Of a stretch of 64,000 nucleotides of DNA, positions 1 through 64,000 are shown one piece after another. The position numbers were made by a program, and so were the translations under genes. Position 1 is the stretch's first letter. Each line of letters begins with the position of its first letter. Origin of the DNA: Solwaraspora sp. WMMD406 (GTDB taxonomy: Bacteria > Actinomycetota > Actinomycetes > Mycobacteriales > Micromonosporaceae); the NCBI RefSeq assembly GCF_029626025.1, contig NZ_JARUBF010000001.1:7038001-7102000 (forward strand). The letters are read 5' to 3'. The notes below the pieces were generated by a model that was not told the DNA's origin, made no database searches, and worked only from the letters and a program-made list of their open reading frames with translations.

Positions 1-2826
1 GGTCGAGCCGGCGGTCGAGCCGGCGGCCGGCCGGCTGGTCAGCCCGGTCCGTAGCGTCACCGGCTCCTGGCTGTCCACCTCGGGCATCGGTTCCGGATCA
101 CCGGCCGACAAGGTAACCCTGGCACGCGCGGCAAGCGCCTGGATCTCCTCGGTGAACGGGCGCGCGCCGAGCCGACGGGCGGTCCGGAATGCCATCTGCA
201 GCGCCCGAGTCGCTTCGGCGTTGCGGGTACGGACGGCGTACATCGCCTCCGCCTGCCGCAACCGCGCGTACGCCGCCGGGTACGGATGACTGCGCCGTTC
301 CCAGACCTCGGCCGCCCGTGCCCACAGTGCCGGATCCGACCTGCCCTCGATCCGGCTGATCTCCGCCGCGCACAGCTCCCGGTAGCCGATCACCGCGTCG
401 CGCACCGGCGCGGCGGTGTCCGTGGTACTGCTGCGCTCCATCCGCTCGACCACCCCGACGAGCCGCCGTACGGCCTGAGTGTCGGCCGGCTCGCCATTGG
501 ACCGTGCCTCGGCTTCGGCCCGCAGCCCGTGCCACACCAGTGGTGCCTGCAACCAGACGTCGTCCGACCGGCTCTCCGCCAGCTCGATCCCCTGCTGCAC
601 CGCCTCCCGCGCCTCCGGATACCGGCGACGCCACATCGCCAGCCCGGCGCGCAGCGTCAACAACGGCAGCATGTGCCGGACCCCGCCGCCGGCCGCCAAC
701 AGCGTCTCGATCGCCTCCAGGTCGGCTTCCGCGCCGTCGAGATGGCCGAATCCGACGTGGATCCGGCACCGCGCCAGCAGCAGTTCGACCGCGTCGGCCC
801 CGGACGGCCGGTGCCGCAACGCGGCGGTGATCACTTCTTCGGCCTCGGCCCACCGGCCGAGCCGGAACAACCCGTTGGCCGCGACCGACAACAACCGGGT
901 GCCGTACGTCCGGGCCAGACCGACCCGTTCGGCCCGCTCGGCACCCTGACGGGCGACCGCGACACCGTCCTCCAATTCGTTGAGCGGTCCGCTGAGCAGC
1001 TCGGCCAGATGCAGGTCGGCGACAGCCACGTCCGCCGGGCCGCCCGCCGACTCCGCGGTGCACCGGGCCTGCCGTACCGCGTGTTTGCCGGCCTCGGGAT
1101 CGTTGAGATAGGCCTGGCTGTAGCCGAGCGTGACCCCGGCGAGCACCATCGCCGATGCGGCGTCCGGCACTCCGGCGGCCAACTCCAACGCCTCCCGGGC
1201 CCGCCGGCCGGCCTCGCCGTACCGGCACAGTTGCAGCAGCAGGTCGGCGGAGTGGGCGGCGGCAGCCACCCGCTCGCTCGGCGACACGTCCCGCGCGGCC
1301 AGGGTACGGTCGTACTCGCGTTCGGCCTCGGCGAGACGACCGACCGCGGTCAGGTAGCGGGCCCGCAACGTGTAGAGCCACGACGGCGGCGGACCGAACA
1401 GGTTGGTGGCCAACTGCTCCAACAGGGCCAACGCCCGTTCGTGCTCGCCGCTGCGGTGCGCCGCCTCGGCGGCCCGACGCCCCAGCGTTGTCGCGTCGAA
1501 CTCCACCAGCCAGGCCGGCGGGACATGATTGGCCAGATCGACCGCGCTGGCCCAGTGCTCGAACGCCTCGGCGAAACCGTACAACCGCTCGGCCTCCTCG
1601 GCCGCCGCGACCACCGCCGGCAGCGCCCGGGTCGTCTCGCCGGCTTCCCGCCAGTGGTGCGCCAACCGAGCGTGCTGCAGGTCACCGGAGGGGCCGGCGG
1701 CCAGCGCCTCGGCGTAGCGCCGGTGTAGCCGCACCCGCTCCCCCGGCAGCAACCGGGGCTCCAGCACCTCCCGGATCAAGGGGTAGCGGAAGCGGTAGCC
1801 GTCCGTCTCGGACAGCAGCACCCGCTGCCCGACCGCGTCCCGTACCGCCGTCAACAGTCGATCCTCGGCGAGCTCGACCACGCTCGCCAGCAGCTCGTGG
1901 GCCACCGGCTCGACGCCGGCCGCCACCGCGTGCGACACGAGCTGGGCGTCGGCCGGTAGGGCGTCGATGTGCGACAGCGCGATCTCCCGCAGCGTCTCGG
2001 ACAGACCGACCCGGCCGTCGCGGGCGTCGCGGGCCAGCTCCTCGACCACGAACGGCACCCCGCCGCTGCGCCGCCACACCGAATCGGCCACGTCGGCGTC
2101 CACCTGGTCACCGGCGATCTCGTCGACCAGCCGCGCCGTTTCCGCCCGGTCCAACGGCGCCAGTTCCAACACGTGTACGGCGCCCGATCGCGACCGTGAC
2201 CGGCGTAGCTCCAACAGCATCCGCCGGATCGGATCGTCACCCTGCAACGTCTCGGTGCGCGCCGCGCCGAGCAGCAGCAACCGTACGTCGCTCAGCCCCG
2301 CCAGCAGGTAGAGCAGCAGGTGGCGGGTGGTCAGGTCGGCCCATTGCAGATCGTCGACGACCAGGACCAGGGTCCGGCCGTCGGCCACCGCGCCCAGACC
2401 ACGGGACAGCCGCTCCAGCAGCGCACCGGCGCCGTCCGGGTCCCGGGTGTCGCCATCGAGGACCGCCATCAGGTCGCGCACCGCCGCGGTGGACAGCGCG
2501 CCCCGGCGCCCGGGATCAGGCTGATAGCGCCGTAATGCCTGCCGCAACGGATGCAACGGGGACGCGTCCCCGATGTCCAGACATGCACCAGTGAGCACCA
2601 GGGCGCCGGCGGTACGCAGCCGATCGCTGGCGGCGGTCAGCAGCCTCGTCTTGCCGATGCCGCTCTCGCCCATGACGAAGACAGCGGCGGTGTCTCCCCG
2701 CTCGACCCGGCGGAGCGACTCGTGCAGGATCCGCAGCTGCTCCTGACGCCCGACGAAGGGGACCTCGTCGGAGCTCCAGGCGAGCGAGCCGCCATCGCGT
2801 GACTGTGTCAATCCGATCACCGACAT
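1..2826 (-). CDS. STAND/LuxR-family ATPase transcriptional regulator (partial, C-terminus beyond left edge)
   Basis: The minus frame starting at ATG 2826 (MSVIGLTQSRDGG) stays open to base 1, giving 942 residues with no stop. Residues 53-60 are a Walker A motif (GESGIGKT), followed by a Walker B-like VVDDLQWAD segment, as in LAL/MalT-type regulators that couple ATP binding to transcription control. The rest is alanine/leucine-rich helical repeat sequence of TPR type. The visible C-terminus (RTGLTSRP) resembles the lead-in to a LuxR helix-turn-helix, which would lie outside the window, so DNA binding is inferred. It is divergent from the cyclase gene, 157 bp away. In several actinobacteria a cyclase domain is fused to this kind of ATPase, so the two may work together. 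The ligand is unknown. Confidence 0.85.
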   Translation of the reverse strand, partial: MSVIGLTQSRDGGSLAWSSDEVPFVGRQEQLRILHESLRRVERGDTAAVFVMGESGIGKTRLLTAASDRLRTAGALVLTGACLDIGDASPLHPLRQALRRYQPDPGRRGALSTAAVRDLMAVLDGDTRDPDGAGALLERLSRGLGAVADGRTLVLVVDDLQWADLTTRHLLLYLLAGLSDVRLLLLGAARTETLQGDDPIRRMLLELRRSRSRSGAVHVLELAPLDRAETARLVDEIAGDQVDADVADSVWRRSGGVPFVVEELARDARDGRVGLSETLREIALSHIDALPADAQLVSHAVAAGVEPVAHELLASVVELAEDRLLTAVRDAVGQRVLLSETDGYRFRYPLIREVLEPRLLPGERVRLHRRYAEALAAGPSGDLQHARLAHHWREAGETTRALPAVVAAAEEAERLYGFAEAFEHWASAVDLANHVPPAWLVEFDATTLGRRAAEAAHRSGEHERALALLEQLATNLFGPPPSWLYTLRARYLTAVGRLAEAEREYDRTLAARDVSPSERVAAAAHSADLLLQLCRYGEAGRRAREALELAAGVPDAASAMVLAGVTLGYSQAYLNDPEAGKHAVRQARCTAESAGGPADVAVADLHLAELLSGPLNELEDGVAVARQGAERAERVGLARTYGTRLLSVAANGLFRLGRWAEAEEVITAALRHRPSGADAVELLLARCRIHVGFGHLDGAEADLEAIETLLAAGGGVRHMLPLLTLRAGLAMWRRRYPEAREAVQQGIELAESRSDDVWLQAPLVWHGLRAEAEARSNGEPADTQAVRRLVGVVERMERSSTTDTAAPVRDAVIGYRELCAAEISRIEGRSDPALWARAAEVWERRSHPYPAAYARLRQAEAMYAVRTRNAEATRALQMAFRTARRLGARPFTEEIQALAARARVTLSAGDPEPMPEVDSQEPVTLRTGLTSRPAAGSTAGST

Positions 2827-2983
2827 AAAGGGTGTGAGTATCTGACATACGTCGTTCTACAGATCCTAGGCCGATCCCCCGCTGGGACCGTTTCAGCCAT
2901 CCGTTCCATACGTCGGTCCGCTTGGTCCGGACCAGATCCACCCCGGAGCGGAACAAGGCACCGCCCCAGCGCAGGAGGCGATC
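2827..2983. promoter_or_regulatory. Divergent intergenic region between regulator and cyclase
   Basis: This 157-bp interval separates the starts of two divergent genes and must hold both promoters. AGGAGG lies about six bases before the cyclase ATG at 2984. No convincing operator palindrome was seen. Confidence 0.4.
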
Positions 2984-4801
2984 ATGCAGACGCTCCGCCG
3001 CAACCACTACCGCCGCCGTACCGCACCCACCGCCTCGACGACCCGCGCCAGCGGCTACCGCTGTTCGGCGAGTGCCCCACTGACCTGCCCCAACTGCCGT
3101 GCACCCAGGAGGTCCACACACCGTTACTGTGCCGGCTGCGGGGTACGCCTGGCACCGCCGACCGGGTGGACCGACCCGTCTCCCCGGACGGAACGACGTA
3201 CCGTGAGCGTGCTTTTCGTCGACATGGTCGGTTTTACCGAGTTGTCCAGCCGGCTCACCCCCGAAGAGGTACGCCAGGTGCAGCTGGCCTACTTCCAGGC
3301 CGTCCGCGCGGTGATCCGCGACTGGCACGGTGTCGTCGAGAAGTACGTAGGAGACGCGGTGATGGCCGTCTTCGACCGTGCCGGGCCGACGGTGCGGGGC
3401 TCGGCGAACAACGCCTCGGGCCTGACAGACCACATCTCGTGTCTGACGGACCGCGCCCCGGACCTGACGGACCACTACACGTCGGGATCCACGGGTGCGG
3501 ATCTTGACCGATCGGGCGGAAGCGCCTACCGCGCGGTCCGCGCGGCGATGGAACTCGCCCCGGCCGTACGGCGGATTGATTTCCCCCCCGGGGTACGGGT
3601 GCGCATCCGGGTCGGCGTCGCCACCGGAACGGCCGCGGTCGACGTCACTGGTCCGACCGACGGCGGAGTCGGATTCCTCACCGGTGACGTGATCAACGTG
3701 GCGGCACGGCTGCAGGCCCGGACCGCCCCCGGGACGGTCGCCGTCACCGTGGACACCTACCAGGCCACCCGTGGCCGGATCAGCTATCGGGAACTGCCGC
3801 ACCTGCAGATCGCCGGCCGGACGGAGGCGGTACGGGTGTGGCAACCGGTGCGTGGGGTGCCGGGCGGCGGCACCCCACGCGCGGAACAGCTGGTGTCAGA
3901 CTCCGGTGACCGACGCGATCCAGCTCCGGCTGGCCGCGACCGACGCGTAGTTCTGGTACGTGGACCCGTTGCCGGTCGAGCAGACGCCGACCTGCCGTCC
4001 GTTGTAGAACTGCGGGCCGCCGGAGTCGCCCCGCCAGGCGACACCGTTCACACCCGTGCTCCGGATCGCCGGGCCACCGTACGCGTCGGTGGCGCTGTTC
4101 GTCGTCGTGCGGACCGAGGCCGTCTTCAGCTGGGGAGAGGCGTCGCAGGTGCTGCAGGTCCGGCCCCAACCGTAGATGCTGTTCGTCGAACCGACCGGCG
4201 GGTTGCTGGTGGCCAGCGTCACGTACGAGGTGGAGATCGAGCTGCTCAGATACAACAGTCCGAGGTCGTAGCGACCGTAGGTGGCGCTCACTGCGCTGGT
4301 CGCACCGCCGGACGACCGGTAGACGCTGCCGACCCGTACCGACATCGTGCCACCCAGACAGTGCCGAGCGGTCAGCACCCAGCGGGACGCGATGATCGAG
4401 CCAGAGCAAGCGAACGAGCCGTTCTGGAACACGGCCGCCGCCCACGGCGCGGACGAGACGGTGCCGCCGCCGATGATCTGCTGCGGCGCCGCGGCCGCTG
4501 TAGATGGCGCCAGGAACGCGCCGACGAGAGCGGTGGCGGCGATCGCCAAGGTAAGACGGATACGCAAGACGGGCTCCTTACCGAAGGGGTCCACCCGGGG
4601 TTCCGGGTCGGCTGGGCCGGTGTCCCGCGACAGGTTCCACCGCAGGACACACCGTGTCTGGCAACGCCGGGTACGGCGCTGCTCACCGCGCTGCGGAATT
4701 GCACCACGGTGAGGCCAGAGATTAGGCCTACGACGTTTCCGCGACAAGTCCTTGGCGTGATGTTTTCTGATAGCGTGCGACAATCTAATAATGACGACTG
4801 A
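2984..4801 (+). CDS. Class III adenylate/guanylate cyclase with N-terminal zinc ribbon; 3' extent uncertain
   Basis: ATG 2984 follows AGGAGG. Residues 35-52 carry CPNC and CAGC, a zinc-ribbon-like double pair. The class III cyclase domain follows: FVDMVGFTE at 78-86 (metal-binding Asp80), EKYVGDAVMAVF with Lys120 and Asp124, and later DVINVAARLQ supplying the transition-state Asn and Arg. An insert at about 131-180 repeats the idea LTDH/LTDR three times and is not usual for the domain. Product: cAMP or cGMP from a nucleoside triphosphate. After roughly residue 300 (about base 3890) the frame is antisense to a convincing protease gene, shows no recognisable domain and is arginine/glycine-rich. 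The frame stays open to 4801, but the real protein may be shorter. Usual fusion partners (AAA ATPase, TPR, HTH) are absent here. Confidence 0.7.
   Translation: MQTLRRNHYRRRTAPTASTTRASGYRCSASAPLTCPNCRAPRRSTHRYCAGCGVRLAPPTGWTDPSPRTERRTVSVLFVDMVGFTELSSRLTPEEVRQVQLAYFQAVRAVIRDWHGVVEKYVGDAVMAVFDRAGPTVRGSANNASGLTDHISCLTDRAPDLTDHYTSGSTGADLDRSGGSAYRAVRAAMELAPAVRRIDFPPGVRVRIRVGVATGTAAVDVTGPTDGGVGFLTGDVINVAARLQARTAPGTVAVTVDTYQATRGRISYRELPHLQIAGRTEAVRVWQPVRGVPGGGTPRAEQLVSDSGDRRDPAPAGRDRRVVLVRGPVAGRADADLPSVVELRAAGVAPPGDTVHTRAPDRRATVRVGGAVRRRADRGRLQLGRGVAGAAGPAPTVDAVRRTDRRVAGGQRHVRGGDRAAQIQQSEVVATVGGAHCAGRTAGRPVDAADPYRHRATQTVPSGQHPAGRDDRARASERAVLEHGRRPRRGRDGAAADDLLRRRGRCRWRQERADESGGGDRQGKTDTQDGLLTEGVHPGFRVGWAGVPRQVPPQDTPCLATPGTALLTALRNCTTVRPEIRPTTFPRQVLGVMFSDSVRQSNNDD
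3896..4567 (-). CDS. Secreted trypsin-like (S1 family) serine protease
   Basis: The best start is TTG at 4567, seven bases after AAGGAG. It gives 223 residues opening with a signal peptide (LRIRLTLAIAATALVGAF, then APSTAAAA). The mature chain would begin near QQIIGGG, the typical activated trypsin N-terminus. The triad is visible: His in TARHC, Asp in RYDLGLLYL and Ser in GDSGGP. Paired cysteines around the His and near the C-terminus suggest disulfides. Length fits Streptomyces trypsin-like enzymes. An upstream in-frame ATG at 4783 would add an arginine-rich leader before the signal peptide and is less likely. The whole gene lies antisense to the 3' part of the cyclase reading frame. Confidence 0.88.
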   Translation of the reverse strand: MRIRLTLAIAATALVGAFLAPSTAAAAPQQIIGGGTVSSAPWAAAVFQNGSFACSGSIIASRWVLTARHCLGGTMSVRVGSVYRSSGGATSAVSATYGRYDLGLLYLSSSISTSYVTLATSNPPVGSTNSIYGWGRTCSTCDASPQLKTASVRTTTNSATDAYGGPAIRSTGVNGVAWRGDSGGPQFYNGRQVGVCSTGNGSTYQNYASVAASRSWIASVTGV

Positions 4802-5221
4802 TAATATGATTCAAATCGTATGCATTATTGTCGGTCGATCACGTCGAGGCATCCGACCGACCGTCCCACTGGGACCCGATCCGGTCGGACTGGGACCCGA
4901 CCCGGGTCGGCGCGGCGACCACCCGGAGCCGACGTTCCGGCGTATTTGACTGGGTACGGCGTAAAACGACTGTCGCGCTCTGGAACCATCGGATTCCGGA
5001 CGGAAGGGGTGCCGTCGCCCGGTCGGCCACCCTCCTGCCACACCAGCTGTGATGCGCCGCACCGTCGACCAGAGCTGGGAATGTCCGACGGCGACCTTAG
5101 ATTGGTCCTGACACCCGCGCCGCGACCGTGGCGCCCGACGGACCTTCGAGATCCACCCGACTCGGGATCCGGCCGACACTCGCACTGCCGCGCAGCCGCG
5201 CGCCCTCGCGGAAGAAGCACT
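4802..5221. other. Non-coding interval before the MFS gene
   Basis: About 420 bp without a supported gene. The left end (about 4755-4830) is conspicuously AT-rich for this genome and could carry promoters. Reading the exporter from upstream starts near 4820 would add a low-complexity, arginine-rich extension unlike any MFS N-terminus, so that start was rejected. Confidence 0.5.
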
Positions 5222-6523
5222 ATGACCACGCTCGCCCGACGGCCCGACGAGTCGGCGACAGCCGACGCCGGGACCGAGACCGCGATCTCCGGGGAACAGC
5301 TCGGCCGTTGGCAACGGATCCGACTGATCCTGGTACTCGGCACCCTGATCGCCATCGGCCCGTTGACCATCGACATGTATCTGCCTGCGCTTCCCGCCAT
5401 CAGTGACGACCTGCGGACCACCGCCGCCGGAGTGCAGCTGACCCTCACCGGCACCCTCGCCGGACTGGCGATCGGTCAGCTGATCATCGGTCCGTTGTCC
5501 GACGTCTTGGGACGGCGGCGACCGCTGCTGCTCGGTATGGCGCTGCACGTACTCGCCTCGGTGTTCTGTGTCGTCGCGCCGGACGTCGCCGTGCTCGGCA
5601 CCCTCAGGGTCGTTCAAGGGCTCGGTGCCGCCGCAGCCGCCGTGATCGCCATGGCCGTGGTCCGCGACCTGTTCAGCGGGCTGGCGTTCGCCCGCGTCTT
5701 GTCGCGACTACTACTGGTGATGGGGGTGGCACCGGTCCTCGCCCCGACCCTCGGCAGCGCGCTGCTCAACTGGACGCAGTGGCGCGGCGTGTTCGTCGCG
5801 CTGGCGGTACTCGGGCTCGGACTGATCGCCATCACCGCCTTCGGGCTGCCTGAGACCCTGCCGCCACGTCGTCGCCGGGCAGCCCGCATCGGCGACACCC
5901 TCCGGGTCTACGGCTCGCTGCTGGCGGATCGGACCTTCATCGGACTGGTGCTGGTCGCCGGGTTCGCCATGGCAGCGCTCTTCGCGTACGTCGCCGGTTC
6001 GTCCTTCGTTCTACAGGACCAGTACGGCCTCGACGAGCAGGAGTTCGGCATCGCCTTCGGGGCCGGTGCGGCCGGCATGATCACCGCCACCCAGCTCAAC
6101 GTACGACTGCTGCGCCGCTACTCTCCGCAACAGATCCTGCTGGGCTCGCTGGTCGCTGGTACGGCCGCAGGGACGCTGCTACTCGGCTTCGCGGCCACCA
6201 ACGTCGGCGGCCTGGCCGGCGTACTGATCCCGCTGTGGGCGGTCCTCGCGGCGTCCGGGTTCGCACTGCCCAACGCGCCGGCACTAGCGCTGGCCGGACA
6301 CGGAGAGGCGGCCGGAACAGCCTCCGCGCTCCTCGGAGCGGTGCAGTTCGGGGTGGGCGCGGTCGCCGCGCCGGTCGTCGGGCTGCTCGGCACCGGCAGT
6401 ACCGCGATGGCGTCGGTCATCACCGGCGGCATGCTCTGCTCGCTCTTCATCCTTCTGGTCGTGGTCCGGCCAGGCCGGCTGCCGGCGCCAGAGCCGGATG
6501 TCGTACCCGTCAACGTGCACTGA
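5222..6523 (+). CDS. Bcr/CflA-type MFS multidrug efflux transporter
   Basis: ATG 5222, preceded by GGAAGAAG, gives 433 residues. The protein has about 12 hydrophobic segments. TM1 ends in the family signature IDMYLPALP (residues 50-58), and motif A, GPLSDVLGRRRPLLLG, lies at 90-105 between TM2 and TM3. Both are typical of the DHA1 drug:H+ antiporter group that includes Bcr and CflA. It would export small toxic molecules or antibiotics across the cytoplasmic membrane using the proton gradient; the substrate cannot be told from sequence. It stands alone between the protease and the tRNA genes, with no regulator beside it. Length is normal for the family. Confidence 0.88.
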   Translation: MTTLARRPDESATADAGTETAISGEQLGRWQRIRLILVLGTLIAIGPLTIDMYLPALPAISDDLRTTAAGVQLTLTGTLAGLAIGQLIIGPLSDVLGRRRPLLLGMALHVLASVFCVVAPDVAVLGTLRVVQGLGAAAAAVIAMAVVRDLFSGLAFARVLSRLLLVMGVAPVLAPTLGSALLNWTQWRGVFVALAVLGLGLIAITAFGLPETLPPRRRRAARIGDTLRVYGSLLADRTFIGLVLVAGFAMAALFAYVAGSSFVLQDQYGLDEQEFGIAFGAGAAGMITATQLNVRLLRRYSPQQILLGSLVAGTAAGTLLLGFAATNVGGLAGVLIPLWAVLAASGFALPNAPALALAGHGEAAGTASALLGAVQFGVGAVAAPVVGLLGTGSTAMASVITGGMLCSLFILLVVVRPGRLPAPEPDVVPVNVH

Positions 6524-6672
6524 GCCGAAGCCCTTGGCCTGCCCTCCGGGCTGGGAGGAGATCACTGGCCGACCGGCGCCGTAAGGCCAGGCCGCCGAGC
6601 CGGGCCGGGTGCTTTGCCGCGACGCCGGCCGGCCCTGTATCCTCGGTCGGCGGTGGTCTACAAGACCGCCGG

Positions 6673-6763
6673 GGAGACTTCGCCTAGTCTGGTCTATGGC
6701 GCCGCACTGCTAATGCGGTTGGGGTCTTAAAGCCCCTCCCGGGTTCGAATCCCGGAGTCTCCG
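6673..6763 (+). tRNA. tRNA-Ser (anticodon GCU)
   Basis: Acceptor strands GGAGACT (6673-6679) and AGTCTCC (6756-6762) pair fully. The anticodon loop CTGCTAA carries GCT. A long variable arm (TTGGGG...CCCC) marks a class II tRNA, and the T-arm contains GGTTCGAATCC. About 91 nt; no encoded CCA was seen. Confidence 0.92.
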
Positions 6764-6798
6764 CGGTCCGGCAAGGTGTGTATGCTTGCCAGGCACCT

Positions 6799-6871
6799 GC
6801 GCCCGTAGCTCAACGGATAGAGCATCTGACTACGGATCAGAAGGTTAGGGGTTCGAGTCCCTTCGGGCGCG
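6799..6871 (+). tRNA. tRNA-Arg (anticodon ACG)
   Basis: Acceptor strands GCGCCCG (6799-6805) and CGGGCGC (6864-6870) pair fully. The anticodon loop CTACGGA gives ACG. The T-arm holds GGTTCGAGTCC. It is 73 nt, lies 35 bp after the tRNA-Ser and is the last housekeeping gene before the CRISPR island. Confidence 0.92.
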
Positions 6872-6881
6872 CGAGATCAAC

Positions 6882-6917
6882 AGGGGTCTGACCTGCCAAA
6901 ACGGCAGCCAGGCCCCT
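6882..6917 (+). terminator. Possible terminator hairpin after the tRNA pair
   Basis: AGGGG-CTG-CTGCC pairs with GGCAG-CAG-CCCCT around an AAAAC loop, with a few mismatches. No T-run follows, so a tRNA 3'-end or terminator role is tentative. Confidence 0.35.
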
Positions 6918-7160
6918 TCGCATATCCATCCCTTGTGGTCGGTTGGGTGCTCGGTGGGTGCTCGTACGACGAACATCCCTCACGTCCCGGCCCGTCCAGC
7001 GGTGACCCGTCCTGTCCCGATGCGTTTTGATCATGGTTGCCCACGTCGGGCCGAAAGTCCAGATAGTGGGACAGCGTTGCTGAAGGGTAAAGCTGGCGGT
7101 CCTTCTTGGGAGCCTCGCCGGGCTGCTGTGGAGGTCCGATTCAGCCGGAATCACGTGGTC

Positions 7161-7180
7161 ATTCCAGTCCGCCGTTGACA
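7161..7180 (-). mobile_element. IS21-like element terminus abutting the distal end of array A (remnant)
   Basis: On the minus strand the CRISPR repeat stops after its 19th base and continues directly as TGTCAACGGCGGACTGGAA, which looks like an IS21-family end (TG start, TGTCAAC as in the intact copies here). The 20 bases TTCCAGTCCGCCGTTGACAC recur at 59651-59670 beside array II-B. The 6918-7160 interval to the left has no transposase and no other supported gene; short segments such as GTCCCACTATCTGGACTT may be further IS-end sequence. Inference: an IS once inserted in the repeat and most of it was lost. Confidence 0.45.
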
Positions 7181-9149
7181 CCACGTGCGTGGGGAGGACG
7201 TGTGCAGCCGCTTGGCGAACCGGTCCGCCGGCGGAACACCCCCACGTGCGTGGGGAGGACCGTCCACTGGGGGCGCTGGCGAAACCTGCGGCCGGAACAC
7301 CCCACGTGCGTGGGGAGGACCGGGACCTGTCCCTCCTGGTCGACGCCAAGAGCGGAACACCCCCACCTGCGTGGGGAGGACCAACGGTTCGTCTCGCCAT
7401 TCCCTTTTCCTGCCGGAACACCCCCACGTGCGTGGGGAGGACCCGTCATCCTCGCGCCTCCGTCGTCTCTGTCGCGGAACACCCCCACGTGCGTGGGGAG
7501 GACGCCGCGCCGCCCGCTTTGATCTTGTCCCAGCACGGAACACCCCCACGTGCGTGGGGAGGACCACAGAAGACGAAAGTTGTTCGCCCTGTCCGACGGA
7601 ACACCCCCACGTGCGTGGGGAGGACGCGATCATCTCGTCGCCGGGAATAATTCCAGCGGAACACCCCCACGTGCGTGGGGAGGACCGCCCATGGGACGAC
7701 GGCGAACACGCACCCCACGGAACACCCCCACGTGCGTGGGGAGGACTAACAGGCCGGGAGAGACCCTATGCCGAACACCGGAACACCCCCACGTGCGTGG
7801 GGAGGATGTGGACGGCTTGACGCCGCCCTGACTGGCCGGCGGAACACCCCCACGTGCGTGGGGAGGACCCCACACCGCGACCACCTGAAGTGTTGCAACA
7901 CGGAACACCCCCACGTGCGTGGGGAGGACTCGGCGACCGCCGCCCGGTGCTCGAGGATCTCCGGAACACCCCCACGTGCGTGGGGAGGACAGCTGCGGAT
8001 CGGTCGGCGCGGGCTTGCCCGTCGGAACACCCCCACGTGCGTGGGGAGGACCGAAGAAGGCTCGCGACGGCTGGCCGAAGGTCCGGAACACCCCCACGTG
8101 CGTGGGGAGGACGCTCCCAGAGGCTCTATCGAGCACCAGCTCTTACGGAACACCCCCACGTGCGTGGGGAGGACATCGCCGCCACCGCCCGGTCGACCGC
8201 CTGCTGCGGAACACCCCACGTGCGTGGGGAGGACTACGACGTGCTCATGTGAAGATGAGCGAGTACCGGAACACCCCCACGTGCGTGGGGAGGACGTCGG
8301 AGTGTTCGGACCAGGCCCGGGCGAACTCGGAACACCCCCACGTGCGTGGGGAGGACTTCGCACCCAGCGGCACCGATCTGCCGCTGACCGGAACACCCCC
8401 ACGTGCGTGGGGAGGACGATGCCGGTCTCACGCGAGATCTGGTTGCGGCCGGAACACCCCCACGTGCGTGGGGAGGACGCGGACCCGCCGATGATGAAGA
8501 CGTTCCCATCCGGAACACCCCCACGTGCGTGGGGAGGACTCGTCCGCCGCGCACCAGGCCGCATTGAGAGACGGAACACCCCCACGTGCGTGGGGAGGAC
8601 CTGACGTGGCGGTCTCCCGTGTGGCCCTGCAGCGGAACACCCCCACGTGCGTGGGGAGGACCGCTCGGTCTCGGCGATCTCCTTGTCGAGCTTCGGAACA
8701 CCCCCACGTGCGTGGGGAGGACGGCACGCAGATCATCCAGGGTGAGGCTGCTGTCGGAACACCCCCACGTGCGTGGGGAGGACGACTTGGCGCGCGCCGA
8801 GCAGGCCGTGTTCGACGGAACACCCCCACGTGCGTGGGGAGGACGACAACCCGAGAGAGAAGGGAGGAGTCTTCAACGGAACACCCCCACGTGCGTGGGG
8901 AGGACGATGGTCCTGCCTGCCCCATAGTTCGTCTTGCCGGAACACCCCCACGTGCGTGGGGAGGACCCATGCCTGCAGCCGGTCCAGGTCCAGGGCGGCG
9001 GAACACCCCCACGTGCGTGGGGAGGACGCGGCTGCCACCGGTTGACCTGGTACGACCGCCGGAACACCCCCACGTGCGTGGGGAGGACAGGTCAACGGTC
9101 AGGCCGAGCTTCGCCGCTTTCGGAACACCCCCACGTGCGTGGGGAGGAC
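7181..9149 (-). CRISPR. CRISPR array A (type I-E system 1), about 33 repeats
   Basis: Read on the minus strand, the unit is a 28-nt repeat beginning GTCCTCCCCACGCACG and ending TGGGGGTGTTCC, with 33-nt spacers (61-nt period). From 7233 to 9122 there are about 32 full repeats, plus a 19-nt truncated one at 7181-7199, giving about 32 spacers. Every repeat is followed by G, so the effective repeat is 29 nt ending TTCCG. Variants: a 27-nt repeat at 7294, another near 8209, and a C for G in the repeat starting at 7354. The stem CCCCACG/CGTGGGG fits Cas6e processing. The leader-proximal end is at 9149, next to cas2; the distal end is interrupted at repeat position 19 by IS-like sequence. Confidence 0.98.
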
Positions 9150-9162
9150 CCTTCGCGACCTG
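9150..9162 (-). promoter_or_regulatory. Leader-end motif of array A (very short leader)
   Basis: Reading toward the first repeat the sequence is CAGGTCGCGAAGG, the same motif that ends the other three leaders. Only 18 bp separate the repeat from the cas2 stop, so any further leader must overlap cas2. The A-rich segment found in the array B and II-B leaders is missing. Confidence 0.6.
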
Positions 9163-9167
9163 GGGTT

Positions 9168-9506
9168 CTACCAGTCGTCCGGCCAGCTTTCGTCAGCGGT
9201 GGTGTCGAGGTTCTGTGGTTCGAGGGGGGTCATGGCGACGAGGGTGAGTCCGTCGAAATCGATTGGGCGGCGTCGGCGTTCGCCTGCGGTGCGCAGGGTG
9301 AAGCCTTGTTCGGTGTTGTCGGGGTGGATGAGGACGGCTGCGCCATCGCCGACGACGGCGCTCGCTGCTTTCCACAGTTCGTCGCGGACTTTTGCTGACA
9401 GGGTGCCGACGAACATGCCGGGGGTGACTTCCATCATCCAGCGGCTGAGGGCGCCTCGGAGGTGGTCGGGTACGGCGGTGGTGGCGAGGACGACCATTGA
9501 CGCCAT
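9168..9506 (-). CDS. cas2: Cas2 (type I-E), system 1
   Basis: 112 residues beginning MASMVVLATTAVPDHLRG, with the I-E Cas2 signature around LSRWMMEVTPGMFVG and a C-terminal FTLRTAGERRR segment. Cas2 dimers bridge two Cas1 dimers to form the spacer integrase. The start may be the first Met or the Met at residue 4. It begins three bases after the cas1 stop and is the last gene of the cas operon. Compared with the 97-residue Cas2 of system 2 it has an extra acidic tail (LDTTADESWPDDW), and its coding end runs into the place where a leader would be expected, 18 bp from array A. Confidence 0.93.
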   Translation of the reverse strand: MASMVVLATTAVPDHLRGALSRWMMEVTPGMFVGTLSAKVRDELWKAASAVVGDGAAVLIHPDNTEQGFTLRTAGERRRRPIDFDGLTLVAMTPLEPQNLDTTADESWPDDW

Positions 9507-9509
9507 GGT

Positions 9510-10472
9510 TCAGTCCCAGGGGTCGGTGCCGTAGTTGACTCCGGAGGGCATGGAGCCGGTGTCGGGGTCCCAGAGGGAGGTGATCTCGGCTGCGGGTTGC
9601 CGTTGTGCGACGGCGTTGTCTGGGTCAAGGAGCTGCTGGATGTCGGTAACGATGGTCGGCATCAGTTTCAGCAGGCGGAACTGGTCGCGGAGTTTGCGTC
9701 GGACGTCGCGTTCGGGTTGGGCTGAGGTGCTCATGGAGAAGGCGAGTGGCACGGTGACCTTCGCCTTGTAGAGGTCGGCGACGTCGTAGACGAAGGCGTG
9801 TTGGGTGCCGCTGTGGACGAAGCCAAGTGCTGGTGAGCATCCGAGGGCGAGGACGACGGCGTGGACGACTCCGTATAGGCAGGCGCTGGCGGCGGACAGG
9901 GCCAGGTTCACGGGGTCCTGGGTGTCCCAGGCGTCGGGGTCGTAGTTGCGGCGAAATTTTCCGGTGCGGTACTTCTGGGCGAGGAGCCGGTAGAGGGCTT
10001 TCATGCGCTGGCCTTCCATGCCGCGCAGTTGTGCCAGGGTGGTGCCGTCGGGGACGGGTTCACCGAATCGGCGTTCGTACATGTGTGTCGCGACTTGTAG
10101 TCGTTGGCCGTCGTCGGCCCAGCAGCGGACTTGTTTCTCGAGCCAGGTGGTGGTGAGGGAGGTGGGGGTGATGCCTGCGTAGGAACGGACGACGCCGGAG
10201 CCGACACAGACGATGGTGGTGCCGTGTCGGGCGAGTGTGGACATGGCGCGGTGGGTGATGGAGGTGCCGGGGCCGAGGAGGAGACAGCTGATGGCGGCGG
10301 TGGGCAGGTAGACGCGTTCGACGCCTTTGGGGGTGTCGACCTGGGCGAGGACTCCGGTGTCGTCCTGGACGATGCGGACGATGTCGGCGTACAGGAAGCT
10401 GAGGGAGTCCGCGACCCTGGGGAGCATGGCCAGGGTCGGGGCCGCGAGCCGGCGGCGTGCGGTGGAGGTCAT
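9510..10472 (-). CDS. cas1: Cas1 integrase (type I-E), system 1
   Basis: 320 residues from ATG 10472, which overlaps the cas6e stop as ATGA. Cas1 is the metal-dependent nuclease-integrase that inserts protospacers at the leader-repeat junction. The catalytic residues fit the family: Glu153 in RGMEGQR, His220 in GFVHSG and Asp233 in YDVADLYKA. The N-terminal beta region contains the usual LLLGPGTSIT segment. Length is typical for I-E Cas1. A longer in-frame extension upstream overlaps cas6e in another frame and was not accepted. Confidence 0.95.
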   Translation of the reverse strand: MTSTARRRLAAPTLAMLPRVADSLSFLYADIVRIVQDDTGVLAQVDTPKGVERVYLPTAAISCLLLGPGTSITHRAMSTLARHGTTIVCVGSGVVRSYAGITPTSLTTTWLEKQVRCWADDGQRLQVATHMYERRFGEPVPDGTTLAQLRGMEGQRMKALYRLLAQKYRTGKFRRNYDPDAWDTQDPVNLALSAASACLYGVVHAVVLALGCSPALGFVHSGTQHAFVYDVADLYKAKVTVPLAFSMSTSAQPERDVRRKLRDQFRLLKLMPTIVTDIQQLLDPDNAVAQRQPAAEITSLWDPDTGSMPSGVNYGTDPWD

Positions 10473-11089
10473 CGCGCGGGAGCCAGGCTGAGTAGTCCGC
10501 AGCCGAAGGAGCGACCGCGTCCGATGCCGGACATGACGGCGGCGCGTGCCTGGTCGGGGTCGGAGATGAACGCGTGGCCTTCGAACAGGGTGATGGCGTG
10601 GCGGACGGGGATCGTGCGGCCGACCGCGGCGGGTTGTGGTTGGGCGTTGATCAGGCGCAGGGTCAGTCCGTGGGCGTCGGCTTTGCGGTGCCACCACTGT
10701 TCGGCGTGTGAGCCGGACAGAGCTACTACTTTGCCGGCGTTGTCGCCTTTCCACGCGCGTTTCGACGCGTTGGCGGCGATCCGGTAGTGCACGGCCATCC
10801 CGGTGGTCAGGGCGTCGAGCAGTGGGGAGATGTCGCGGGTCTGGACGGTGCCGTAGCCGTCGGGCAGCCGGCCGGGGTCGGGTGCCATGGTGGTCTGGAT
10901 CAGCAGTGCCGGGCCGGTGGTGGTGTGGTCGAGCCGGAACAGCACGCCGGCCTGGTGGCGTGGCTGGTCGCCCAGGTTGTCCGGCACTAGTGACATCACC
11001 CTGCGGTGAACGGCGGTGACGTCGCGAAGGTCGCGGCGTGCAGCAGGGTGTCGCAGGTCGGGTGAGATCCGGGTCAGCCAGGCGGTCAC
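10469..11089 (-). CDS. cas6e: Cas6e (CasE/Cse3) crRNA endoribonuclease, system 1
   Basis: 206 residues from GTG 11089 (VTAWLTRISPDLRHPAARR), overlapping the cas5e stop as GTGA. A conserved histidine lies in the N-terminal region (VTAVHRRVMSLV), matching the catalytic His position of Cas6e. The C-terminus has the glycine-rich RNA-binding loop GIGRGRSFGCGLLSLAP. It should cut system 1 repeat transcripts at the base of the CCCCACG hairpin and remain on the crRNA 3' handle in Cascade. The upstream in-frame extension to 11152 is an arginine-rich shadow of cas5e. Confidence 0.93.
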   Translation of the reverse strand: MTAWLTRISPDLRHPAARRDLRDVTAVHRRVMSLVPDNLGDQPRHQAGVLFRLDHTTTGPALLIQTTMAPDPGRLPDGYGTVQTRDISPLLDALTTGMAVHYRIAANASKRAWKGDNAGKVVALSGSHAEQWWHRKADAHGLTLRLINAQPQPAAVGRTIPVRHAITLFEGHAFISDPDQARAAVMSGIGRGRSFGCGLLSLAPAR

Positions 11090-11844
11090 GTTCCGGCTCC
11101 TTGCAGGTATGCGTCGAGAGCGTCCAGATAGTGGGCCCCGGTGCCGGCGCACAGATCGGCCGGCAGGGCGCGGGTGGTGATGTGAACCTGGCGGGTGAGG
11201 TATCGGCGCCGGTGGGGGTGCAGGTCCACGGGGACATCGTTGAGGGTCATCCGGCTCGCGGCGCCGTCGCCGCCGGGTGTCTCGGTGACGAAGTCGACCG
11301 GCACGGTGGCCTCGTCGTCCGCCGGGCGGCGGCGGTGCAGTGGGAGGTCGTCGAGGCGGTCGGCCGCGTCGCTGATCGGGCCGGTCAGGAGGAAGGGGTG
11401 TTCCACCGGGCAGGACCGGCGTCCGAGGTAGGGGGCCCAGACGGGGTTGGTCAGCGCCTCGTGTATGCGGGTGATGAGGGTGTCTGGGCCGGTGACAGCG
11501 ACGGTGAACACGGCGTCGGCGAGGTAGTAGCGGCGGGAGACGATCGTCGCGGTGCCGGGTTGGCGTCGTTTGCCCTCGGCGGTCGGCACGGTCCGGTCGG
11601 TGGGCAGGCCGCCGCCGACGGTGTGGAAGTCGTACATGAGTGTTCCGGGCCGGTCGACGCGGATCGTGAAGTGCGTCGCGGCGAGGTCGTCGATCGGCTC
11701 GCCGCGGCGTCGTCCGAGGGCGGCGGCGATGAGGCCGGTCATCGCCGAGCGGGTGGGGACGGTGGCGGTGTCCCGGACGCTGAAGGTGCTGTGGTCGCCC
11801 CAGGACTGCATCGGTCCGGCCAGCCGCAGCAGCAGACCGGTCAC
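11086..11844 (-). CDS. cas5e: Cas5e (CasD) Cascade subunit, system 1
   Basis: 252 residues from GTG 11844 (VTGLLLRLAGPMQSWGDHS), overlapping the cas7e stop as GTGA. LRLAGPMQSWG is the hallmark N-terminus of Cas5e, followed by PTRSAMTGLIAAALGRRRG. The mid-protein contains the usual YDFHTV and RRYYLADAVF segments. Cas5e caps the 5' handle of the crRNA and joins Cse1 to the Cas7 backbone. The order cse1-cse2-cas7-cas5-cas6 supports the call. Confidence 0.95.
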   Translation of the reverse strand: MTGLLLRLAGPMQSWGDHSTFSVRDTATVPTRSAMTGLIAAALGRRRGEPIDDLAATHFTIRVDRPGTLMYDFHTVGGGLPTDRTVPTAEGKRRQPGTATIVSRRYYLADAVFTVAVTGPDTLITRIHEALTNPVWAPYLGRRSCPVEHPFLLTGPISDAADRLDDLPLHRRRPADDEATVPVDFVTETPGGDGAASRMTLNDVPVDLHPHRRRYLTRQVHITTRALPADLCAGTGAHYLDALDAYLQGAGT

Positions 11845-12983
11845 CGCGTCCTCACATGGTCGACGGCGGCGGTGATCAGGCTGTCGAAGCTTGGGCAGGC
11901 GTCGCCGAGGTGTTCCAGCCCCTTGTCGTCGATCGTGGCGTGGCCGTGGAAGATCCGGCCGCGCTCGCCGAGGAGCCGGTGGATCCGATTGGCGTAGTCG
12001 GCGAGTCGTTGGCGCGACGCGTCGGCGTAGCCGCTGTCCCACGATGCGCGTACCGGGGTCTCGAAGGCGGCGGCCAGGGATACCGGCCGGTCGGCCCGGA
12101 CCGTGATGTAGGCCAGGTCGGGGACCGTAAACGGTGCGGTGGAGTTTTTCTTGGCCTGCGGCATGGCGGTGATGAACGCCGACAGGAACGCCGCGGTGAG
12201 CTCGATCGCCGTGGCACGGTCGTCGAGGTTGGCGACGAGGTCGTCGAGGTTGACGCTGGCGTACCGGTAGAACGTACCGGCGCTGAACTCGGCGCTGTTC
12301 ATGTGCCCGCTGCCGGTCTGGTCGGCGTCGGCTTTGAGGTCGTCCACTGCGGTGAAGAAGTCGACCTGCGGGTCGGTGGCGTGGGTGGTGAACGCGTGGG
12401 CGACCTGGACAGCGCCGTCGACGTTGGTGCCGGGCAGCTCCGCCAGCATCCGCCCGAACAGGTTGATCACGTCGTTGCGGCGGCCCATCACCTCGCGGAC
12501 GCCGTCGGCCGGTAGCGGCGCTTCCCCCTTCTTGAGTTTGACCGTCCCCGCCCGTAGACCGGTGAGCCGTTCACGGTGCTCGACACACAGGTCGGCCAGC
12601 TCGTCGAAGGCCCGCTCGGGCAGGTAGAACAGCACCTGCGCCTCACCGGTGTCCTTGTCGACCTTGAAACCGTCGACCTTAACCGCGATCGTGGTGAGTG
12701 TGGCCATGACCTGCGCCGCCGCGTAGGTTGCCAGCTCGGGCTCCCAGCCCCGATCGGTCAGACGCGTCTGCACGGCCTGCGGCAGGCGCCGGGTGCGCTT
12801 GGCCGCGTCGCCCGAGGAGGCCTCCAGCTCTTCCCGGACGGCGCGTTTCCAGCATTGGCTGGACACGCGGGTCCGTTCGGCGTATCCGAACCGCACCGTC
12901 TTCGGCGAGCCCAGGTCATCGCGGTTGAGGTTGGCGTACGGAACGGTCTGCAGCAGGTGGATCTCGACGTATCGGGCGGTCAT
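11841..12983 (-). CDS. cas7e: Cas7e (CasC/Cse4) Cascade backbone, system 1
   Basis: 380 residues from ATG 12983, preceded by GGAGGA. The N-terminus MTARYVEIHLLQTVPYANLNRDD and the following TRVSSQCWKRAVRE are diagnostic for Cas7e; FFTAVDDL and YRYASVNLDDL are further conserved segments. Six copies would polymerise along the crRNA. It overlaps cse2 by four bases (ATGA) and cas5e by four (GTGA), indicating tight translational coupling. An upstream in-frame start at 13064 would add an arginine/proline-rich leader from the cse2 region and was rejected. Confidence 0.96.
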   Translation of the reverse strand: MTARYVEIHLLQTVPYANLNRDDLGSPKTVRFGYAERTRVSSQCWKRAVREELEASSGDAAKRTRRLPQAVQTRLTDRGWEPELATYAAAQVMATLTTIAVKVDGFKVDKDTGEAQVLFYLPERAFDELADLCVEHRERLTGLRAGTVKLKKGEAPLPADGVREVMGRRNDVINLFGRMLAELPGTNVDGAVQVAHAFTTHATDPQVDFFTAVDDLKADADQTGSGHMNSAEFSAGTFYRYASVNLDDLVANLDDRATAIELTAAFLSAFITAMPQAKKNSTAPFTVPDLAYITVRADRPVSLAAAFETPVRASWDSGYADASRQRLADYANRIHRLLGERGRIFHGHATIDDKGLEHLGDACPSFDSLITAAVDHVRTR

Positions 12984-13645
12984 GCTGATTCCTCCAGGTT
13001 GGGGTCGCGCCGCGCGGCGCGGCGGTCGGCTTGGTGCAGGACGCGGTAGAACGACTGAAGCCACCGTTTGGCGACCCAGTCACGGCGGTACCGCCACTGG
13101 CAGAGATCCTCGAGAAGCTGTGCCCAGTTCACCTCGACCTCGACCGCGCCGATGTAGCGGACGACGCCGGCCAGCTGCTGGTACACGCCCGGATAGCCTT
13201 GCCGGACCAGCAGATGCAGCCGCTTCTCGGCGGCGGCCCGGTTCATCGCCCGACGGCCTGTGCCCGGCCGGCACACCGCCCACGCCAGCGACGCCCCCAG
13301 ATTGGCCCTGGTGGGCGGCCCGCCGTCAGCGCCCGGCCCGTCGGTTTCCTCAGTGACCTCATCGACGTCCTGTCCAGAGGTCTCACTAGCCGTGTCGGTG
13401 TCCGCCCGGTCCCGGGTGGCCCCGGCGATCATCGCCGCCACCGCGTAGTAGGCGTACTCGTGCTCTCTGGACACCCCGGCGGGTAGCAGCGGCGCGACGA
13501 CCGCGTGCATCGTGTGTGCCTGCTCCGGGGGGCGACGCAGACCGCGCCGTAACGCGGCCCGCTGGCCGCGGTCACGGGCGCACCGCTCGGTGACCCTGCT
13601 GACGAACCTGTCAGACGGCCGTTGTTCGACATCTGTGGATGTCAC
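12980..13645 (-). CDS. cse2: Cse2 (CasB, Cas11e) Cascade small subunit, system 1
   Basis: 221 residues from GTG 13645, overlapping the cse1 stop (GTGA). The helical small-subunit pattern is visible: the AMNRAAAEKRLHLLVRQ helix, then VNWAQLLEDLCQWR and WLQSFYRV, all typical of Cse2. An acidic linker (about 80-105, DTASETSGQDVDEVTEETD) interrupts the N-terminal domain and is not part of the core fold. Two copies normally stabilise the R-loop and non-target strand in Cascade. Identified from family motifs and its place between cse1 and cas7e. Confidence 0.92.
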   Translation of the reverse strand: MTSTDVEQRPSDRFVSRVTERCARDRGQRAALRRGLRRPPEQAHTMHAVVAPLLPAGVSREHEYAYYAVAAMIAGATRDRADTDTASETSGQDVDEVTEETDGPGADGGPPTRANLGASLAWAVCRPGTGRRAMNRAAAEKRLHLLVRQGYPGVYQQLAGVVRYIGAVEVEVNWAQLLEDLCQWRYRRDWVAKRWLQSFYRVLHQADRRAARRDPNLEESA

Positions 13646-15126
13646 GTGGCGGATCCTTTCTTCGCTGGAGTGGACAGCAGCCGGTGCGCCGTCTGAACGG
13701 CTCGCACGATCCGGGGTGGACTCGCCTCACCGTCCGCGGCGTAGTCGATGGCCTCGTGCCCGAGGCGGGCGAACGCCCGGCCGCCGTCGGTGAACCGGCC
13801 CTCACCGACGTGCTTCCAGAACACCGCCTCCGCGCGCGCCCAGTAGTACGCCTCGCCCGTGCGAGCCCACGGGCCGTCGCGGTCCTTCACGTTGGCCACG
13901 TCCCGCCACGCCTGCCGCAACGACGTGCCCACCCGCCGGCCGATCGTCTCCGCCGCCCGGGTCAACACGGCCACCCCGTCAGCCGTGACCGGGTCACGCT
14001 CCCGAAGCCACCCCAGGACCGGTGGCGTCACCGCCGTGAACCACTGCCGGTCCTTGGCCTGCCCGTCCTGGTCGAACCCGTACGCCCGTATCCGCCCGTC
14101 CAGCCCGAGATCCGCCGCGGTGATCATGATGTCGGGGCGATGAGACGTGATCTCGCTGCTACCGCCCAGCAGGGCATCGACGTCACGCCACAACGCCCGG
14201 GAGCCGTCGGCCGGAAGCTGATACCAGCCGCCCTCCTTTTTCTGCCGCCGCACCACATACGGGTCGTCCTGCTCCGGGCCGGGAAGACGCCACGACCAGG
14301 TCACGTAGGCGTCCGTCACCGCCTCCCCAGCCCCGTCGGGCACAAGCAGCACCGCGTGCCGTGCCCGACCGGTCAACGCCCCGCACGGCCACGACGCCGA
14401 CCACGGAACAGCGAGCGGATCCGGCAGCTCATCCCGCTCCCAGGGACACAGATCGGGCTCCTCGTTCTGCCCCGTCCTCCCGGGCGGAACCCCCACGACC
14501 AGTGACTCGAACAAGTTCTCGCCGAGCGGGTGGTACGACATGGCACCCCGCAACGGCCCAGCGTTGCTGTTGGCGAACCGTTGACCCGCCACCTCACGAC
14601 TGCTGCACCGGCCCGACGCGCCGTAATACAACTGCGCGATCAGATACCAGGCAGCCTCCCCCGCCGGCAGCGCCACCGCGTCAGCGTCCGTGTGATGTCC
14701 GAACCACACCTGCGTGTTCCCGGCCGGTCGGTCGAACACCAACTTGTTCACACCCGACGACCTCGGACACTCCACGGCCAGCCGAGGATCCTGCAACCAC
14801 GGCCGGACAGAGTCGAACAGATCGAACCGTCCCCGGTACTTCGCGAAATAGGCGTCCACCTCCTCCGCGACAAACGCCCCCTGATCCAGCACCAGATCCT
14901 GACGCCGCCGCCACTGCGCCCCGCCCACAGAGTCCAGCCCGGTCACCCGGGCAGTGATCGCGTACAGGATCCGCCACAGCCCCGACGCCGCCGGCGGCAC
15001 CGGCAACACCATGTCCTCGAAGCACGCCGCGCGGACAAACAACTCCCGGAGCCCGACCAGCACGGACTCACCGCGGGCCACCACCGGAATCCACGGCCGA
15101 TCGACCAGATCGAACGATTTCGTCAT
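13642..15126 (-). CDS. cse1: Cse1 (CasA, Cas8e) large subunit, system 1
   Basis: 494 residues from ATG 15126. The N-terminus MTKSFDLVDRPWIPVV is the standard Cse1 opening. The RFDLFDSVRPWLQDP and FGHHTDADAVALP segments follow, then the WYLIAQLYYGASGRC region. Cse1 recognises the PAM and recruits Cas3. Length is close to the family norm and 58 residues shorter than Cse1 of system 2. It is the first gene of a seven-gene run ending at cas2, with overlaps or gaps of three bases or less throughout. A separate promoter is likely because 544 bp separate it from cas3. Confidence 0.94.
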   Translation of the reverse strand: MTKSFDLVDRPWIPVVARGESVLVGLRELFVRAACFEDMVLPVPPAASGLWRILYAITARVTGLDSVGGAQWRRRQDLVLDQGAFVAEEVDAYFAKYRGRFDLFDSVRPWLQDPRLAVECPRSSGVNKLVFDRPAGNTQVWFGHHTDADAVALPAGEAAWYLIAQLYYGASGRCSSREVAGQRFANSNAGPLRGAMSYHPLGENLFESLVVGVPPGRTGQNEEPDLCPWERDELPDPLAVPWSASWPCGALTGRARHAVLLVPDGAGEAVTDAYVTWSWRLPGPEQDDPYVVRRQKKEGGWYQLPADGSRALWRDVDALLGGSSEITSHRPDIMITAADLGLDGRIRAYGFDQDGQAKDRQWFTAVTPPVLGWLRERDPVTADGVAVLTRAAETIGRRVGTSLRQAWRDVANVKDRDGPWARTGEAYYWARAEAVFWKHVGEGRFTDGGRAFARLGHEAIDYAADGEASPPRIVRAVQTAHRLLSTPAKKGSAT

Positions 15127-15284
15127 TGATGTGATCGCTTTCAGTTAGGAAGCGCGTCGAGGTTGCCGAACTCACGTCCCGATGCGAAGCGCCGTGTCGG
15201 CTGTTTGACATACAGTCCCTGCGGAATCTCACTGTGGGGGTGCTCCAGTCGTCGGCCGGGCCCTGGTCCAATGGCGATCGACCT

Positions 15285-15336
15285 CCTCACTTCCGTGAGG
15301 TGGGGTTGCCGGCGGGTCTGACCCGCCGGCAACCCC
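15285..15336. promoter_or_regulatory. Tandem hairpins in the cas3-cse1 gap, system 1
   Basis: 15302-15317 (GGGGTTGCCGGCGGGT) and 15321-15336 are perfect inverted copies around a 3-nt loop, a 16-bp stem. Immediately left, CCTCAC TTCC GTGAGG (15285-15300) forms a second small hairpin. No T-run follows on either strand. It could end the cas3 or small-ORF transcript, or act as an attenuator ahead of cse1. Confidence 0.6.
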
Positions 15337-15345
15337 GCTCTTCCA

Positions 15346-15462
15346 CTACTGGACGATGGCGGCCCATGTCACGAACAGGTGCACGACGATCACCACGATC
15401 GCCAACACCGACGCGGCCGGCAACCGCACCGAGATACCGAGCCCTGCTCCGCAGTCTTCCAC
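15346..15462 (-). CDS. Putative 38-residue single-pass membrane peptide between cas3 and cse1
   Basis: From GTG 15462, five bases after AGGAG, the minus frame reads VEDCGAGLGISVRLPAAS, then a hydrophobic helix VLAIVVIVVHLFVTW, ending AAIVQ. The stop sits 10 bp before the 16-bp-stem hairpin. A ribosome binding site, a clean transmembrane helix and the hairpin after the stop support a real small gene, but there is no homology evidence. The GTG at 15468 would add two residues. I do not recognise the family. Confidence 0.4.
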   Translation of the reverse strand: MEDCGAGLGISVRLPAASVLAIVVIVVHLFVTWAAIVQ

Positions 15463-15670
15463 ACGCACTCCTGAAGGTCGTAGGTAGAGATTCAGGAAGA
15501 GAGTACGCTGACGGTGCGTAACCATGGGTGCGACGCCCCGGCCGCTTCACTGGGAGGTGGGCACCGAAGTGCTGAAACGTTGATGATCTGTGACGCACCG
15601 CATACTCTTCAAGATCCAATCAGTGTCTCCGATGCCCGTTTGAGGAGTTTTGCACTTCTCAATCTGAGCT
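15463..15670. other. cas3-cse1 spacer region, system 1
   Basis: 208 bp between the cas3 stop and the small ORF without a supported gene. It is less GC-rich than its surroundings (for example near 15585-15670) and could hold the promoter for the small ORF and the cse1-cas2 genes on the minus strand. Confidence 0.35.
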
Positions 15671-18442
15671 CTAATCCGATACGGAGACGACGAGGCCGAG
15701 TTCTTGGTCGAGGTGGGCCGTCCTGTTGCCCCAGACAGCCGGCTGCGCACCGTCCGTGCCAATCTGGAACCACAGCGGTCGCAGGTCCTTGAGCCAGCCG
15801 TTGTCACCCCAGCTCGGCGGCAGGGCCAGAGCGGGCTCGTAGCCCCGCAGAAGGTCCGCCCGTACCGGGATGGTCTCCTGCAGGATGGTCCTCACCTCGG
15901 TGTTCCTGAACCGACCGCCAGAACCGGAGCCTCGCCGCGGCAGCGCGACCCGTCGGTGTGGATCCAGCCATTGCTGGCCGTCCTCGTCGAGGTAGCAGCA
16001 GAGGATCCGGTCGGAGTCGGCTCCCAGACGGGTCGTCGCCCGCCACTCAGGGGTCTCGTTGTGGCTCAACACGGCCAGGTCGGCGACCTCCGCCGGGTGC
16101 GGGATGACCCCCAGCTCCGCCACCCCTTGCTTCGCCCTTCCCTGCGCCCAATACTCGTCGTACTCCGCGCTCAGCACCGGGTCGTCGACGATCAGCCCTG
16201 GAACGTACACCGCCTCCACATGCTCCTGCACCGACTCCGGAACGGCGATACTGTCGATCCCCGCCAGACGAAGATGCGTGGCCCGCAGCAGGTACCGCGA
16301 ATACACCTCGCCCCACGCCGCCGGCCGGACATGCCCCTCACCGGACGCGTCCCGCGGGTCGAGCACCACCACCCGCGGCCCCGCGGCCCACGACGGCCTC
16401 ACCCGCAGGTGACGCTGACACCGGCCCGCCCGCTGCAGCAGCTGGGCCATCGGCGCGAGGTCGGTCACCAACAGATCGAAGTCCAGATCCAGAGACTGCT
16501 CGATCACCTGAGTCGCGACCACGATCACCGGAACCGACCGGTCCCCGTCCCTGCCCAACCTGCCGGTGATCTGCGCCGTGATCTCCTCTCGCCGACGAGC
16601 CGGGAACCGGGAATGCAACAGCAGCACATCCACGCCGGTCGGCGCCCAGTTCCGCACCAGACGCCAGGTCCGCTGAGCGTCGTTGACCGTGTTACAGACC
16701 ACCGCGGCGCAGCCACCGACCGACGCCACCGGAGCCAGCACCTGCCGTAGAACATCACGACGATCCAACGGATTCGCGTCCGGCCCCGTGACATGCCGGA
16801 CCGCACGGACGTCAACGCCGAACCGCATCGTCCGGCCCGCCACGACCCGCTCACGCGCGGCCGAGGAGATCGTGACCACGCCACCCTTCGCGGCGGGCAC
16901 GAACGACCACCCCGGATACGGCACGGCCACCCGCTCCGGCTCCGTGCCGGCACCCTCCTGATACGCCTGGACAAGAGCGGCCGCCTGCGACGACGGCAGC
17001 GTCGCCGACAGCAACACCACCGGGCAGCCGTACCTACCCAACCAGTTCAACAACCGCCGCAACAACGCGCTCATGTACTCGTCGTAGGAGTGCGCCTCAT
17101 CGACGATGAACACCTTGCCCGACAGGCCCAACAACCGCAGCGCGTTGTGCCTGGTGGTCAAAGCGGCCAGCAGCGCCTGATCGATCGTCCCCACCGCCAT
17201 CGGAGCCAACAGGCCACGCTTACGGCCACGCAGCCACTCCGGCGCCACCACATGACCGCCGGGGTCGTCGGACACCACCACGCCCGACTCGTCGACCTCA
17301 GCAGCCGCCCGTGCCTCATACTCGGCGTTCAGCCACGACATGCTGTGCAACAGCGTCACCGGTGCCGGACCGTCAGCCAGCTTCACCGCGAACTCCCGAA
17401 CCCGGCGATACATCTCGTCGGACGTCGCCATCGTCGGCAACGCGAAGAAGAAGCCACCGGCCCCGCACACCTCAGCCAACCGGCGAGCCGACACCAACCC
17501 CGCTTCCGTCTTGCCGTCCCCTGTCGCCGCCGTCACGACCAGCAGCCCCGGACCATTCACCACGGGCAGCAACTCGTCGATGATCGACCGTTGAAGCGCA
17601 TTCGGACGATGCGGGAACAAATCGGCGAACCCGGCCGCGCGATACGAGGGAATCCCCAACCCGGCCTCATCGACCAGAGCCACAGCCGGATCGGTCAACT
17701 CCGATAGATGAGCCGCTGCGGACTCCACCGTCGCCAACTCCGGCACCCGCGACAACTGCCGACGTAGAAAGTGCTCCTGACTGGCCAACCAGTCCGCCAA
17801 GATCACAAGCCCTGTGATCAGGACACAGGCCGCAGCGTCCGCTGCCGCTGGCGGCGTCGGCGAACCCACCGCACCATGAACCACCCGAACCAAAGCCTCA
17901 CGCTGCCGAGCCCAAGCGCCCCCACCCAACTGCAGACGCCCACCATGAGGACCACTGGTCTGATGAAAACGACCATGGTGCCCACCGACGACCTGCCCCA
18001 CCCGGTACGCCATACGGTCACTGGCCCGGCGCCCCGACTGCGGATACCCAAGCGCCCCCAGAAGCCCCGGCAACGCCAGCTGACCAGCGACGTCATGCGC
18101 CAACGAGCAATCAACGCGACCGTCCCCATAGTCGCCGCCTCGGCACAGCGCGGTGAACGCCGCCTCGTTCTTTTCCTGGAACCCAGGTATCGCCTTACCG
18201 ACATCATGCAACCCGGCCCAGAACATGATCAACGACCTGGCGTGACCCTCATCAACAGCCAACCCCTCCACGATGATCCTGCGCTGATTCGCCGCCAGGT
18301 ATCGATCCCACAACACACCCGCCACCGCAGCCGCATCGATCAGATGCCAGACCACCGGGTACGGCCGCACCAGCCCCTTAGACTTCCCCCAGATCCCAGC
18401 ATCGACCCACTCCCGATCGGCGCTCACTCCAATGTCCCCCAC
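15671..18442 (-). CDS. cas3: Cas3 HD nuclease-helicase (type I-E), system 1
   Basis: 923 residues from GTG 18442 (VGDIGVSADREW); a GTG six codons in is an alternative. The N-terminal HD nuclease has His33 (WHLIDAAAV), His79-Asp80 (LHDVGKA) and a VVGGHHGRFH motif. The SF2 helicase has Walker A TAATGDGKT (Lys311), DEAH at 448-451 (VDEAHSYD), LLSATLP near 480 and QRAGRCQRH as motif VI. Cas3 is recruited to Cascade-bound DNA and degrades it 3'-5'. It lies 544 bp upstream of cse1 on the same strand and is divergent from array B, whose first repeat is 103 bp away. All key motifs are intact. Confidence 0.96.
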   Translation of the reverse strand: MGDIGVSADREWVDAGIWGKSKGLVRPYPVVWHLIDAAAVAGVLWDRYLAANQRRIIVEGLAVDEGHARSLIMFWAGLHDVGKAIPGFQEKNEAAFTALCRGGDYGDGRVDCSLAHDVAGQLALPGLLGALGYPQSGRRASDRMAYRVGQVVGGHHGRFHQTSGPHGGRLQLGGGAWARQREALVRVVHGAVGSPTPPAAADAAACVLITGLVILADWLASQEHFLRRQLSRVPELATVESAAAHLSELTDPAVALVDEAGLGIPSYRAAGFADLFPHRPNALQRSIIDELLPVVNGPGLLVVTAATGDGKTEAGLVSARRLAEVCGAGGFFFALPTMATSDEMYRRVREFAVKLADGPAPVTLLHSMSWLNAEYEARAAAEVDESGVVVSDDPGGHVVAPEWLRGRKRGLLAPMAVGTIDQALLAALTTRHNALRLLGLSGKVFIVDEAHSYDEYMSALLRRLLNWLGRYGCPVVLLSATLPSSQAAALVQAYQEGAGTEPERVAVPYPGWSFVPAAKGGVVTISSAARERVVAGRTMRFGVDVRAVRHVTGPDANPLDRRDVLRQVLAPVASVGGCAAVVCNTVNDAQRTWRLVRNWAPTGVDVLLLHSRFPARRREEITAQITGRLGRDGDRSVPVIVVATQVIEQSLDLDFDLLVTDLAPMAQLLQRAGRCQRHLRVRPSWAAGPRVVVLDPRDASGEGHVRPAAWGEVYSRYLLRATHLRLAGIDSIAVPESVQEHVEAVYVPGLIVDDPVLSAEYDEYWAQGRAKQGVAELGVIPHPAEVADLAVLSHNETPEWRATTRLGADSDRILCCYLDEDGQQWLDPHRRVALPRRGSGSGGRFRNTEVRTILQETIPVRADLLRGYEPALALPPSWGDNGWLKDLRPLWFQIGTDGAQPAVWGNRTAHLDQELGLVVSVSD

Positions 18443-18545
18443 TCACGATCACGACAGCAGCCGCATGCAACCACAGCCCTACGACACTTCCACCACACCA
18501 AACAAAAACCGCACCCCCGCCCGCTAACACCGCAGGTCACGAAGT
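18443..18545 (+). promoter_or_regulatory. Leader of array B and cas3 promoter region
   Basis: 103 bp between cas3 and the first repeat of array B. It contains an A-rich patch (CACCAAACAAAAACCGCAC) and ends CAGGTCACGAAGT (18533-18545) right at the repeat, the motif shared by all four leaders. It must serve both as array leader and as cas3 upstream region. Confidence 0.7.
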
Positions 18546-20405
18546 GTCCTCCCCACGCACGTGGGGGTGTTCCCTCACCACCTCGCTCGGGTGGTCGGGG
18601 ATCCTGGTCCTCCCCACGCACGTGGGGGTGTTCCGCAGCCGGTAGCGGCCAGCCAGCGACGGCTTTCGTCCTCCCCACGCACGTGGGGGTGTTCCGGCGT
18701 GGGACACCCGCTCGGTCAAGTACGGCGCGTCCTCCCCACGCACGTGGGGGTGTTCCGCCGACGCACTACGGGCCGGACCCCGGCCACGGGTCCTCCCCAC
18801 GCACGTGGGGGTGTTCCGCTGCTGTACGAGGTGCCGATTGACCCGGCCTGGTCCTCCCCACGCACGTGGGGGTGTTCCGATCGCCCCGCCCGCCGGCGAC
18901 AAGCAGCCGAGAGTCCTCCCCACGCACGTGGGGGTGTTCCACGTCCACGAGTTGCTGTTGAACCAGCGTTGTGTGTCCTCCCCACGCACGTGGGGGTGTT
19001 CCCGCGTGCCAGGTGCAGCCGATCGCGTTCGCGGCGTCCTCCCCACGCACGTGGGGGTGTTCCGCTCCGGTGCGGCCGGCGTTCCTCCGGTAGCCAGTCC
19101 TCCCCACGCACGTGGGGGTGTTCCTTCGGCCAGCAGGTCGCCGGTCGCGGCAGACCCGTCCTCCCCACGCACGTGGGGGTGTTCCGACACGGGAGCGGTT
19201 CCCGAAGGGCGCTCAGGTGTCCTCCCCACGCACGTGGGGGTGTTCCGGCTATCTGTCGGGGCTGCCCGGTCGCGGACGCGTCCTCCCCACGCACGTGGGG
19301 GTGTTCCGCCCTGGACGGTCCGGAGGACCGCCGCCGGCTAGTCCTCCCCACGCACGTGGGGGTGTTCCGGCGGGGTCGCCTAGTCGATCCACTCCGGGTC
19401 AGTCCTCCCCACGCACGTGGGGGTGTTCCGGATTCCTCGTCCTCCGAGGTCGCCCACGGCACGTCCTCCCCACGCACGTGGGGGTGTTCCGATCGTCAAG
19501 CACAGGTCGGTGTGGTCGAGCACGTCCTCCCCACGCACGTGGGGGTGTTCCCTTGGACGCTGGCAACCGGACTGGCACCGGGGCGTCCTCCCCACGCACG
19601 TGGGGGTGTTCCGCTGGCGCAGATGCTGGGCATCCCGCCGCAGGAGTCCTCCCCACGCACGTGGGGGTGTTCCGGTGGTGTCGGAGACGCCGTTGACGGC
19701 GGCGAGGTCCTCCCCACGCACGTGGGGGTGTTCCGCCGCTCCGGTAGGCGGCCCGGATCAGTTTCGCGTCCTCCCCACGCACGTGGGGGTGTTCCGTACT
19801 GGTACAAGGCCATCGGGTCGCTGTCGTTGTCCTCCCCACGCACGTGGGGGTGTTCCGCCTTGGACAAGACGTGCACCAGGTGTGGAGAGGTCCTCCCCAC
19901 GCACGTGGGGGTGTTCCGCGTCACCGGCTGCGGATCCGTCCGGAGTGGTCGTCCTCCCCACGCACGTGGGGGTGTTCCGGCCGGCTCCTACCCGCTGGAA
20001 CTGCTGGTGGGGTCCTCCCCACGCACGTGGGGGTGTTCCGCACACGCCCTGGCCGCAGCCGCCGGGGTGACAGTCCTCCCCACGCACGTGGGGGTGTTCC
20101 GTCCACCGAGTACGGCATGCCCAGGTACTGCTGTCCTCCCCACGCACGTGGGGGTGTTCCGGCGACCAACTGATCGCCAGCCTCGGCGGCCTGGTCCTCC
20201 CCACGCACGTGGGGGTGTTCCGCTGGCTGCCGAAGCTGCTAAACCAGGCGCTGAGTCCTCCCCACGCACGTGGGGGTGTTCCCGACGCGAATGAACGATT
20301 GCTGGTGGAAGTGCACGTCCTCCCCACGCACGTGGGGGTGTTCCCGGCGCGACGCCGCCCGGCGGTCTCCGTGACGCGTCCTCCCCACGCACGTGGGGGT
20401 GTTCC
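18546..20405 (+). CRISPR. CRISPR array B, segment 1 (system 1), 31 repeats
   Basis: Forward copies of the system 1 repeat (GTCCTCCCCACGCACG...TGTTCC, 28 nt) from 18546 to 20378, period 61 with two 62-nt steps (near 18851-18975), giving 31 repeats and 30 spacers. The first base after the repeat is G in about three quarters of units, otherwise mostly C. The leader is on the left, so these are the youngest spacers of array B. The segment ends beside an IS3-family insertion: 43 nt before and 15 nt after the element sum to 58 nt, which is not one normal spacer, so some sequence was probably lost. Confidence 0.98.
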
Positions 20406-20465
20406 CACGGCCGACGTCGACACCACGTCACTGGCTGTCAAGCCCCGGGTTTGATGGAGAGTTGG

Positions 20466-21700
<1,235 letters not shown>

Positions 21701-21758
21701 CGCTGGTGTTCCTCCCAGGTTTCGATGTCTCCATCAAACCCGGTGCGGGACAGGCGTC

Positions 21759-24705
21759 GTCCTCCCCACGCACGTGGGGGTGTTCCCGGCACCTGCACCT
21801 GCTGCCGGCTGCTGGACGCGTCCTCCCCACGCACGTGGGGGTGTTCCGCCGGTCGTCGGCCGGGCCCGGGTCCGCTCCAGGTCCTCCCCACGCACGTGGG
21901 GGTGTTCCGGACGCGGTAGAGGTGCTGTGGTACCGGTCTCCGTCCTCCCCACGCACGTGGGGTGTTCCCCACCTGCGGCTGGGCGTGGTCCTGGGCACGG
22001 GGTCCTCCCCACGCACGTGGGGGTGTTCCGCAGCCGTCGTGTTGTCGTCCAACCCCATCGCCGTCCTCCCCACGCACGTGGGGGTGTTCCGCTCCACGCC
22101 ATCGAGGCCCACCAACCCGGCTCGTCCTCCCCACGCACGTGGGGGTGTTCCGCTCTCCGGCTACGCCGTCGGCATCCTCCGCACGTCCTCCCCACGCACG
22201 TGGGGGTGTTCCGCACCTGACCCTGTCGCAGCGGATGCTCGGGTCGTCCTCCCCACGCACGTGGGGGTGTTCCGGTTGCCGCCCGGCCCGTTGCGCACGT
22301 ACTTCAGTCCTCCCCACGCACGTGGGGGTGTTCCGCTCGCCAAGCGCGTGTGCCGGTCGGCGCACCCGTCCTCCCCACGCACGTGGGGGTGTTCCAGCGC
22401 GGTGACGGTGGTCGGCTGGGACGGCTACCGTCCTCCCCACGCACGTGGGGGTGTTCCGCTGCGCGAGTGCAAGGCGCGGGCGCTGGAGGCGTCCTCCCCA
22501 CGCACGTGGGGGTGTTCCGTCGAGGTCTTCCATCCGGCGCTGCCGGTCGCGGTCCTCCCCACGCACGTGGGGGTGTTCCGACGCGGCACTGCACCTTCGC
22601 GGTCTCGCCCCCGTCCTCCCCACGCACGTGGGGGTGTTCCGGAATCCGCGAGTGCTCATGCGATCCGCTCCATGTCCTCCCCACGCACGTGGGGGTGTTC
22701 CGGTCGCGTAGAAAACGCACGCCGGCGCGGTCGTGTCCTCCCCACGCACGTGGGGGTGTTCCGCCGAGATCCTTGGCCATCCAGAACAGGCGGTCGTCCT
22801 CCCCACGCACGTGGGGGTGTTCCGGGATCGCACCTGGTGCTGGTTTGATCAGCGACGTCCTCCCCACGCACGTGGGGGTGTTCCGTCGTCGTGACCCCCG
22901 CCCGAGACCACCTCCCAGTCCTCCCCACGCACGTGGGGGTGTTCCGCCGACATGCACAGCGAGTACGGGATCGACCTGGTCCTCCCCACGCACGTGGGGG
23001 TGTTCCGCGGCGGCCGGCTCTTCGGCCTGCTCGGCGGGCGTCCTCCCCACGCACGTGGGGGTGTTCCTCCTACCCGACACCACTGGCGTGGGGGGCCGCC
23101 GTCCTCCCCACGCACGTGGGGGTGTTCCGCCCGAGCGCCTTCGCGGCCTCGGCGTACTCGTGTCCTCCCCACGCACGTGGGGGTGTTCCGCCGGGCAGGT
23201 GTTGGCGCGAACAGGTAGGTGGGGTCCTCCCCACGCACGTGGGGGTGTTCCGACCCCGCTGATTCACCCGCGCTGGCGTCACCCGTCCTCCCCACGCACG
23301 TGGGGGTGTTCCGCCCGGCCAGATGGTGTCTGGTCGGGCTTCCGGGTCCTCCCCACGCACGTGGGGGTGTTCCGCCCGGCCAGATGGTGTCTGGTCGGGC
23401 TTCCGGGTCCTCCCCACGCACGTGGGGGTGTTCCGCACGTCACCGGCGACATCCCGGCCATCACTCGGTCCTCCCCACGCACGTGGGGGTGTTCCGATGA
23501 TGCGGGCGGTGATCGGGCCGTTGATACGTCCTCCCCACGCACGTGGGGGTGTTCCGGTAAAGGCGGCGGCGGCCTGGTCGTACCTGGCGTCCTCCCCACG
23601 CACGTGGGGGTGTTCCGACATTCAGACGTGCACCACGGACGGCTCACACGTCCTCCCCACGCACGTGGGGGTGTTCCGGCGATGATGTTGGCAATTGCGG
23701 GGTCGACGTCGTCCTCCCCACGCACGTGGGGGTGTTCCGGATGCCTGACGAACATGTCCGAAGGCGCATCCGTCCTCCCCACGCACGTGGGGGTGTTCCG
23801 AAGTCGTGCATGTTGTGGGTGGAGAACACCCGGTCCTCCCCACGCACGTGGGGGTGTTCCGTCAGTACGTACGGATTCTGCGTCCGTACGTACGTCCTCC
23901 CCACGCACGTGGGGGTGTTCCCCTCAGGGACCACGCCACCGACGACATGATTCGCGTCCTCCCCACGCACGTGGGGGTGTTCCGCTCCTCGGCGGCATCG
24001 AGTCGCTGACCGAAGAGTCCTCCCCACGCACGTGGGGGTGTTCCGTCAGTACGTACGCGCCAGCGGCCGCCTGGCCGTCCTCCCCACGCACGTGGGGGTG
24101 TTCCGCAGGGCGGCGACCTGGCCGGCGGCATCGACCCGTCCTACCCACGCACGTGGGGGTGTTCCGCACTCGACCAGGCCCGCGCCGCCGCCCAGGCCGT
24201 CCTCCCCACGCACGTGGGGGTGTTCCGATCGGGCCACCCGTCGCCCGGCGGTCGAGCCGGTCCTCCCCACGCACGTGGGGGTGTTCCGCCGAACGGCGGT
24301 GGCCAGCGGTGACCGCCATCGTCCACCCCACGCACGTGGGGGTGTTCCCCGGTAGACGGTCACCCCGGTGCGGGGTCCGCGGTTCTCCCCACGCACGTGG
24401 GGGTGTTCCGCCGCCAACGGACTCGGGGTTCCCGCATGAGCAGTCCTCCCCACGCACGTGGGGGTGTTCCGTCCAGTCGGCGGTGCGGGGCCGGTTCTCG
24501 TTCGTCCTCCCCACGCACGTGGGGGTGTTCCTAGCGGGTCGTGTCCAAGCCGTGGTCATCCCGCGTCCTCCCCACGCACGTGGGGGTGTTCCGAAGTGGG
24601 AAGAGTCGATGTGGCTGAAGTGCGCGTCCTCCCCACGCACGTGGGGGTGTTCCGCCGGAGACGACCAGCAGCACATCCGGCCACCAGTCCTCCCCACGCA
24701 CGTGG
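21759..24705 (+). CRISPR. CRISPR array B, segment 2 (system 1), about 49 repeats
   Basis: Forward system 1 repeats from 21759 to 24687, which is 48 steps of 61 nt. The last repeat is cut after its 19th base (GTGG) by an IS21-family element. A 27-nt repeat variant occurs near 21942. Toward the distal end repeats decay: GTCCTACCC at 24138, GTCCACCCC at 24321, GTTCTCCCC at 24382. Spacers 23313-23345 and 23374-23406 are identical neighbours. Spacers starting at 23861 and 24045 share their first 13 bases. Confidence 0.98.
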
Positions 24706-24768
24706 TGTCAACGCTCCGGCAATCTGAACCCTGCATGAGTCTTCGAATTTTGACCCGTGGTTGGTCAG

Positions 24769-25578
24769 TCAGTCGCGGCTGGTGCGGTTTTCCTTGGCGA
24801 GGAGCTCGCGGCGTTGGCGGGTGCGGTAGGAGTCGCCGGTGAGGGTGAGGACCTCGGCGTGGTGGACGAGGCGGTCGATCATCGCGGCGGCCACGACGTC
24901 GTCGGAGAACGTCTCGCCCCAGCGGCCGAAGGGCAGGTTCGAGGTGACCATGACCGAGCCGACCTCGTAGCGTGAGGCGATCAGCTGGAAGAACAGGTTC
25001 GCGGCGTCCTGGTCGAACGGGATGTACCCGACCTCGTCGATGATGATCAGCCGGTAGCGGCGGATCTTCTTCAGCTCTGCTTCCAGACGGTTCTGTTGGT
25101 GGGCGGCGGCGATGCGGGCGATCCAGTTGCTGGCGGTGTCGAACAGGACCGAGTAGCCGGCCTGGCAGGCTTTGACGCCGAGTCCGATCGCCAGGTGTGT
25201 CTTGCCGAGTCCGGGTGGACCCAGCAGGATCACGTTCTCCGCCTTGGGGACGAACGTGCTGGTGGCCAGGTGGGCCAGGACGTCGCGGCGGAGCGACGGC
25301 AGGTGGTCGAGGTTGAAGTCTTCCAGGGTTTTGACCTGGGGGAAGTGGGCGGTGCGGACCCGCATCGTGGTGCCTTTGGACTCCCGGTCGGCGACCTGAC
25401 GTTGCAGCAGGGCGGCCAGGTACTCCTCGTGGGACCAGTTCTGGTCCCGGGCCTGTTCGGCCAGTTCCTCCCAGACGGCGCCGATGGTGGGTGTCTTCAG
25501 CACTCTGGTCAGGTAGGAGATCATCGACGGCATCCCGTCCCTGGGTGTGCTGGTCCGTGGTGGCGTGGTGGTGGTCAC
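24769..25578 (-). CDS. istB: IstB ATPase, IS21-family copy 1
   Basis: 269 residues. DnaC/IstB-type AAA+ ATPase: Walker A in LLGPPGLGKTHLAIGLG, Walker B in IIIDEVGYIPFD, and a sensor region VMVTSNLPFGRWGETF. IstB loads on target DNA and delivers it to the IstA transposase. The start overlaps the istA stop (ATGA). The protein is identical to copy 2 at 56047-56856, consistent with recent duplication. Confidence 0.95.
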   Translation of the reverse strand: MTTTTPPRTSTPRDGMPSMISYLTRVLKTPTIGAVWEELAEQARDQNWSHEEYLAALLQRQVADRESKGTTMRVRTAHFPQVKTLEDFNLDHLPSLRRDVLAHLATSTFVPKAENVILLGPPGLGKTHLAIGLGVKACQAGYSVLFDTASNWIARIAAAHQQNRLEAELKKIRRYRLIIIDEVGYIPFDQDAANLFFQLIASRYEVGSVMVTSNLPFGRWGETFSDDVVAAAMIDRLVHHAEVLTLTGDSYRTRQRRELLAKENRTSRD

Positions 25579-26846
25579 TGGTGGCTCGCTTTCGTCGTGA
25601 GGTTGGTGAAGTCGACGCCGAACAGGGCGTCGTAGTCCGGTAGCGCCCGCAGCGCGACGGTGTGACCGTCGCTGTGGTGGCGCACGGACACCTGGCGGCG
25701 GTGGCGTTCCTCGGTGAAGGCCTGACGCAGGCGTTGCGCGGTGTCCTTGTGGACCGGGTCGGTGACGAGGCCGTGTCTGGCCCAGGACCGGTCGTGGTGG
25801 GCGACGGCCTGGCCGTCGCAGGACACCGTCACGGTGTCCAGTGAGGCGTTCACGTCGACGAGGCGGCCGATCGAGCGCGGGTCGACGGAGTAGTCGACGG
25901 TGTCGACGCGGACGTAGTAGTCACGTCCGAGCCGGACGCGGTTGGTCAGCCCGGTCGGGGGTTGCACCGGCGGCAGCGGGATCATCGACAGGTAGTCGGT
26001 GGCCAGCAGGTCCACCGGGCGGCCCTGGACCGAGCGGACGGTGCGGGCGTTGGCCCCGGCCAGCCAGTCGTCGAGCTGGGTGTTGAAATCGGCGGGTGAG
26101 GTGAACAGCCGGCCGGGCATGAACGAGGTCTCCAGGAATCCGTTGGTGCGTTCGACCATGCCTTTGAACTCCGGATCGCGGCGGGGAGCCAGCCGGATGC
26201 GCGTGGCCAGGGTTCCGGCGAACGCCGCCGCCGGCGCCGAGACCCGTCCGGTCCCGCCGATCGCGGATTCCCGGTCCCACACCAGGGTTTTCGGCACCCG
26301 CCGCAGCTGCGAGATCAGCCGCCACATCCCGGACAGGATGTCGCCGGCCTGCCGGGACGGGATCATCACGGCGGTCATGAACCGGGAGAACCCCAGGGTG
26401 ATGACCAGCACCGGTAGCTTCGTGCGTGACTGGCCCGCCGCGACCGGGATCGCGGTGTCGGGAAACCACAGGTCGCACTGGGCGATCTCGCCCGGCTCGT
26501 AGACGGTCCGGTCGACCGGGTCCACACCGACGTACTCCGGCCGGATCACCGCCAGCCGTCTGCGTAACGGCGGCATCGAGTAGGGCCACTTGATCCGCTC
26601 GGCGATCACCGGCCCGGGCATCCGTGGCCACTCGGTCAGCAACGCCCTGATCCGTGGCTCGTAGGGGTCGACGACCGAGCCTCGTGGCTCACGTTCGTAC
26701 TTCGGCGGCCGGTCGCTGGCCAACGCCGCCCGGACCGTGTTGCGGGCCACTCCCAGCCGGCGGGCGATCTCCCTGATGGGTACGCCCTCCGCACGATGCA
26801 ACCGGCGTATTTCAGCCCAGTCCTCCACTTTCAGCACCCTCCTCAC
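25575..26846 (-). CDS. istA: IstA transposase, IS21-family copy 1
   Basis: 423 residues from a GTG. N-terminal HTH (VPIREIARRLGVARNTVRAA) that binds the element ends, then an rve/DDE catalytic core with Asp in AQCDLWF, Asp in VWDRESAIGG and Glu in GMVERTNGFLE. The C-terminal beta region (YYVRVDTVDYSVDPRSIGR) is typical of IstA. A second GTG three codons later has a better-spaced GAGGAGG and may be the true start. The next gene, istB, overlaps by four bases. The sequence is identical to copy 2 and intact. Confidence 0.95.
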   Translation of the reverse strand: MRRVLKVEDWAEIRRLHRAEGVPIREIARRLGVARNTVRAALASDRPPKYEREPRGSVVDPYEPRIRALLTEWPRMPGPVIAERIKWPYSMPPLRRRLAVIRPEYVGVDPVDRTVYEPGEIAQCDLWFPDTAIPVAAGQSRTKLPVLVITLGFSRFMTAVMIPSRQAGDILSGMWRLISQLRRVPKTLVWDRESAIGGTGRVSAPAAAFAGTLATRIRLAPRRDPEFKGMVERTNGFLETSFMPGRLFTSPADFNTQLDDWLAGANARTVRSVQGRPVDLLATDYLSMIPLPPVQPPTGLTNRVRLGRDYYVRVDTVDYSVDPRSIGRLVDVNASLDTVTVSCDGQAVAHHDRSWARHGLVTDPVHKDTAQRLRQAFTEERHRRQVSVRHHSDGHTVALRALPDYDALFGVDFTNLTTKASHQ

Positions 26847-26909
26847 ATACAGCAGGATGGGTCAGTTTTCGGAGACTCCTGGTGGGTCAGTTTTCAGGAA
26901 GCGACGACA

Positions 26910-27283
26910 CGTGGGGGTGTTCCGTTGAACTCCCAGTCGCTCCCGTGCACGAAGATGTCCTCCCCACGCACGTGGGGGTGTTCCGCCGGCTGCTACGAGG
27001 CCACCGACAAGACCGAGGTCCTCCCCACGCACGTGGGGGTGTTCCGATGGCATCCCGGCTACGCCACGCCGCCTCGGCGTCCTCCCCACGCACGTGGGGG
27101 TGTTCCGTGCTGGCAGTGCGGGGCCGAACCGACCGACGTGTCCTCCCCACGCACGTGGGGGTGTTCCGGTCTCCGGGGTCTCGTTGTAGACGCAGTTGCC
27201 GTCCTCCCCACGCACGTGGGGGTGTTCCGATTGCGGTGTTGCGGGGGCACGGGTGGGCCAAGTCCTCCCCACGCACGTGGGGG
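26910..27283 (+). CRISPR. CRISPR array B, segment 3 (system 1), truncated right end
   Basis: Begins with the second half of the repeat split by the IS21 copy (26910-26923), then full repeats at 26957, 27018, 27079, 27140 and 27201 and a sixth starting at 27262. The sixth is cut after 22 bases, where another IS21-family element starts. No repeat resumes on the far side of that element and there is no target duplication, so the original distal end of array B has been deleted. Confidence 0.96.
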
Positions 27284-27403
27284 TGTCGGGGTACAGATTG
27301 GAGTGCAGAGCTATGTACAGCTGATCTTGCAGAGGTGCACACCGTTTGTCCGTCGTCTGCGGGTGGCTGGGGGTGAGGCTGCCCGGGTCGTGATCGGACC
27401 GGC

Positions 27404-28847
27404 GTGGGACGGCTGGCGGTGAGGGCGTTGGATGAGCAGCGGTGGCTGGACGTGCGTCGGTTCCGGGCGCTGCACGAGGCTGGTGCGAGTGTCTCGGAGA
27501 TCGCCCGTGAGACGGGTCTGAACTGGCGGACGGTGAAGAAGTACCTGGCTGCTGGCAGCGGCGAGGTGGTGCCGCCGGTTCGGGCGCGGCCGGCTCGTGG
27601 GCAGCTGATCGATGTGTTCGCGCATGTGGTCGATGCGTGGTTGCGGGCGGAGTTGCTGCTCAAGGGCACGGTGGTCCATGAACGCCTGGTCGAGCAGTAC
27701 GGGTTCACCGGTAACTACCAGCGGGTGAAGCTGTATCTGCAGCAGGCCCGTCCCCGGATCGCCGCGGAGCTGGGGATCAGCCCGGATCAGCTGGCGGGGC
27801 TGCATCGCCGGTTCGAGGTCGTTCCGGGTGCGCAGGCGCAGGTGGACTGGGGTGACGAGGGCGGCATCCTGGCTCACGTCGGGATTCCGAAGGTGTACTC
27901 GTTCCACATGGCGCTGTCGTACTCGCGGGATCCGTTCTGCTGCTTCACCACCAGCCAGGACCTGGCCGCGTTCTGGGAGTGTCACCGGCGGGCGTTCGCG
28001 CACTTCGGGCGGGGTTCCCGGGGCGATCGTCTACGACCGGACCAAGACCGTGGTCCGCCGGCACGTCGCCCCGGGCCTGGCGGTTCCACTGCACCCGGAA
28101 GCGGTCGCCTTCGCCGGACACTACGACTTCGACATCGATGTGCTTGCCGCATACCGGCCGACCGGCAAAGGGCGGGTCGAACGGCAGGTCACCATCGTCC
28201 GTGATCACGTCCTGGCCGGACGGGCGTTTGCGTCGCTGGCCGAACTCGATGCCACGTTCCTGGCCTGGGTTCCGCAGCGGCGGGCCGTGCGACACCGCAC
28301 CCACGGCGAGATCATCGGCGTGCGGGCGGTCCGGGACCACGCCGCGCTGCGACCGGTCCCGGCCAGGGCGTATGTGGTCGCCGACCGGCATCTGCGGCAC
28401 GTCGGCAAGGACTGCCTGGTCGCCTACGCCGGCAACCTCTACTCCGTGCCGGCCCGACGGGTCCGCCACCGCCAGCTCGTGGAGGTCCGGGCGACCGCCG
28501 CCACCATCACCATCCACGCCACCGCGCCCGGCCTGGACGGCACCTCCCTGCTCGCCACGCACCAACGGGCCGTGGGCCGAGGCGCCCGCGTCGTCGACGA
28601 AGCCCACTGGGACGGACTGCCCGACGGACACACCCGTGCCGTCACCACCGGCGACCCCGACGGCGGGCAGCCGACCACACGCCGACCGGCCCGCCACGAC
28701 AGCGGCCAGGGACCGCTGCAAGCCCTGCTCAACCGGGCCGCCGCCGCCCAGATCGCCGTCGAGGCCCGGCCGCTGTCGGTCTACGAGCAGATCGCTGCGG
28801 CCAGCCCGTTCACCAACCGCCCACACCTGAAGGACGTCTCGAAGTGA
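27404..28847 (+). pseudogene. istA: IstA transposase, frameshifted
   Basis: The first part (from 27404, or GTG 27419) has an HTH (ASVSEIARETGLNWRTVKKYL) and the start of the catalytic core (QAQVDWGDEGG). At about 28005-28012 the run TTCGGGCGGGG shifts the frame; TTCGGCGGGG would give the expected HFGGVPGAIVYDRTKTV, and the second half continues in another frame (GKGRVERQVTIVRD with the catalytic Glu region, through LKDVSK). One extra G therefore splits the gene. Product is probably non-functional unless frameshifting restores it. The stop overlaps istB by four bases. Confidence 0.88.
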
Positions 28848-29605
28848 GTGAGCTGGTCACCAACCGCATCCACGCCAGCGCCACCAAACTCGGCCTGCCC
28901 CACCTGGCCAAGACGCTGCGGGAACTCACCGGCCGGGCCGACACCGAGGCCATGGGCTACCTGGAGTTCCTCGACCTCGTCCTGGAAGAGGAACTCGCCG
29001 TCCGCGACGAACGCCGCTTCCGCGCCGGGCTACGCCTGTCGAAGCTGCCGCACCACAAGACCCTCGACGACTACGACTTCAGCTTCCAACCCGACCTGGA
29101 CCCCCGCAAAGTCCGTGACCTCGCAACCCTCGCGTTCGTGCAGGCCAAAGCCAACGTCGCTCTCCTCGGCCCGCCCGGCGTCGGCAAGACCCACATCGCC
29201 GTCGCCCTCGCGGTCGCCGCCTGCCGAGCCGGATTCACCGTCTACTTCACCACCCTCGACGACATGGTCCGCCACCTCACCGCCGCCGACGCGATCGGCC
29301 GGCTGGCCCGCAAGCTGCAGACCTACCTACGCCCCACCGTCCTGGTCATCGACGAAGTGGGCTACCAGCCCCTCGAACGCCCCGAGGCCAACCTCGTCTT
29401 CCAGGTCATCTCGAAACGCTACGAAAAGGGCTCCACCCTGCTGACCTCGAACAAGGGCTTCGGCGAATGGGGCCAGGTCTTCGGCGACGAGGTCCTGGCC
29501 ACCGCCATCCTCGACCGGCTCCTGCACCACTGCGACGTCGTCCCGATCAACGGCCCCAGCTACCGGCTCAAGAACCGCCTCACCGCCATCGAGAACGTCG
29601 CCTGA
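28844..29605 (+). CDS. istB: IstB ATPase, second IS21-type element
   Basis: 253 residues, MSELVTNRIHASATKLGLPH. AAA+ ATPase with Walker A LLGPPGVGKTHIAVALA and Walker B LVIDEVGYQPLERPEANLVF, then TLLTSNKGFGEWGQVFGD. It is only distantly similar to the IstB of the 2204-bp element, so the two IS types are separate lineages. It is intact although its istA partner is frameshifted. Confidence 0.94.
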   Translation: MSELVTNRIHASATKLGLPHLAKTLRELTGRADTEAMGYLEFLDLVLEEELAVRDERRFRAGLRLSKLPHHKTLDDYDFSFQPDLDPRKVRDLATLAFVQAKANVALLGPPGVGKTHIAVALAVAACRAGFTVYFTTLDDMVRHLTAADAIGRLARKLQTYLRPTVLVIDEVGYQPLERPEANLVFQVISKRYEKGSTLLTSNKGFGEWGQVFGDEVLATAILDRLLHHCDVVPINGPSYRLKNRLTAIENVA

Positions 29606-29865
29606 TGCCCACCCCGGCCACCCCGGACGACTCACCAACCACCACAGACACCAACCACGGCGACCTGCTGCAACTCCTGCTCCAGATCTGCGAGGACTTC
29701 CTCGCCAACACCGGACCGGCGACCCACCACGAGGTCGACATCCTCCTACGCGCCCGCGGCATCACCGGCGGACCCGGATGGCTGATCGACATGCTCGCAC
29801 TCACCCGCCTACGCCTGCAGAAAGCAACCCACCACGACCAGACAAGCCCTCAGCCCAACACCTGA
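29605..29865 (+). CDS. Small third ORF inside the IS21-type element, unknown function
   Basis: 86 residues from ATG 29605, overlapping the istB stop (TGATG): MPTPATPDDSPTTTDTNHGD, then a helical segment LLQLLLQICEDFLANTGPAT and HHEVDILLRARGITGGPGWLIDML. It ends 52 bp before the right inverted repeat, so it belongs to the element. Translational coupling to istB suggests it is expressed with it. I do not recognise the family; a passenger or accessory transposition factor is possible. Confidence 0.55.
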   Translation: MPTPATPDDSPTTTDTNHGDLLQLLLQICEDFLANTGPATHHEVDILLRARGITGGPGWLIDMLALTRLRLQKATHHDQTSPQPNT

Positions 29866-29917
29866 CCTCTGCAAGATCAGCCGTACCTACCTCTGCACTC
29901 CAACGAGTACCCCGACA

Positions 29918-30248
29918 CGCCGTCGACCGCACCCAGATCGACATCACCACAGCCCGACTGGTCGAAGCCATGGTCATCGGCTTCGCCCGCCAGAACGCCA
30001 TGATGCGCCAACTCGACGTCCGCCAGGACCGCCTCGAAACCACCATCGCCGCGTTGACCGAAACCACACACGGCACCGCCACCCGCGTCGAAGAGACAGC
30101 CGCCCGCGTCCACGCCACACAGACCCACCTCGCCCACCTCAGCCAACGGGTAGCCGAACTGGAAAACGCCAGCGGACACCACACCCACCACCATCCCGGC
30201 GGGCACGCCCCGCGACCAAGCTTCCTGCCACCCGACACCGGGTCGTAG
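29918..30248 (+). pseudogene. 3' remnant of a coiled-coil protein gene cut by the IS
   Basis: After the IS end the frame reads RTQIDITTARLVEAMVIGFARQ, then a heptad-rich helix (LDVRQDRLETTIAALTETTH ... THLAHLSQRVAELENA) and a histidine-rich tail. The open frame continues back into the IS, where it is antisense or out of frame to real IS features, so the 5' end is missing. A start at the internal Met (MVIGFARQNAMMRQ) could still give about 90 residues. Function unknown. Confidence 0.45.
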
Positions 30249-30544
30249 GAAGGCCAGACCACGGCCGGTCACGACACACCACGACCAGCCACGGCAGGTC
30301 TCGGCTGGGCAAGGCCGGGCAAGGCCGGTCTCGGCTCACCGCGGCACGCCTCGGCTCGACAGGCCAGGTCACGGCTTATCAGGGAAGCCCTGGGGCGCGA
30401 CACGCCCCCGCGCATCGCGCCCCAGGCATCGACACCACCCCACCCCGACAGCGCGGACACCGACACACCGACCCGCGCGGCGACCACCCGCACCAACACA
30501 ACCGGCACGGGCCCTACCACACCCAGCCAGGAGGGAGCACCAAC
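30249..30544. repeat. GC-rich short-repeat interval
   Basis: About 296 bp without a convincing gene. Between roughly 30255 and 30380 short motifs recur: AAGGCCGG twice in tandem, TCTCGGCT twice, and several CACGGC variants. The right end carries a strong AGGAGGGAG ribosome binding site for a GTG at 30545. Confidence 0.4.
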
Positions 30545-30575
30545 GTGACCACCCCACCGCACCCCGACACCACGA

Positions 30576-30800
30576 GTGCGCCCCTCGGCGAACCCCACCC
30601 CCGTCGCCGACGCCATCCTCGCCGCCCACACCCCCGACGACACCCACATGTGCGCGCAATGCCAATACGAAGGACGACTCGTCCCACACCCCTGCGCCCA
30701 CCGCCGATGGGCCGACGCCGTCAACCGCACCACACCCACCCGCGACACCCTCATCGTCCTCGGACTCCTCCACACCCCCGACCAGCCACCGCACGGGTAG
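30576..30800 (+). CDS. Small Cys/His-rich hypothetical protein, possibly frameshifted at the 5' end
   Basis: The frame from GTG 30576 gives 74 residues, RPSANPTPVADAILAAHTPD, with CAQCQYEG and HPCAH, a CxxC...C/H arrangement suggesting metal binding. The good ribosome binding site, however, belongs to GTG 30545 (VTTPPHPDTTSAPLG), which is in a different frame; the natural reading would need a one-base shift near 30585. So this is either a broken gene or a shorter one using a weak start. Function unknown. Confidence 0.4.
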   Translation: MRPSANPTPVADAILAAHTPDDTHMCAQCQYEGRLVPHPCAHRRWADAVNRTTPTRDTLIVLGLLHTPDQPPHG

Positions 30801-30924
30801 GCCCACCGCACCCCACCAACCCGCCCCGACAAATCCCGTTGACACCCCCTGGCGCCCATGGCACGGCGGCCGCCGCAGGCCCGACCCGACCCGCCAGCCA
30901 GGGCCACCACCAGAAAGACCCGCC

Positions 30925-31398
30925 ATGGCCGAGCAATACCTCCTGATCAGCGCCGCCACCGCCACCCCGACACACGTGCTCGACATCCTCCGGCCGCTCC
31001 TCGACGCCATCCCCGTCGAGATCGGACTCGCCAACCAACGCCGCCGCCTCACCGTGCACGCCTGGCACGTCGACCACCCCGACGACCTCGAAACCGCCAA
31101 CACCCACCACATCCCCGACGCCCACGTCATGGCGGTCATCCGCTACAGCCCCACCACCAGCAGCTGCCCACCCGACGACCCCCACGGCGACAACATGCGA
31201 CGCGACATCATCACCGCCGCCCTCACACTCATCCACACCACCACCGCCGACGCCGTCCTCACCGCCGACGACACCGTCGTACTCCGCAACCGACAACCAG
31301 ACGGCATCACCCTCAACACCACCTGGCCCGGCTGGACCGACATCCCCACCCTCACACCAATCTCCACCCAGCACCCCCGAGTCGCGGAACGCCGCTGA
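30925..31398 (+). CDS. Hypothetical protein, SitI3-like appearance
   Basis: 157 residues, MAEQYLLISAATATPTHVLD. The second half (DIITAALTLIHTTTADAVLTADDTVVLRNRQPDGITLN) resembles the alternating pattern of SitI3-type immunity proteins as I recall them; this is inference from memory, not a database match. No signal peptide or membrane helix. No toxin-like partner is visible beside it. The neighbouring genes are small hypotheticals on the same strand. Confidence 0.5.
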   Translation: MAEQYLLISAATATPTHVLDILRPLLDAIPVEIGLANQRRRLTVHAWHVDHPDDLETANTHHIPDAHVMAVIRYSPTTSSCPPDDPHGDNMRRDIITAALTLIHTTTADAVLTADDTVVLRNRQPDGITLNTTWPGWTDIPTLTPISTQHPRVAERR

Positions 31399-31601
31399 CC
31401 CGCCACGACAACCCCATCCCCGCCATCCCCACCAGATAGGACCCCGGAGACGTGATCAGATCGTCGCGCACCTCAACCCGAGCGCCCTTGGCGGCATCCC
31501 ACCCCGGATCAGACCAGTGCCACCGCCCACGCACGCAGCTCATCACTCCCGCAGGTCCGGGCGGGACCACCCCGCTCAGCAGCCACAACGGAAGCCCGCC
31601 C

Positions 31602-31781
31602 ATGACCATCTCTGCCGCCGCCGTCGGCATCATCGCAATCGCCATCGCCATACTCCACACCGGAAACAGCGTGACCTGGGCATACACCAAATACCGCGCC
31701 AGGCGGCTACTCACCACCGGACTCCTCATCCTCATCGCCGTCGCCATCCTGTGCCACCACACCGGCGACGGACCCGAATGA
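31602..31781 (+). CDS. Small membrane protein, unknown function
   Basis: 59 residues from ATG 31602, about nine bases after GGAAG: MTISAAAVGIIAIAIAILHT, a loop, then a second helix LLTTGLLILIAVAIL. Two transmembrane segments with a basic loop (YTKYRARR) between them. A longer in-frame start at 31452 would add a low-complexity region and is less likely. Family not recognised. Confidence 0.5.
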   Translation: MTISAAAVGIIAIAIAILHTGNSVTWAYTKYRARRLLTTGLLILIAVAILCHHTGDGPE

Positions 31782-32142
31782 ACAGACCTACACCGACACG
31801 ACAACCCACCGCTCTCGATCGCACCACCGACCAGCCCTGGGCGATCGCAACACCACACAACTCCCCAGACGCCCGCCCGAACCACCACACCCAACCTGGG
31901 AGCACCGGCCTCAGCACCGGACTTGCGGTAGCTCCCCCATCCACCCGCTGGATACTCCACACCCACCCTGCCCCAGGAACGCGACAGCCGCCGGCAACCC
32001 GCCCGATATGCTTCGTCCGGGCGGGCGGCGCGGCACCATCTCCATGTCGATCTCCCGCAAGAGTCGACCGCGCCGCCTGCACACCTCTAGGAACGCCAGA
32101 CGTTCGCTGACGCGCTGGTGTCGAGTCGCACCGGATGTCAAC
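31782..32142. other. Non-coding interval before array II-A
   Basis: About 360 bp with no supported gene on either strand. TGTCAAC (32136-32142) directly touches the degenerate terminal repeat of array II-A. Confidence 0.4.
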
Positions 32143-35100
32143 GGTCTCCCCCGGTGTGCGGGGACGACTCGTGGACCAGCTGCCCCCGGTCACGGCAGGC
32201 CGGAAGACCCCCGCGCGGGCGGGGACGACTGCGCCATGACCTGCATGCCGGCGTTGTAGCCCGGAAGACCCCCGCGCGGGCGGGGACGACGGCTACGGGC
32301 AGCGTCAGGCGGAGCAAGAAGTGGGAAGACCCCCGCGCGGGCGGGGACGACCGACCGGCCACCAATCGAAACGATCCTTGAGCAGGAAGACCCCCGCGCG
32401 GGCGGGGACGACGTGAGGGTTCGAAGCTGCACCCGGGCCGGGCGCGGAAGACCCCGCGCGGGCGGGGACGACCCCGGCCACCGCCACCCTTGCAGCTCGG
32501 TGGAGGGAAGACCCCCGCGCGGGCGGGGACGACGCGTGCCGAATGCCGTCGAACGCCAGGTAGTGCGGAAGACCCCCGCGCGGGCGGGGACGACCCGGTG
32601 GGCTGGACATACCACGTGTCGACCCGGGGAAGACCCCCGCGCGGGCGGGGACGACGCCGATGGTGAGGGCTTGTTGAAGGGCTTGGGCGGAAGACCCCCG
32701 CGCGGGCGGGGACGACGGCGGCAAAAGCACGGCTGACCTGGTCTTTCAGGGAAGACCCCCGCGCGGGCGGGGACGACCTCCGCAACGGCCTCGTCGGCCG
32801 GGCCGCGGGCGGAAGACCCCCGCGCGGGCGGGGACGACGAGCAGGCGACGGTGCGCGGCGGGCACCGCGAAGGAAGACCCCCCGCGCGGGCGGGGACGAC
32901 TCCTGGTTGCGGCGGCGGCGCTGGTCGCTGCGCGGAAGACCCCCGCGCGGGCGGGGACGACCCCGCACCCGCCACGACCAGCGGTTATGGGCTCGGAAGA
33001 CCCCCGCGCGGGCGGGGACGACCAGGCGGTCAGGTCGTCGGCCATGTGCTGGCTGGGAAGACCCCCGCGCGGGCGGGGACGACCGACCTCGGGGTTCGGG
33101 ACCGCTACGCTGTTCGGGAAGACCCCCGCGCGGGCGGGGACGACGACGGCGAAGCCCAGCGGCCCGGAGCTGACCAGGGAAGACCCCCGCGCGGGCGGGG
33201 ACGACGTGGCGCAGTTCGTCGCGGATGTTCGGCACCCAGGAAGACCCCCGCGCGGGCGGGGACGACACCCAGCAGATCCCCGTCGCTCGACGCCTCGAAG
33301 GAAGACCCCCGCGCGGGCGGGGACGACCGGTACGAGGACGTGGATTTCAGCCTGGACGAGGGAAGACCCCCGCGCGGGCGGGGACGACATCCGTTCGATG
33401 GTGGTCAGTGTGACGCTGTCGGGAAGACCCCCGCGCGGGCGGGGACGACCGTTGCCGCAGGTGGGGCAGACCAAAATCGGCAGGAAGACCCCCGCGCGGG
33501 CGGGGACGACCCGCAGCGGATCGCCGACGCCGAGGCGAGGGGAGGAAGACCCCCGCGCGGGCGGGGACGACGTCAGCGGCTCCATCGACCTCGAGGACGC
33601 CCGGGGAAGACCCCCGGCGCGGGCGGGGACGACTCCGACCGTGGCCTCCAAGCTTGCCGTCCGCTGGGAAGACCCCCGCGCGGGCGGGGACGACTTGCCC
33701 GGTGAGAGCGGCGCGAATGGAAGACCCCCGCGCGGGCGGGGACGACCGACCAGACGTAGGCGGCGATCGACCGAGGAGCGGAAGACCCCCGCGCGGGCGG
33801 GGGGACAGCGGTCCGAGGACGCGTATCCCGCCAGCAGCCAGGAAGACCCCCGCGCGGGCGGGGACGACGGGCTGAGCGGGTGACTGTCCGGCCCGGACGC
33901 GGGAAGACCCCCGCGCGGGCGGGACGACCGGGTGCTGATCAGCGCCGGGCTGGACTGGTCCGGAAGACCCCCGCGCGGGCGGGGACGACCCGGCGCCGGA
34001 CCGCAGGGCCTGCAACATGGTCGGAAGACCCCCGCGCGGGCGGGGACGACTCCCACCGGGTCGCCACGCCGCCGCGCCAGTAGGGAAGACCCCCGCGCGG
34101 GCGGGGACGACCTTGGCTCCACCGCGCTCCACACATGGCGGAAGGGAAGAGCCCCGCGCGGGCGGGGACGACTAAATCCACACCTCGGCGATCGGCGCGC
34201 TGGCGGGAAGACCCCCGCGCGGGCGGGGACGACGGCGTCTCGCCGCAGATGCAGCAGGGCGACGAGGGAAGACCCCCGCGCGGGCGGGGACGACTTGACG
34301 AGTCGGCGGGCCTGGTCTGCGGGCGGCGGAAGACCCCCGCGCGGGCGGGGACGACGTTCCGCCGGATCGGGTGCCGGTAAGAGCGTTCGGAAGACCCCGC
34401 GCGGGCGGGGACGACACCGCCTCGGCGTAGCCGGGCGCGCCGGCGTACGGAAGACCCCCGCGCGGGCGGGGACGACCCCGAGGGCATGGCCCCGACCGGC
34501 AAGAGGACGGGAAGACCCCCGCGCGGGCGGGGACGACTAGGTGCGCCTGGTGAGTTTCCGGACGCTGGCGGGAAGACCCCCGCGCGGGCGGGGACGACGT
34601 GCGAGGGTGTACGGCGCGGTCCGTGAACGCCGGAAGACCCCCGCGCGGGCGGGGACGACTCCCTCGAGGCGCGGACGAGCAGCATGGCGGCGGGAAGACC
34701 CCCGCGCGGGCGGGGACGACCCGTCCATGATGGCAATCGGCCAGGGTGGACAGGGAAGACCCCCGCGCGGGCGGGGACGACGGTGTACAGCCACCTGCGG
34801 CCGTTGATGTGGCCGGAAGACCCCCGCGCGGGCGGGGACGACCCCGCCCCGGTCGGCAGCACCACCGCCGGGCGCGGAAGACCCCCGCGCGGGCGGGGAC
34901 GACGGCGTCGGCGTAGGCAGGGGGTGGCCAGGCGCCGGAAGACCCCCGCGCGGGCGGGGACGACCGGACCTGTCCGGCGCTGACCGCGTCGAGCAGCGGA
35001 AGACCCCCGCGCGGGCGGGGACGACCCGACGCACGCCGAGTGGTCACCCGTGACGTGCGGAAGACCCCCGCGCGGGCGGGGACGACGAGCCAGTCGGCGG

Positions 35101-37649
35101 TGATGGCGGCGTTGGTGACGGAAGACCCCCGCGCGGGCGGGGACGACGTGGCGGGTACGGCGGCGATCAGGTCGCCGATGGGAAGACCCCCGCGCGGGCG
35201 GGGACGACTGCCGGGTGTCTCCGGCGAACGTGAGGGTGACGGGAAGACCCCCGCGCGGGCGGGGACGACCGATCGGGGTCGTACTGGCCCTTGATCTCAG
35301 GCGGAAGACCCCCGCGCGGGCGGGGACGACGACCGGGTCCTGGCCGACATCGACGCCGCCTCAGGAAGACCCCCGCGCGGGCGGGGACGACCCGAGCGCC
35401 ACCGACGACGCAGCCGCGGCGACGGGAAGACCCCCGCGCGGGCGGGGACGACCGTGCCCCGGATTGGCGCGAGCACCCCGGTCGCGGAAGACCCCCGCGC
35501 GGGCGGGGACGACGTCCCGGCTGACCTTGCCCAGCGAAACACCCCAGGAAGACCCCCGCGCGGGCGGGGACGACGACCTGGCCCTCGGGCGCGACGTCGC
35601 CCCACTGGGAAGACCCCCGCGCGGGCGGGGACGACGCTGGCGGCGATGAGATGAAGCCCAGTGTCGTCGGAAGACCCCCGCGCGGGCGGGGACGACCTCA
35701 ACCAGCTCGGCACCGAACAGCTGCAGCAGGGAAGACCCCCGCGCGGGCGGGGACGACCGCGAGCGAGATCGTCCGCCTGCACTGGGGCGGGGAAGACCCC
35801 CGCGCGGGCGGGGACGACTACTCCACCCGGTACAGCAGCTGCGGGTTCATGGGAAGACCCCCGCGCGGGCGGGGACGACCGGGCGGCGATCGAGCGCATG
35901 GGCTGGGCCGAGGGAAGACCCCCGCGCGGGCGGGGACGACGACCCGCGGTTCTTCGAACTTCCGGGTCGGATGCGGAAGACCCCCGCGCGGGCGGGGACG
36001 ACTGGGTGGTGGCGTCCGGCCGCTGCAACCACGCCGGAAGACCCCCGCGCGGGCGGGGACGACCCGCTGGTGGATCGGTTGCTGGCCAGTCCGGTGGGAA
36101 GACCCCCGCGCGGGCGGGGACGACGGGCGCGGCCGACGCGTCAAGTTCCGCGATGAGGGAAGACCCCCGCGCGGGCGGGGACGACGTCGAGCTGTGGGAG
36201 GACGACGCCGGGAACCTGGGAAGACCCCCGCGCGGGCGGGGACGACCGCAACGGTTCCAAGATCATCATCTGTTCCTGGGGAAGACCCCCGCGCGGGCGG
36301 GGACGACTTCAGCAGCTCGTTGATGGTTTTCGCGTTGACCGGAAGACCCCCGCGCGGGCGGGGACGACGTTGCTGCCCCGGTGTTGGGGGCATTCGGTGG
36401 TGGAAGACCCCCGCGCGGGCGGGGACGACGGCCAGCCCTCATCCGGTGGCGTGCCGGTGCCGGGAAGACCCCCGCGCGGGCGGGGACGACACCACGTGGG
36501 TTGGGAGGGGCACACCTCGGAGCGGAAGACCCCCGCGCGGGCGGGGACGACCGTCGAAGGCTGGCCGTACACGACGATCGAGCGGGAAGACCCCCGCGCG
36601 GGCGGGGACGACTCGGTGACCGCAAGGCCCGGGTTCACACGGTCAGGAAGACCCCCGCGCGGGCGGGGACGACTCTCCCGCCTCCGGGGTGTCCGACGGA
36701 TCCACCGGAAGACCCCCGCGCGGGCGGGGACGACGTCGCCATGAGCGTGGCCGACACCCTCAATGACGGAAGACCCCCGCGCGGGCGGGGACGACGGCGA
36801 GACTGCCGCTGAGGTTGAGCTACCGGAGGGAAGACCCCCGCGCGGGCGGGGACGACCTGTAGAGCCCCGACTGGCGGGCGTCCATCCTGGGAAGACCCCC
36901 GCGCGGGCGGGGACGACGATTGTCATCGCTCACGATTTCACCTCCTACTGGGAAGACCCCCGCGCGGGCGGGGACGACCACCACCCCGCACCTGCCCCAG
37001 CCATCGCCGGGGGAAGACCCCCGCGCGGGCGGGGACGACGACCCGCCGGAGGTGTCGAACTGCCGGATCCGGGGAAGACCCCCGCGCGGGCGGGGACGAC
37101 GACCCGGTCGGTGACCCCGACCGGTCGATCGAGGGAAGACCCCCGCGCGGGCGGGGACGACAGGCACACAGCCCGGTTGGCCTTGGCCGTCCGGGGAAGA
37201 CCCCCGCGCGGGCGGGGACGACAGCACGACCTGGCGGCCGCGTTCGATCTCCGCGGGAAGACCCCCGCGCGGGCGGGGACGACTCATGGTCGACCTGAGA
37301 GGCATCCCCCGCGAGGGGAAGACCCCCGCGCGGGCGGGGACGACACCGGCCCGCACCGGCCGTCGCACATCAGGAGGGGAAGACCCCCGCGCGGGCGGGG
37401 ACGACGTCAGGCCGTCCGCCGTGCACGTCTTCGTCTCGGGAAGACCCCCGCGCGGGCGGGGACGACAGCCGTGAGCGCCGATGCTGTTCTTGTCGACCGG
37501 GAAGACCCCCGCGCGGGCGGGGACGACCCCGGGAGTCGTCGATCACCATGGCCCGCGTCGGGAAGACCCCCGCGCGGGCGGGGACGACCGGTTCGTAGGT
37601 GGCGATCGCCTCGGCGTTGGGGGAAGACCCCCGCGCGGGCGGGGACGAC
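32143..37649 (-). CRISPR. CRISPR array II-A (type I-E system 2), about 90 repeats
   Basis: On the minus strand the repeat is 28 nt, beginning GTCGTCCCCGCCCGCG and ending GGGGGTCTTCC, with 32-33-nt spacers. From 32202 to 37622 the spacing fits about 89 steps, so about 90 full repeats, plus a degenerate 26-nt terminal repeat at 32143-32168 exactly one spacer (33 nt) away. Single-base variants and 27-nt repeats occur, for example near 32447, 33781 and 33901. The base after the repeat is mixed (mostly G or C). The leader-proximal end is at 37649, beside cas2. The array is uninterrupted by insertions. Confidence 0.98.
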
Positions 37650-37756
37650 ACTTGTTGACCTGGGCTTTTAGGAGGCTGTCTGGCTGTTTTGATTCGGTTG
37701 GAAGTTGTTCCTGGTCGCTGTGGGTCGGAGTTGGCGGATGTTCAGATGCTGCTCGC
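37650..37756 (-). promoter_or_regulatory. Leader of array II-A
   Basis: 107 bp between the cas2 stop and the first repeat, richer in A/T than its neighbours (minus strand: GAATCAAAACAGCC, CTCCTAAAAGCC). It ends CAGGTCAACAAGT (37650-37662) at the repeat, the motif shared with the other leaders. Confidence 0.75.
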
Positions 37757-38050
37757 TCACGTAGGGGACGTTGGTCTGCGGTTTCGGGCTGTGAGGATGA
37801 GTCCGTCGAGGTCGACTGGGTGCCAGCGGTCTCGTCCGGCGGTTCGGATGGCCCATCCTTGTTCGTTTTGGGCGGGTTCAGCCATGATGGCTTGGCCGTC
37901 GCCGACGCGGTCGGTTAGGAGGTTCCAGAGGCGGTCGCGGACGCGGGCGCTGGGGTTACCGACGAAGACTCCTGCGGTGACTTCGATCATCCAGCGGGTG
38001 AGGTGGCCGCGTAGTCCTTCGGCGGTGGCGATGAGGACGATGACGGTCAA
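37757..38050 (-). CDS. cas2: Cas2 (type I-E), system 2
   Basis: 97 residues from TTG 38050, overlapping the cas1 stop as TTGA: (M)TVIVLIATAEGLRGHLTRWMIEVTAGVFVG, then RVRDRLWNLLTD and QGWAIRTAGRDR. This is the compact I-E Cas2 fold. It is shorter at the C-terminus than the system 1 protein and leaves a 107-bp leader before array II-A. Partner of the adjacent Cas1. Confidence 0.93.
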   Translation of the reverse strand: MTVIVLIATAEGLRGHLTRWMIEVTAGVFVGNPSARVRDRLWNLLTDRVGDGQAIMAEPAQNEQGWAIRTAGRDRWHPVDLDGLILTARNRRPTSPT

Positions 38051-39039
38051 AAGTCCACCTTGATGTCGTCGGTGGGTGGTCCGGTGACGGCGATGAAGTC
38101 GTGTTCGGTGAGGCTGTCGGCGTAGTCGGTGGCCCAGTTGATGCCGCCGGGTACGGAGCCGAGTTGGTCGTCCCAGAGTTCGTGGGGGTCGTCGTCGGTG
38201 AGTTGGTGGCCGTCTTCGAGGAAGAGGGTCTTGATGTCGTGGACGATCCGGGTCATGAGTTTGCCGTCTCTGACTCGGTCTCGGAAGGCGGTGCGGGCGT
38301 CTCGTTCGGTGGTGAGGTGTTTGGCGGCGAGGTCGAAGGCGATGGGGATGGTGTAGTCGGCTTTGTAGAGGTCTGCGATGTCGAGCACGAAGGAGGTGGC
38401 GCCGCCGGTGTGGATGAATCCGAGGGCGGGGCTGGCGCCGAGACCGACGATGGCCGCGTGGCAGATGCCGTATAGGCAGCTGTGCGCGGCGGAGAGGAGT
38501 CGGTTGACGTCGTCGCCGGCGTCGAAGGGTTGGCCGGGTTTGTAGATTCGTCCGTCCCAGGTGACGCCGGTGCGGGTGGAGTGTTCGCGGTAGAGTTTTT
38601 TGATGCGGGCGCCTTCGCGTCCGCGGAGTTGTTGCATGGTGGCGGTGCTGACGTCTTCGCCGGGGAACCGCATGGCGTACATGCGGCGGGCGACGGAGAG
38701 TCGTTCCTTGGTGCGGGTGACGAGGTAGGCCTGTCTGAGGAGGAGTTCGCCGCTGCGGCTGGGGCCGAGTCCGTTGGCGTAGAAGCGGACGCCGTACTCG
38801 CCGACCCAGCAGATCGCGGTGCCGGAGTCGGCGAGGAGGCGTACGGCGGCGTTGGTGATGCGGGTGCCGGGGCCGAGGAGCAGGGTGGCGACCATGGCGG
38901 CGGGGACGCGGATGGTGCGTTCGCGGTTGACCAGGACGACGGCGTTGTCGTCGCGGTCGACGTGGCATCGGTCGACGTAGACGGAGGACAGCCGGTCGCT
39001 GACGCGGTGCAGGTCCTGCGGGTTCGCGAGCCACCACAT
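38047..39039 (-). CDS. cas1: Cas1 integrase (type I-E), system 2
   Basis: 330 residues from ATG 39039, MWWLANPQDLHRVSDRLSSV. The active site appears intact: Glu142 in RGREGAR, His210 in GFIHTGG and Asp223 in LDIADLYKAD. It is clearly homologous to but divergent from the system 1 Cas1, so this is not a recent duplication of the locus. It begins one base after the cas6e stop and overlaps cas2 by four bases. Confidence 0.95.
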   Translation of the reverse strand: MWWLANPQDLHRVSDRLSSVYVDRCHVDRDDNAVVLVNRERTIRVPAAMVATLLLGPGTRITNAAVRLLADSGTAICWVGEYGVRFYANGLGPSRSGELLLRQAYLVTRTKERLSVARRMYAMRFPGEDVSTATMQQLRGREGARIKKLYREHSTRTGVTWDGRIYKPGQPFDAGDDVNRLLSAAHSCLYGICHAAIVGLGASPALGFIHTGGATSFVLDIADLYKADYTIPIAFDLAAKHLTTERDARTAFRDRVRDGKLMTRIVHDIKTLFLEDGHQLTDDDPHELWDDQLGSVPGGINWATDYADSLTEHDFIAVTGPPTDDIKVDF

Positions 39040-39040
39040 G

Positions 39041-39781
39041 TCAGGCTCCCCGGTGGATGGGGTGTGGTGGTGCGAGGGTGATCAGGCCGAGTCCGTAGGC
39101 CTTGCCGGGGCCGACGCCGTCGAGCAGGCTGCGGCGGGCCGTCGGTGGGTCGATGATCTCGATGAGGCCTTCGAAGGTGCCGGTTTCCAGGGTGACGTGG
39201 CGGGTGTGTTCGTCGTCGCGTTTTTTGAAGCTGAGTCGTTGTCGGGCGACGAGGTTGGCGGTGGGGCCGTGGTCGCCGGTGAGTGGGCGGAAGCCCCACC
39301 GTTCGAGGCGGTCGTGGAGCCAGGTGAGTTGGTGGCCGGCGGTGCGGTGGGGCATCCGGAGGCCTCGTGGTTTCTTGTCGTCTTTGAGGTCGGCGGCGAG
39401 CCTGTCCTGTTGTGTCTGGGATGGCTTCACGGGTTTTTTGGTGGAGCCGACGGTGTTGGCGTGGAGCCGGAAGGCGAACTGTCGGCCGAGGGTGATCTGG
39501 TCGAGTAGCGGCTGGTAGGCCTTCACCGTGGCTTGTGGGTCGTCGGAGGCCGGCCAGCCGGCTTGTTCGATGAGGTGTTCCCACGACGGTCGGGATGCGG
39601 TGAGCACGAGCAGGCCGAGGCGGTGGCGGTCGGCGGTTTCCAGGCGCCACAGGACCCGTTCGGTGACGGGTTGTCGGCTGAGTCCGCCGAGGATCGCGGC
39701 GTGCAGCGCCTGGCGGTTGCGCACGAAGCTCTGGGTTCGGGTCCGGAGGGGGTTGAGCCAGATCCGGGACAGGTAGGTCAT
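39041..39781 (-). CDS. cas6e: Cas6e crRNA endoribonuclease, system 2
   Basis: 246 residues from ATG 39781, overlapping the cas5e stop (ATGA). MTYLSRIWLNPLRTRTQSFV, the histidine in RQALHAAILGGL as the likely catalytic residue, and a C-terminal glycine-rich loop GVGPGKAYGLGLITLAP. It is about 40 residues longer than the system 1 enzyme, with a lysine-rich insert (STKKPVKPSQTQQDRL). It should process the GC-rich system 2 repeats; the two repeat stems differ in sequence, so each Cas6e is probably matched to its own arrays. Confidence 0.94.
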   Translation of the reverse strand: MTYLSRIWLNPLRTRTQSFVRNRQALHAAILGGLSRQPVTERVLWRLETADRHRLGLLVLTASRPSWEHLIEQAGWPASDDPQATVKAYQPLLDQITLGRQFAFRLHANTVGSTKKPVKPSQTQQDRLAADLKDDKKPRGLRMPHRTAGHQLTWLHDRLERWGFRPLTGDHGPTANLVARQRLSFKKRDDEHTRHVTLETGTFEGLIEIIDPPTARRSLLDGVGPGKAYGLGLITLAPPHPIHRGA

Positions 39782-40608
39782 AGGTCACCGCCCAGTAGCG
39801 CGAACGGGTCGTGGTCGTGGTTGTTGTCGGTGTCGGCCGGTGGCGGGGTGTGATCGTCGGGGGTGAGGTCGACCCAGTCCTGGCGGACGCGGCGGGAGGT
39901 GAAGGCGCGGTGGTGGGGGTCGAAGCTGGTGGGGACGTCGTCGCGGACGTCGTCGCCGTGCGGGTCGTCGAGGGTCACGGGCAGGATGGTGCGGGACGCG
40001 CGGTGGCGGAGCCTGACTTTCCACGCGTCACCGGCCGCCCAGGGCACCCGGGTGAGGACGTCGAGCAGGCTGGTGCCGGGCCACAGCGCGTACGGGTCGT
40101 CCGGTGACGGCCGCAGTATCAGTGGCTGGGTGGGTGGGCACGCGCGGCGGCCCAGGCAGAGCGGGAACTCGGGGCTGCGCAGCGCGTCGCGTAGGTTTTC
40201 CAGCACGTCGCGGGGGCCGCTGACGGCGGCGACGAAGACAGCGTCCTGCAGGTAGTAGCGGTGGGTGACGTGGGTCCACTTCTGCGGCGACGTGGTTTTC
40301 TGGACGCCTTTGGCGTTGACTGCTGCCGACGGCAGCGGCCGGCCGCGCAGGTCGCTGACGGTGTGGTAGTCCCGCAGGGTCGAGCCGGGCTGGTCGACGC
40401 GGATGCCGAACGACAGACGCAGCAGGTCCTCGATGGGGTCCTGACGCCGTCTGCCCTGAGCGGCGGCGATCAGGCCGATGATGCCGCTCTTGGTCGGCTC
40501 AGGTCGGGTGTCTCGGCGGTTGAACTGGCTGTGGCCGCCCCAGGACTGCAGGGGTCCGGCGAGTCTGAGGACCAGGCACCAGCCGGAGAAGTCGGACGGT
40601 TCGCTCAT
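39778..40608 (-). CDS. cas5e: Cas5e Cascade subunit, system 2
   Basis: 276 residues from ATG 40608 (MSEPSDFSGWCLVLRLAGPLQSWGG), overlapping the cas7e stop as ATGA. The LRLAGPLQSWG signature and PTKSGIIGLIAAAQGRRR are diagnostic. THRYYLQDAVFVAAV matches the corresponding system 1 segment. An acidic, histidine-containing tail (DTDNNHDHDPF) is specific to this copy. The in-frame upstream extension to 40764 is a histidine/arginine-rich shadow and was rejected. Confidence 0.95.
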   Translation of the reverse strand: MSEPSDFSGWCLVLRLAGPLQSWGGHSQFNRRDTRPEPTKSGIIGLIAAAQGRRRQDPIEDLLRLSFGIRVDQPGSTLRDYHTVSDLRGRPLPSAAVNAKGVQKTTSPQKWTHVTHRYYLQDAVFVAAVSGPRDVLENLRDALRSPEFPLCLGRRACPPTQPLILRPSPDDPYALWPGTSLLDVLTRVPWAAGDAWKVRLRHRASRTILPVTLDDPHGDDVRDDVPTSFDPHHRAFTSRRVRQDWVDLTPDDHTPPPADTDNNHDHDPFALLGGDL

Positions 40609-41756
40609 CGCGGCGTCGTCTCCGACAGCCGGGCGCGGACGTCGGCGTCGACGGCGGTGACGACCTCGTCGAGGGTGCGGGGCTGCCCGAACGCCTCGTG
40701 CAGGGTTTGTGTGTTGTCGGGGTTGTCGTAGGCGGTGGCGATCAGCGACGGGGTGCAGCCCCACCGGTTGCTGACGGTGGTGAGTTCGGTGGCGAGTCTG
40801 GAGACGGACTCCGCGACGAGTCCGTCTCGCCGGGACACGGGCTTTTCGAAGGCGGAGACGAGGTTCACCGGCTGGTCGTGGCGGACCGTGACGCAGAGCA
40901 GGCTGGGTGAGGTCCGGTGGGCGAAGGTGTTCTGGTGCCCGGTCGGCATCGACTTGGCGAACGCCCGGATGAACACGTTCAACGCGTCGGCGGCGGCGTC
41001 GGCGTCTCCGCCGAGGTTGCCGCGCAGGGTGTGCAGGCCGACGGTGGCGTACCGGTAGAGGGTCGCGGAGGTGAACTCGACCGTGCCGATCATCGACGCG
41101 CCGGCGTCTTCCCGCTCCGGGTCCGGTGCGTCGTCGACGGCGGTGTAGTAGTCGAACTCGATCTCCGCGGCGTGGGTCGACAGCGCGTGGGCGACCTGCG
41201 CGGCGGCGTCGACGTTGAGCGTGGACAGGTCTGCGACCATCCGGCCGAACAGCGCGACGTCGATCGGGTGCCCGACCGTGAGGGTTTCCCGCACGGGCAG
41301 GTCCGCCACCGCCTTGGGTAGCGCGTCGGCGGCGATCCCGGCTAGTTCCTCGGCCTGTCCGGCGACCAGGTCGACGATCGCGTCGAGTTGCGCGAGCCCG
41401 AAGAACAGCAGGTACGCCGTTTCCCCGGCGTTCTTCCCGTCGGTGACCTTCAGGTCCTGCAGCAGGGCGGTCGACAGCCGTCCGGCGGCGTCGGCGTCGA
41501 TACCGGTACGGGTGGCGAGACGGTCGGCCAACAGGCTGGAGATCCGCTTGGTGCGTACGCCGAGCTGGTCCGCCGGAATCGCGAGTTCCTCTCGGAACGC
41601 GAGGCGCGTCGCGCGCTTCCAGGCCTGTGACGACACGCGGGCCCGGCGGGCGCCGCCGTAGACGGCCTGCTTCGGGCTGCCGGCGTCATCGCGGTTGAGG
41701 CACGACGGCGGAACGGTCTGGATGACGTGCACGTCGACGAACAGCTTGTTGCTCAC
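40605..41756 (-). CDS. cas7e: Cas7e Cascade backbone, system 2
   Basis: 383 residues from GTG 41756, overlapping the cse2 stop (GTGA). The N-terminus LFVDVHVIQTVPPSCLNRDD and RARVSSQAWKRATR are the Cas7e hallmarks; FDYYTAVDDA and LYRYATVGLHTL follow. Similar in length to the system 1 Cas7e but clearly divergent. It forms the crRNA-binding backbone of Cascade. Confidence 0.96.
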   Translation of the reverse strand: MSNKLFVDVHVIQTVPPSCLNRDDAGSPKQAVYGGARRARVSSQAWKRATRLAFREELAIPADQLGVRTKRISSLLADRLATRTGIDADAAGRLSTALLQDLKVTDGKNAGETAYLLFFGLAQLDAIVDLVAGQAEELAGIAADALPKAVADLPVRETLTVGHPIDVALFGRMVADLSTLNVDAAAQVAHALSTHAAEIEFDYYTAVDDAPDPEREDAGASMIGTVEFTSATLYRYATVGLHTLRGNLGGDADAAADALNVFIRAFAKSMPTGHQNTFAHRTSPSLLCVTVRHDQPVNLVSAFEKPVSRRDGLVAESVSRLATELTTVSNRWGCTPSLIATAYDNPDNTQTLHEAFGQPRTLDEVVTAVDADVRARLSETTPR

Positions 41757-42409
41757 AGTGACTCCTGAACAGTGATAGCGGTGGGGTTGAGATGCGGTTG
41801 GCGTGGAAGCGGGCGGGATCCGGGTTTCCCGGCGGAGGAGCCCTTCACGGTGTTGTCGTCGGATGCGCTGGTCTTCTTCGGCGCGGTGAAGTACTGGCGG
41901 CCCCAGACGCGGCGCACCGACGCGACCCGTGTCGGGTCCTGCCAGGCGATCAGGTCCTGGTACAGGCGGGTGTAGTCCACCGGCTGGTCGATGCCACGCA
42001 GCTGGGTGACCAGGCCACGCAGATGCAGGCAGACTTCACCGAAGCTGGTGGCCGTGGCCGCAGCCGTGAACCGACGGTCGATGGCCTCCTCGCTGTACTT
42101 GCCGCTGGACCTCAACGCCCGCATCGCGGCGCCGAGACCGATCCCGGCCACGTGCATCGGCCGGTGCTTCGACTGCTGGTGGATCCCGTACAGGGTCAAC
42201 GCGGCGTGCTCGGCCTTTAGCCACGGCAACCGGCGACCGTCATGCTGCAAGGTCGTGTAGAACCGCCACATCTCGGGGACGTCCCCGGCGTCGCGGCCCG
42301 CGCCGCGCCTCAACGCGGCAAGGTCACTACCCGCCACCTCGGTCGGCTTTCCGTCGCCGTCGACCTGCCGTTCCCAGAAATGCCGGGTCTTGGATTCGCT
42401 GTCGGCCAC
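41753..42409 (-). CDS. cse2: Cse2 (Cas11e) small subunit, system 2
   Basis: 218 residues from GTG 42409, starting one base after the cse1 stop. LAALRRGAGRDAGDVPEMWRF is the classic Cse2 start region; EEAIDRRFTAAATATSFGEV and LYQDLIAWQDP match the family helices. The proline/basic tail (GKPGSRPLPRQPHLNP) lies beyond the core fold. A closer match to textbook Cse2 than the system 1 copy. Confidence 0.94.
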   Translation of the reverse strand: MADSESKTRHFWERQVDGDGKPTEVAGSDLAALRRGAGRDAGDVPEMWRFYTTLQHDGRRLPWLKAEHAALTLYGIHQQSKHRPMHVAGIGLGAAMRALRSSGKYSEEAIDRRFTAAATATSFGEVCLHLRGLVTQLRGIDQPVDYTRLYQDLIAWQDPTRVASVRRVWGRQYFTAPKKTSASDDNTVKGSSAGKPGSRPLPRQPHLNPTAITVQESL

Positions 42410-42410
42410 G

Positions 42411-44069
42411 TCAGGCAGCTCCTGTCATCGTCGGTTCACGCTCAAGGTTGAGGATCTTGCGGACGCTGCCGCGGAACCACGCTTCCGCGGCGCTGGCGTT
42501 GACCGGTCCACCGTCGCGGCGGGCGCCGTCCGACGCCTTGTCCTTACGGGCGCGCCCACGGAAAGCCGTCGGCGGCACCGACGCCAGCGCCGGCTCCGCC
42601 GCGTCGAACGCCAGCCGCAGCGCGTCGGTGCGCCACCGCAGATGGACGCGGTCGACATCCTCCGGGTCGCGCTGCAGGTCTTGGAGGATGCGGGACACCA
42701 GCGGCGTGAACTGGATGATGAGAGCGTCGCCGATGCGTTGTCCCTTGTCCCACGGCAGCTTGTCGGCACCCACCGCCTGACGCAGGTCGTCCCCGAGCCG
42801 GTTACCGGCGTTACGCAACGCCTCCGCCTCGGCCACGACATCCATCAACAGTTTGCGGGCCGGCCCCTCGGGATCCAGCGCGGCCACCGGCAACGCGATC
42901 CGGTCAGCGATGACGTCCTCGATGACCGCCGACTGATTGCCGTACTCAACACCGACGGTGACGACCTGCACCGGCATGTTCCGCGCCACGACCCGCCGCG
43001 CCCGCAACACGTTCAGCTGCCGAAGCAGCTCACTGCTGGTCACCGACGCCCCCGCGTCGAGGCGGGTCGCCAGCAACGGCTCCATGCCCCGCCACGCCGC
43101 CCGACCGGACACGTGCCGGATCGGCCGGTTCGGCGGCTCACCCGCCTTGGGCTTGTCCACCCGCCGCCACGCCGTGTGCGGCTCGTACTCGGGCAGCCTG
43201 TCGATCCGGTCCCCTGCCGTGATCACGACCCGACGGACCACCGTCACCCCGTCGACGGCCTCCGGGATCAGCCGGATCCGGCGGGACTGCCACGTCAGCA
43301 GGTCAAGGATTCCCTTGACCGGCCGCCGCGCCCACCTCGGACCACCCGGCCACGGATCGTTGACACCGCTGTCGGCCTCCCCGGCCGCCCACTGCGGCCG
43401 GTCGCCGTCCTGTGGCTGCGGCAGGATCAACGTGTTCAGCAGGATCGTCTCGAACACGTTCCGCCCGGCGGGCACGACCACCCCGAGACCGCCCACCGGG
43501 CCGGTGGGATTACCCGTCGTCTTTCCGCTCTTGACCTGCGGGTCACCCGCCGCCCCTGACTTGATCGCGGCCGTGTCCCAGCACTGCGCCGCCAGCACCG
43601 CCCGGGCGGCCTGGGCGCACGCCAACGTCGGCGGGTCCGCCTCCGTCCTGGAGGCGAACAACGGCACGTTGTTTCCCGTCGCCGCGGCGGCGAGCAGCAA
43701 CGACACGGGTTTCGTCTCATCCTTGCCGGTACGCAACCCCGCCACCTGCGCGAACGGACGCCCCCCGAACAGATCGAACCTGTCACGATGCCCGTCGAGA
43801 TAGCGATCGAGCACCCCGTCGGGATCCAGACAGCCGGCCTTCCACCGCCGCCCCCACTCCCGATCATCGACCGGGCTGCCACACGCGTGCAGATACACCG
43901 GCAGCAGCACCTGCCGCAGCACCGCGACCATCTCCAGAGGATGACCCAGCGCCAACCCGTCCACCTCGTGCCCGCGGGTCAACGCGTACCGCAACGACAC
44001 ATCCCGCGACCGACCCCCGTCAACCACAGGGATCCACTCCTCATCGACAAGATCAAAAGACGCTTCCAC
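42411..44069 (-). CDS. cse1: Cse1 (Cas8e) large subunit, system 2
   Basis: 552 residues from GTG 44069, which follows GAGGAGG closely: (M)EASFDLVDEEWIPVVDGG. An ATG at 44105 would add 12 residues but lacks such a site. RFDLFGGRPFAQVAGL and the GNNVPLFASRTEADPP and AARAVLAAQCWDTAA segments match Cse1. It is longer than the system 1 protein mainly in the C-terminal half. First gene of the cse1-cas2 run of system 2. Confidence 0.94.
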   Translation of the reverse strand: MEASFDLVDEEWIPVVDGGRSRDVSLRYALTRGHEVDGLALGHPLEMVAVLRQVLLPVYLHACGSPVDDREWGRRWKAGCLDPDGVLDRYLDGHRDRFDLFGGRPFAQVAGLRTGKDETKPVSLLLAAAATGNNVPLFASRTEADPPTLACAQAARAVLAAQCWDTAAIKSGAAGDPQVKSGKTTGNPTGPVGGLGVVVPAGRNVFETILLNTLILPQPQDGDRPQWAAGEADSGVNDPWPGGPRWARRPVKGILDLLTWQSRRIRLIPEAVDGVTVVRRVVITAGDRIDRLPEYEPHTAWRRVDKPKAGEPPNRPIRHVSGRAAWRGMEPLLATRLDAGASVTSSELLRQLNVLRARRVVARNMPVQVVTVGVEYGNQSAVIEDVIADRIALPVAALDPEGPARKLLMDVVAEAEALRNAGNRLGDDLRQAVGADKLPWDKGQRIGDALIIQFTPLVSRILQDLQRDPEDVDRVHLRWRTDALRLAFDAAEPALASVPPTAFRGRARKDKASDGARRDGGPVNASAAEAWFRGSVRKILNLEREPTMTGAA

Positions 44070-44123
44070 AGTCCTCCTCGTGGTAGGCACCCAGTCACTT
44101 CTCAATCGCGAACGGGCAGATAT

Positions 44124-44483
44124 TCAGCCACCACCCGTACGACCGCCCCGACAACCACCGCCGTGAGCAGGCGCCACCCGTGCCGCGAGACCGCTCCTTC
44201 CGTCGGAGCGGTCAGAGCGGAGGGGATTTCGCCGAACGAACGGATCGCAAGATGACCGACCGGCGTGACACCCGGTGATCGCCAGCACGTGGCCGTCGTG
44301 GTCGAGGATCGCGTGGACGTAGCCGACACGATCTCGAACCACTGCGTCGAGAGCTAGGCCCACTTCCTCCGGCGTGCGGCCGGACATCTTGGCCAGCTCC
44401 GAGGGCTCCACCAGTTCTGCTCCTGCGCCGAACGCTCCAGCCAGCAACCACAGAAGCCCGATGGCAAGACGGGGTGATGTCAT
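44124..44483 (-). CDS. Possible small winged-HTH-like protein in the cas3-cse1 gap, system 2
   Basis: From ATG 44483: MTSPRLAIGLLWLLAGAFGA, then ELVEPSELAKMSGRTPEEVG and LALDAVVRDRVGYVHAILDHDGHVLAI. The helix-turn-helix-strand rhythm suggests a DNA-binding winged helix. An ATG at 44522 is also in frame. The last 40 residues are arginine/glycine-rich and cross a perfect 9-bp-stem hairpin (44189-44213, GACCGCTCC / GGAGCGGTC), so the true 3' end is doubtful. Its place between cas3 and cse1 makes a cas regulator attractive, but this is inference. The remaining gap sequence (44070-44123 and 44484-44672) shows no other gene. Confidence 0.4.
   Translation of the reverse strand: MTSPRLAIGLLWLLAGAFGAGAELVEPSELAKMSGRTPEEVGLALDAVVRDRVGYVHAILDHDGHVLAITGCHAGRSSCDPFVRRNPLRSDRSDGRSGLAARVAPAHGGGCRGGRTGGG
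44189..44213. promoter_or_regulatory. Hairpin in the cas3-cse1 gap, system 2
   Basis: GACCGCTCC (44189-44197) pairs perfectly with GGAGCGGTC (44205-44213) around a 7-nt loop. On the minus strand GGAAGGAG lies in the loop and right arm. No T-run follows. It occupies the same relative place as the stronger hairpin in system 1. Confidence 0.5.
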
Positions 44484-44672
44484 GGATGCAGAGTAGCGCC
44501 CAAGGGGTAATCCAAACGCCATGCCCGCTTCGACACGCCGGGGTGGTTCGTGCCGTACGTGGGCGGACGATGACCAGGTACGGTCGACCTGCCCAGCTCA
44601 CGCTGGGGTAGCCCGGGGTAGTCCAACCGGCAGGGCCGAGGCCGACAGTTGTCCCCGCCGCGCGGGGTTCCC

Positions 44673-47486
44673 TCATCGCCGGCCCCTCGCTGGCCGCTGC
44701 CACAGCAGCCCTAGGTCGTGGTCGTAGGTCAGCTCGTGCCCTGACACGGTGGCGTGGTTGTCGGCGTCGAGGACCAGTGCCCGAGCGTGTCGGAGCCAGC
44801 TGTCGGTGGCCCAGCCCGCGAGGGGTCGGAGCTCGGCCTTGACGGCGGCGGTCAGGCCTTCGTCGCCGGGAAGACGCAGCGTCGCCTCGATGACCTCGTT
44901 GGCGATATCCGGATCGCTGACCGCCTCGCCGTTGACTCCCAGCCGGCGGCCGGCCAGAGTCAGGTAGCCCTCGTCGGTGCGGCGGATCACGACGACTTCG
45001 GCCGACTCCGGGCCGTCGCGCACGACCGCCGCCACCGCGTCGTCGTCCGGCAGTTCACCGGTGGCTTTGTCATGCAGTCCGGCAAGATTCGCCAGTCCGA
45101 GCTTGCCGGGCCCGGCAAGGAGGAACGGCTCGGCACGGGACCGACGTACGCCGGCCGCGGCTGTCCATTCCGCCCGCGCGTCCTCCACAGCCGACCGCCA
45201 GGCATCGGGCACACGCTCGTCGGCGCCGTAACCGCGGTCAACCAGATCAGGGACATCGGCAGGGACACTCCATCCCGCGCCGTCCGCCGCGTCGATGGTC
45301 AGGGCAGCCGCGCGCAGGAGCGGATACCGGCCGTAGACCAGTTCGCTGCCCCGGGGGAAGACCGGCGCCTCGCCGGGCCTGGTCCGCACTCCGGTCACGA
45401 CCGCTGCCGGCCGGCGCAGCGACTCGGGTCGGGCATTCTCCGGCCGTTCGTGGCGGTGGACCCGTCCGATGCGCTGCAGCAGCAAGTCGATCGGGGCCAG
45501 GTCGGTGACGAGAATGTCGGCATCGACGTCGAACGACTGCTCGGCGACCTGCGTCGCAACGAGGATCAACCGCCGCGGCCGCTCGACCCGATCGTCGTCG
45601 GGAGCGCCCAGCACCCGCAGTGCCCTTTCCGTCCGGTCCGCGCGCTCACCGGCGGTCAGCCGGGCGTGCAGCAGCCGGACATCGCCGCCGAACACCGTCG
45701 CCAGTGCCCGGTACGTCTGCTGCGCCCTCCGGACCGTGTTGCGGATGACCAGCGCGCAACCACCCTCGCGTAGCCGGTCGGCCAGCAGCGCGACCACCGC
45801 GGTCGTGTCATCAGCCGGAATCGCGTCGAGGACCTCGACGCGCACGTCGACGGACGGCCGCCACGGGGCGGTCGCCGCCACATCCACCTCGGTTCGGCCG
45901 TCGACGACCACAACCGAGCGGATCACCGGGTAACCCGCGCCGGGGTCGGGACCATCGACGGAAACCCGCTTCCGACCCGACGCGCCCTGCACCCACGCCT
46001 GCTCAAGCTCCGCCCGCGTCCCCGCCGGCAGTGTCGCCGACAACAGCACCGTCGGCACGCCCGCGCCCGCCAACCACCGCAACGCCTCGAACAGGAACTG
46101 CGAGGTGTACACGTCGTAGGCGTGGACCTCGTCCAGGACCACGACACGGCCAGCCAGACCCGCGTGACGCAACATCACATGCTTGGTGCGGGTCGCGGCG
46201 TGCAACAACTGATCGATCGTGCCGACCGTCAACGGCATCAGCAGGCCCCGCTTCGGGCCGAGGAACCACTCGGCAGCCACCACATCCGGGACCCGCTGCC
46301 CGCTGCCGGCAACGCCGAAGATGTCGTCACATCCGTACTCGTCCTGCCCGTCCTCGTCGACACCACCGAAGGCGAGACCACGAAGCGCGGCCCATTCCTT
46401 GTTGAACCTGCGCTTACCGTGCAACAGACCGACCGGAATACCCTCCTCGATCGAGCTCGACCACCCGCGCACCCGCGTGTACATCGGATCGCACGTCGCC
46501 TGCGTCGGCATCCCCACGAAGACCCCGTCAGCGCCGAACCGCCGAGCCAGAACCTCCGTGACCGCCAACGCGCCCTCCGTCTTGCCCTCACCCATCGGCG
46601 CCTCGATGATCACCAGACCCGGTCCCGGCATCCGTTCGGCGATCTCGACCGCGGCTGTCTGCGACGGCCGCGACACACGCCCGAACCGGTCGAAGACCAG
46701 ATCCGGCACCCGACGGTACGGCTGCGACGACCAGCCGCCCCGCACCCGCAGCCTGTCCATGGCGTCCGCCGCCCGCCGCCGGGCCAAGCCGATCGAGACC
46801 CGCGAGATGTCAGAAACACCGGGAAAGCCCTGACCACTGGCGATCCAGTCAGCCATGATCACCAACCCGGAGACCGCGAGCTGGGTCGACCTGCTCAGCG
46901 GACGCACCGGGGCGCAACCGGCAAGGTCTACATCCAACGCCGCCGCCACGGCATACACCAGCGCGTCCTGGACAGGATGCCAGTCACTGCCGCCCTGTCC
47001 CCGGTCGCGCGACAAACTGGTACTGGTCAAGATCGAATCGTCGGGGATCAGCCCGTGGTGGCCCGCGACCATCGGCCACACAAGAGCCACCGCCTCGGGA
47101 TCCCATCCGACTTCGCCGAGAACCCGATCGACGATCACCGCACCCGCACAAGAGTGATGCCACCGCTTGGCCTCCGGACTCAACGGCCTCCACACCAGCC
47201 CCATCGCCTGAACAAGACTTGCCAACCCTGGTTCCTTGTCCTGGAACGCCGGAGTCGCCTTCCCGACATCATGAATCGCGCACAGCCATGCGAAGAACGC
47301 CCTCCCACGCCCACCCGCGCACGCGTCGATCCTTTCCCGCACCGCCGGCGCGAGGTACCGGTCCCACAGACACTCACCCACCGCCGCCGCATCAAGCAGA
47401 TGCTGCAGCAACAGGTTCACGCTGCCCTCGGCTTTAGACTTTCCCCACAGGACACCGAACGCAGGATGACTGATCTCTCGCGACAC
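44673..47486 (-). CDS. cas3: Cas3 HD nuclease-helicase (type I-E), system 2
   Basis: 937 residues from GTG 47486 (VSREISHPAFGVLWGKSKAE); the frame is open further upstream to 47702, but that part has no Cas3-like sequence. HD nuclease: HLLDAAAVGECLWDR, IHDVGKATPAF and MVAGHHGLIP. Helicase: Walker A EAPMGEGKTEGAL, DEVH-type box VVLDEVHAYDVYT, VLLSATLPAG and motif VI QRIGRVHRH. All key residues appear present. Note DEVH here versus DEAH in system 1. It sits 603 bp upstream of cse1 and is divergent from array II-B. Confidence 0.95.
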   Translation of the reverse strand: MSREISHPAFGVLWGKSKAEGSVNLLLQHLLDAAAVGECLWDRYLAPAVRERIDACAGGRGRAFFAWLCAIHDVGKATPAFQDKEPGLASLVQAMGLVWRPLSPEAKRWHHSCAGAVIVDRVLGEVGWDPEAVALVWPMVAGHHGLIPDDSILTSTSLSRDRGQGGSDWHPVQDALVYAVAAALDVDLAGCAPVRPLSRSTQLAVSGLVIMADWIASGQGFPGVSDISRVSIGLARRRAADAMDRLRVRGGWSSQPYRRVPDLVFDRFGRVSRPSQTAAVEIAERMPGPGLVIIEAPMGEGKTEGALAVTEVLARRFGADGVFVGMPTQATCDPMYTRVRGWSSSIEEGIPVGLLHGKRRFNKEWAALRGLAFGGVDEDGQDEYGCDDIFGVAGSGQRVPDVVAAEWFLGPKRGLLMPLTVGTIDQLLHAATRTKHVMLRHAGLAGRVVVLDEVHAYDVYTSQFLFEALRWLAGAGVPTVLLSATLPAGTRAELEQAWVQGASGRKRVSVDGPDPGAGYPVIRSVVVVDGRTEVDVAATAPWRPSVDVRVEVLDAIPADDTTAVVALLADRLREGGCALVIRNTVRRAQQTYRALATVFGGDVRLLHARLTAGERADRTERALRVLGAPDDDRVERPRRLILVATQVAEQSFDVDADILVTDLAPIDLLLQRIGRVHRHERPENARPESLRRPAAVVTGVRTRPGEAPVFPRGSELVYGRYPLLRAAALTIDAADGAGWSVPADVPDLVDRGYGADERVPDAWRSAVEDARAEWTAAAGVRRSRAEPFLLAGPGKLGLANLAGLHDKATGELPDDDAVAAVVRDGPESAEVVVIRRTDEGYLTLAGRRLGVNGEAVSDPDIANEVIEATLRLPGDEGLTAAVKAELRPLAGWATDSWLRHARALVLDADNHATVSGHELTYDHDLGLLWQRPARGRR

Positions 47487-47846
47487 GCAACGGACAGTAG
47501 ACGCAGCCACCGACACTTTGCACCGACCAACGGCCGACAGCGCCGACCCATCACCACGCCGGTACGACAAACAGACAACCAACCGACCCTCACCGCCGAG
47601 GCAAGCGCACCGAACGGCCGAGAGAACCACAGAGAACAAGATTAGGTGAATATGAATTAGACCTCGCCTTCGCTGGCCGACCGCAGCACATCGACAAACC
47701 AACTCGCAAGCTCGCCGTGTAGGTTCCAGCGATAGACAGATAACCCTCAGCCAAGCCGACCGGAAGCTGTCATGTCACACACGCCGCCTACGATCGAACC
47801 GATCAAAAATCACCAAGACCACCGATAGAGTCGCAGGTCAGCAAGT
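47487..47846 (+). promoter_or_regulatory. cas3 upstream region and leader of array II-B
   Basis: 360 bp with no supported gene. The right half is the leader of array II-B: an A-rich patch (GATCAAAAATCACCAAGACC) and the terminal motif CAGGTCAGCAAGT (47834-47846) directly at the first repeat. The AT-rich stretch near 47630-47660 may be the cas3 promoter on the minus strand. Confidence 0.65.
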
Positions 47847-48665
47847 GTCGTCCCCGCCCGCGCGGGGGTCTTCCCCGCATCCGCACGGTCTTCCCGCGCG
47901 GGTCCTCGTCGTCCCCGCCCGCGCGGGGGTCTTCCCAGTAGGTCAGCTAGTCGACGGCTAGAAATCAGGTCGTCCCCGCCCGCGCGGGGGTCTTCCCCGG
48001 TGGTGGGTTGACGAGCCTGCTACCTGCGGGTCGTCCCCGCCCGCGCGGGGGTCTTCCCTCGGACCTGGCGGACGCGGTGCTGGCGGCGATGTCGTCCCCG
48101 CCCGCGCGGGGGTCTTCCCTGGTCCGACTTCGAGTACGAGCGCGGCTTCCAGTCGTCCCCGCCCGCGCGGGGGTCTTCCAGACGTTCAGCTCCGCGCCCT
48201 GCTCGGTCGTGTCGTCCCCGCCCGCGCGGGGGTCTTCCCCTTGCTGTCGATGACCCGCTCCCGGGTCTCCGGTCGTCCCCGCCCGCGCGGGGGTCTTCCG
48301 CCGTCACCGATGTTCGTCGGGCATTCGGCCGCGTCGTCCCCGCCCGCGCGGGGGTCTTCCGGCCGCCGTCCGGGCACGCGACGGTGACGTCTGGTCGTCC
48401 CCGCCCGCGCGGGGGTCTTCCCTGCTGTTACTGACTGGGCTGGACTGGATCGGGGTCGTCCCCGCCCGCGCGGGGGTCTTCCCTCTCTTGGAGAGCTGTT
48501 GTGCGTGGACGTGACGTCGTCCCCGCCCGCGCGGGGGTCTTCCGACATAGACCGGAACAACCGGTCAGTACCGCCGGTCGTCCCCGCCCGCGCGGGGGTC
48601 TTCCGCTGGAGAAGGAGACCGACCCGGGGGTCACGTTGTCGTCCCCGCCCGCGCGGGGGTCTTCC
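47847..48665 (+). CRISPR. CRISPR array II-B, segment 1 (system 2), 14 repeats
   Basis: Forward system 2 repeats (GTCGTCCCCGCCCGCG...GTCTTCC) from 47847 to 48638, 13 intervals of about 61 nt. This is the leader end, so these should be the most recent spacers. The first spacer (47875-47907) contains GGTCTTCC and CGCGCGGG blocks resembling the repeat itself. The segment stops ten bases into a spacer, where an IS5-family element begins. Confidence 0.98.
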
Positions 48666-48675
48666 CTTAGAGGAC

Positions 48676-49622
48676 GTCTGATTCACGTATTTTGTCGGTT
48701 ATGAGGGTTTAGCCGTATCGCCAGGTTGGGGTGGTTTCGGCGGTGAGTCGTTTGGCAAGGTTGTCGATCACCGCGATGGTGATCATGCTGGCGGAGTTGT
48801 CGGGTCGGGCTTCGTAGTCGCGTACGAGTCGGCGGTGGTGCATGAGCCAGCCGAGGGTGCGTTCGACGACCCATCGGCGTTTCACCACGCTGAAGCCCTT
48901 GGCCTGTGGGTCCTTGGCGACGATCTCGACGTCGACGCCGAGTGCGGCGCCGTGTTCGACGACGCGGTTCTTGAAGCCGGCGTCGGCCCAGGTCTTGGTC
49001 AGGGTGGGGTAGGCGCTGGTGGCCTGGTCGAGCAGGTCTGCGCCGATGGCGTTGTCGCTGGCGCTGGCCGCGGTGACGATGACGGCGAGGAGCAGTCCGA
49101 GGGTGTCGGTGATGATGCCGCGTTTGCGGCCTACGATCTTCTTTCCGGCGTCGGTGCCTTGTGTGGACAGTGGGACGTTGGTGGAGGTCTTGACGCTTTG
49201 GCTGTCCATGATGGATGCGGTGGGTTGGATGGTGCGGCCGTGGTGGTCGCGGACGAGGCCGGTGAGGTGGTAGTTGAGTTCGGTGAAGATGCCTTCCTTG
49301 CTCCAGGCGGCGAAGTAGCCGTAGACGGTGCGGTGGGGCGGGAAGTCGTGGGGCAGGTAGCGCCATGCGATGCCGGTGCGGTTGACGTAGAGGATGGCGT
49401 TGAAGATGTCGCGCAGGTCGTGGGTGGGGGTGCGGCCGCTGACGCCGGCGTCGGTGCGGGCCTGCCGCCAGGCGGTCAGGCGGGGTGCGATCAGGGCCCA
49501 GCGGGCGTCGGACAGGTCGGACGGATAGGCTCGCCGTTCGGTCATGCGGTAGGCGTACGGTGTCTGGGCGTCGACGCGGCGGACGTCATGTCCGTCGATG
49601 TGGGGATCAAAGTGAATCAGAC
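48676..49622 (-). mobile_element. IS5-family element 1 inside array II-B
   Basis: About 947 bp bounded by the 11-bp inverted repeats GTCTGATTCAC / GTGAATCAGAC, with a single intact transposase gene. I could not define a clear target duplication, so the outer boundary may extend a few bases. The 49623-49767 interval between this and the next IS has no gene and no CRISPR repeat. Confidence 0.85.
48709..49545 (-). CDS. IS5-family transposase (single ORF)
   Basis: 278 residues, MTERRAYPSDLSDARWALI, with the DUF4096-like N-terminus (GIAWRYLPHDFPPHRTVYGYF) and a DDE catalytic core: Asp in SIMDSQSVKTS, Asp in TWADAGFKNRV and Glu in RRWVVERTLGWL. All catalytic residues are intact and the length is normal for single-frame IS5 transposases. 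It fills nearly the whole element. Confidence 0.93.
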   Translation of the reverse strand: MTERRAYPSDLSDARWALIAPRLTAWRQARTDAGVSGRTPTHDLRDIFNAILYVNRTGIAWRYLPHDFPPHRTVYGYFAAWSKEGIFTELNYHLTGLVRDHHGRTIQPTASIMDSQSVKTSTNVPLSTQGTDAGKKIVGRKRGIITDTLGLLLAVIVTAASASDNAIGADLLDQATSAYPTLTKTWADAGFKNRVVEHGAALGVDVEIVAKDPQAKGFSVVKRRWVVERTLGWLMHHRRLVRDYEARPDNSASMITIAVIDNLAKRLTAETTPTWRYG

Positions 49623-49770
49623 ACGATCCCGGGGTGAAATGCGGCGAAGCCGGGCGGGCATGCGGCTGCCGGTATGCTGCCTTTCTGGGTCTAGTCGGGC
49701 ATTTTGCGCTGCTGGGGCCGGTATGTGAATCGGCCGCTACTGGCGCGAAGATGAAGCAAACGTCCAGTTA

Positions 49771-50664
49771 GACCGTGTGTCAGTAGGGGTTGTTGCTGGT
49801 CAACAGGTTGAGTCGGTTGGCGCGGCGGTAGCAGATCAGAGCGCATGCCAGGTGGAGGAATCCGAGGTAGTGGGAAGCCTTGCGTTCGTAGCGGCGGACC
49901 AGCCGCCGGAACCGAGTCATCCATTCGAGGCAGCGTTCGATGACGTAGCGGTGCCGGCCCAGCCGCTTCGACGACTCGATGCCCTTGCGGGCGATCCGCG
50001 CGACGATGTTGCGTTCGCGCAGGAGGTCGCGGCATTCGGGGTAGTCGTAGCCCTTGTCGCCGTGCAGTTTGCCCGGTCGTCTACGCGGCCGGCCGACCGG
50101 TTGACGCACCGGCGTGATGCCGTCGACCATGTCCTCGAGCATCCGATGGTCGTTGAGGTTCGCGGCGGAGACGCCCACGTGCAGCGGCAACCCGCCACGG
50201 TCACCGACGGCGTGGATCTTGGAGCCGGGCTTGCCCCGGTCCACCGGGCTTGGCCCGGTCAGGTCCCCCTTTTCACCGCGCGCACGTGCATGCTGTCGAC
50301 ACTCACCCTCGACCAGTCGATCCGCCCGGCCGCGCCGAGGACATCGAGCGTCGCCCGGTGCAGGGCGGACATCACCCCGGCCTCGACCCATTCGGCGAAC
50401 CGACGGTGCGCGGTGCGCCAGTGCACCGGGAACGAGGCGGGCAGACTGCGCCACGAGCAGCCGGACTCCAACACGTACAGGATCGCCGCGAGCATGGCGC
50501 GGTCATCGGTTCGCCGCCGGCCGCCGCCCTGATGTCTTTCCGGATGCGGCGGCAGCAACGGCCGCGCGAGGTGCCACAACGCGTCGGGGCAGTACTTCTC
50601 CACGTCATCCACACCACGTCAACGAATGACCTTGAACTTCAACAACCCCAAACGACACACGGTC
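49771..50664 (-). mobile_element. IS5-family element 2 (IS427-like), TTA target duplication
   Basis: 894 bp with imperfect inverted repeats starting GACCGTGTGTC and containing GGGGTTGTTG. TTA is duplicated at 49768-49770 and 50665-50667, the TNA-type target of this group. It encodes two overlapping transposase frames on the minus strand. Confidence 0.92.
49780..50612 (-). CDS. IS5-family (IS427-type) transposase, two overlapping frames
   Basis: The first frame (50612 to 50259) reads MDDVEKYCPDALWHLARPLL ... WSRVSVDSMHVRAVKRGT and stops; the second frame, ending at 49780, continues as DLTGPSPVDRGKPGSKIHAV with the rest of the core (LHGDKGYDYPEC, YVIERCLEWMTRF). The junction is a minus-strand run AAAAGGGGG (50265-50273 on the plus strand). 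A -1 shift there gives the normal continuous protein VRAVKRGDLTGPSP. Programmed frameshifting is usual in this IS group, so this is probably functional rather than broken. The DDE residues are all present. Confidence 0.88.
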
Positions 50665-50697
50665 TTAGAGCGTGTCACCGCTTGCACGTCATGCATG

Positions 50698-53600
50698 TCG
50701 TCCCCGCCCGCGCGGGGGTCTTCCTGCGTTTCAGCCGGCACCACCACCATCTCGGCGGTCGTCCCCGCCCGCGCGGGGGTCTTCCCTCGACCCAAGGGTC
50801 GTCCATGCTGCCGCTGATGTCGTCCCCGCCCGCGCGGGGGTCTTCCCGGAGTTGGCCGGGACCCGCCGGTTGACCAGGGGTCGTCCCCGCCCGCGCGGGG
50901 GTCTTCCGTCGAGCGACGGCATCTCCGAGATCCACGTCGTGTCGTCCCCGCCCGCGCGGGGGTCTTCCGTGGACGAGCTGCTGGCCGGGGTGGATGTGAC
51001 CGTCGTCCCCGCCCGCGCGGGGGTCTTCCCCTGGCGGTGTCGTGCGCCCGCTGCAACGAATTGTCGTCCCCGCCCGCGCGGGGGTCTTCCCGTCGTGACG
51101 TCCTTCTCCTCCACCTCGCTGGAGTCGTCCCCGCCCGCGCGGGGGTCTTCCGCAGGCGCTCATCTACGCGTACGCGCTGGCCTGGTCGTCCCCGCCCGCG
51201 CGGGGGTCTTCCCGTGGTCGACGTCGGAGGGACCCAGCTCACCGAGTCGTCCCCGCCCGCGCGGGGGGTCTTCCCGCTGTCGTCGTGCTGCCCGCCGGCC
51301 TGTACCGGTCGTCCCCGCCCGCGCGGGGGTCTTCCGGTGCTCCGGCTGCGGCACCGCCTGGACGACGTGTCGTCCCCGCCCGCGCGGGGGTCTTCCTCCG
51401 TGGCCACTCTCGGCCGGCGCGTGGGTACCGTCGTCCCCGCCCGCGCGGGGGTCTTCCGGGCCCGGCCGCAGGCACGGCCGAGCCCCTCAAGTCGTCCCCG
51501 CCCGCGCGGGGGGTCTTCCCGTCGGGCTGACGGTCACCCAGTTCGCCATCCGGTCGTCCCCGCCCGCGCGGGGGTCTTCCCGACTGCCGCTCTCTCGCGT
51601 GCGCTTCGGTGGCGTCGTCCCCGCCCGCGCGGGGGTCTTCCCCTCGCTGCGAGCGGGTCCGCCGACGTGCACACGTCGTCCCCGCCCGCGCGGGGGTCTT
51701 CCCAACAAGGGCGGCGTCGGCAAGACCGGCATCACGTCGTCCCCGCCCGCGCGGGGGTCTTCCGAGCGGGCCATCGACCGAGGCCGCGACCAGTGCGTCG
51801 TCCCCGCCCGCGCGGGGGTCTTCCGGTCTCTCGGATCGAGACCGGCGACCTGTGGCCGTCGTCCCCGCCCGCGCGGGGGTCTTCCCCGGTGCCGGCGACG
51901 TTCACCCATGTCACCCGTGTCGTCCCCGCCCGCGCGGGGGTCTTCCACCGTGGAAGTGCGTCTCCGCGCCGCTCTGGAAGTCGTCCCCGCCCGCGCGGGG
52001 GTCTTCCCCGATCGTCCCGGGTGCGCTGGCGAGTATGCCGGTCGTCCCCGCCCGCGCGGGGGTCTTCCATCGGCTCTGAGGCTGTCTGAACGGGCAAAAC
52101 CGTCGTCCCCGCCCGCGCGGGGGTCTTCCCGCGCTGGGCGTCGACCCGGAGGAGCTCGGGATGTCGTCCCCGCCCGCGCGGGGGTCTTCCCCGATTCGTC
52201 ATGACGCTCATGGATGGAACGGTGTCGTCCCCGCCCGCGCGGGGGTCTTCCCGAGCAGGAGCAGATCAGCGACGTCAGCCAGGGGTCGTCCCCGCCCGCG
52301 CGGGGGTCTTCCCAGCGTCGGGTCTCCGCCCAGCTCCTTGCCCGTGTCGTCCCCGCCCGCGCGGGGGTCTTCCATGATGCTCAAAGTCGGCGCGATCCTC
52401 GTCGCCGTCGTCCCCGCCCGCGCGGGGGTCTTCCGTTCGGTAGGCCGAGGACGTGGGCGGCCAGGGCGTCGTCCCCGCCCGCGCGGGGGTCTTCCGCCAG
52501 CCAGGGCGGACGCTACCGCCAAAGGGGAGTCGTCCCCGCCCGCGCGGGGGTCTTCCGGACGCCGACACGCCTGGGCGTACGGAGAACTGGTCGTCCCCGC
52601 CCGCGCGGGGGTCTTCCGCTGGCCGCCGTGCTGGCCACCGTGATCCGGCAGTCGTCCCCGCCCGCGCGGGGGTCTTCCGGTCGAGGCGCGGCGGCGCGAG
52701 ACGGCCCGGTAGTCGTCCCCGCCCGCGCGGGGGTCTTCCCCGGTGGCGGGCCGGGTGGTGCCCGGAGTGCGGGTCGTCCCCGCCCGCGCGGGGGTCTTCC
52801 CTCGACGTCCGTCACGACCAGCAGCCCGGCCCGGTCGTCCCCGCCCGCGCGGGGGTCTTCCCGTGCACGGCGCGGTGATCGACGAGCTGCACGTGTCGTC
52901 CCCGCCCGCGCGGGGGTCTTCCACGATGCTGTCGACGACAGTGCAAACAGCATTGGTCGTCCCCGCCCGCGCGGGGGTCTTCCCACCGCACCGTACGCAC
53001 GTGCGGACGTGGTCCCGTCGTCCCCGCCCGCGCGGGGGTCTTCCCTCCTCAGTGGATTTCGTGGGATGGCCCCGCCGGTCGTCCCCGCCCGCGCGGGGGT
53101 CTTCCCGCACTCATCGCCGTCGCCTGGCCGGACGAACCCTCGTCCCCGCCCGCGCGGGGGTCTTCCCCTGGGTGACGACGCTTTTGCCGGAGCCGGTGAG
53201 TCGTCCCCGCCCGCGCGGGGGTCTTCCGGGCGGACAACCCCGATGACATCACCGATTCCGGTCGTCCCCGCCCGCGCGGGGGTCTTCCCTCCTCGGGACC
53301 GGGTTCGCCGCCGGCGCCGTCGTCGTCCCCGCCCGCGCGGGGGTCTTCCCCCCGGGGGGTGACCGTATGGCGTCGGTGTGGGTCGTCCCCGCCCGCGCGG
53401 GGGTCTTCCTGCCACCTGCACCTCTGTCGCGGTGCCAGCGACGTCGTCCCCGCCCGCGCGGGGGTCTTCCGTGTGCGTCACCCTGTCCGGCGGACCTTGA
53501 TCGGTCGTCCCCGCCCGCGCGGGGGTCTTCCGCCGCCGAGGGAGGCCAGCTTGGGTGTCTTGCGGTCGTCCCCGCCCGCGCGGGGGTCTTCCATTGGGCG

Positions 53601-54690
53601 GTCTCGATGATCAGAGCGCCGACCCGTCGTCCCCGCCCGCGCGGGGGTCTTCCCATGGCCAGGTGCGCGTCGGACAGGTGGTCGATGTCGTCCCCGCCCG
53701 CGCGGGGGTCTTCCCTGACCAGGTTCCCCGTCGCGTTCTTCTACGAGGTCGTCCCCGCCCGCGCGGGGGTCTTCCGTAGTCGAGCGGATCGGTGTGGCTG
53801 TCCCGGACGTCGTCCCCGCCCGCGCGGGGGTCTTCCTCTGCATCGGCATGCCGCCATCGGGCACCGGATGTCGTCCCCGCCCGCGCGGGGGTCTTCCCAC
53901 CTTGAACGTGATGTCCTGCCGGATGCCGACGTCGTCCCCGCCCGCGCGGGGGTCTTCCCAGCGCCCAGCCGACGATCACCATGCCGCCGAGGTCGTCCCC
54001 GCCCGCGCGGGGGTCTTCCGGGAGACGCATGCCTGATCTGCTTGCCGGGTCGGTCGTCCCCGCCCGCGCGGGGGTCTTCCCACCTTGAACGTGATGTCCT
54101 GCCGGATGCCGACGTCGTCCCCGCCCGCGCGGGGGTCTTCCCAGCGCCCAGCCGACGATCACCATGCCGCCGAGGTCGTCCCCGCCCGCGCGGGGGTCTT
54201 CCGGGTTCCCGATGGCGTCGAGCATCGCGGCGACGGTCGTCCCCGCCCGCGCGGGGGTCTTCCTCATGAATGACCACCGGCTCGCGGACTGCAGAAGTCG
54301 TCCCCGCACGCGCGGGGGTCTTCCCTGGGCCAGGACCTGGGAGAACTGGATGCTGCGGTCGTCCCCGCCCGCGCGGCGGTCTTCCGCCGGTCGTGGACCT
54401 GCTCTACTCCGGTGGGGCGTCGTCCCCGCCCGCGCGGGGGTCTTCCGGCGGGATCGTCGAGGGGATCATGGTGGTTCCCGTCGTCCCCGCCCGCGCGGGG
54501 GTCTTCCGCTCAGCGCGCGAGCGGCCTCAGGCGCGTTGTCGTCGTCCCCGCCCGCGCGGGGGTCTTCCTCGTGGCCGGGCTGTCTGGGTAGCCGGCTTGC
54601 CGTCGTCCCCGCCCGCGCGGGGGTCTTCCGGCGTCGGTGATACCGGCTTCGTTGGCGATGTTGTCGTCCCCGCCCGCGCGGGGGTCTTCC
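50698..54690 (+). CRISPR. CRISPR array II-B, segment 2 (system 2), about 66 repeats
   Basis: Forward system 2 repeats from 50698 to 54663, exactly 65 periods of 61 nt. Repeats are very uniform; a one-base-longer variant occurs near 51247 and 51490, and changes near 54301 (CACGCG) and 54361 (GGCGGTC). Spacers 53898-53930 and 53959-53991 recur at 54081-54113 and 54142-54174, a three-unit tandem duplication. The final spacer is split by the IS21 element at 54716. Confidence 0.98.
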
Positions 54691-54778
54691 CCTAGTGAAC
54701 CGGGTCAACCAGGTCTGTCGTCGCTTCCTGAAAACTGACCCACCAGGAGTCTCCGAAAACTGACCCATCCTGCTGTAT

Positions 54779-56050
54779 GTGAGGAGGGTGCTGAAAGTGG
54801 AGGACTGGGCTGAAATACGCCGGTTGCATCGTGCGGAGGGCGTACCCATCAGGGAGATCGCCCGCCGGCTGGGAGTGGCCCGCAACACGGTCCGGGCGGC
54901 GTTGGCCAGCGACCGGCCGCCGAAGTACGAACGTGAGCCACGAGGCTCGGTCGTCGACCCCTACGAGCCACGGATCAGGGCGTTGCTGACCGAGTGGCCA
55001 CGGATGCCCGGGCCGGTGATCGCCGAGCGGATCAAGTGGCCCTACTCGATGCCGCCGTTACGCAGACGGCTGGCGGTGATCCGGCCGGAGTACGTCGGTG
55101 TGGACCCGGTCGACCGGACCGTCTACGAGCCGGGCGAGATCGCCCAGTGCGACCTGTGGTTTCCCGACACCGCGATCCCGGTCGCGGCGGGCCAGTCACG
55201 CACGAAGCTACCGGTGCTGGTCATCACCCTGGGGTTCTCCCGGTTCATGACCGCCGTGATGATCCCGTCCCGGCAGGCCGGCGACATCCTGTCCGGGATG
55301 TGGCGGCTGATCTCGCAGCTGCGGCGGGTGCCGAAAACCCTGGTGTGGGACCGGGAATCCGCGATCGGCGGGACCGGACGGGTCTCGGCGCCGGCGGCGG
55401 CGTTCGCCGGAACCCTGGCCACGCGCATCCGGCTGGCTCCCCGCCGCGATCCGGAGTTCAAAGGCATGGTCGAACGCACCAACGGATTCCTGGAGACCTC
55501 GTTCATGCCCGGCCGGCTGTTCACCTCACCCGCCGATTTCAACACCCAGCTCGACGACTGGCTGGCCGGGGCCAACGCCCGCACCGTCCGCTCGGTCCAG
55601 GGCCGCCCGGTGGACCTGCTGGCCACCGACTACCTGTCGATGATCCCGCTGCCGCCGGTGCAACCCCCGACCGGGCTGACCAACCGCGTCCGGCTCGGAC
55701 GTGACTACTACGTCCGCGTCGACACCGTCGACTACTCCGTCGACCCGCGCTCGATCGGCCGCCTCGTCGACGTGAACGCCTCACTGGACACCGTGACGGT
55801 GTCCTGCGACGGCCAGGCCGTCGCCCACCACGACCGGTCCTGGGCCAGACACGGCCTCGTCACCGACCCGGTCCACAAGGACACCGCGCAACGCCTGCGT
55901 CAGGCCTTCACCGAGGAACGCCACCGCCGCCAGGTGTCCGTGCGCCACCACAGCGACGGTCACACCGTCGCGCTGCGGGCGCTACCGGACTACGACGCCC
56001 TGTTCGGCGTCGACTTCACCAACCTCACGACGAAAGCGAGCCACCAGTGA
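54779..56050 (+). CDS. istA: IstA transposase, IS21-family copy 2
   Basis: 423 residues, identical to the copy 1 protein. HTH (IREIARRLGVARNTV) at the N-terminus and a DDE core with AQCDLWF, VWDRESAIGG and MVERTNGFLE. GTG start at 54779; the GTG three codons later (VLKVEDWAEI) has a well-placed GAGGAGG. It overlaps istB by four bases. Confidence 0.95.
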   Translation: MRRVLKVEDWAEIRRLHRAEGVPIREIARRLGVARNTVRAALASDRPPKYEREPRGSVVDPYEPRIRALLTEWPRMPGPVIAERIKWPYSMPPLRRRLAVIRPEYVGVDPVDRTVYEPGEIAQCDLWFPDTAIPVAAGQSRTKLPVLVITLGFSRFMTAVMIPSRQAGDILSGMWRLISQLRRVPKTLVWDRESAIGGTGRVSAPAAAFAGTLATRIRLAPRRDPEFKGMVERTNGFLETSFMPGRLFTSPADFNTQLDDWLAGANARTVRSVQGRPVDLLATDYLSMIPLPPVQPPTGLTNRVRLGRDYYVRVDTVDYSVDPRSIGRLVDVNASLDTVTVSCDGQAVAHHDRSWARHGLVTDPVHKDTAQRLRQAFTEERHRRQVSVRHHSDGHTVALRALPDYDALFGVDFTNLTTKASHQ

Positions 56051-56856
56051 CCACCACCACGCCACCACGGACCAGCACACCCAGGGACGGGATGCCGTCG
56101 ATGATCTCCTACCTGACCAGAGTGCTGAAGACACCCACCATCGGCGCCGTCTGGGAGGAACTGGCCGAACAGGCCCGGGACCAGAACTGGTCCCACGAGG
56201 AGTACCTGGCCGCCCTGCTGCAACGTCAGGTCGCCGACCGGGAGTCCAAAGGCACCACGATGCGGGTCCGCACCGCCCACTTCCCCCAGGTCAAAACCCT
56301 GGAAGACTTCAACCTCGACCACCTGCCGTCGCTCCGCCGCGACGTCCTGGCCCACCTGGCCACCAGCACGTTCGTCCCCAAGGCGGAGAACGTGATCCTG
56401 CTGGGTCCACCCGGACTCGGCAAGACACACCTGGCGATCGGACTCGGCGTCAAAGCCTGCCAGGCCGGCTACTCGGTCCTGTTCGACACCGCCAGCAACT
56501 GGATCGCCCGCATCGCCGCCGCCCACCAACAGAACCGTCTGGAAGCAGAGCTGAAGAAGATCCGCCGCTACCGGCTGATCATCATCGACGAGGTCGGGTA
56601 CATCCCGTTCGACCAGGACGCCGCGAACCTGTTCTTCCAGCTGATCGCCTCACGCTACGAGGTCGGCTCGGTCATGGTCACCTCGAACCTGCCCTTCGGC
56701 CGCTGGGGCGAGACGTTCTCCGACGACGTCGTGGCCGCCGCGATGATCGACCGCCTCGTCCACCACGCCGAGGTCCTCACCCTCACCGGCGACTCCTACC
56801 GCACCCGCCAACGCCGCGAGCTCCTCGCCAAGGAAAACCGCACCAGCCGCGACTGA
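56047..56856 (+). CDS. istB: IstB ATPase, IS21-family copy 2
   Basis: 269 residues, identical to copy 1. Walker A GPPGLGKT and Walker B IIIDEVGYIP are intact. GTG start within the GTGA that overlaps the istA stop. With its istA this should be an active pair able to move either copy. Confidence 0.95.
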   Translation: MTTTTPPRTSTPRDGMPSMISYLTRVLKTPTIGAVWEELAEQARDQNWSHEEYLAALLQRQVADRESKGTTMRVRTAHFPQVKTLEDFNLDHLPSLRRDVLAHLATSTFVPKAENVILLGPPGLGKTHLAIGLGVKACQAGYSVLFDTASNWIARIAAAHQQNRLEAELKKIRRYRLIIIDEVGYIPFDQDAANLFFQLIASRYEVGSVMVTSNLPFGRWGETFSDDVVAAAMIDRLVHHAEVLTLTGDSYRTRQRRELLAKENRTSRD

Positions 56857-56933
56857 CTGACCAACCACGGGTCAAAATTCGAAGACTCATGCAGGGTTCA
56901 GATTGCCGGAGCGTTGACACAGGTCATTGACCG

Positions 56934-59714
56934 GTCGTCCCCGCCCGCGCGGGGGTCTTCCCCGGTCGCCGAGCTGGCCGGCGGGAAGATCTACGTCGTC
57001 CCCGCCCGCGCGGGGGTCTTCCGCGGGTGAGCGACCCGCCCAACCTAAGGAGACCGTCGTCCCCGCCCGCGCGGGGGTCTTCCGCGGCTGCGGACGATCG
57101 TGATGACGACGAACGACAGGTCGTCCCCGCCCGCGCGGGGTTCTTCCCCTGCGGTACGTGGTTCGGTCGCCGGACTACGAGTCGTCCCCGCCCGCGCGGG
57201 GGTCTTCCGCACCCGAGCTTCCCGCGCCCGTTCGACGTGCTGTCGTCCCCGCCCGCGCGGGGGTCTTCCGTAGTCGGCGGCGGCGATGCCTGCGGCTTCG
57301 ATGTCGTCCCCGCCCGCGCGGGGGTCTTCCCGCCCACCGGGACGAACTGTCCGCCCAGGAACGGTCGTCCCCGCCCGCGCGGGGGTCTTCCGCGCGAGCT
57401 GACCCCGAACCCCCTCGCGAAGCGGTCGTCCCCGCCCGCGCGGGGGTCTTCCTACAGCGTCCATTTCCAGGCTGTTGGGGGTCGACGTCGTCCCCGCCCG
57501 CGCGGGGGGTCTTCCGGAGGCCGCAGCATGACCGCCGACATCCGGCACGTCGTCCCCGCCCGCGCGGGGGTCTTCCTGTGTGCCGGCATGATCCGTTCGG
57601 TCGCCTCGGGTCGTCCCCGCCCGCGCGGGGGTCTTCCCCCGGTCTCGTCGTCGATGTCGACCACCGGCAAGTCGTCCCGCCCGCGCGGGGGTCTTCCCGC
57701 CGCGTCCAGGGCTTCGGCGGCGTGCCGGGCGTCGTCCCCGCCCGCGCGGGGTCTTCCCAGCTCGAACAGCAGGAGGCCCCGCCGGCCGCCGTCGTCCCCG
57801 CCCGCGCGGGGTCTTCCGGCCACCGGGGTGCACCTGCAGATCGGCACCCAGTCGTCCCCGCCCGCGCGGGGTCTTCCGCCCTCATCGGCGTACACCCAGT
57901 CCTCGTTGTCGTCGTCCCCGCCCGCGCGGGGGTCTTCCCGCCTCACCATTCCGGGCGTCCGCCACACTCGCGTCGTCCCCGCCCGCGCGGGGGTCTTCCG
58001 CGGCCGGCCTGCTCGTTCGAGCCGGGCTGTCGGTCGTCCCCGCCCGCGCGGGGGTCTTCCGCGGGCCGAGAATGCGATTTCGGCCCCCGGCGAGTCGTCC
58101 CCGCCCGCGCGGGGGTCTTCCGTGGTGCAGCGGCACCCTGGCCTTGTTGGCGAGGTCGTCCCCGCACGCGCGGGGTCTTCCGACGCGGCCGCTCAGCGGT
58201 GAGGCCCGGTCGACGCTGACGTCGTCCCCGCCCGTGCGGGGGTCTTCCCTTCGGTGGCACGGACGGCAACAGGTCGATCCGGTCGTCCCCGCCCGCGCGG
58301 GGGTCTTCCCCAGGCCGACCGGCTGTGGCACGACCGGCGGACGTCGTCCCCGCCCGCGCGGGGGTCTTCCTCCTGCAAGGAGCTGCCGGCCGGTATGCCG
58401 GTGGTCGTCCCCGCCCGCGCGGGGGTCTTCCGCAGTATCCGACCGCCACGCCGGCCCGGACCGGGTCGTCCCAGCCCGCGCGGGGGTCTTCCCACCTCTT
58501 GTTCGGCCTGGCGCTGCCCGTAGCCGTCGTCCCCGCCCCCGCGGGGGTCTTCCTTCATGCAGGTCAGAGCGGGTGCCACCCGCCCGGTCGTCCCCGCCCG
58601 CGCGGGGGTCTTCCTTCGTTGCGCAGCCGTGGCCAGTCCTGATCGAGGTCGTCCCCGCCCGCGCGGGGGTCTTCCCGCAGTGTGAGCGTCGCCCGGATCC
58701 GGTGTGCGGTCGTCCCCGCCCGCGCGGGGGTCTTCCTCCGCAAGGACGAGGAGTTCAACGCATGCCTCGGTCGTCCCCGCCCGCGCGGGGGTCTTCCGGA
58801 CGTCGTCTGAGTGCGCTTGATGACTCCGTGGTCGTCCCCGCCCGCGCGGGGGTCTTCCGCGCCAGGGCGCGTTGGGCAACCTGCTGGAGTAGTCGTCCCC
58901 GCCCGCGCGGGGGTCTTCCACTGGTTGCGTACGCGCTCGATCCGGGCGAGGCGTCGTCCCCGCCCGCGCGGGGGTCTTCCGCCCATCACGGTTGCGGTCA
59001 CCGCCAGGGTGTCGTCGTCCCCGCCCGCGCGGGGGTCTTCCGCATGGCGCCGACGACCTGGACGCCAATGTCGGGTCGTCCCCGCCCGCGCGGGGGTCTT
59101 CCGTACACGGTCAACACCGAGACCGGGCTGCGCGAGTCGTCCCCGCCCGCGCGGGGGTCTTCCCGCAGTTGGTGTGGGACCGGGTGTCAACGCTCCCGGT
59201 CGCGTGTCGTCCCCGCCCGCGCGGGGGTCTTCCGCAGACCGCCGTCGCCGAACTCGCCGCCATGTCGTCGTCCCCGCCCGCGCGGGGGTCTTCCCGCCTA
59301 CAGCTAGGCGGTGCCGGCCGACCAGTCCTGGTTGGTGTCGTCCCCGCACGCGCGGGGGTCTTCCGTGGAGATCCGGCTCTGGGCGATGCAGACCGGCGTC
59401 GTTCCCGCCCGCGCAGGGGTCTTCCGCCGCTGGACCGGATCTACGACGCCTGCCAGCGGTCGTCCCCGCCCGCGCGGGGGGTCTTCCCCACAAGGCGGCG
59501 ACCCGCACGATCCGGGACGTCGTCCCCGCCCGCGCGGGGGTCTTCCACGCCGCGGTCGTCGTCGCGGTGGAGCTCGTGGGTCGTCCCCGCCCGCGCGGGG
59601 GTCTTCCGCTGTTTCGTCGACGATCGGGCCGACTGTCGGCGGCCAGTGGATTCCAGTCCGCCGTTGACACAACGCGGTGTGGGGTACCGGTCGCCCCCGC
59701 CCGAGCAAGCCTTC
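56934..59714 (+). CRISPR. CRISPR array II-B, segment 3 (system 2), about 44 repeats plus degenerate end
   Basis: Forward system 2 repeats from 56934 to 59580. Two spacers are 42 nt instead of 33 (59164-59205 and 59295-59336). Repeats drift more here than elsewhere: GGGGTTCTTCC near 57138, several 27-nt repeats at 57730-57880, CACGCG for CCCGCG near 58160 and 59345, GTCGTTCCC near 59398. After the last good repeat (59580-59607), a 33-nt spacer and about 50 nt of other sequence, a degenerate repeat GTCGCCCCCGCCCGAG...CTTC occupies 59690-59714 as the distal terminus. Confidence 0.97.
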
Positions 59715-59735
59715 TGTCAACGGCTAGCTGAATTG
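59641..59735. mobile_element. IS21-like termini flanking the degenerate end of array II-B
   Basis: TTCCAGTCCGCCGTTGACAC at 59651-59670 is identical to 7161-7180 at the end of array A. TGTCAACGGC appears again in the opposite orientation at 59715, directly after the degenerate repeat. Neither is attached to a transposase. They look like remains of IS21-type ends. The evidence is sequence similarity only. Confidence 0.4.
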
Positions 59736-59767
59736 GCGGTGGTGCGGGGTGGCGGTGATGATCGTCA

Positions 59768-60417
59768 TCACGGGCGGTGCAGGACGCAGACGACCTTGCC
59801 GAGGATCGTGGCGTGGTCGCCGGGCAGCACCGGGTAGCGCGGGTTGCGGGGGACGAGTTCGGTGCGGCCGCCGCGGGTTCGGAACTGCTTGACAGTGGCT
59901 TCCCCGTCGAGCATGGCGGCGACGATGTCGCCGTTGTCGGCGACCGTCTGCTGCCGTACCACGATGATGTCGCCGTCGGTGATGCCCGCTTCGGTCATGG
60001 AGCCACCTCGTACCCGCAGCGCGAACACCGTGCCTCGGCCGACCAGTTCGGCAGGCAGGGACAGCACTTCCTCGACATGCTCCTCGGCGAGGACCGGCGT
60101 GCCGGCGGCGATGGCTCCCAGCAGGGGCACAGCGGTTCCGCACGGGGCTTCCGAATCCACTGACGGGTCGTCACCGACCAGGGGCGGGCGTCGACCGCTC
60201 GCGGCCCGCCAGGAGCCCGCCGGATCATGCCGTGGTACTCGAGGGCCTTCAGGTGATGCGCCACCGACGAGGGAGAGCCGAGACCGACGACCACACCGAT
60301 CTCCCGCACCGTCGGCGGGTAGCCATGTCGCTGAACCCAGTTGCGGATCACGTCAAGAATCTGCCGCTGGCGGGAAGTCAACGACCCTGGATCGGGTGGC
60401 ATCTCAGAAGCGGTCAC
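59768..60417 (-). pseudogene. lexA: LexA-type SOS repressor, split by a one-base frameshift
   Basis: The first frame from ATG 60417 encodes the winged-helix DNA-binding domain: [39 protein letters not shown] and [21 protein letters not shown]. The second frame carries the S24 peptidase domain: cleavage site Ala-Gly in AIAAGTP, Ser in GGSMTEAG, Lys in ATVKQFRT, ending at 59768. Near 60183-60190 the minus strand CGCCCCTGG lacks one base relative to the expected [15 protein letters not shown]. Either a real frameshift or an error in a C-run. The C-terminal half alone (GTG start, 130 residues) would lack DNA binding. As one protein it would be about 216 residues, normal for LexA. Confidence 0.82.
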
Positions 60418-60438
60418 CCGAGGACGATACCGCAGATT

Positions 60439-60454
60439 TAGAACAAGCGTACTA
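60439..60454 (-). promoter_or_regulatory. SOS-box-like palindrome upstream of lexA
   Basis: TAGAACAAGCGTACTA is palindromic except for one base pair and resembles the actinobacterial LexA box GAAC-N4-GTTC with one mismatch. It lies 21 bp upstream of the lexA start, where autoregulation would be expected. Confidence 0.5.
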
Positions 60455-61048
60455 ACTTGGTGACGTGGTCTCCGCGTCGTCGAGACGTAGCTTCAGCGCA
60501 CCCACTACTTCGACGCGCAGCAGACCCAACTCATCATGGCGCGCGCAGCGCAGCTCAGCGGCGGCGACATGAGGACCGAATCAAGGCACTCAACAAGCTG
60601 ATAGGCAGGATCGTCTGGATCAAGATGCCCCGAAAACGATGACTCGGCCTACCTGACCGAGCTGACGGCGATCGCCAGAGGATCGCACCTGCGCGTACCG
60701 GTCCTTCATCTGATCTGCAGGGAGCCGACCCCGGTCAAGCTGGTCCGCTCATTCCTCGGCGACGATGTCGACGGCGTGTGCTGCCACGGGCACCAAAGGC
60801 CGGCGGCCCTACGACTGGGCCATGGCCTCCCTGCCCGACATCGGCCGACGGACACGGCGCATGTAGAGGATCTGCTCCCCGCCCGCGGGATGGTTCCTGC
60901 GGACGGAGCCATCCCCTGGTCTTGGTCCTCGCCGGCATCTCTCACACGGGTGCTTTGCAGGACGCGGAGGGCAGGGTGTTCACGGCAGGCGAGCCCGGTA
61001 GTGCGTGGATTGCGTCGTGTCCGCCGTCTCTCACGCGAGGATGGTCCG
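60455..61048. other. Interval between lexA and the primase-helicase gene
   Basis: About 590 bp. A 61-codon frame at 60457-60642 has an arginine-rich, low-complexity start and an unremarkable end (RIKALNKLIGRIVWIKMPRK); I cannot support it as a gene, though it may be a remnant. The helicase frame is open upstream to 60776 but that part has no domain-like sequence. Confidence 0.35.
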
Positions 61049-63388
61049 GTGGACGAGTTCGGTGGTCTTCGCCGGGAGGTGGAGCGGTTGCGGGCGGAGA
61101 ACGCCCGGCTGGCCCGGCTGCTGGACCTACGCGGCCAGAACACGATGCCGCGACCGGAGCAGTTGTCCGCGCCGGTCGCGGCACCTGGGATGGTCACGAT
61201 GGCGTCGCCGACGGCGGACAAACTGGCGCTGTTCAGCGACCGGTTCCGGGCCCGGACCGACGTGTACGCCATACGGTGGGAGAACGCCCGTACCGGGACC
61301 GCCGGCTGGATGCCCGCAGTCGCCGGCGGTTGGCGTAAGGGCATGGACCGGCGCGGCGCTTCCTACCTGCCCCTCACGGCGGAGGTCGTCGCCGCCCACC
61401 TCGTCGGCGACGTGTTCATCGGCCTGTACCCGCTGCTGCCGGGGAACACCTGCCGGTTCGTCGTGGCCGACTTCGACGGTCCGACAGCGATGCTCGACGC
61501 CCTAGCCTATGTGAAAGCGGCGAGGGCCAGCGTGGTGCCGGCCGCGCTGGAGATCTCCCAGTCGGGTCGCGGCGCCCACGTGTGGATCCTCTTCACCGAC
61601 ACGGTCCCGGCGACGACCGCCCGGGCGGTCGGCACCATCCTTCTACGCGAGGCGATGGTGCTACGCGGGTCGATGGACCTGCGGTCCTACGACCGGTTGT
61701 TCCCCAACCAGGACGTCCTACCCGCAGGTGGCTTCGGGAACCTGATCGCCGCGCCGTTGCACGGCCGCCGGCGCAAGGACGGACTGACCACGTTCCTCGA
61801 CCCCGGCACCCTCGAACCGTACGACGACCAGTGGGCGTTCCTGTCGACGCTGGACCGGCTCACCCCCGCAGGCGCCGAACGCGTCGCCAAACGGGCCAAA
61901 GCCGCCACCACCGGCACCGACGTCACCGCGATGAGCCGATCCGCCGCGACCCTGGTCCACCCCGCCCTGCCGCCGGTGATACACGCCGAGGTCGCAGCCG
62001 GGCTGAGCATCGACGCCACGCGATTGACCCCGGCCGCGCTCGCGACGTTCAAACACGCCGCCGCCATGGCCAACCCGAAGTTCTACGAACTGCAGCGCCT
62101 CCGCAAATCCACCTGGGACACCCCACGCTTCATCCGCGGCTACGACCTCACCCTCGACGACCGACTCATCCTCCCGCGCGGCCTGCGGCACACCATCACC
62201 ACGATCGTCGAACGCGCCGGATCACGACTGGCCGTCACCGACGCACGCAACCCCGGAACCGAGATCGACGCCGCGTTCACCGGCGACCTCACCGACAAAC
62301 AGACCCACGCGGTCAGCGCGCTCCTCGCCCACGACGACGGGATACTGGTCGCCCCACCCGGAGCCGGCAAGACCGTCATGGCCTGCGCCATGATCACCGA
62401 ACGCAACACCTCCACCCTGATCCTCGTCGACCGCAAAGCCCTCGCCGACCAGTGGCGCGCCCGCCTCGAGCAGTTCCTCACCCTCCGACCCGGTCAGCTC
62501 GGCGGCGGCCGCCGGAAACTCACCGGCGCGGTCGACATCGCCCTGCTGCCCTCCCTCGCGCGACGCGACGACATCCCCACCCTCACCCACGGCTACGGAC
62601 ACGTCATCGTCGACGAATGCCACCACCTGGCCGCCGCCGCGTACGAACACTGCGTCAAACGGATCGCCGCGCAGTTCTGGCTCGGCCTCACCGCCACACC
62701 CACCCGACGCGACGGCCTCGGCCAACTCGTCACCTGGCAACTCGGACCCGTCCGACACACCCTCACCGACGAGCAACAAGGCACCATCGCGGCCGCGATG
62801 CAGCCAGACGCCGGACCGAGACGGCTGCTCCACATCCACGACACCACATTCCAACCCGGCGACGTGGACCTCGACGCACCCGGCGCACTCGCCGAAGTCC
62901 ACCGACGGCTGGCCCTCGACGAACCCCGCAACACCCGGATCGCCGACGACGTCACCGCGGCACTGACACGCGGACGCAACTGCCTCGTCCTCACCCGCCG
63001 GATCGCCCACGTCGAGGCGCTCACCACCCTCCTCGCCGCCCGGGGACACCAAGCACTCGTGCTCCAAGGCGCCATGAGCACCACCAACCGACGCACCGTC
63101 ATCGACCGACTCGACACCGCCAAGGTCGGCGACGGACTCCTCGTCATCGGCACCACACCGTTCATCGGCGAAGGCTTCGACGCCCCCGCCCTCGACACCC
63201 TCTTCCTCGCCGGCCCCATCTCCTACGACGGCCTACTCATCCAATGCGCCGGCCGCGTCATCCGCGCCGCACCCGGCAAAGACACCGCCGAAGTCCACGA
63301 CTACCACGACCCCGCCACCCCCATCCTCGCCGCCTCACTCCCCCGCCGCATGCCCGGCTACCGCACGCTCGGCTTCACCACACCCTGA
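61049..63388 (+). CDS. Primase-helicase fusion resembling the TOTE conflict-system protein
   Basis: 779 residues from GTG 61049, eight bases after GAGG: VDEFGGLRREVERLRAENAR, a short leucine-rich coiled coil. An archaeo-eukaryotic-primase-like domain follows, with the acidic motif VADFDG at 139-144 and SGRGAHVWI at 172-180, then DRLFPNQD. The C-terminal half is an SF2 helicase: Walker A APPGAGKT ending at residue 442, DECH at 522-525, LTATPTRRDG, and QCAGRVIR near 730. This arrangement matches the proteins annotated as TOTE conflict-system primase/helicase, thought to act in defence against mobile elements; this assignment rests on motif recall and is not a search result. It stands alone, with LexA behind it and a phosphotransferase converging. 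All motifs look intact. Confidence 0.78.
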   Translation: MDEFGGLRREVERLRAENARLARLLDLRGQNTMPRPEQLSAPVAAPGMVTMASPTADKLALFSDRFRARTDVYAIRWENARTGTAGWMPAVAGGWRKGMDRRGASYLPLTAEVVAAHLVGDVFIGLYPLLPGNTCRFVVADFDGPTAMLDALAYVKAARASVVPAALEISQSGRGAHVWILFTDTVPATTARAVGTILLREAMVLRGSMDLRSYDRLFPNQDVLPAGGFGNLIAAPLHGRRRKDGLTTFLDPGTLEPYDDQWAFLSTLDRLTPAGAERVAKRAKAATTGTDVTAMSRSAATLVHPALPPVIHAEVAAGLSIDATRLTPAALATFKHAAAMANPKFYELQRLRKSTWDTPRFIRGYDLTLDDRLILPRGLRHTITTIVERAGSRLAVTDARNPGTEIDAAFTGDLTDKQTHAVSALLAHDDGILVAPPGAGKTVMACAMITERNTSTLILVDRKALADQWRARLEQFLTLRPGQLGGGRRKLTGAVDIALLPSLARRDDIPTLTHGYGHVIVDECHHLAAAAYEHCVKRIAAQFWLGLTATPTRRDGLGQLVTWQLGPVRHTLTDEQQGTIAAAMQPDAGPRRLLHIHDTTFQPGDVDLDAPGALAEVHRRLALDEPRNTRIADDVTAALTRGRNCLVLTRRIAHVEALTTLLAARGHQALVLQGAMSTTNRRTVIDRLDTAKVGDGLLVIGTTPFIGEGFDAPALDTLFLAGPISYDGLLIQCAGRVIRAAPGKDTAEVHDYHDPATPILAASLPRRMPGYRTLGFTTP

Positions 63389-63563
63389 ACCCACGCCCAG
63401 CCGTAGCAGCTCGCCCCGCACGCGCCGATGTCCCCGTCGGGGGTTCTCTCCGGCGAGGCGTCGGACCAGGTCCGCTGACCGGCGACCCGGATGTAGGGGC
63501 ACCGCGGGTCATCAGCTCGCGGACCGCCGCGAGGTGGTCGACTGTCAGCGCGGTGATGATCAT
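63375..63563 (-). pseudogene. Small ORF after the phosphotransferase, probably frameshifted
   Basis: ATG 63563 overlaps the upstream stop (ATGA): MIITALTVDHLAAVRELMTR, then GAPTSGSPVSGP in this frame. In another frame the same bases read YIRVAGQRTWSDASPE, which follows RGAP more naturally. A one-base change near 63497 may have broken a small gene coupled to the phosphotransferase. The 3' end overlaps the helicase stop by 14 bp. Family not recognised. Confidence 0.35.
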
Positions 63564-64000
63564 CGCCGTGTCTGGCGGATCAGGTCGGCGGCGTGGCCGC
63601 GCAGGCGGGCCAGCGCGGTGAGGCGGTGTGTCTTCTGCGCGTTGTCGGGCAGCGGGGCGTGGAGGCGGATCTCCCGGGCGACGAGCAGGGCCAGGTTGAC
63701 CGCGAACCCGACGGTGAGGTCGTGGCCGTGGATCCGGTCGGTGATCGCCTGTGCGAGGGTCGGGCTGGCGGGTGCGCCGATGGTGTAGAGCAGGGCCAGG
63801 TCGTAGCCGGGGAGATATCGGCCGCAGTGTTCGAAGTCGATGATCGCGCAGCGGCCGTCGGCGAGCAGCAGGTTGGCCGGTAACGGGTCGCCGTGTGCGA
63901 CCTGCCGGGTGTCGCCGCTGGCGTCGACGAGCTGGTGCAGCGCTGCCCGGTCGGCGTCGTCGAGCTGGCCTGCGGCGTGTTCGGCGTCGATGCGGCCGTG
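63560..64000 (-). CDS. APH-family phosphotransferase (partial, N-terminus beyond right edge)
   Basis: The minus frame is open from base 64000 to the stop at 63560-63562, 146 residues. VAHGDPLPANLLLADG is the Brenner catalytic-loop motif (HGDxxxxN) and CAIIDFEHCGRYLPGYDLAL holds the metal-binding Asp, both typical of aminoglycoside phosphotransferase/choline-kinase-like enzymes. The N-terminal lobe is outside the window. The substrate cannot be inferred. It converges with the primase-helicase gene and overlaps a small downstream ORF by four bases. Confidence 0.82.
   Translation of the reverse strand, partial: HGRIDAEHAAGQLDDADRAALHQLVDASGDTRQVAHGDPLPANLLLADGRCAIIDFEHCGRYLPGYDLALLYTIGAPASPTLAQAITDRIHGHDLTVGFAVNLALLVAREIRLHAPLPDNAQKTHRLTALARLRGHAADLIRQTRR

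Follow-up and report, generated by a model that had tools for sequence, protein, structure and literature searches.

A probable defence region of two independently acquired type I-E CRISPR-Cas systems with apparently different PAM choices in Solwaraspora sp. WMMD406

The window, a stretch of 64,000 nucleotides of Solwaraspora sp. WMMD406 DNA analysed here as a whole, carries two type I-E cas operons, both complete and each lying between two CRISPR arrays directed outward. We propose that it is probably an accessory defence region in which two type I-E systems, named B and A in their order along the window, were acquired independently, each with its own choice of PAM. A third type I-E system with 264 repeats lies 3 Mb from the window, and its arrays serve below as a point of comparison.

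Results

Two complete cas operons and four arrays

System B opens with array 1 (7172–9149, minus strand, leader side at 9149), where the repeat scan found 33 type B repeats, and a gap of just 18 bp separates this array from the stop codon of cas2. The cas genes all read on the minus strand: cas2e (9168–9506, TIGR01873), cas1e (9510–10478, TIGR03638 at 345.9 bits, with PDB relatives; its start codon is not fixed, the frame being open to 11237), cas6e (10469–11152), cas5e (11086–12042 as the longest ORF, TIGR01868), cas7e (11841–13064, PF09344), cse2 (12980–13645, TIGR02548), cse1/cas8e (13642–15126, PF09481 and TIGR02547) and cas3 (15671–18442, family models, with HD nuclease and helicase motifs). 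The weakest assignment is that of Cas6e, which is 27% identical to its counterpart in system A and scores 40.8 bits against TIGR01907, short of the cut-off of 45.2; it was accepted together with its operon position. Array 2 (18546–27289, plus strand) completes the system with 86 type B repeats in three pieces of 31, 49 and 6.

System A repeats this scheme. Array 3 (32202–37649, minus strand, leader side at 37649) has 90 type A repeats and is followed, again on the minus strand, by cas2e (37757–38047, start not fixed, PF09707), cas1e (38047–39039, TIGR03638 at 359.7 bits, with PDB relatives), cas6e (39041–39781, PF08798), cas5e (39778–40764 as the longest ORF, PF09704), cas7e (40605–41756, PF09344), cse2 (41753–42409, PF09485), cse1/cas8e (42411–44105, PF09481 and TIGR02547) and cas3 (44673–47702, start not fixed, family models and motif patterns). 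Array 4 (47847–59607, plus strand) contributes 124 type A repeats in three pieces of 14, 66 and 44.

All eight cas genes of both sets matched Pfam or NCBIfam models, giving A and B the gene set of a type I-E system, and their reading frames are open. Pattern searches found in both Cas3 proteins what we take to be the HD, Walker A, DEAH/DEVH and SAT motifs. The original prediction, made from the letters alone, had described two complete I-E systems with eight cas genes each, visible catalytic motifs, one leftward and one rightward array per set and about 330 spacers; each of these points holds, and its counts of 33, 86, 90 and about 125 repeats differ from ours by a single repeat in array 4.

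The scan, which allowed up to 8 mismatches in 28, yielded 333 repeats and 329 intervals in the window, namely 325 intact spacers and 4 intervals with insertion sequences. The repeats, GTCCTCCCCACGCACGTGGGGGTGTTCC in system B and GTCGTCCCCGCCCGCGCGGGGGTCTTCC in system A, are palindromic and of the 28/29 nt expected for type I-E; the two types are never mixed inside any of the four arrays, and 289 of the 325 spacers are 33 nt long. One exact pattern covering both repeats gave 186 forward and 111 reverse copies across the whole genome, matching the number of exact copies inside the window, so this exact scan found no A or B repeat elsewhere in the genome; the reversed pattern, run as a control, gave 0 copies. 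With 333 repeats, the earlier description of a very large immune memory is fair, yet a single array with 587 spacers has already been published (PMC7145573, as far as the part of that paper used here goes). Across the genome stretches scanned we counted 726 repeats in total, and further Cas1 loci exist besides the three I-E systems.

Insertion sequences and the origin of the two sets

Arrays 2 and 4 are interrupted by two insertion sequences each. In array 2, an IS3-family element (20406–21758, minus strand; transposase at 20466–21386, NF033516 and Pfam) occupies one gap, and an IS21-family element (24706–26909, minus strand) lies inside a repeat with a 5-bp target duplication, CGTGG. In array 4, one gap (48666–50696) holds an IS4/5-type transposase gene (48709–49545, minus strand; PF13340, PF01609), and a second IS21-family copy (54716–56919, plus strand) sits inside a spacer with a 6-bp duplication, CAGGTC. 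With one copy in a repeat and the other in a spacer, we rejected the idea that IS21 targets the repeats. Neither these four elements nor the distant third system appeared in the original prediction.

The IS21 copies bear on whether a segmental duplication of recent date, or else a faulty assembly, could have produced the two sets: they are 100% identical across 2205 aligned bases and mutually inverted, a classic spot for misassembly or inversion. Both copies, however, keep their target duplications, and the repeat type is identical on either side of each, which makes an assembly artefact unlikely as the source of the locus; the window, moreover, sits within a contig of 7.11 Mb. The proteins speak against duplication as well, with 27–52% identity between A and B over the parts that BLAST aligned, and no BLAST match between the two Cse2 proteins.

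The trees point the same way. In the Cas1 tree (50 of 55 recovered sequences kept) and the Cse1 tree (68 of 71), A and B fall into separate deep clades with a support of 100 for the split in each, although the Cas1 tree came with a warning of long branches meeting at the A/B split. System A groups with Salinispora in both trees, system B with the family genomes L121, L122 and L124 (joined by L123 in the Cse1 tree), and the third system adjoins sequences of congeners; the A and B pair was not found in the other genomes placed in the trees. Sister placement of the two sets had been named in advance as the outcome that would overturn the prediction, and they are not sisters. Judged by these phylogenies, A and B do not reflect a recent duplication and were probably acquired independently, in line with the earlier remark that Cas1, Cse1 and Cas3 differ clearly between the sets, and we regard duplication or artefact, taken together, as highly improbable.

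Each system has its own first spacer base

The three systems differ in the base that immediately follows the 28-nt repeat. It is G in 100 of 115 spacers of system B and C in 238 of 261 of the third system (G in 8), while system A is mixed (n=210: C 105, G 71, T 21, A 13). Fisher tests of G versus C gave 8e-19 for B against A and 6e-23 for A against the third system.

Relatives carry the same signatures. In the B clade, G makes up 75–99% in the 10 loci counted, which leave aside L150: this locus falls in the B clade in both trees and has G in just 28%, but a repeat consensus with a terminal G indicates that its register is probably one base late. Among A-clade relatives with arrays, C and G each reach at least 24% in 10 of 10 loci. 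Across the broader clade that unites A with the third system, the signature varies (L016, G 84%; L022, G 93%; L132, C 81%). Separately, L119 and L120 have B-like arrays, with G at 92% and 96%, yet the adjoining Cse1 genes belong to other clades.

The insertion sequences and the decay of the array tails (in array 4, 13 imperfect repeats among the last 44) could indicate that one or both systems are remnants, no longer adapting or interfering and retained by chance. Against this stand the open cas frames and the Cas3 motifs of both systems, the position of the imperfect repeats, which in every one of the four arrays is remote from the leader end, and the first-base signature that each system has kept. 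We therefore consider a remnant state improbable.

Protospacers suggest different PAMs

A set of 178 loci, 2.29 Mb in total and almost entirely viral contigs, was searched with 3,092 spacers, mismatches being counted from spacer position 2 to the end. Matches were found for 23, 34 and 52 spacers at up to 2, 3 and 4 mismatches, compared with 0, 0 and 1 for reversed spacers, a margin favoured by the target selection, since an earlier spacer match was the reason for including 6 of the 178 loci, and proteins from such loci served to retrieve the viral contigs; the PAM is not affected by this selection.

The clean clade set keeps 2,072 spacers, the 1,020 of other loci (L119 and L120 included) being dropped, with L150 out and L153 and L023 kept out of the A group. 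It gave 47 matches at up to 4 mismatches. As expected for type I-E, AA stands at positions -2/-1 in 28 of these 47 across the three clades, and in 10 of the 18 matches of the strain's own spacers, a small sample (A 13 of 210, 6 with AA; B 3 of 115, 3 with AA; third system 2 of 259, 1 with AA). Each other offset tested had AA in 0–4 of 47, and 19 of the 47 protospacers are without AA at -2/-1. In the 28 cases the following base was G in 8 and C in 1 for B, C in 5 for the clade of the third system, and C in 8 and G in 6 for A (B versus third system, p = 0.003). The contrast of A with B, judged by this third PAM base by itself, is weaker, with p = 0.04.

These protospacers suggest AAG as the PAM of system B, AAC or AAG for system A and AAC for the clade of the third system, which would account for the first-base difference between the systems. 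The base following the repeat thus appears to mirror the third PAM base, and can be read without a protospacer. An interpretation of the first-position mismatches in the first five A phage matches as a non-target base was rejected, as many later matches had AA followed by C or by G, with that base agreeing with the spacer.

One congener provirus resembles spacers of all three I-E systems: IMGVR_UViG_2784132108 is matched at up to 5 mismatches by 5 A, 3 B and 2 third-system spacers, and its portal protein is 100% identical to that of the congener G001. Other searches added less. A distant-mode search of a phage collection with three array stretches (arrays 2 and 4 up to their last pieces, and array 3) returned nearly all weak matches apart from those of the IS3 transposase, the best spacer match being 3_68 against Rhodococcus phage Mbo2 (E 3e-3). 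A plasmid-collection search was dominated by arrays carried on plasmids. Pools of 55 of 114, 37 of 89 and 60 of 119 unique spacers, run against family genomes with two candidates scored per genome (at least one being an own array), gave two exact self-matches and phage leads.

The mixed signature of system A

The mixture in system A could also arise if the integrase of A supplied only some of the spacers in arrays 3 and 4, with the third system (AAC) or B (AAG) adding others in trans, so that the signature would record cross-talk. Three observations fit this idea. The leader ends of A, GGTCA[AG]CAAGT, share 11–13 bases with those of the third system. Spacer 4_57 of system A and the third-system spacer C2_54 differ by a single mismatch and have the same register. 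Finally, C is the opening base of every one of the 14 most recent spacers in array 3 (p = 1.2e-4, in a test picked after the run was seen). However, the C run of array 4 does not extend beyond the first 5 spacers and the array heads of A-clade relatives are mixed. The mixture in all ten A-clade loci with arrays, three of them from genomes with a single Cse1 match (G295, G157 and G217, the last a 560-contig draft), led us to reject cross-talk alone as its source. Furthermore, in Salinispora and its kin the A-type spacers match phage sites of both kinds, AA followed by C and AA followed by G. From the clade-wide mixture and these phage sites, a relaxed PAM looks like a property of the A clade, and we consider trans feeding of arrays 3 and 4 unlikely as the source of the mixture, though the run at the head of array 3 may reflect it.

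Discussion

In the proposed arrangement, Cas1-Cas2 integrase, repeat pair, Cascade and Cas3 are separate for each system. Each Cas1-Cas2 would keep its own PAM choice and integrate mostly at the leader and repeat of the system it belongs to, each Cas6e would cut its own repeat, and the Cse1 of each system would tolerate the PAMs picked by its integrase. The systems may in this way sample different sites on the same phages, and a phage that alters a single PAM or protospacer would not necessarily escape all three. More tentatively, and with somewhat less than even confidence, the three I-E systems could partition PAM space (AAG; AAC/AAG; AAC) against one phage lineage, and the head of array 3 may record the third system writing AAC spacers through the shared leader motif. 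The locus had been put forward as a natural test of whether two I-E systems can coexist without cross-talk; as far as sequence can tell, they seem to do so at the level of repeats and PAMs, whereas the third system could have supplied the most recent spacers of array 3.

Both the presence of several I-E systems in an actinomycete and the use of AAC or AAG as PAMs by this subtype are already known. The following comparisons refer to the parts of each publication drawn on here. The I-E account of Streptomyces avermitilis (PMC4762764) concerns one system with one PAM, in contrast to the two described here, or three across the whole genome, whose apparent PAMs are AAG, AAC/AAG and AAC. In Salinispora, home of the closest relatives of system A, paired I-E arrays likewise flank the cas genes, 11 strains have two I-E or I-C arrays judged to be independent acquisitions, and spacers match elements with various PAMs, but these were not assigned to individual systems (PMC4223832). 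Actinoalloteichus hoggarensis has eight systems, five of them I-E, another actinomycete with several, although described without a PAM or spacer comparison (PMC12231136). The catalogue of Vink et al. 2021 (PMC8482600) lists AAC, AAG, AAN, AAT and others as I-E PAMs and notes that the -1 base can be PAM-derived; its co-occurring DNA-targeting pairs are I-A/I-B and I-B/I-C, with no I-E/I-E pair of differing PAMs. A further survey (PMC12814883) reports that I-E loci often have two arrays, near and on both sides of cas, and that I-E occurs as the sole system 2.6-fold above expectation, the reverse of this genome. Within the portions of the open-licence literature consulted, we found no published account of co-resident I-E systems with different PAMs.

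What merits following is that I-E systems sharing one genome, and directed at one phage lineage, seem to be split by PAM. Why a bacterium keeps several immune systems of one subtype is an unsettled question, and these arrays suggest a testable answer, namely that the systems differ in PAM requirement and share targets, so that a virus escaping one might yet be caught by another. The first-base readout would allow a quick survey of PAMs across actinobacterial I-E systems.

Two type I-E systems flanked by four arrays

A mismatch-tolerant scan of the window identified 333 repeats in four arrays of 33, 86, 90 and 124 copies, where the original prediction had counted about 33, 86, 90 and 125. Spacer length is 33 nt in 289 of the 325 intact spacers, and three pairs are exact duplicates (one in array 2, two in array 4). 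Both cas operons run leftward, and the predicted flanking of each set by one leftward and one rightward array is seen around both: system B lies between array 1 (7172-9149, reverse) and array 2 (18546-27289, forward), and system A between array 3 (32202-37649, reverse) and array 4 (47847-59607, forward). Both sets are complete, as had been proposed, with all sixteen cas genes matching Pfam and NCBIfam models; the weakest match, Cas6e of system B, scores under the curated cut-off.

Repeats A and B differ at 6 of 28 positions and are unmixed within arrays. Genome-wide, a pattern scan returned 186 exact copies in the forward and 111 in the reverse direction, the same number as in the window and none outside it, while the control pattern read backwards gave 0 copies. 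All four arrays share a CAGGTC...AAG motif at their leader ends, and array 1, which begins 18 bp past the cas2 stop (9150-9167), almost lacks a leader of its own. Adjoining array 4 is a gene (60776-63388) that encodes helicase domains together with a TOTE conflict-system primase domain. A gene of Gordonia phage GTE8 contains a 19-nt exact match to the beginning of repeat A (L070, 1501-1531; E about 0.6), a likeness that is probably due to chance.

Arrays 2 and 4 are interrupted by identical, mutually inverted IS21 copies (24706-26909 and 54716-56919), both retaining their target duplications. Recombination between them could flip the 28-kb segment that they enclose, exchange array tails and mix repeats; no such mixing was found in either array. 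Sequences of the TGTCAACG type, resembling the ends of this IS21 element, occur at the distal limits of arrays 1, 3 and 4 (about 7172, 32136 and 59664-59717), and these arrays look as if earlier insertions had truncated their tails.

Genome setting and origin of the systems

The window occupies positions 7,038,001-7,102,000 of a contig of 7.11 Mb, the whole genome measuring 7.16 Mb. A Cse1 search of this genome detected three loci. The third I-E system, near 4.03 Mb (G000:C1:4024785-4054910; L066, L067), has arrays of 112, 19 and 133 repeats and tblastn matches for all eight cas genes, cse2 being matched by the query from system A only. A Cas1 search added three CRISPR loci: near 3.63 Mb (3614786-3638511), 54 + 43 = 97 repeats of 36 nt adjoin a Cas1 gene whose best NCBIfam model is Cas4g/Cas1g, with a 280-residue piece scoring under the cut-off; near 4.67 Mb (4672951-4673913), 13 repeats lie next to another Cas1; and near 3.21 Mb (3214586-3221081), 8 + 3 + 8 = 19 repeats accompany a Cas1 fragment with a stop. 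The stretches scanned around cas1 genes total 726 repeats. In CRISPRCasdb, the longest single array is reported to hold 587 spacers, and most bacteria at most 50 in total (PMC7145573).

The trees drew on 71 loci, of which 28 were named, 40 unnamed and 3 from this genome; Cas1 was taken from 55 and Cse1 from 71, and length filters kept 50 and 68. Both trees place B in one clade and A with the third system in another, separated with 100/100 support, the Cas1 tree carrying a warning of long branches meeting at the deep split. System A groups with Salinispora in both trees, and system B with L121, L122 and L124, joined by L123 in the Cse1 tree. The two are non-sister throughout, in agreement with the prediction that they do not stem from a recent duplication. 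Named relatives of system A come from Salinispora and Micromonospora, and another member of the family, G295, carries a Cse1 nearly identical to that of Salinispora; both points suggest that the host belongs to the Micromonosporaceae. Among six congeners, a single Cse1 was found in three and none in the other three, and neither A nor B was seen in these six. The third system looks resident in the genus, its Cse1 grouping with the Cse1 proteins of congeners G002 and G003; A and B look acquired.

Strains with two I-E systems have been published (PMC4223832; Corynebacterium striatum, PMC9944170), as has a genome with five (PMC12231136). Among 354 family genomes searched, 85 matched PF09481 and 13 gave at least two matches, or 11 once G240, with fragments spread over two contigs, and G026, with three matches of identical score, are set aside. 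G095 and G072 each carry two Cse1 loci on one contig, about 65 kb or less apart, in clade pairs other than A with B; in this comparison G054 and one G298 locus were left unplaced in the tree.

First spacer base and protospacer motifs

The base following the 28-nt repeat distinguishes the systems. It is G in 100 of 115 system B spacers and C in 238 of 261 third-system spacers, while system A is mixed (C 105, G 71, T 21, A 13; n=210). This signature extends to relatives. G makes up 75-99% in the ten B-clade loci counted; L150, an eleventh with 28% G and a repeat consensus ending in G, was excluded because its register is probably shifted. C and G each reach at least 24% in all ten A-clade loci with arrays, across several genera. 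Loci close to the third system range from 91% to 44% C, and elsewhere in the wider clade both G-rich and C-rich loci occur. Three mixed A-clade loci belong to genomes in which Cse1 matched only once (G295, G157, G217), so the mix seems independent of any second system.

The first spacer leads fell in prophage genes of portal, endolysin and helicase type. IMG/VR contigs were retrieved with portal and helicase proteins and then with proteins neighbouring those, and 3,092 spacers, taken from this genome's arrays and those of relatives, were compared with 178 loci (172 from IMG/VR and 6 already known to be matched; 2.29 Mb), mismatches being counted from spacer position 2 onward. With limits of 2, 3 and 4 mismatches, 23, 34 and 52 spacers matched, against 0, 0 and 1 for reversed spacers. 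In a cleaned set, 47 of 2,072 spacers had a match, and AA occupied positions -2/-1 in 28 of the 47 protospacers, compared with 0 to 4 at other offsets on both sides; the other 19 had different dinucleotides, many one base off AA (AG, GA). Among matched own spacers alone, AA was found for 6/13 in A, 3/3 in B and 1/2 in the third system. The base after AA was G in 8 of 9 cases for B (C in one); all 5 cases of the third-system clade had C, and the 14 of A were divided between C (8) and G (6). B differs from the third-system clade with p = 0.003 and from A with p = 0.04. First-base counts and protospacer PAMs agree. Reported I-E PAMs include AAC, AAG, AAN and AAT (PMC8482600), and AAY in Vibrio cholerae (PMC7677007).

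Shared targets

All three systems match one provirus, IMGVR_UViG_2784132108, which has a portal protein with 100% identity to the one in congener G001. With up to 5 mismatches allowed, it is matched by A spacers 3_41, 3_42, 3_47, 3_49 and 4_28 (array, then spacer number), B spacers 2_37, 2_39 and 2_60, and third-system spacers C2_11 and C0_36, with AA at -2/-1 for 7 of the 10. Co-resident I-E systems using different PAMs against one phage lineage were not found in the open-licence PMC literature searched, as far as the texts retrieved go.

In the subset of spacers searched, at least two from the window are identical to the host chromosome: 2_7 (18941-18974), in a gene with a cellulose-binding domain and with CA|A at the PAM position, and 3_1, the newest array 3 spacer, within a gene for a periplasmic binding protein and with CC|C. 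Because both lack AA, these self targets are not expected to be cut. Further self matches may exist.

Separation and cross-talk

Unmixed repeats and a first-base signature that tracks the operon favour separation of the systems. Against full separation count two observations. At their leader ends, arrays 3 and 4 are identical to two arrays of the third system across 13 and 11 bases, in a motif that is not strictly clade-bound, a similar one being present in B-clade L148. Array 3 opens with a run of 14 spacers, its newest, each beginning with C, in contrast to the remainder of the array (p = 1.2e-4, post hoc test); this run possibly reflects recent feeding by the third system, or else one priming episode; array 4 and A-clade relatives have mixed first bases at their heads. 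Spacer 4_57 and third-system C2_54 have one site in common, with one mismatch and in the same register, an overlap expected if both use AAC.

Elsewhere in the family, L119 and L120 of G072 combine B-like repeats and a first base of G (92% and 96%) with neighbouring Cse1 genes of other clades, and no cas1 was found in that stretch. This may be a case in which an array is served by a distant system.
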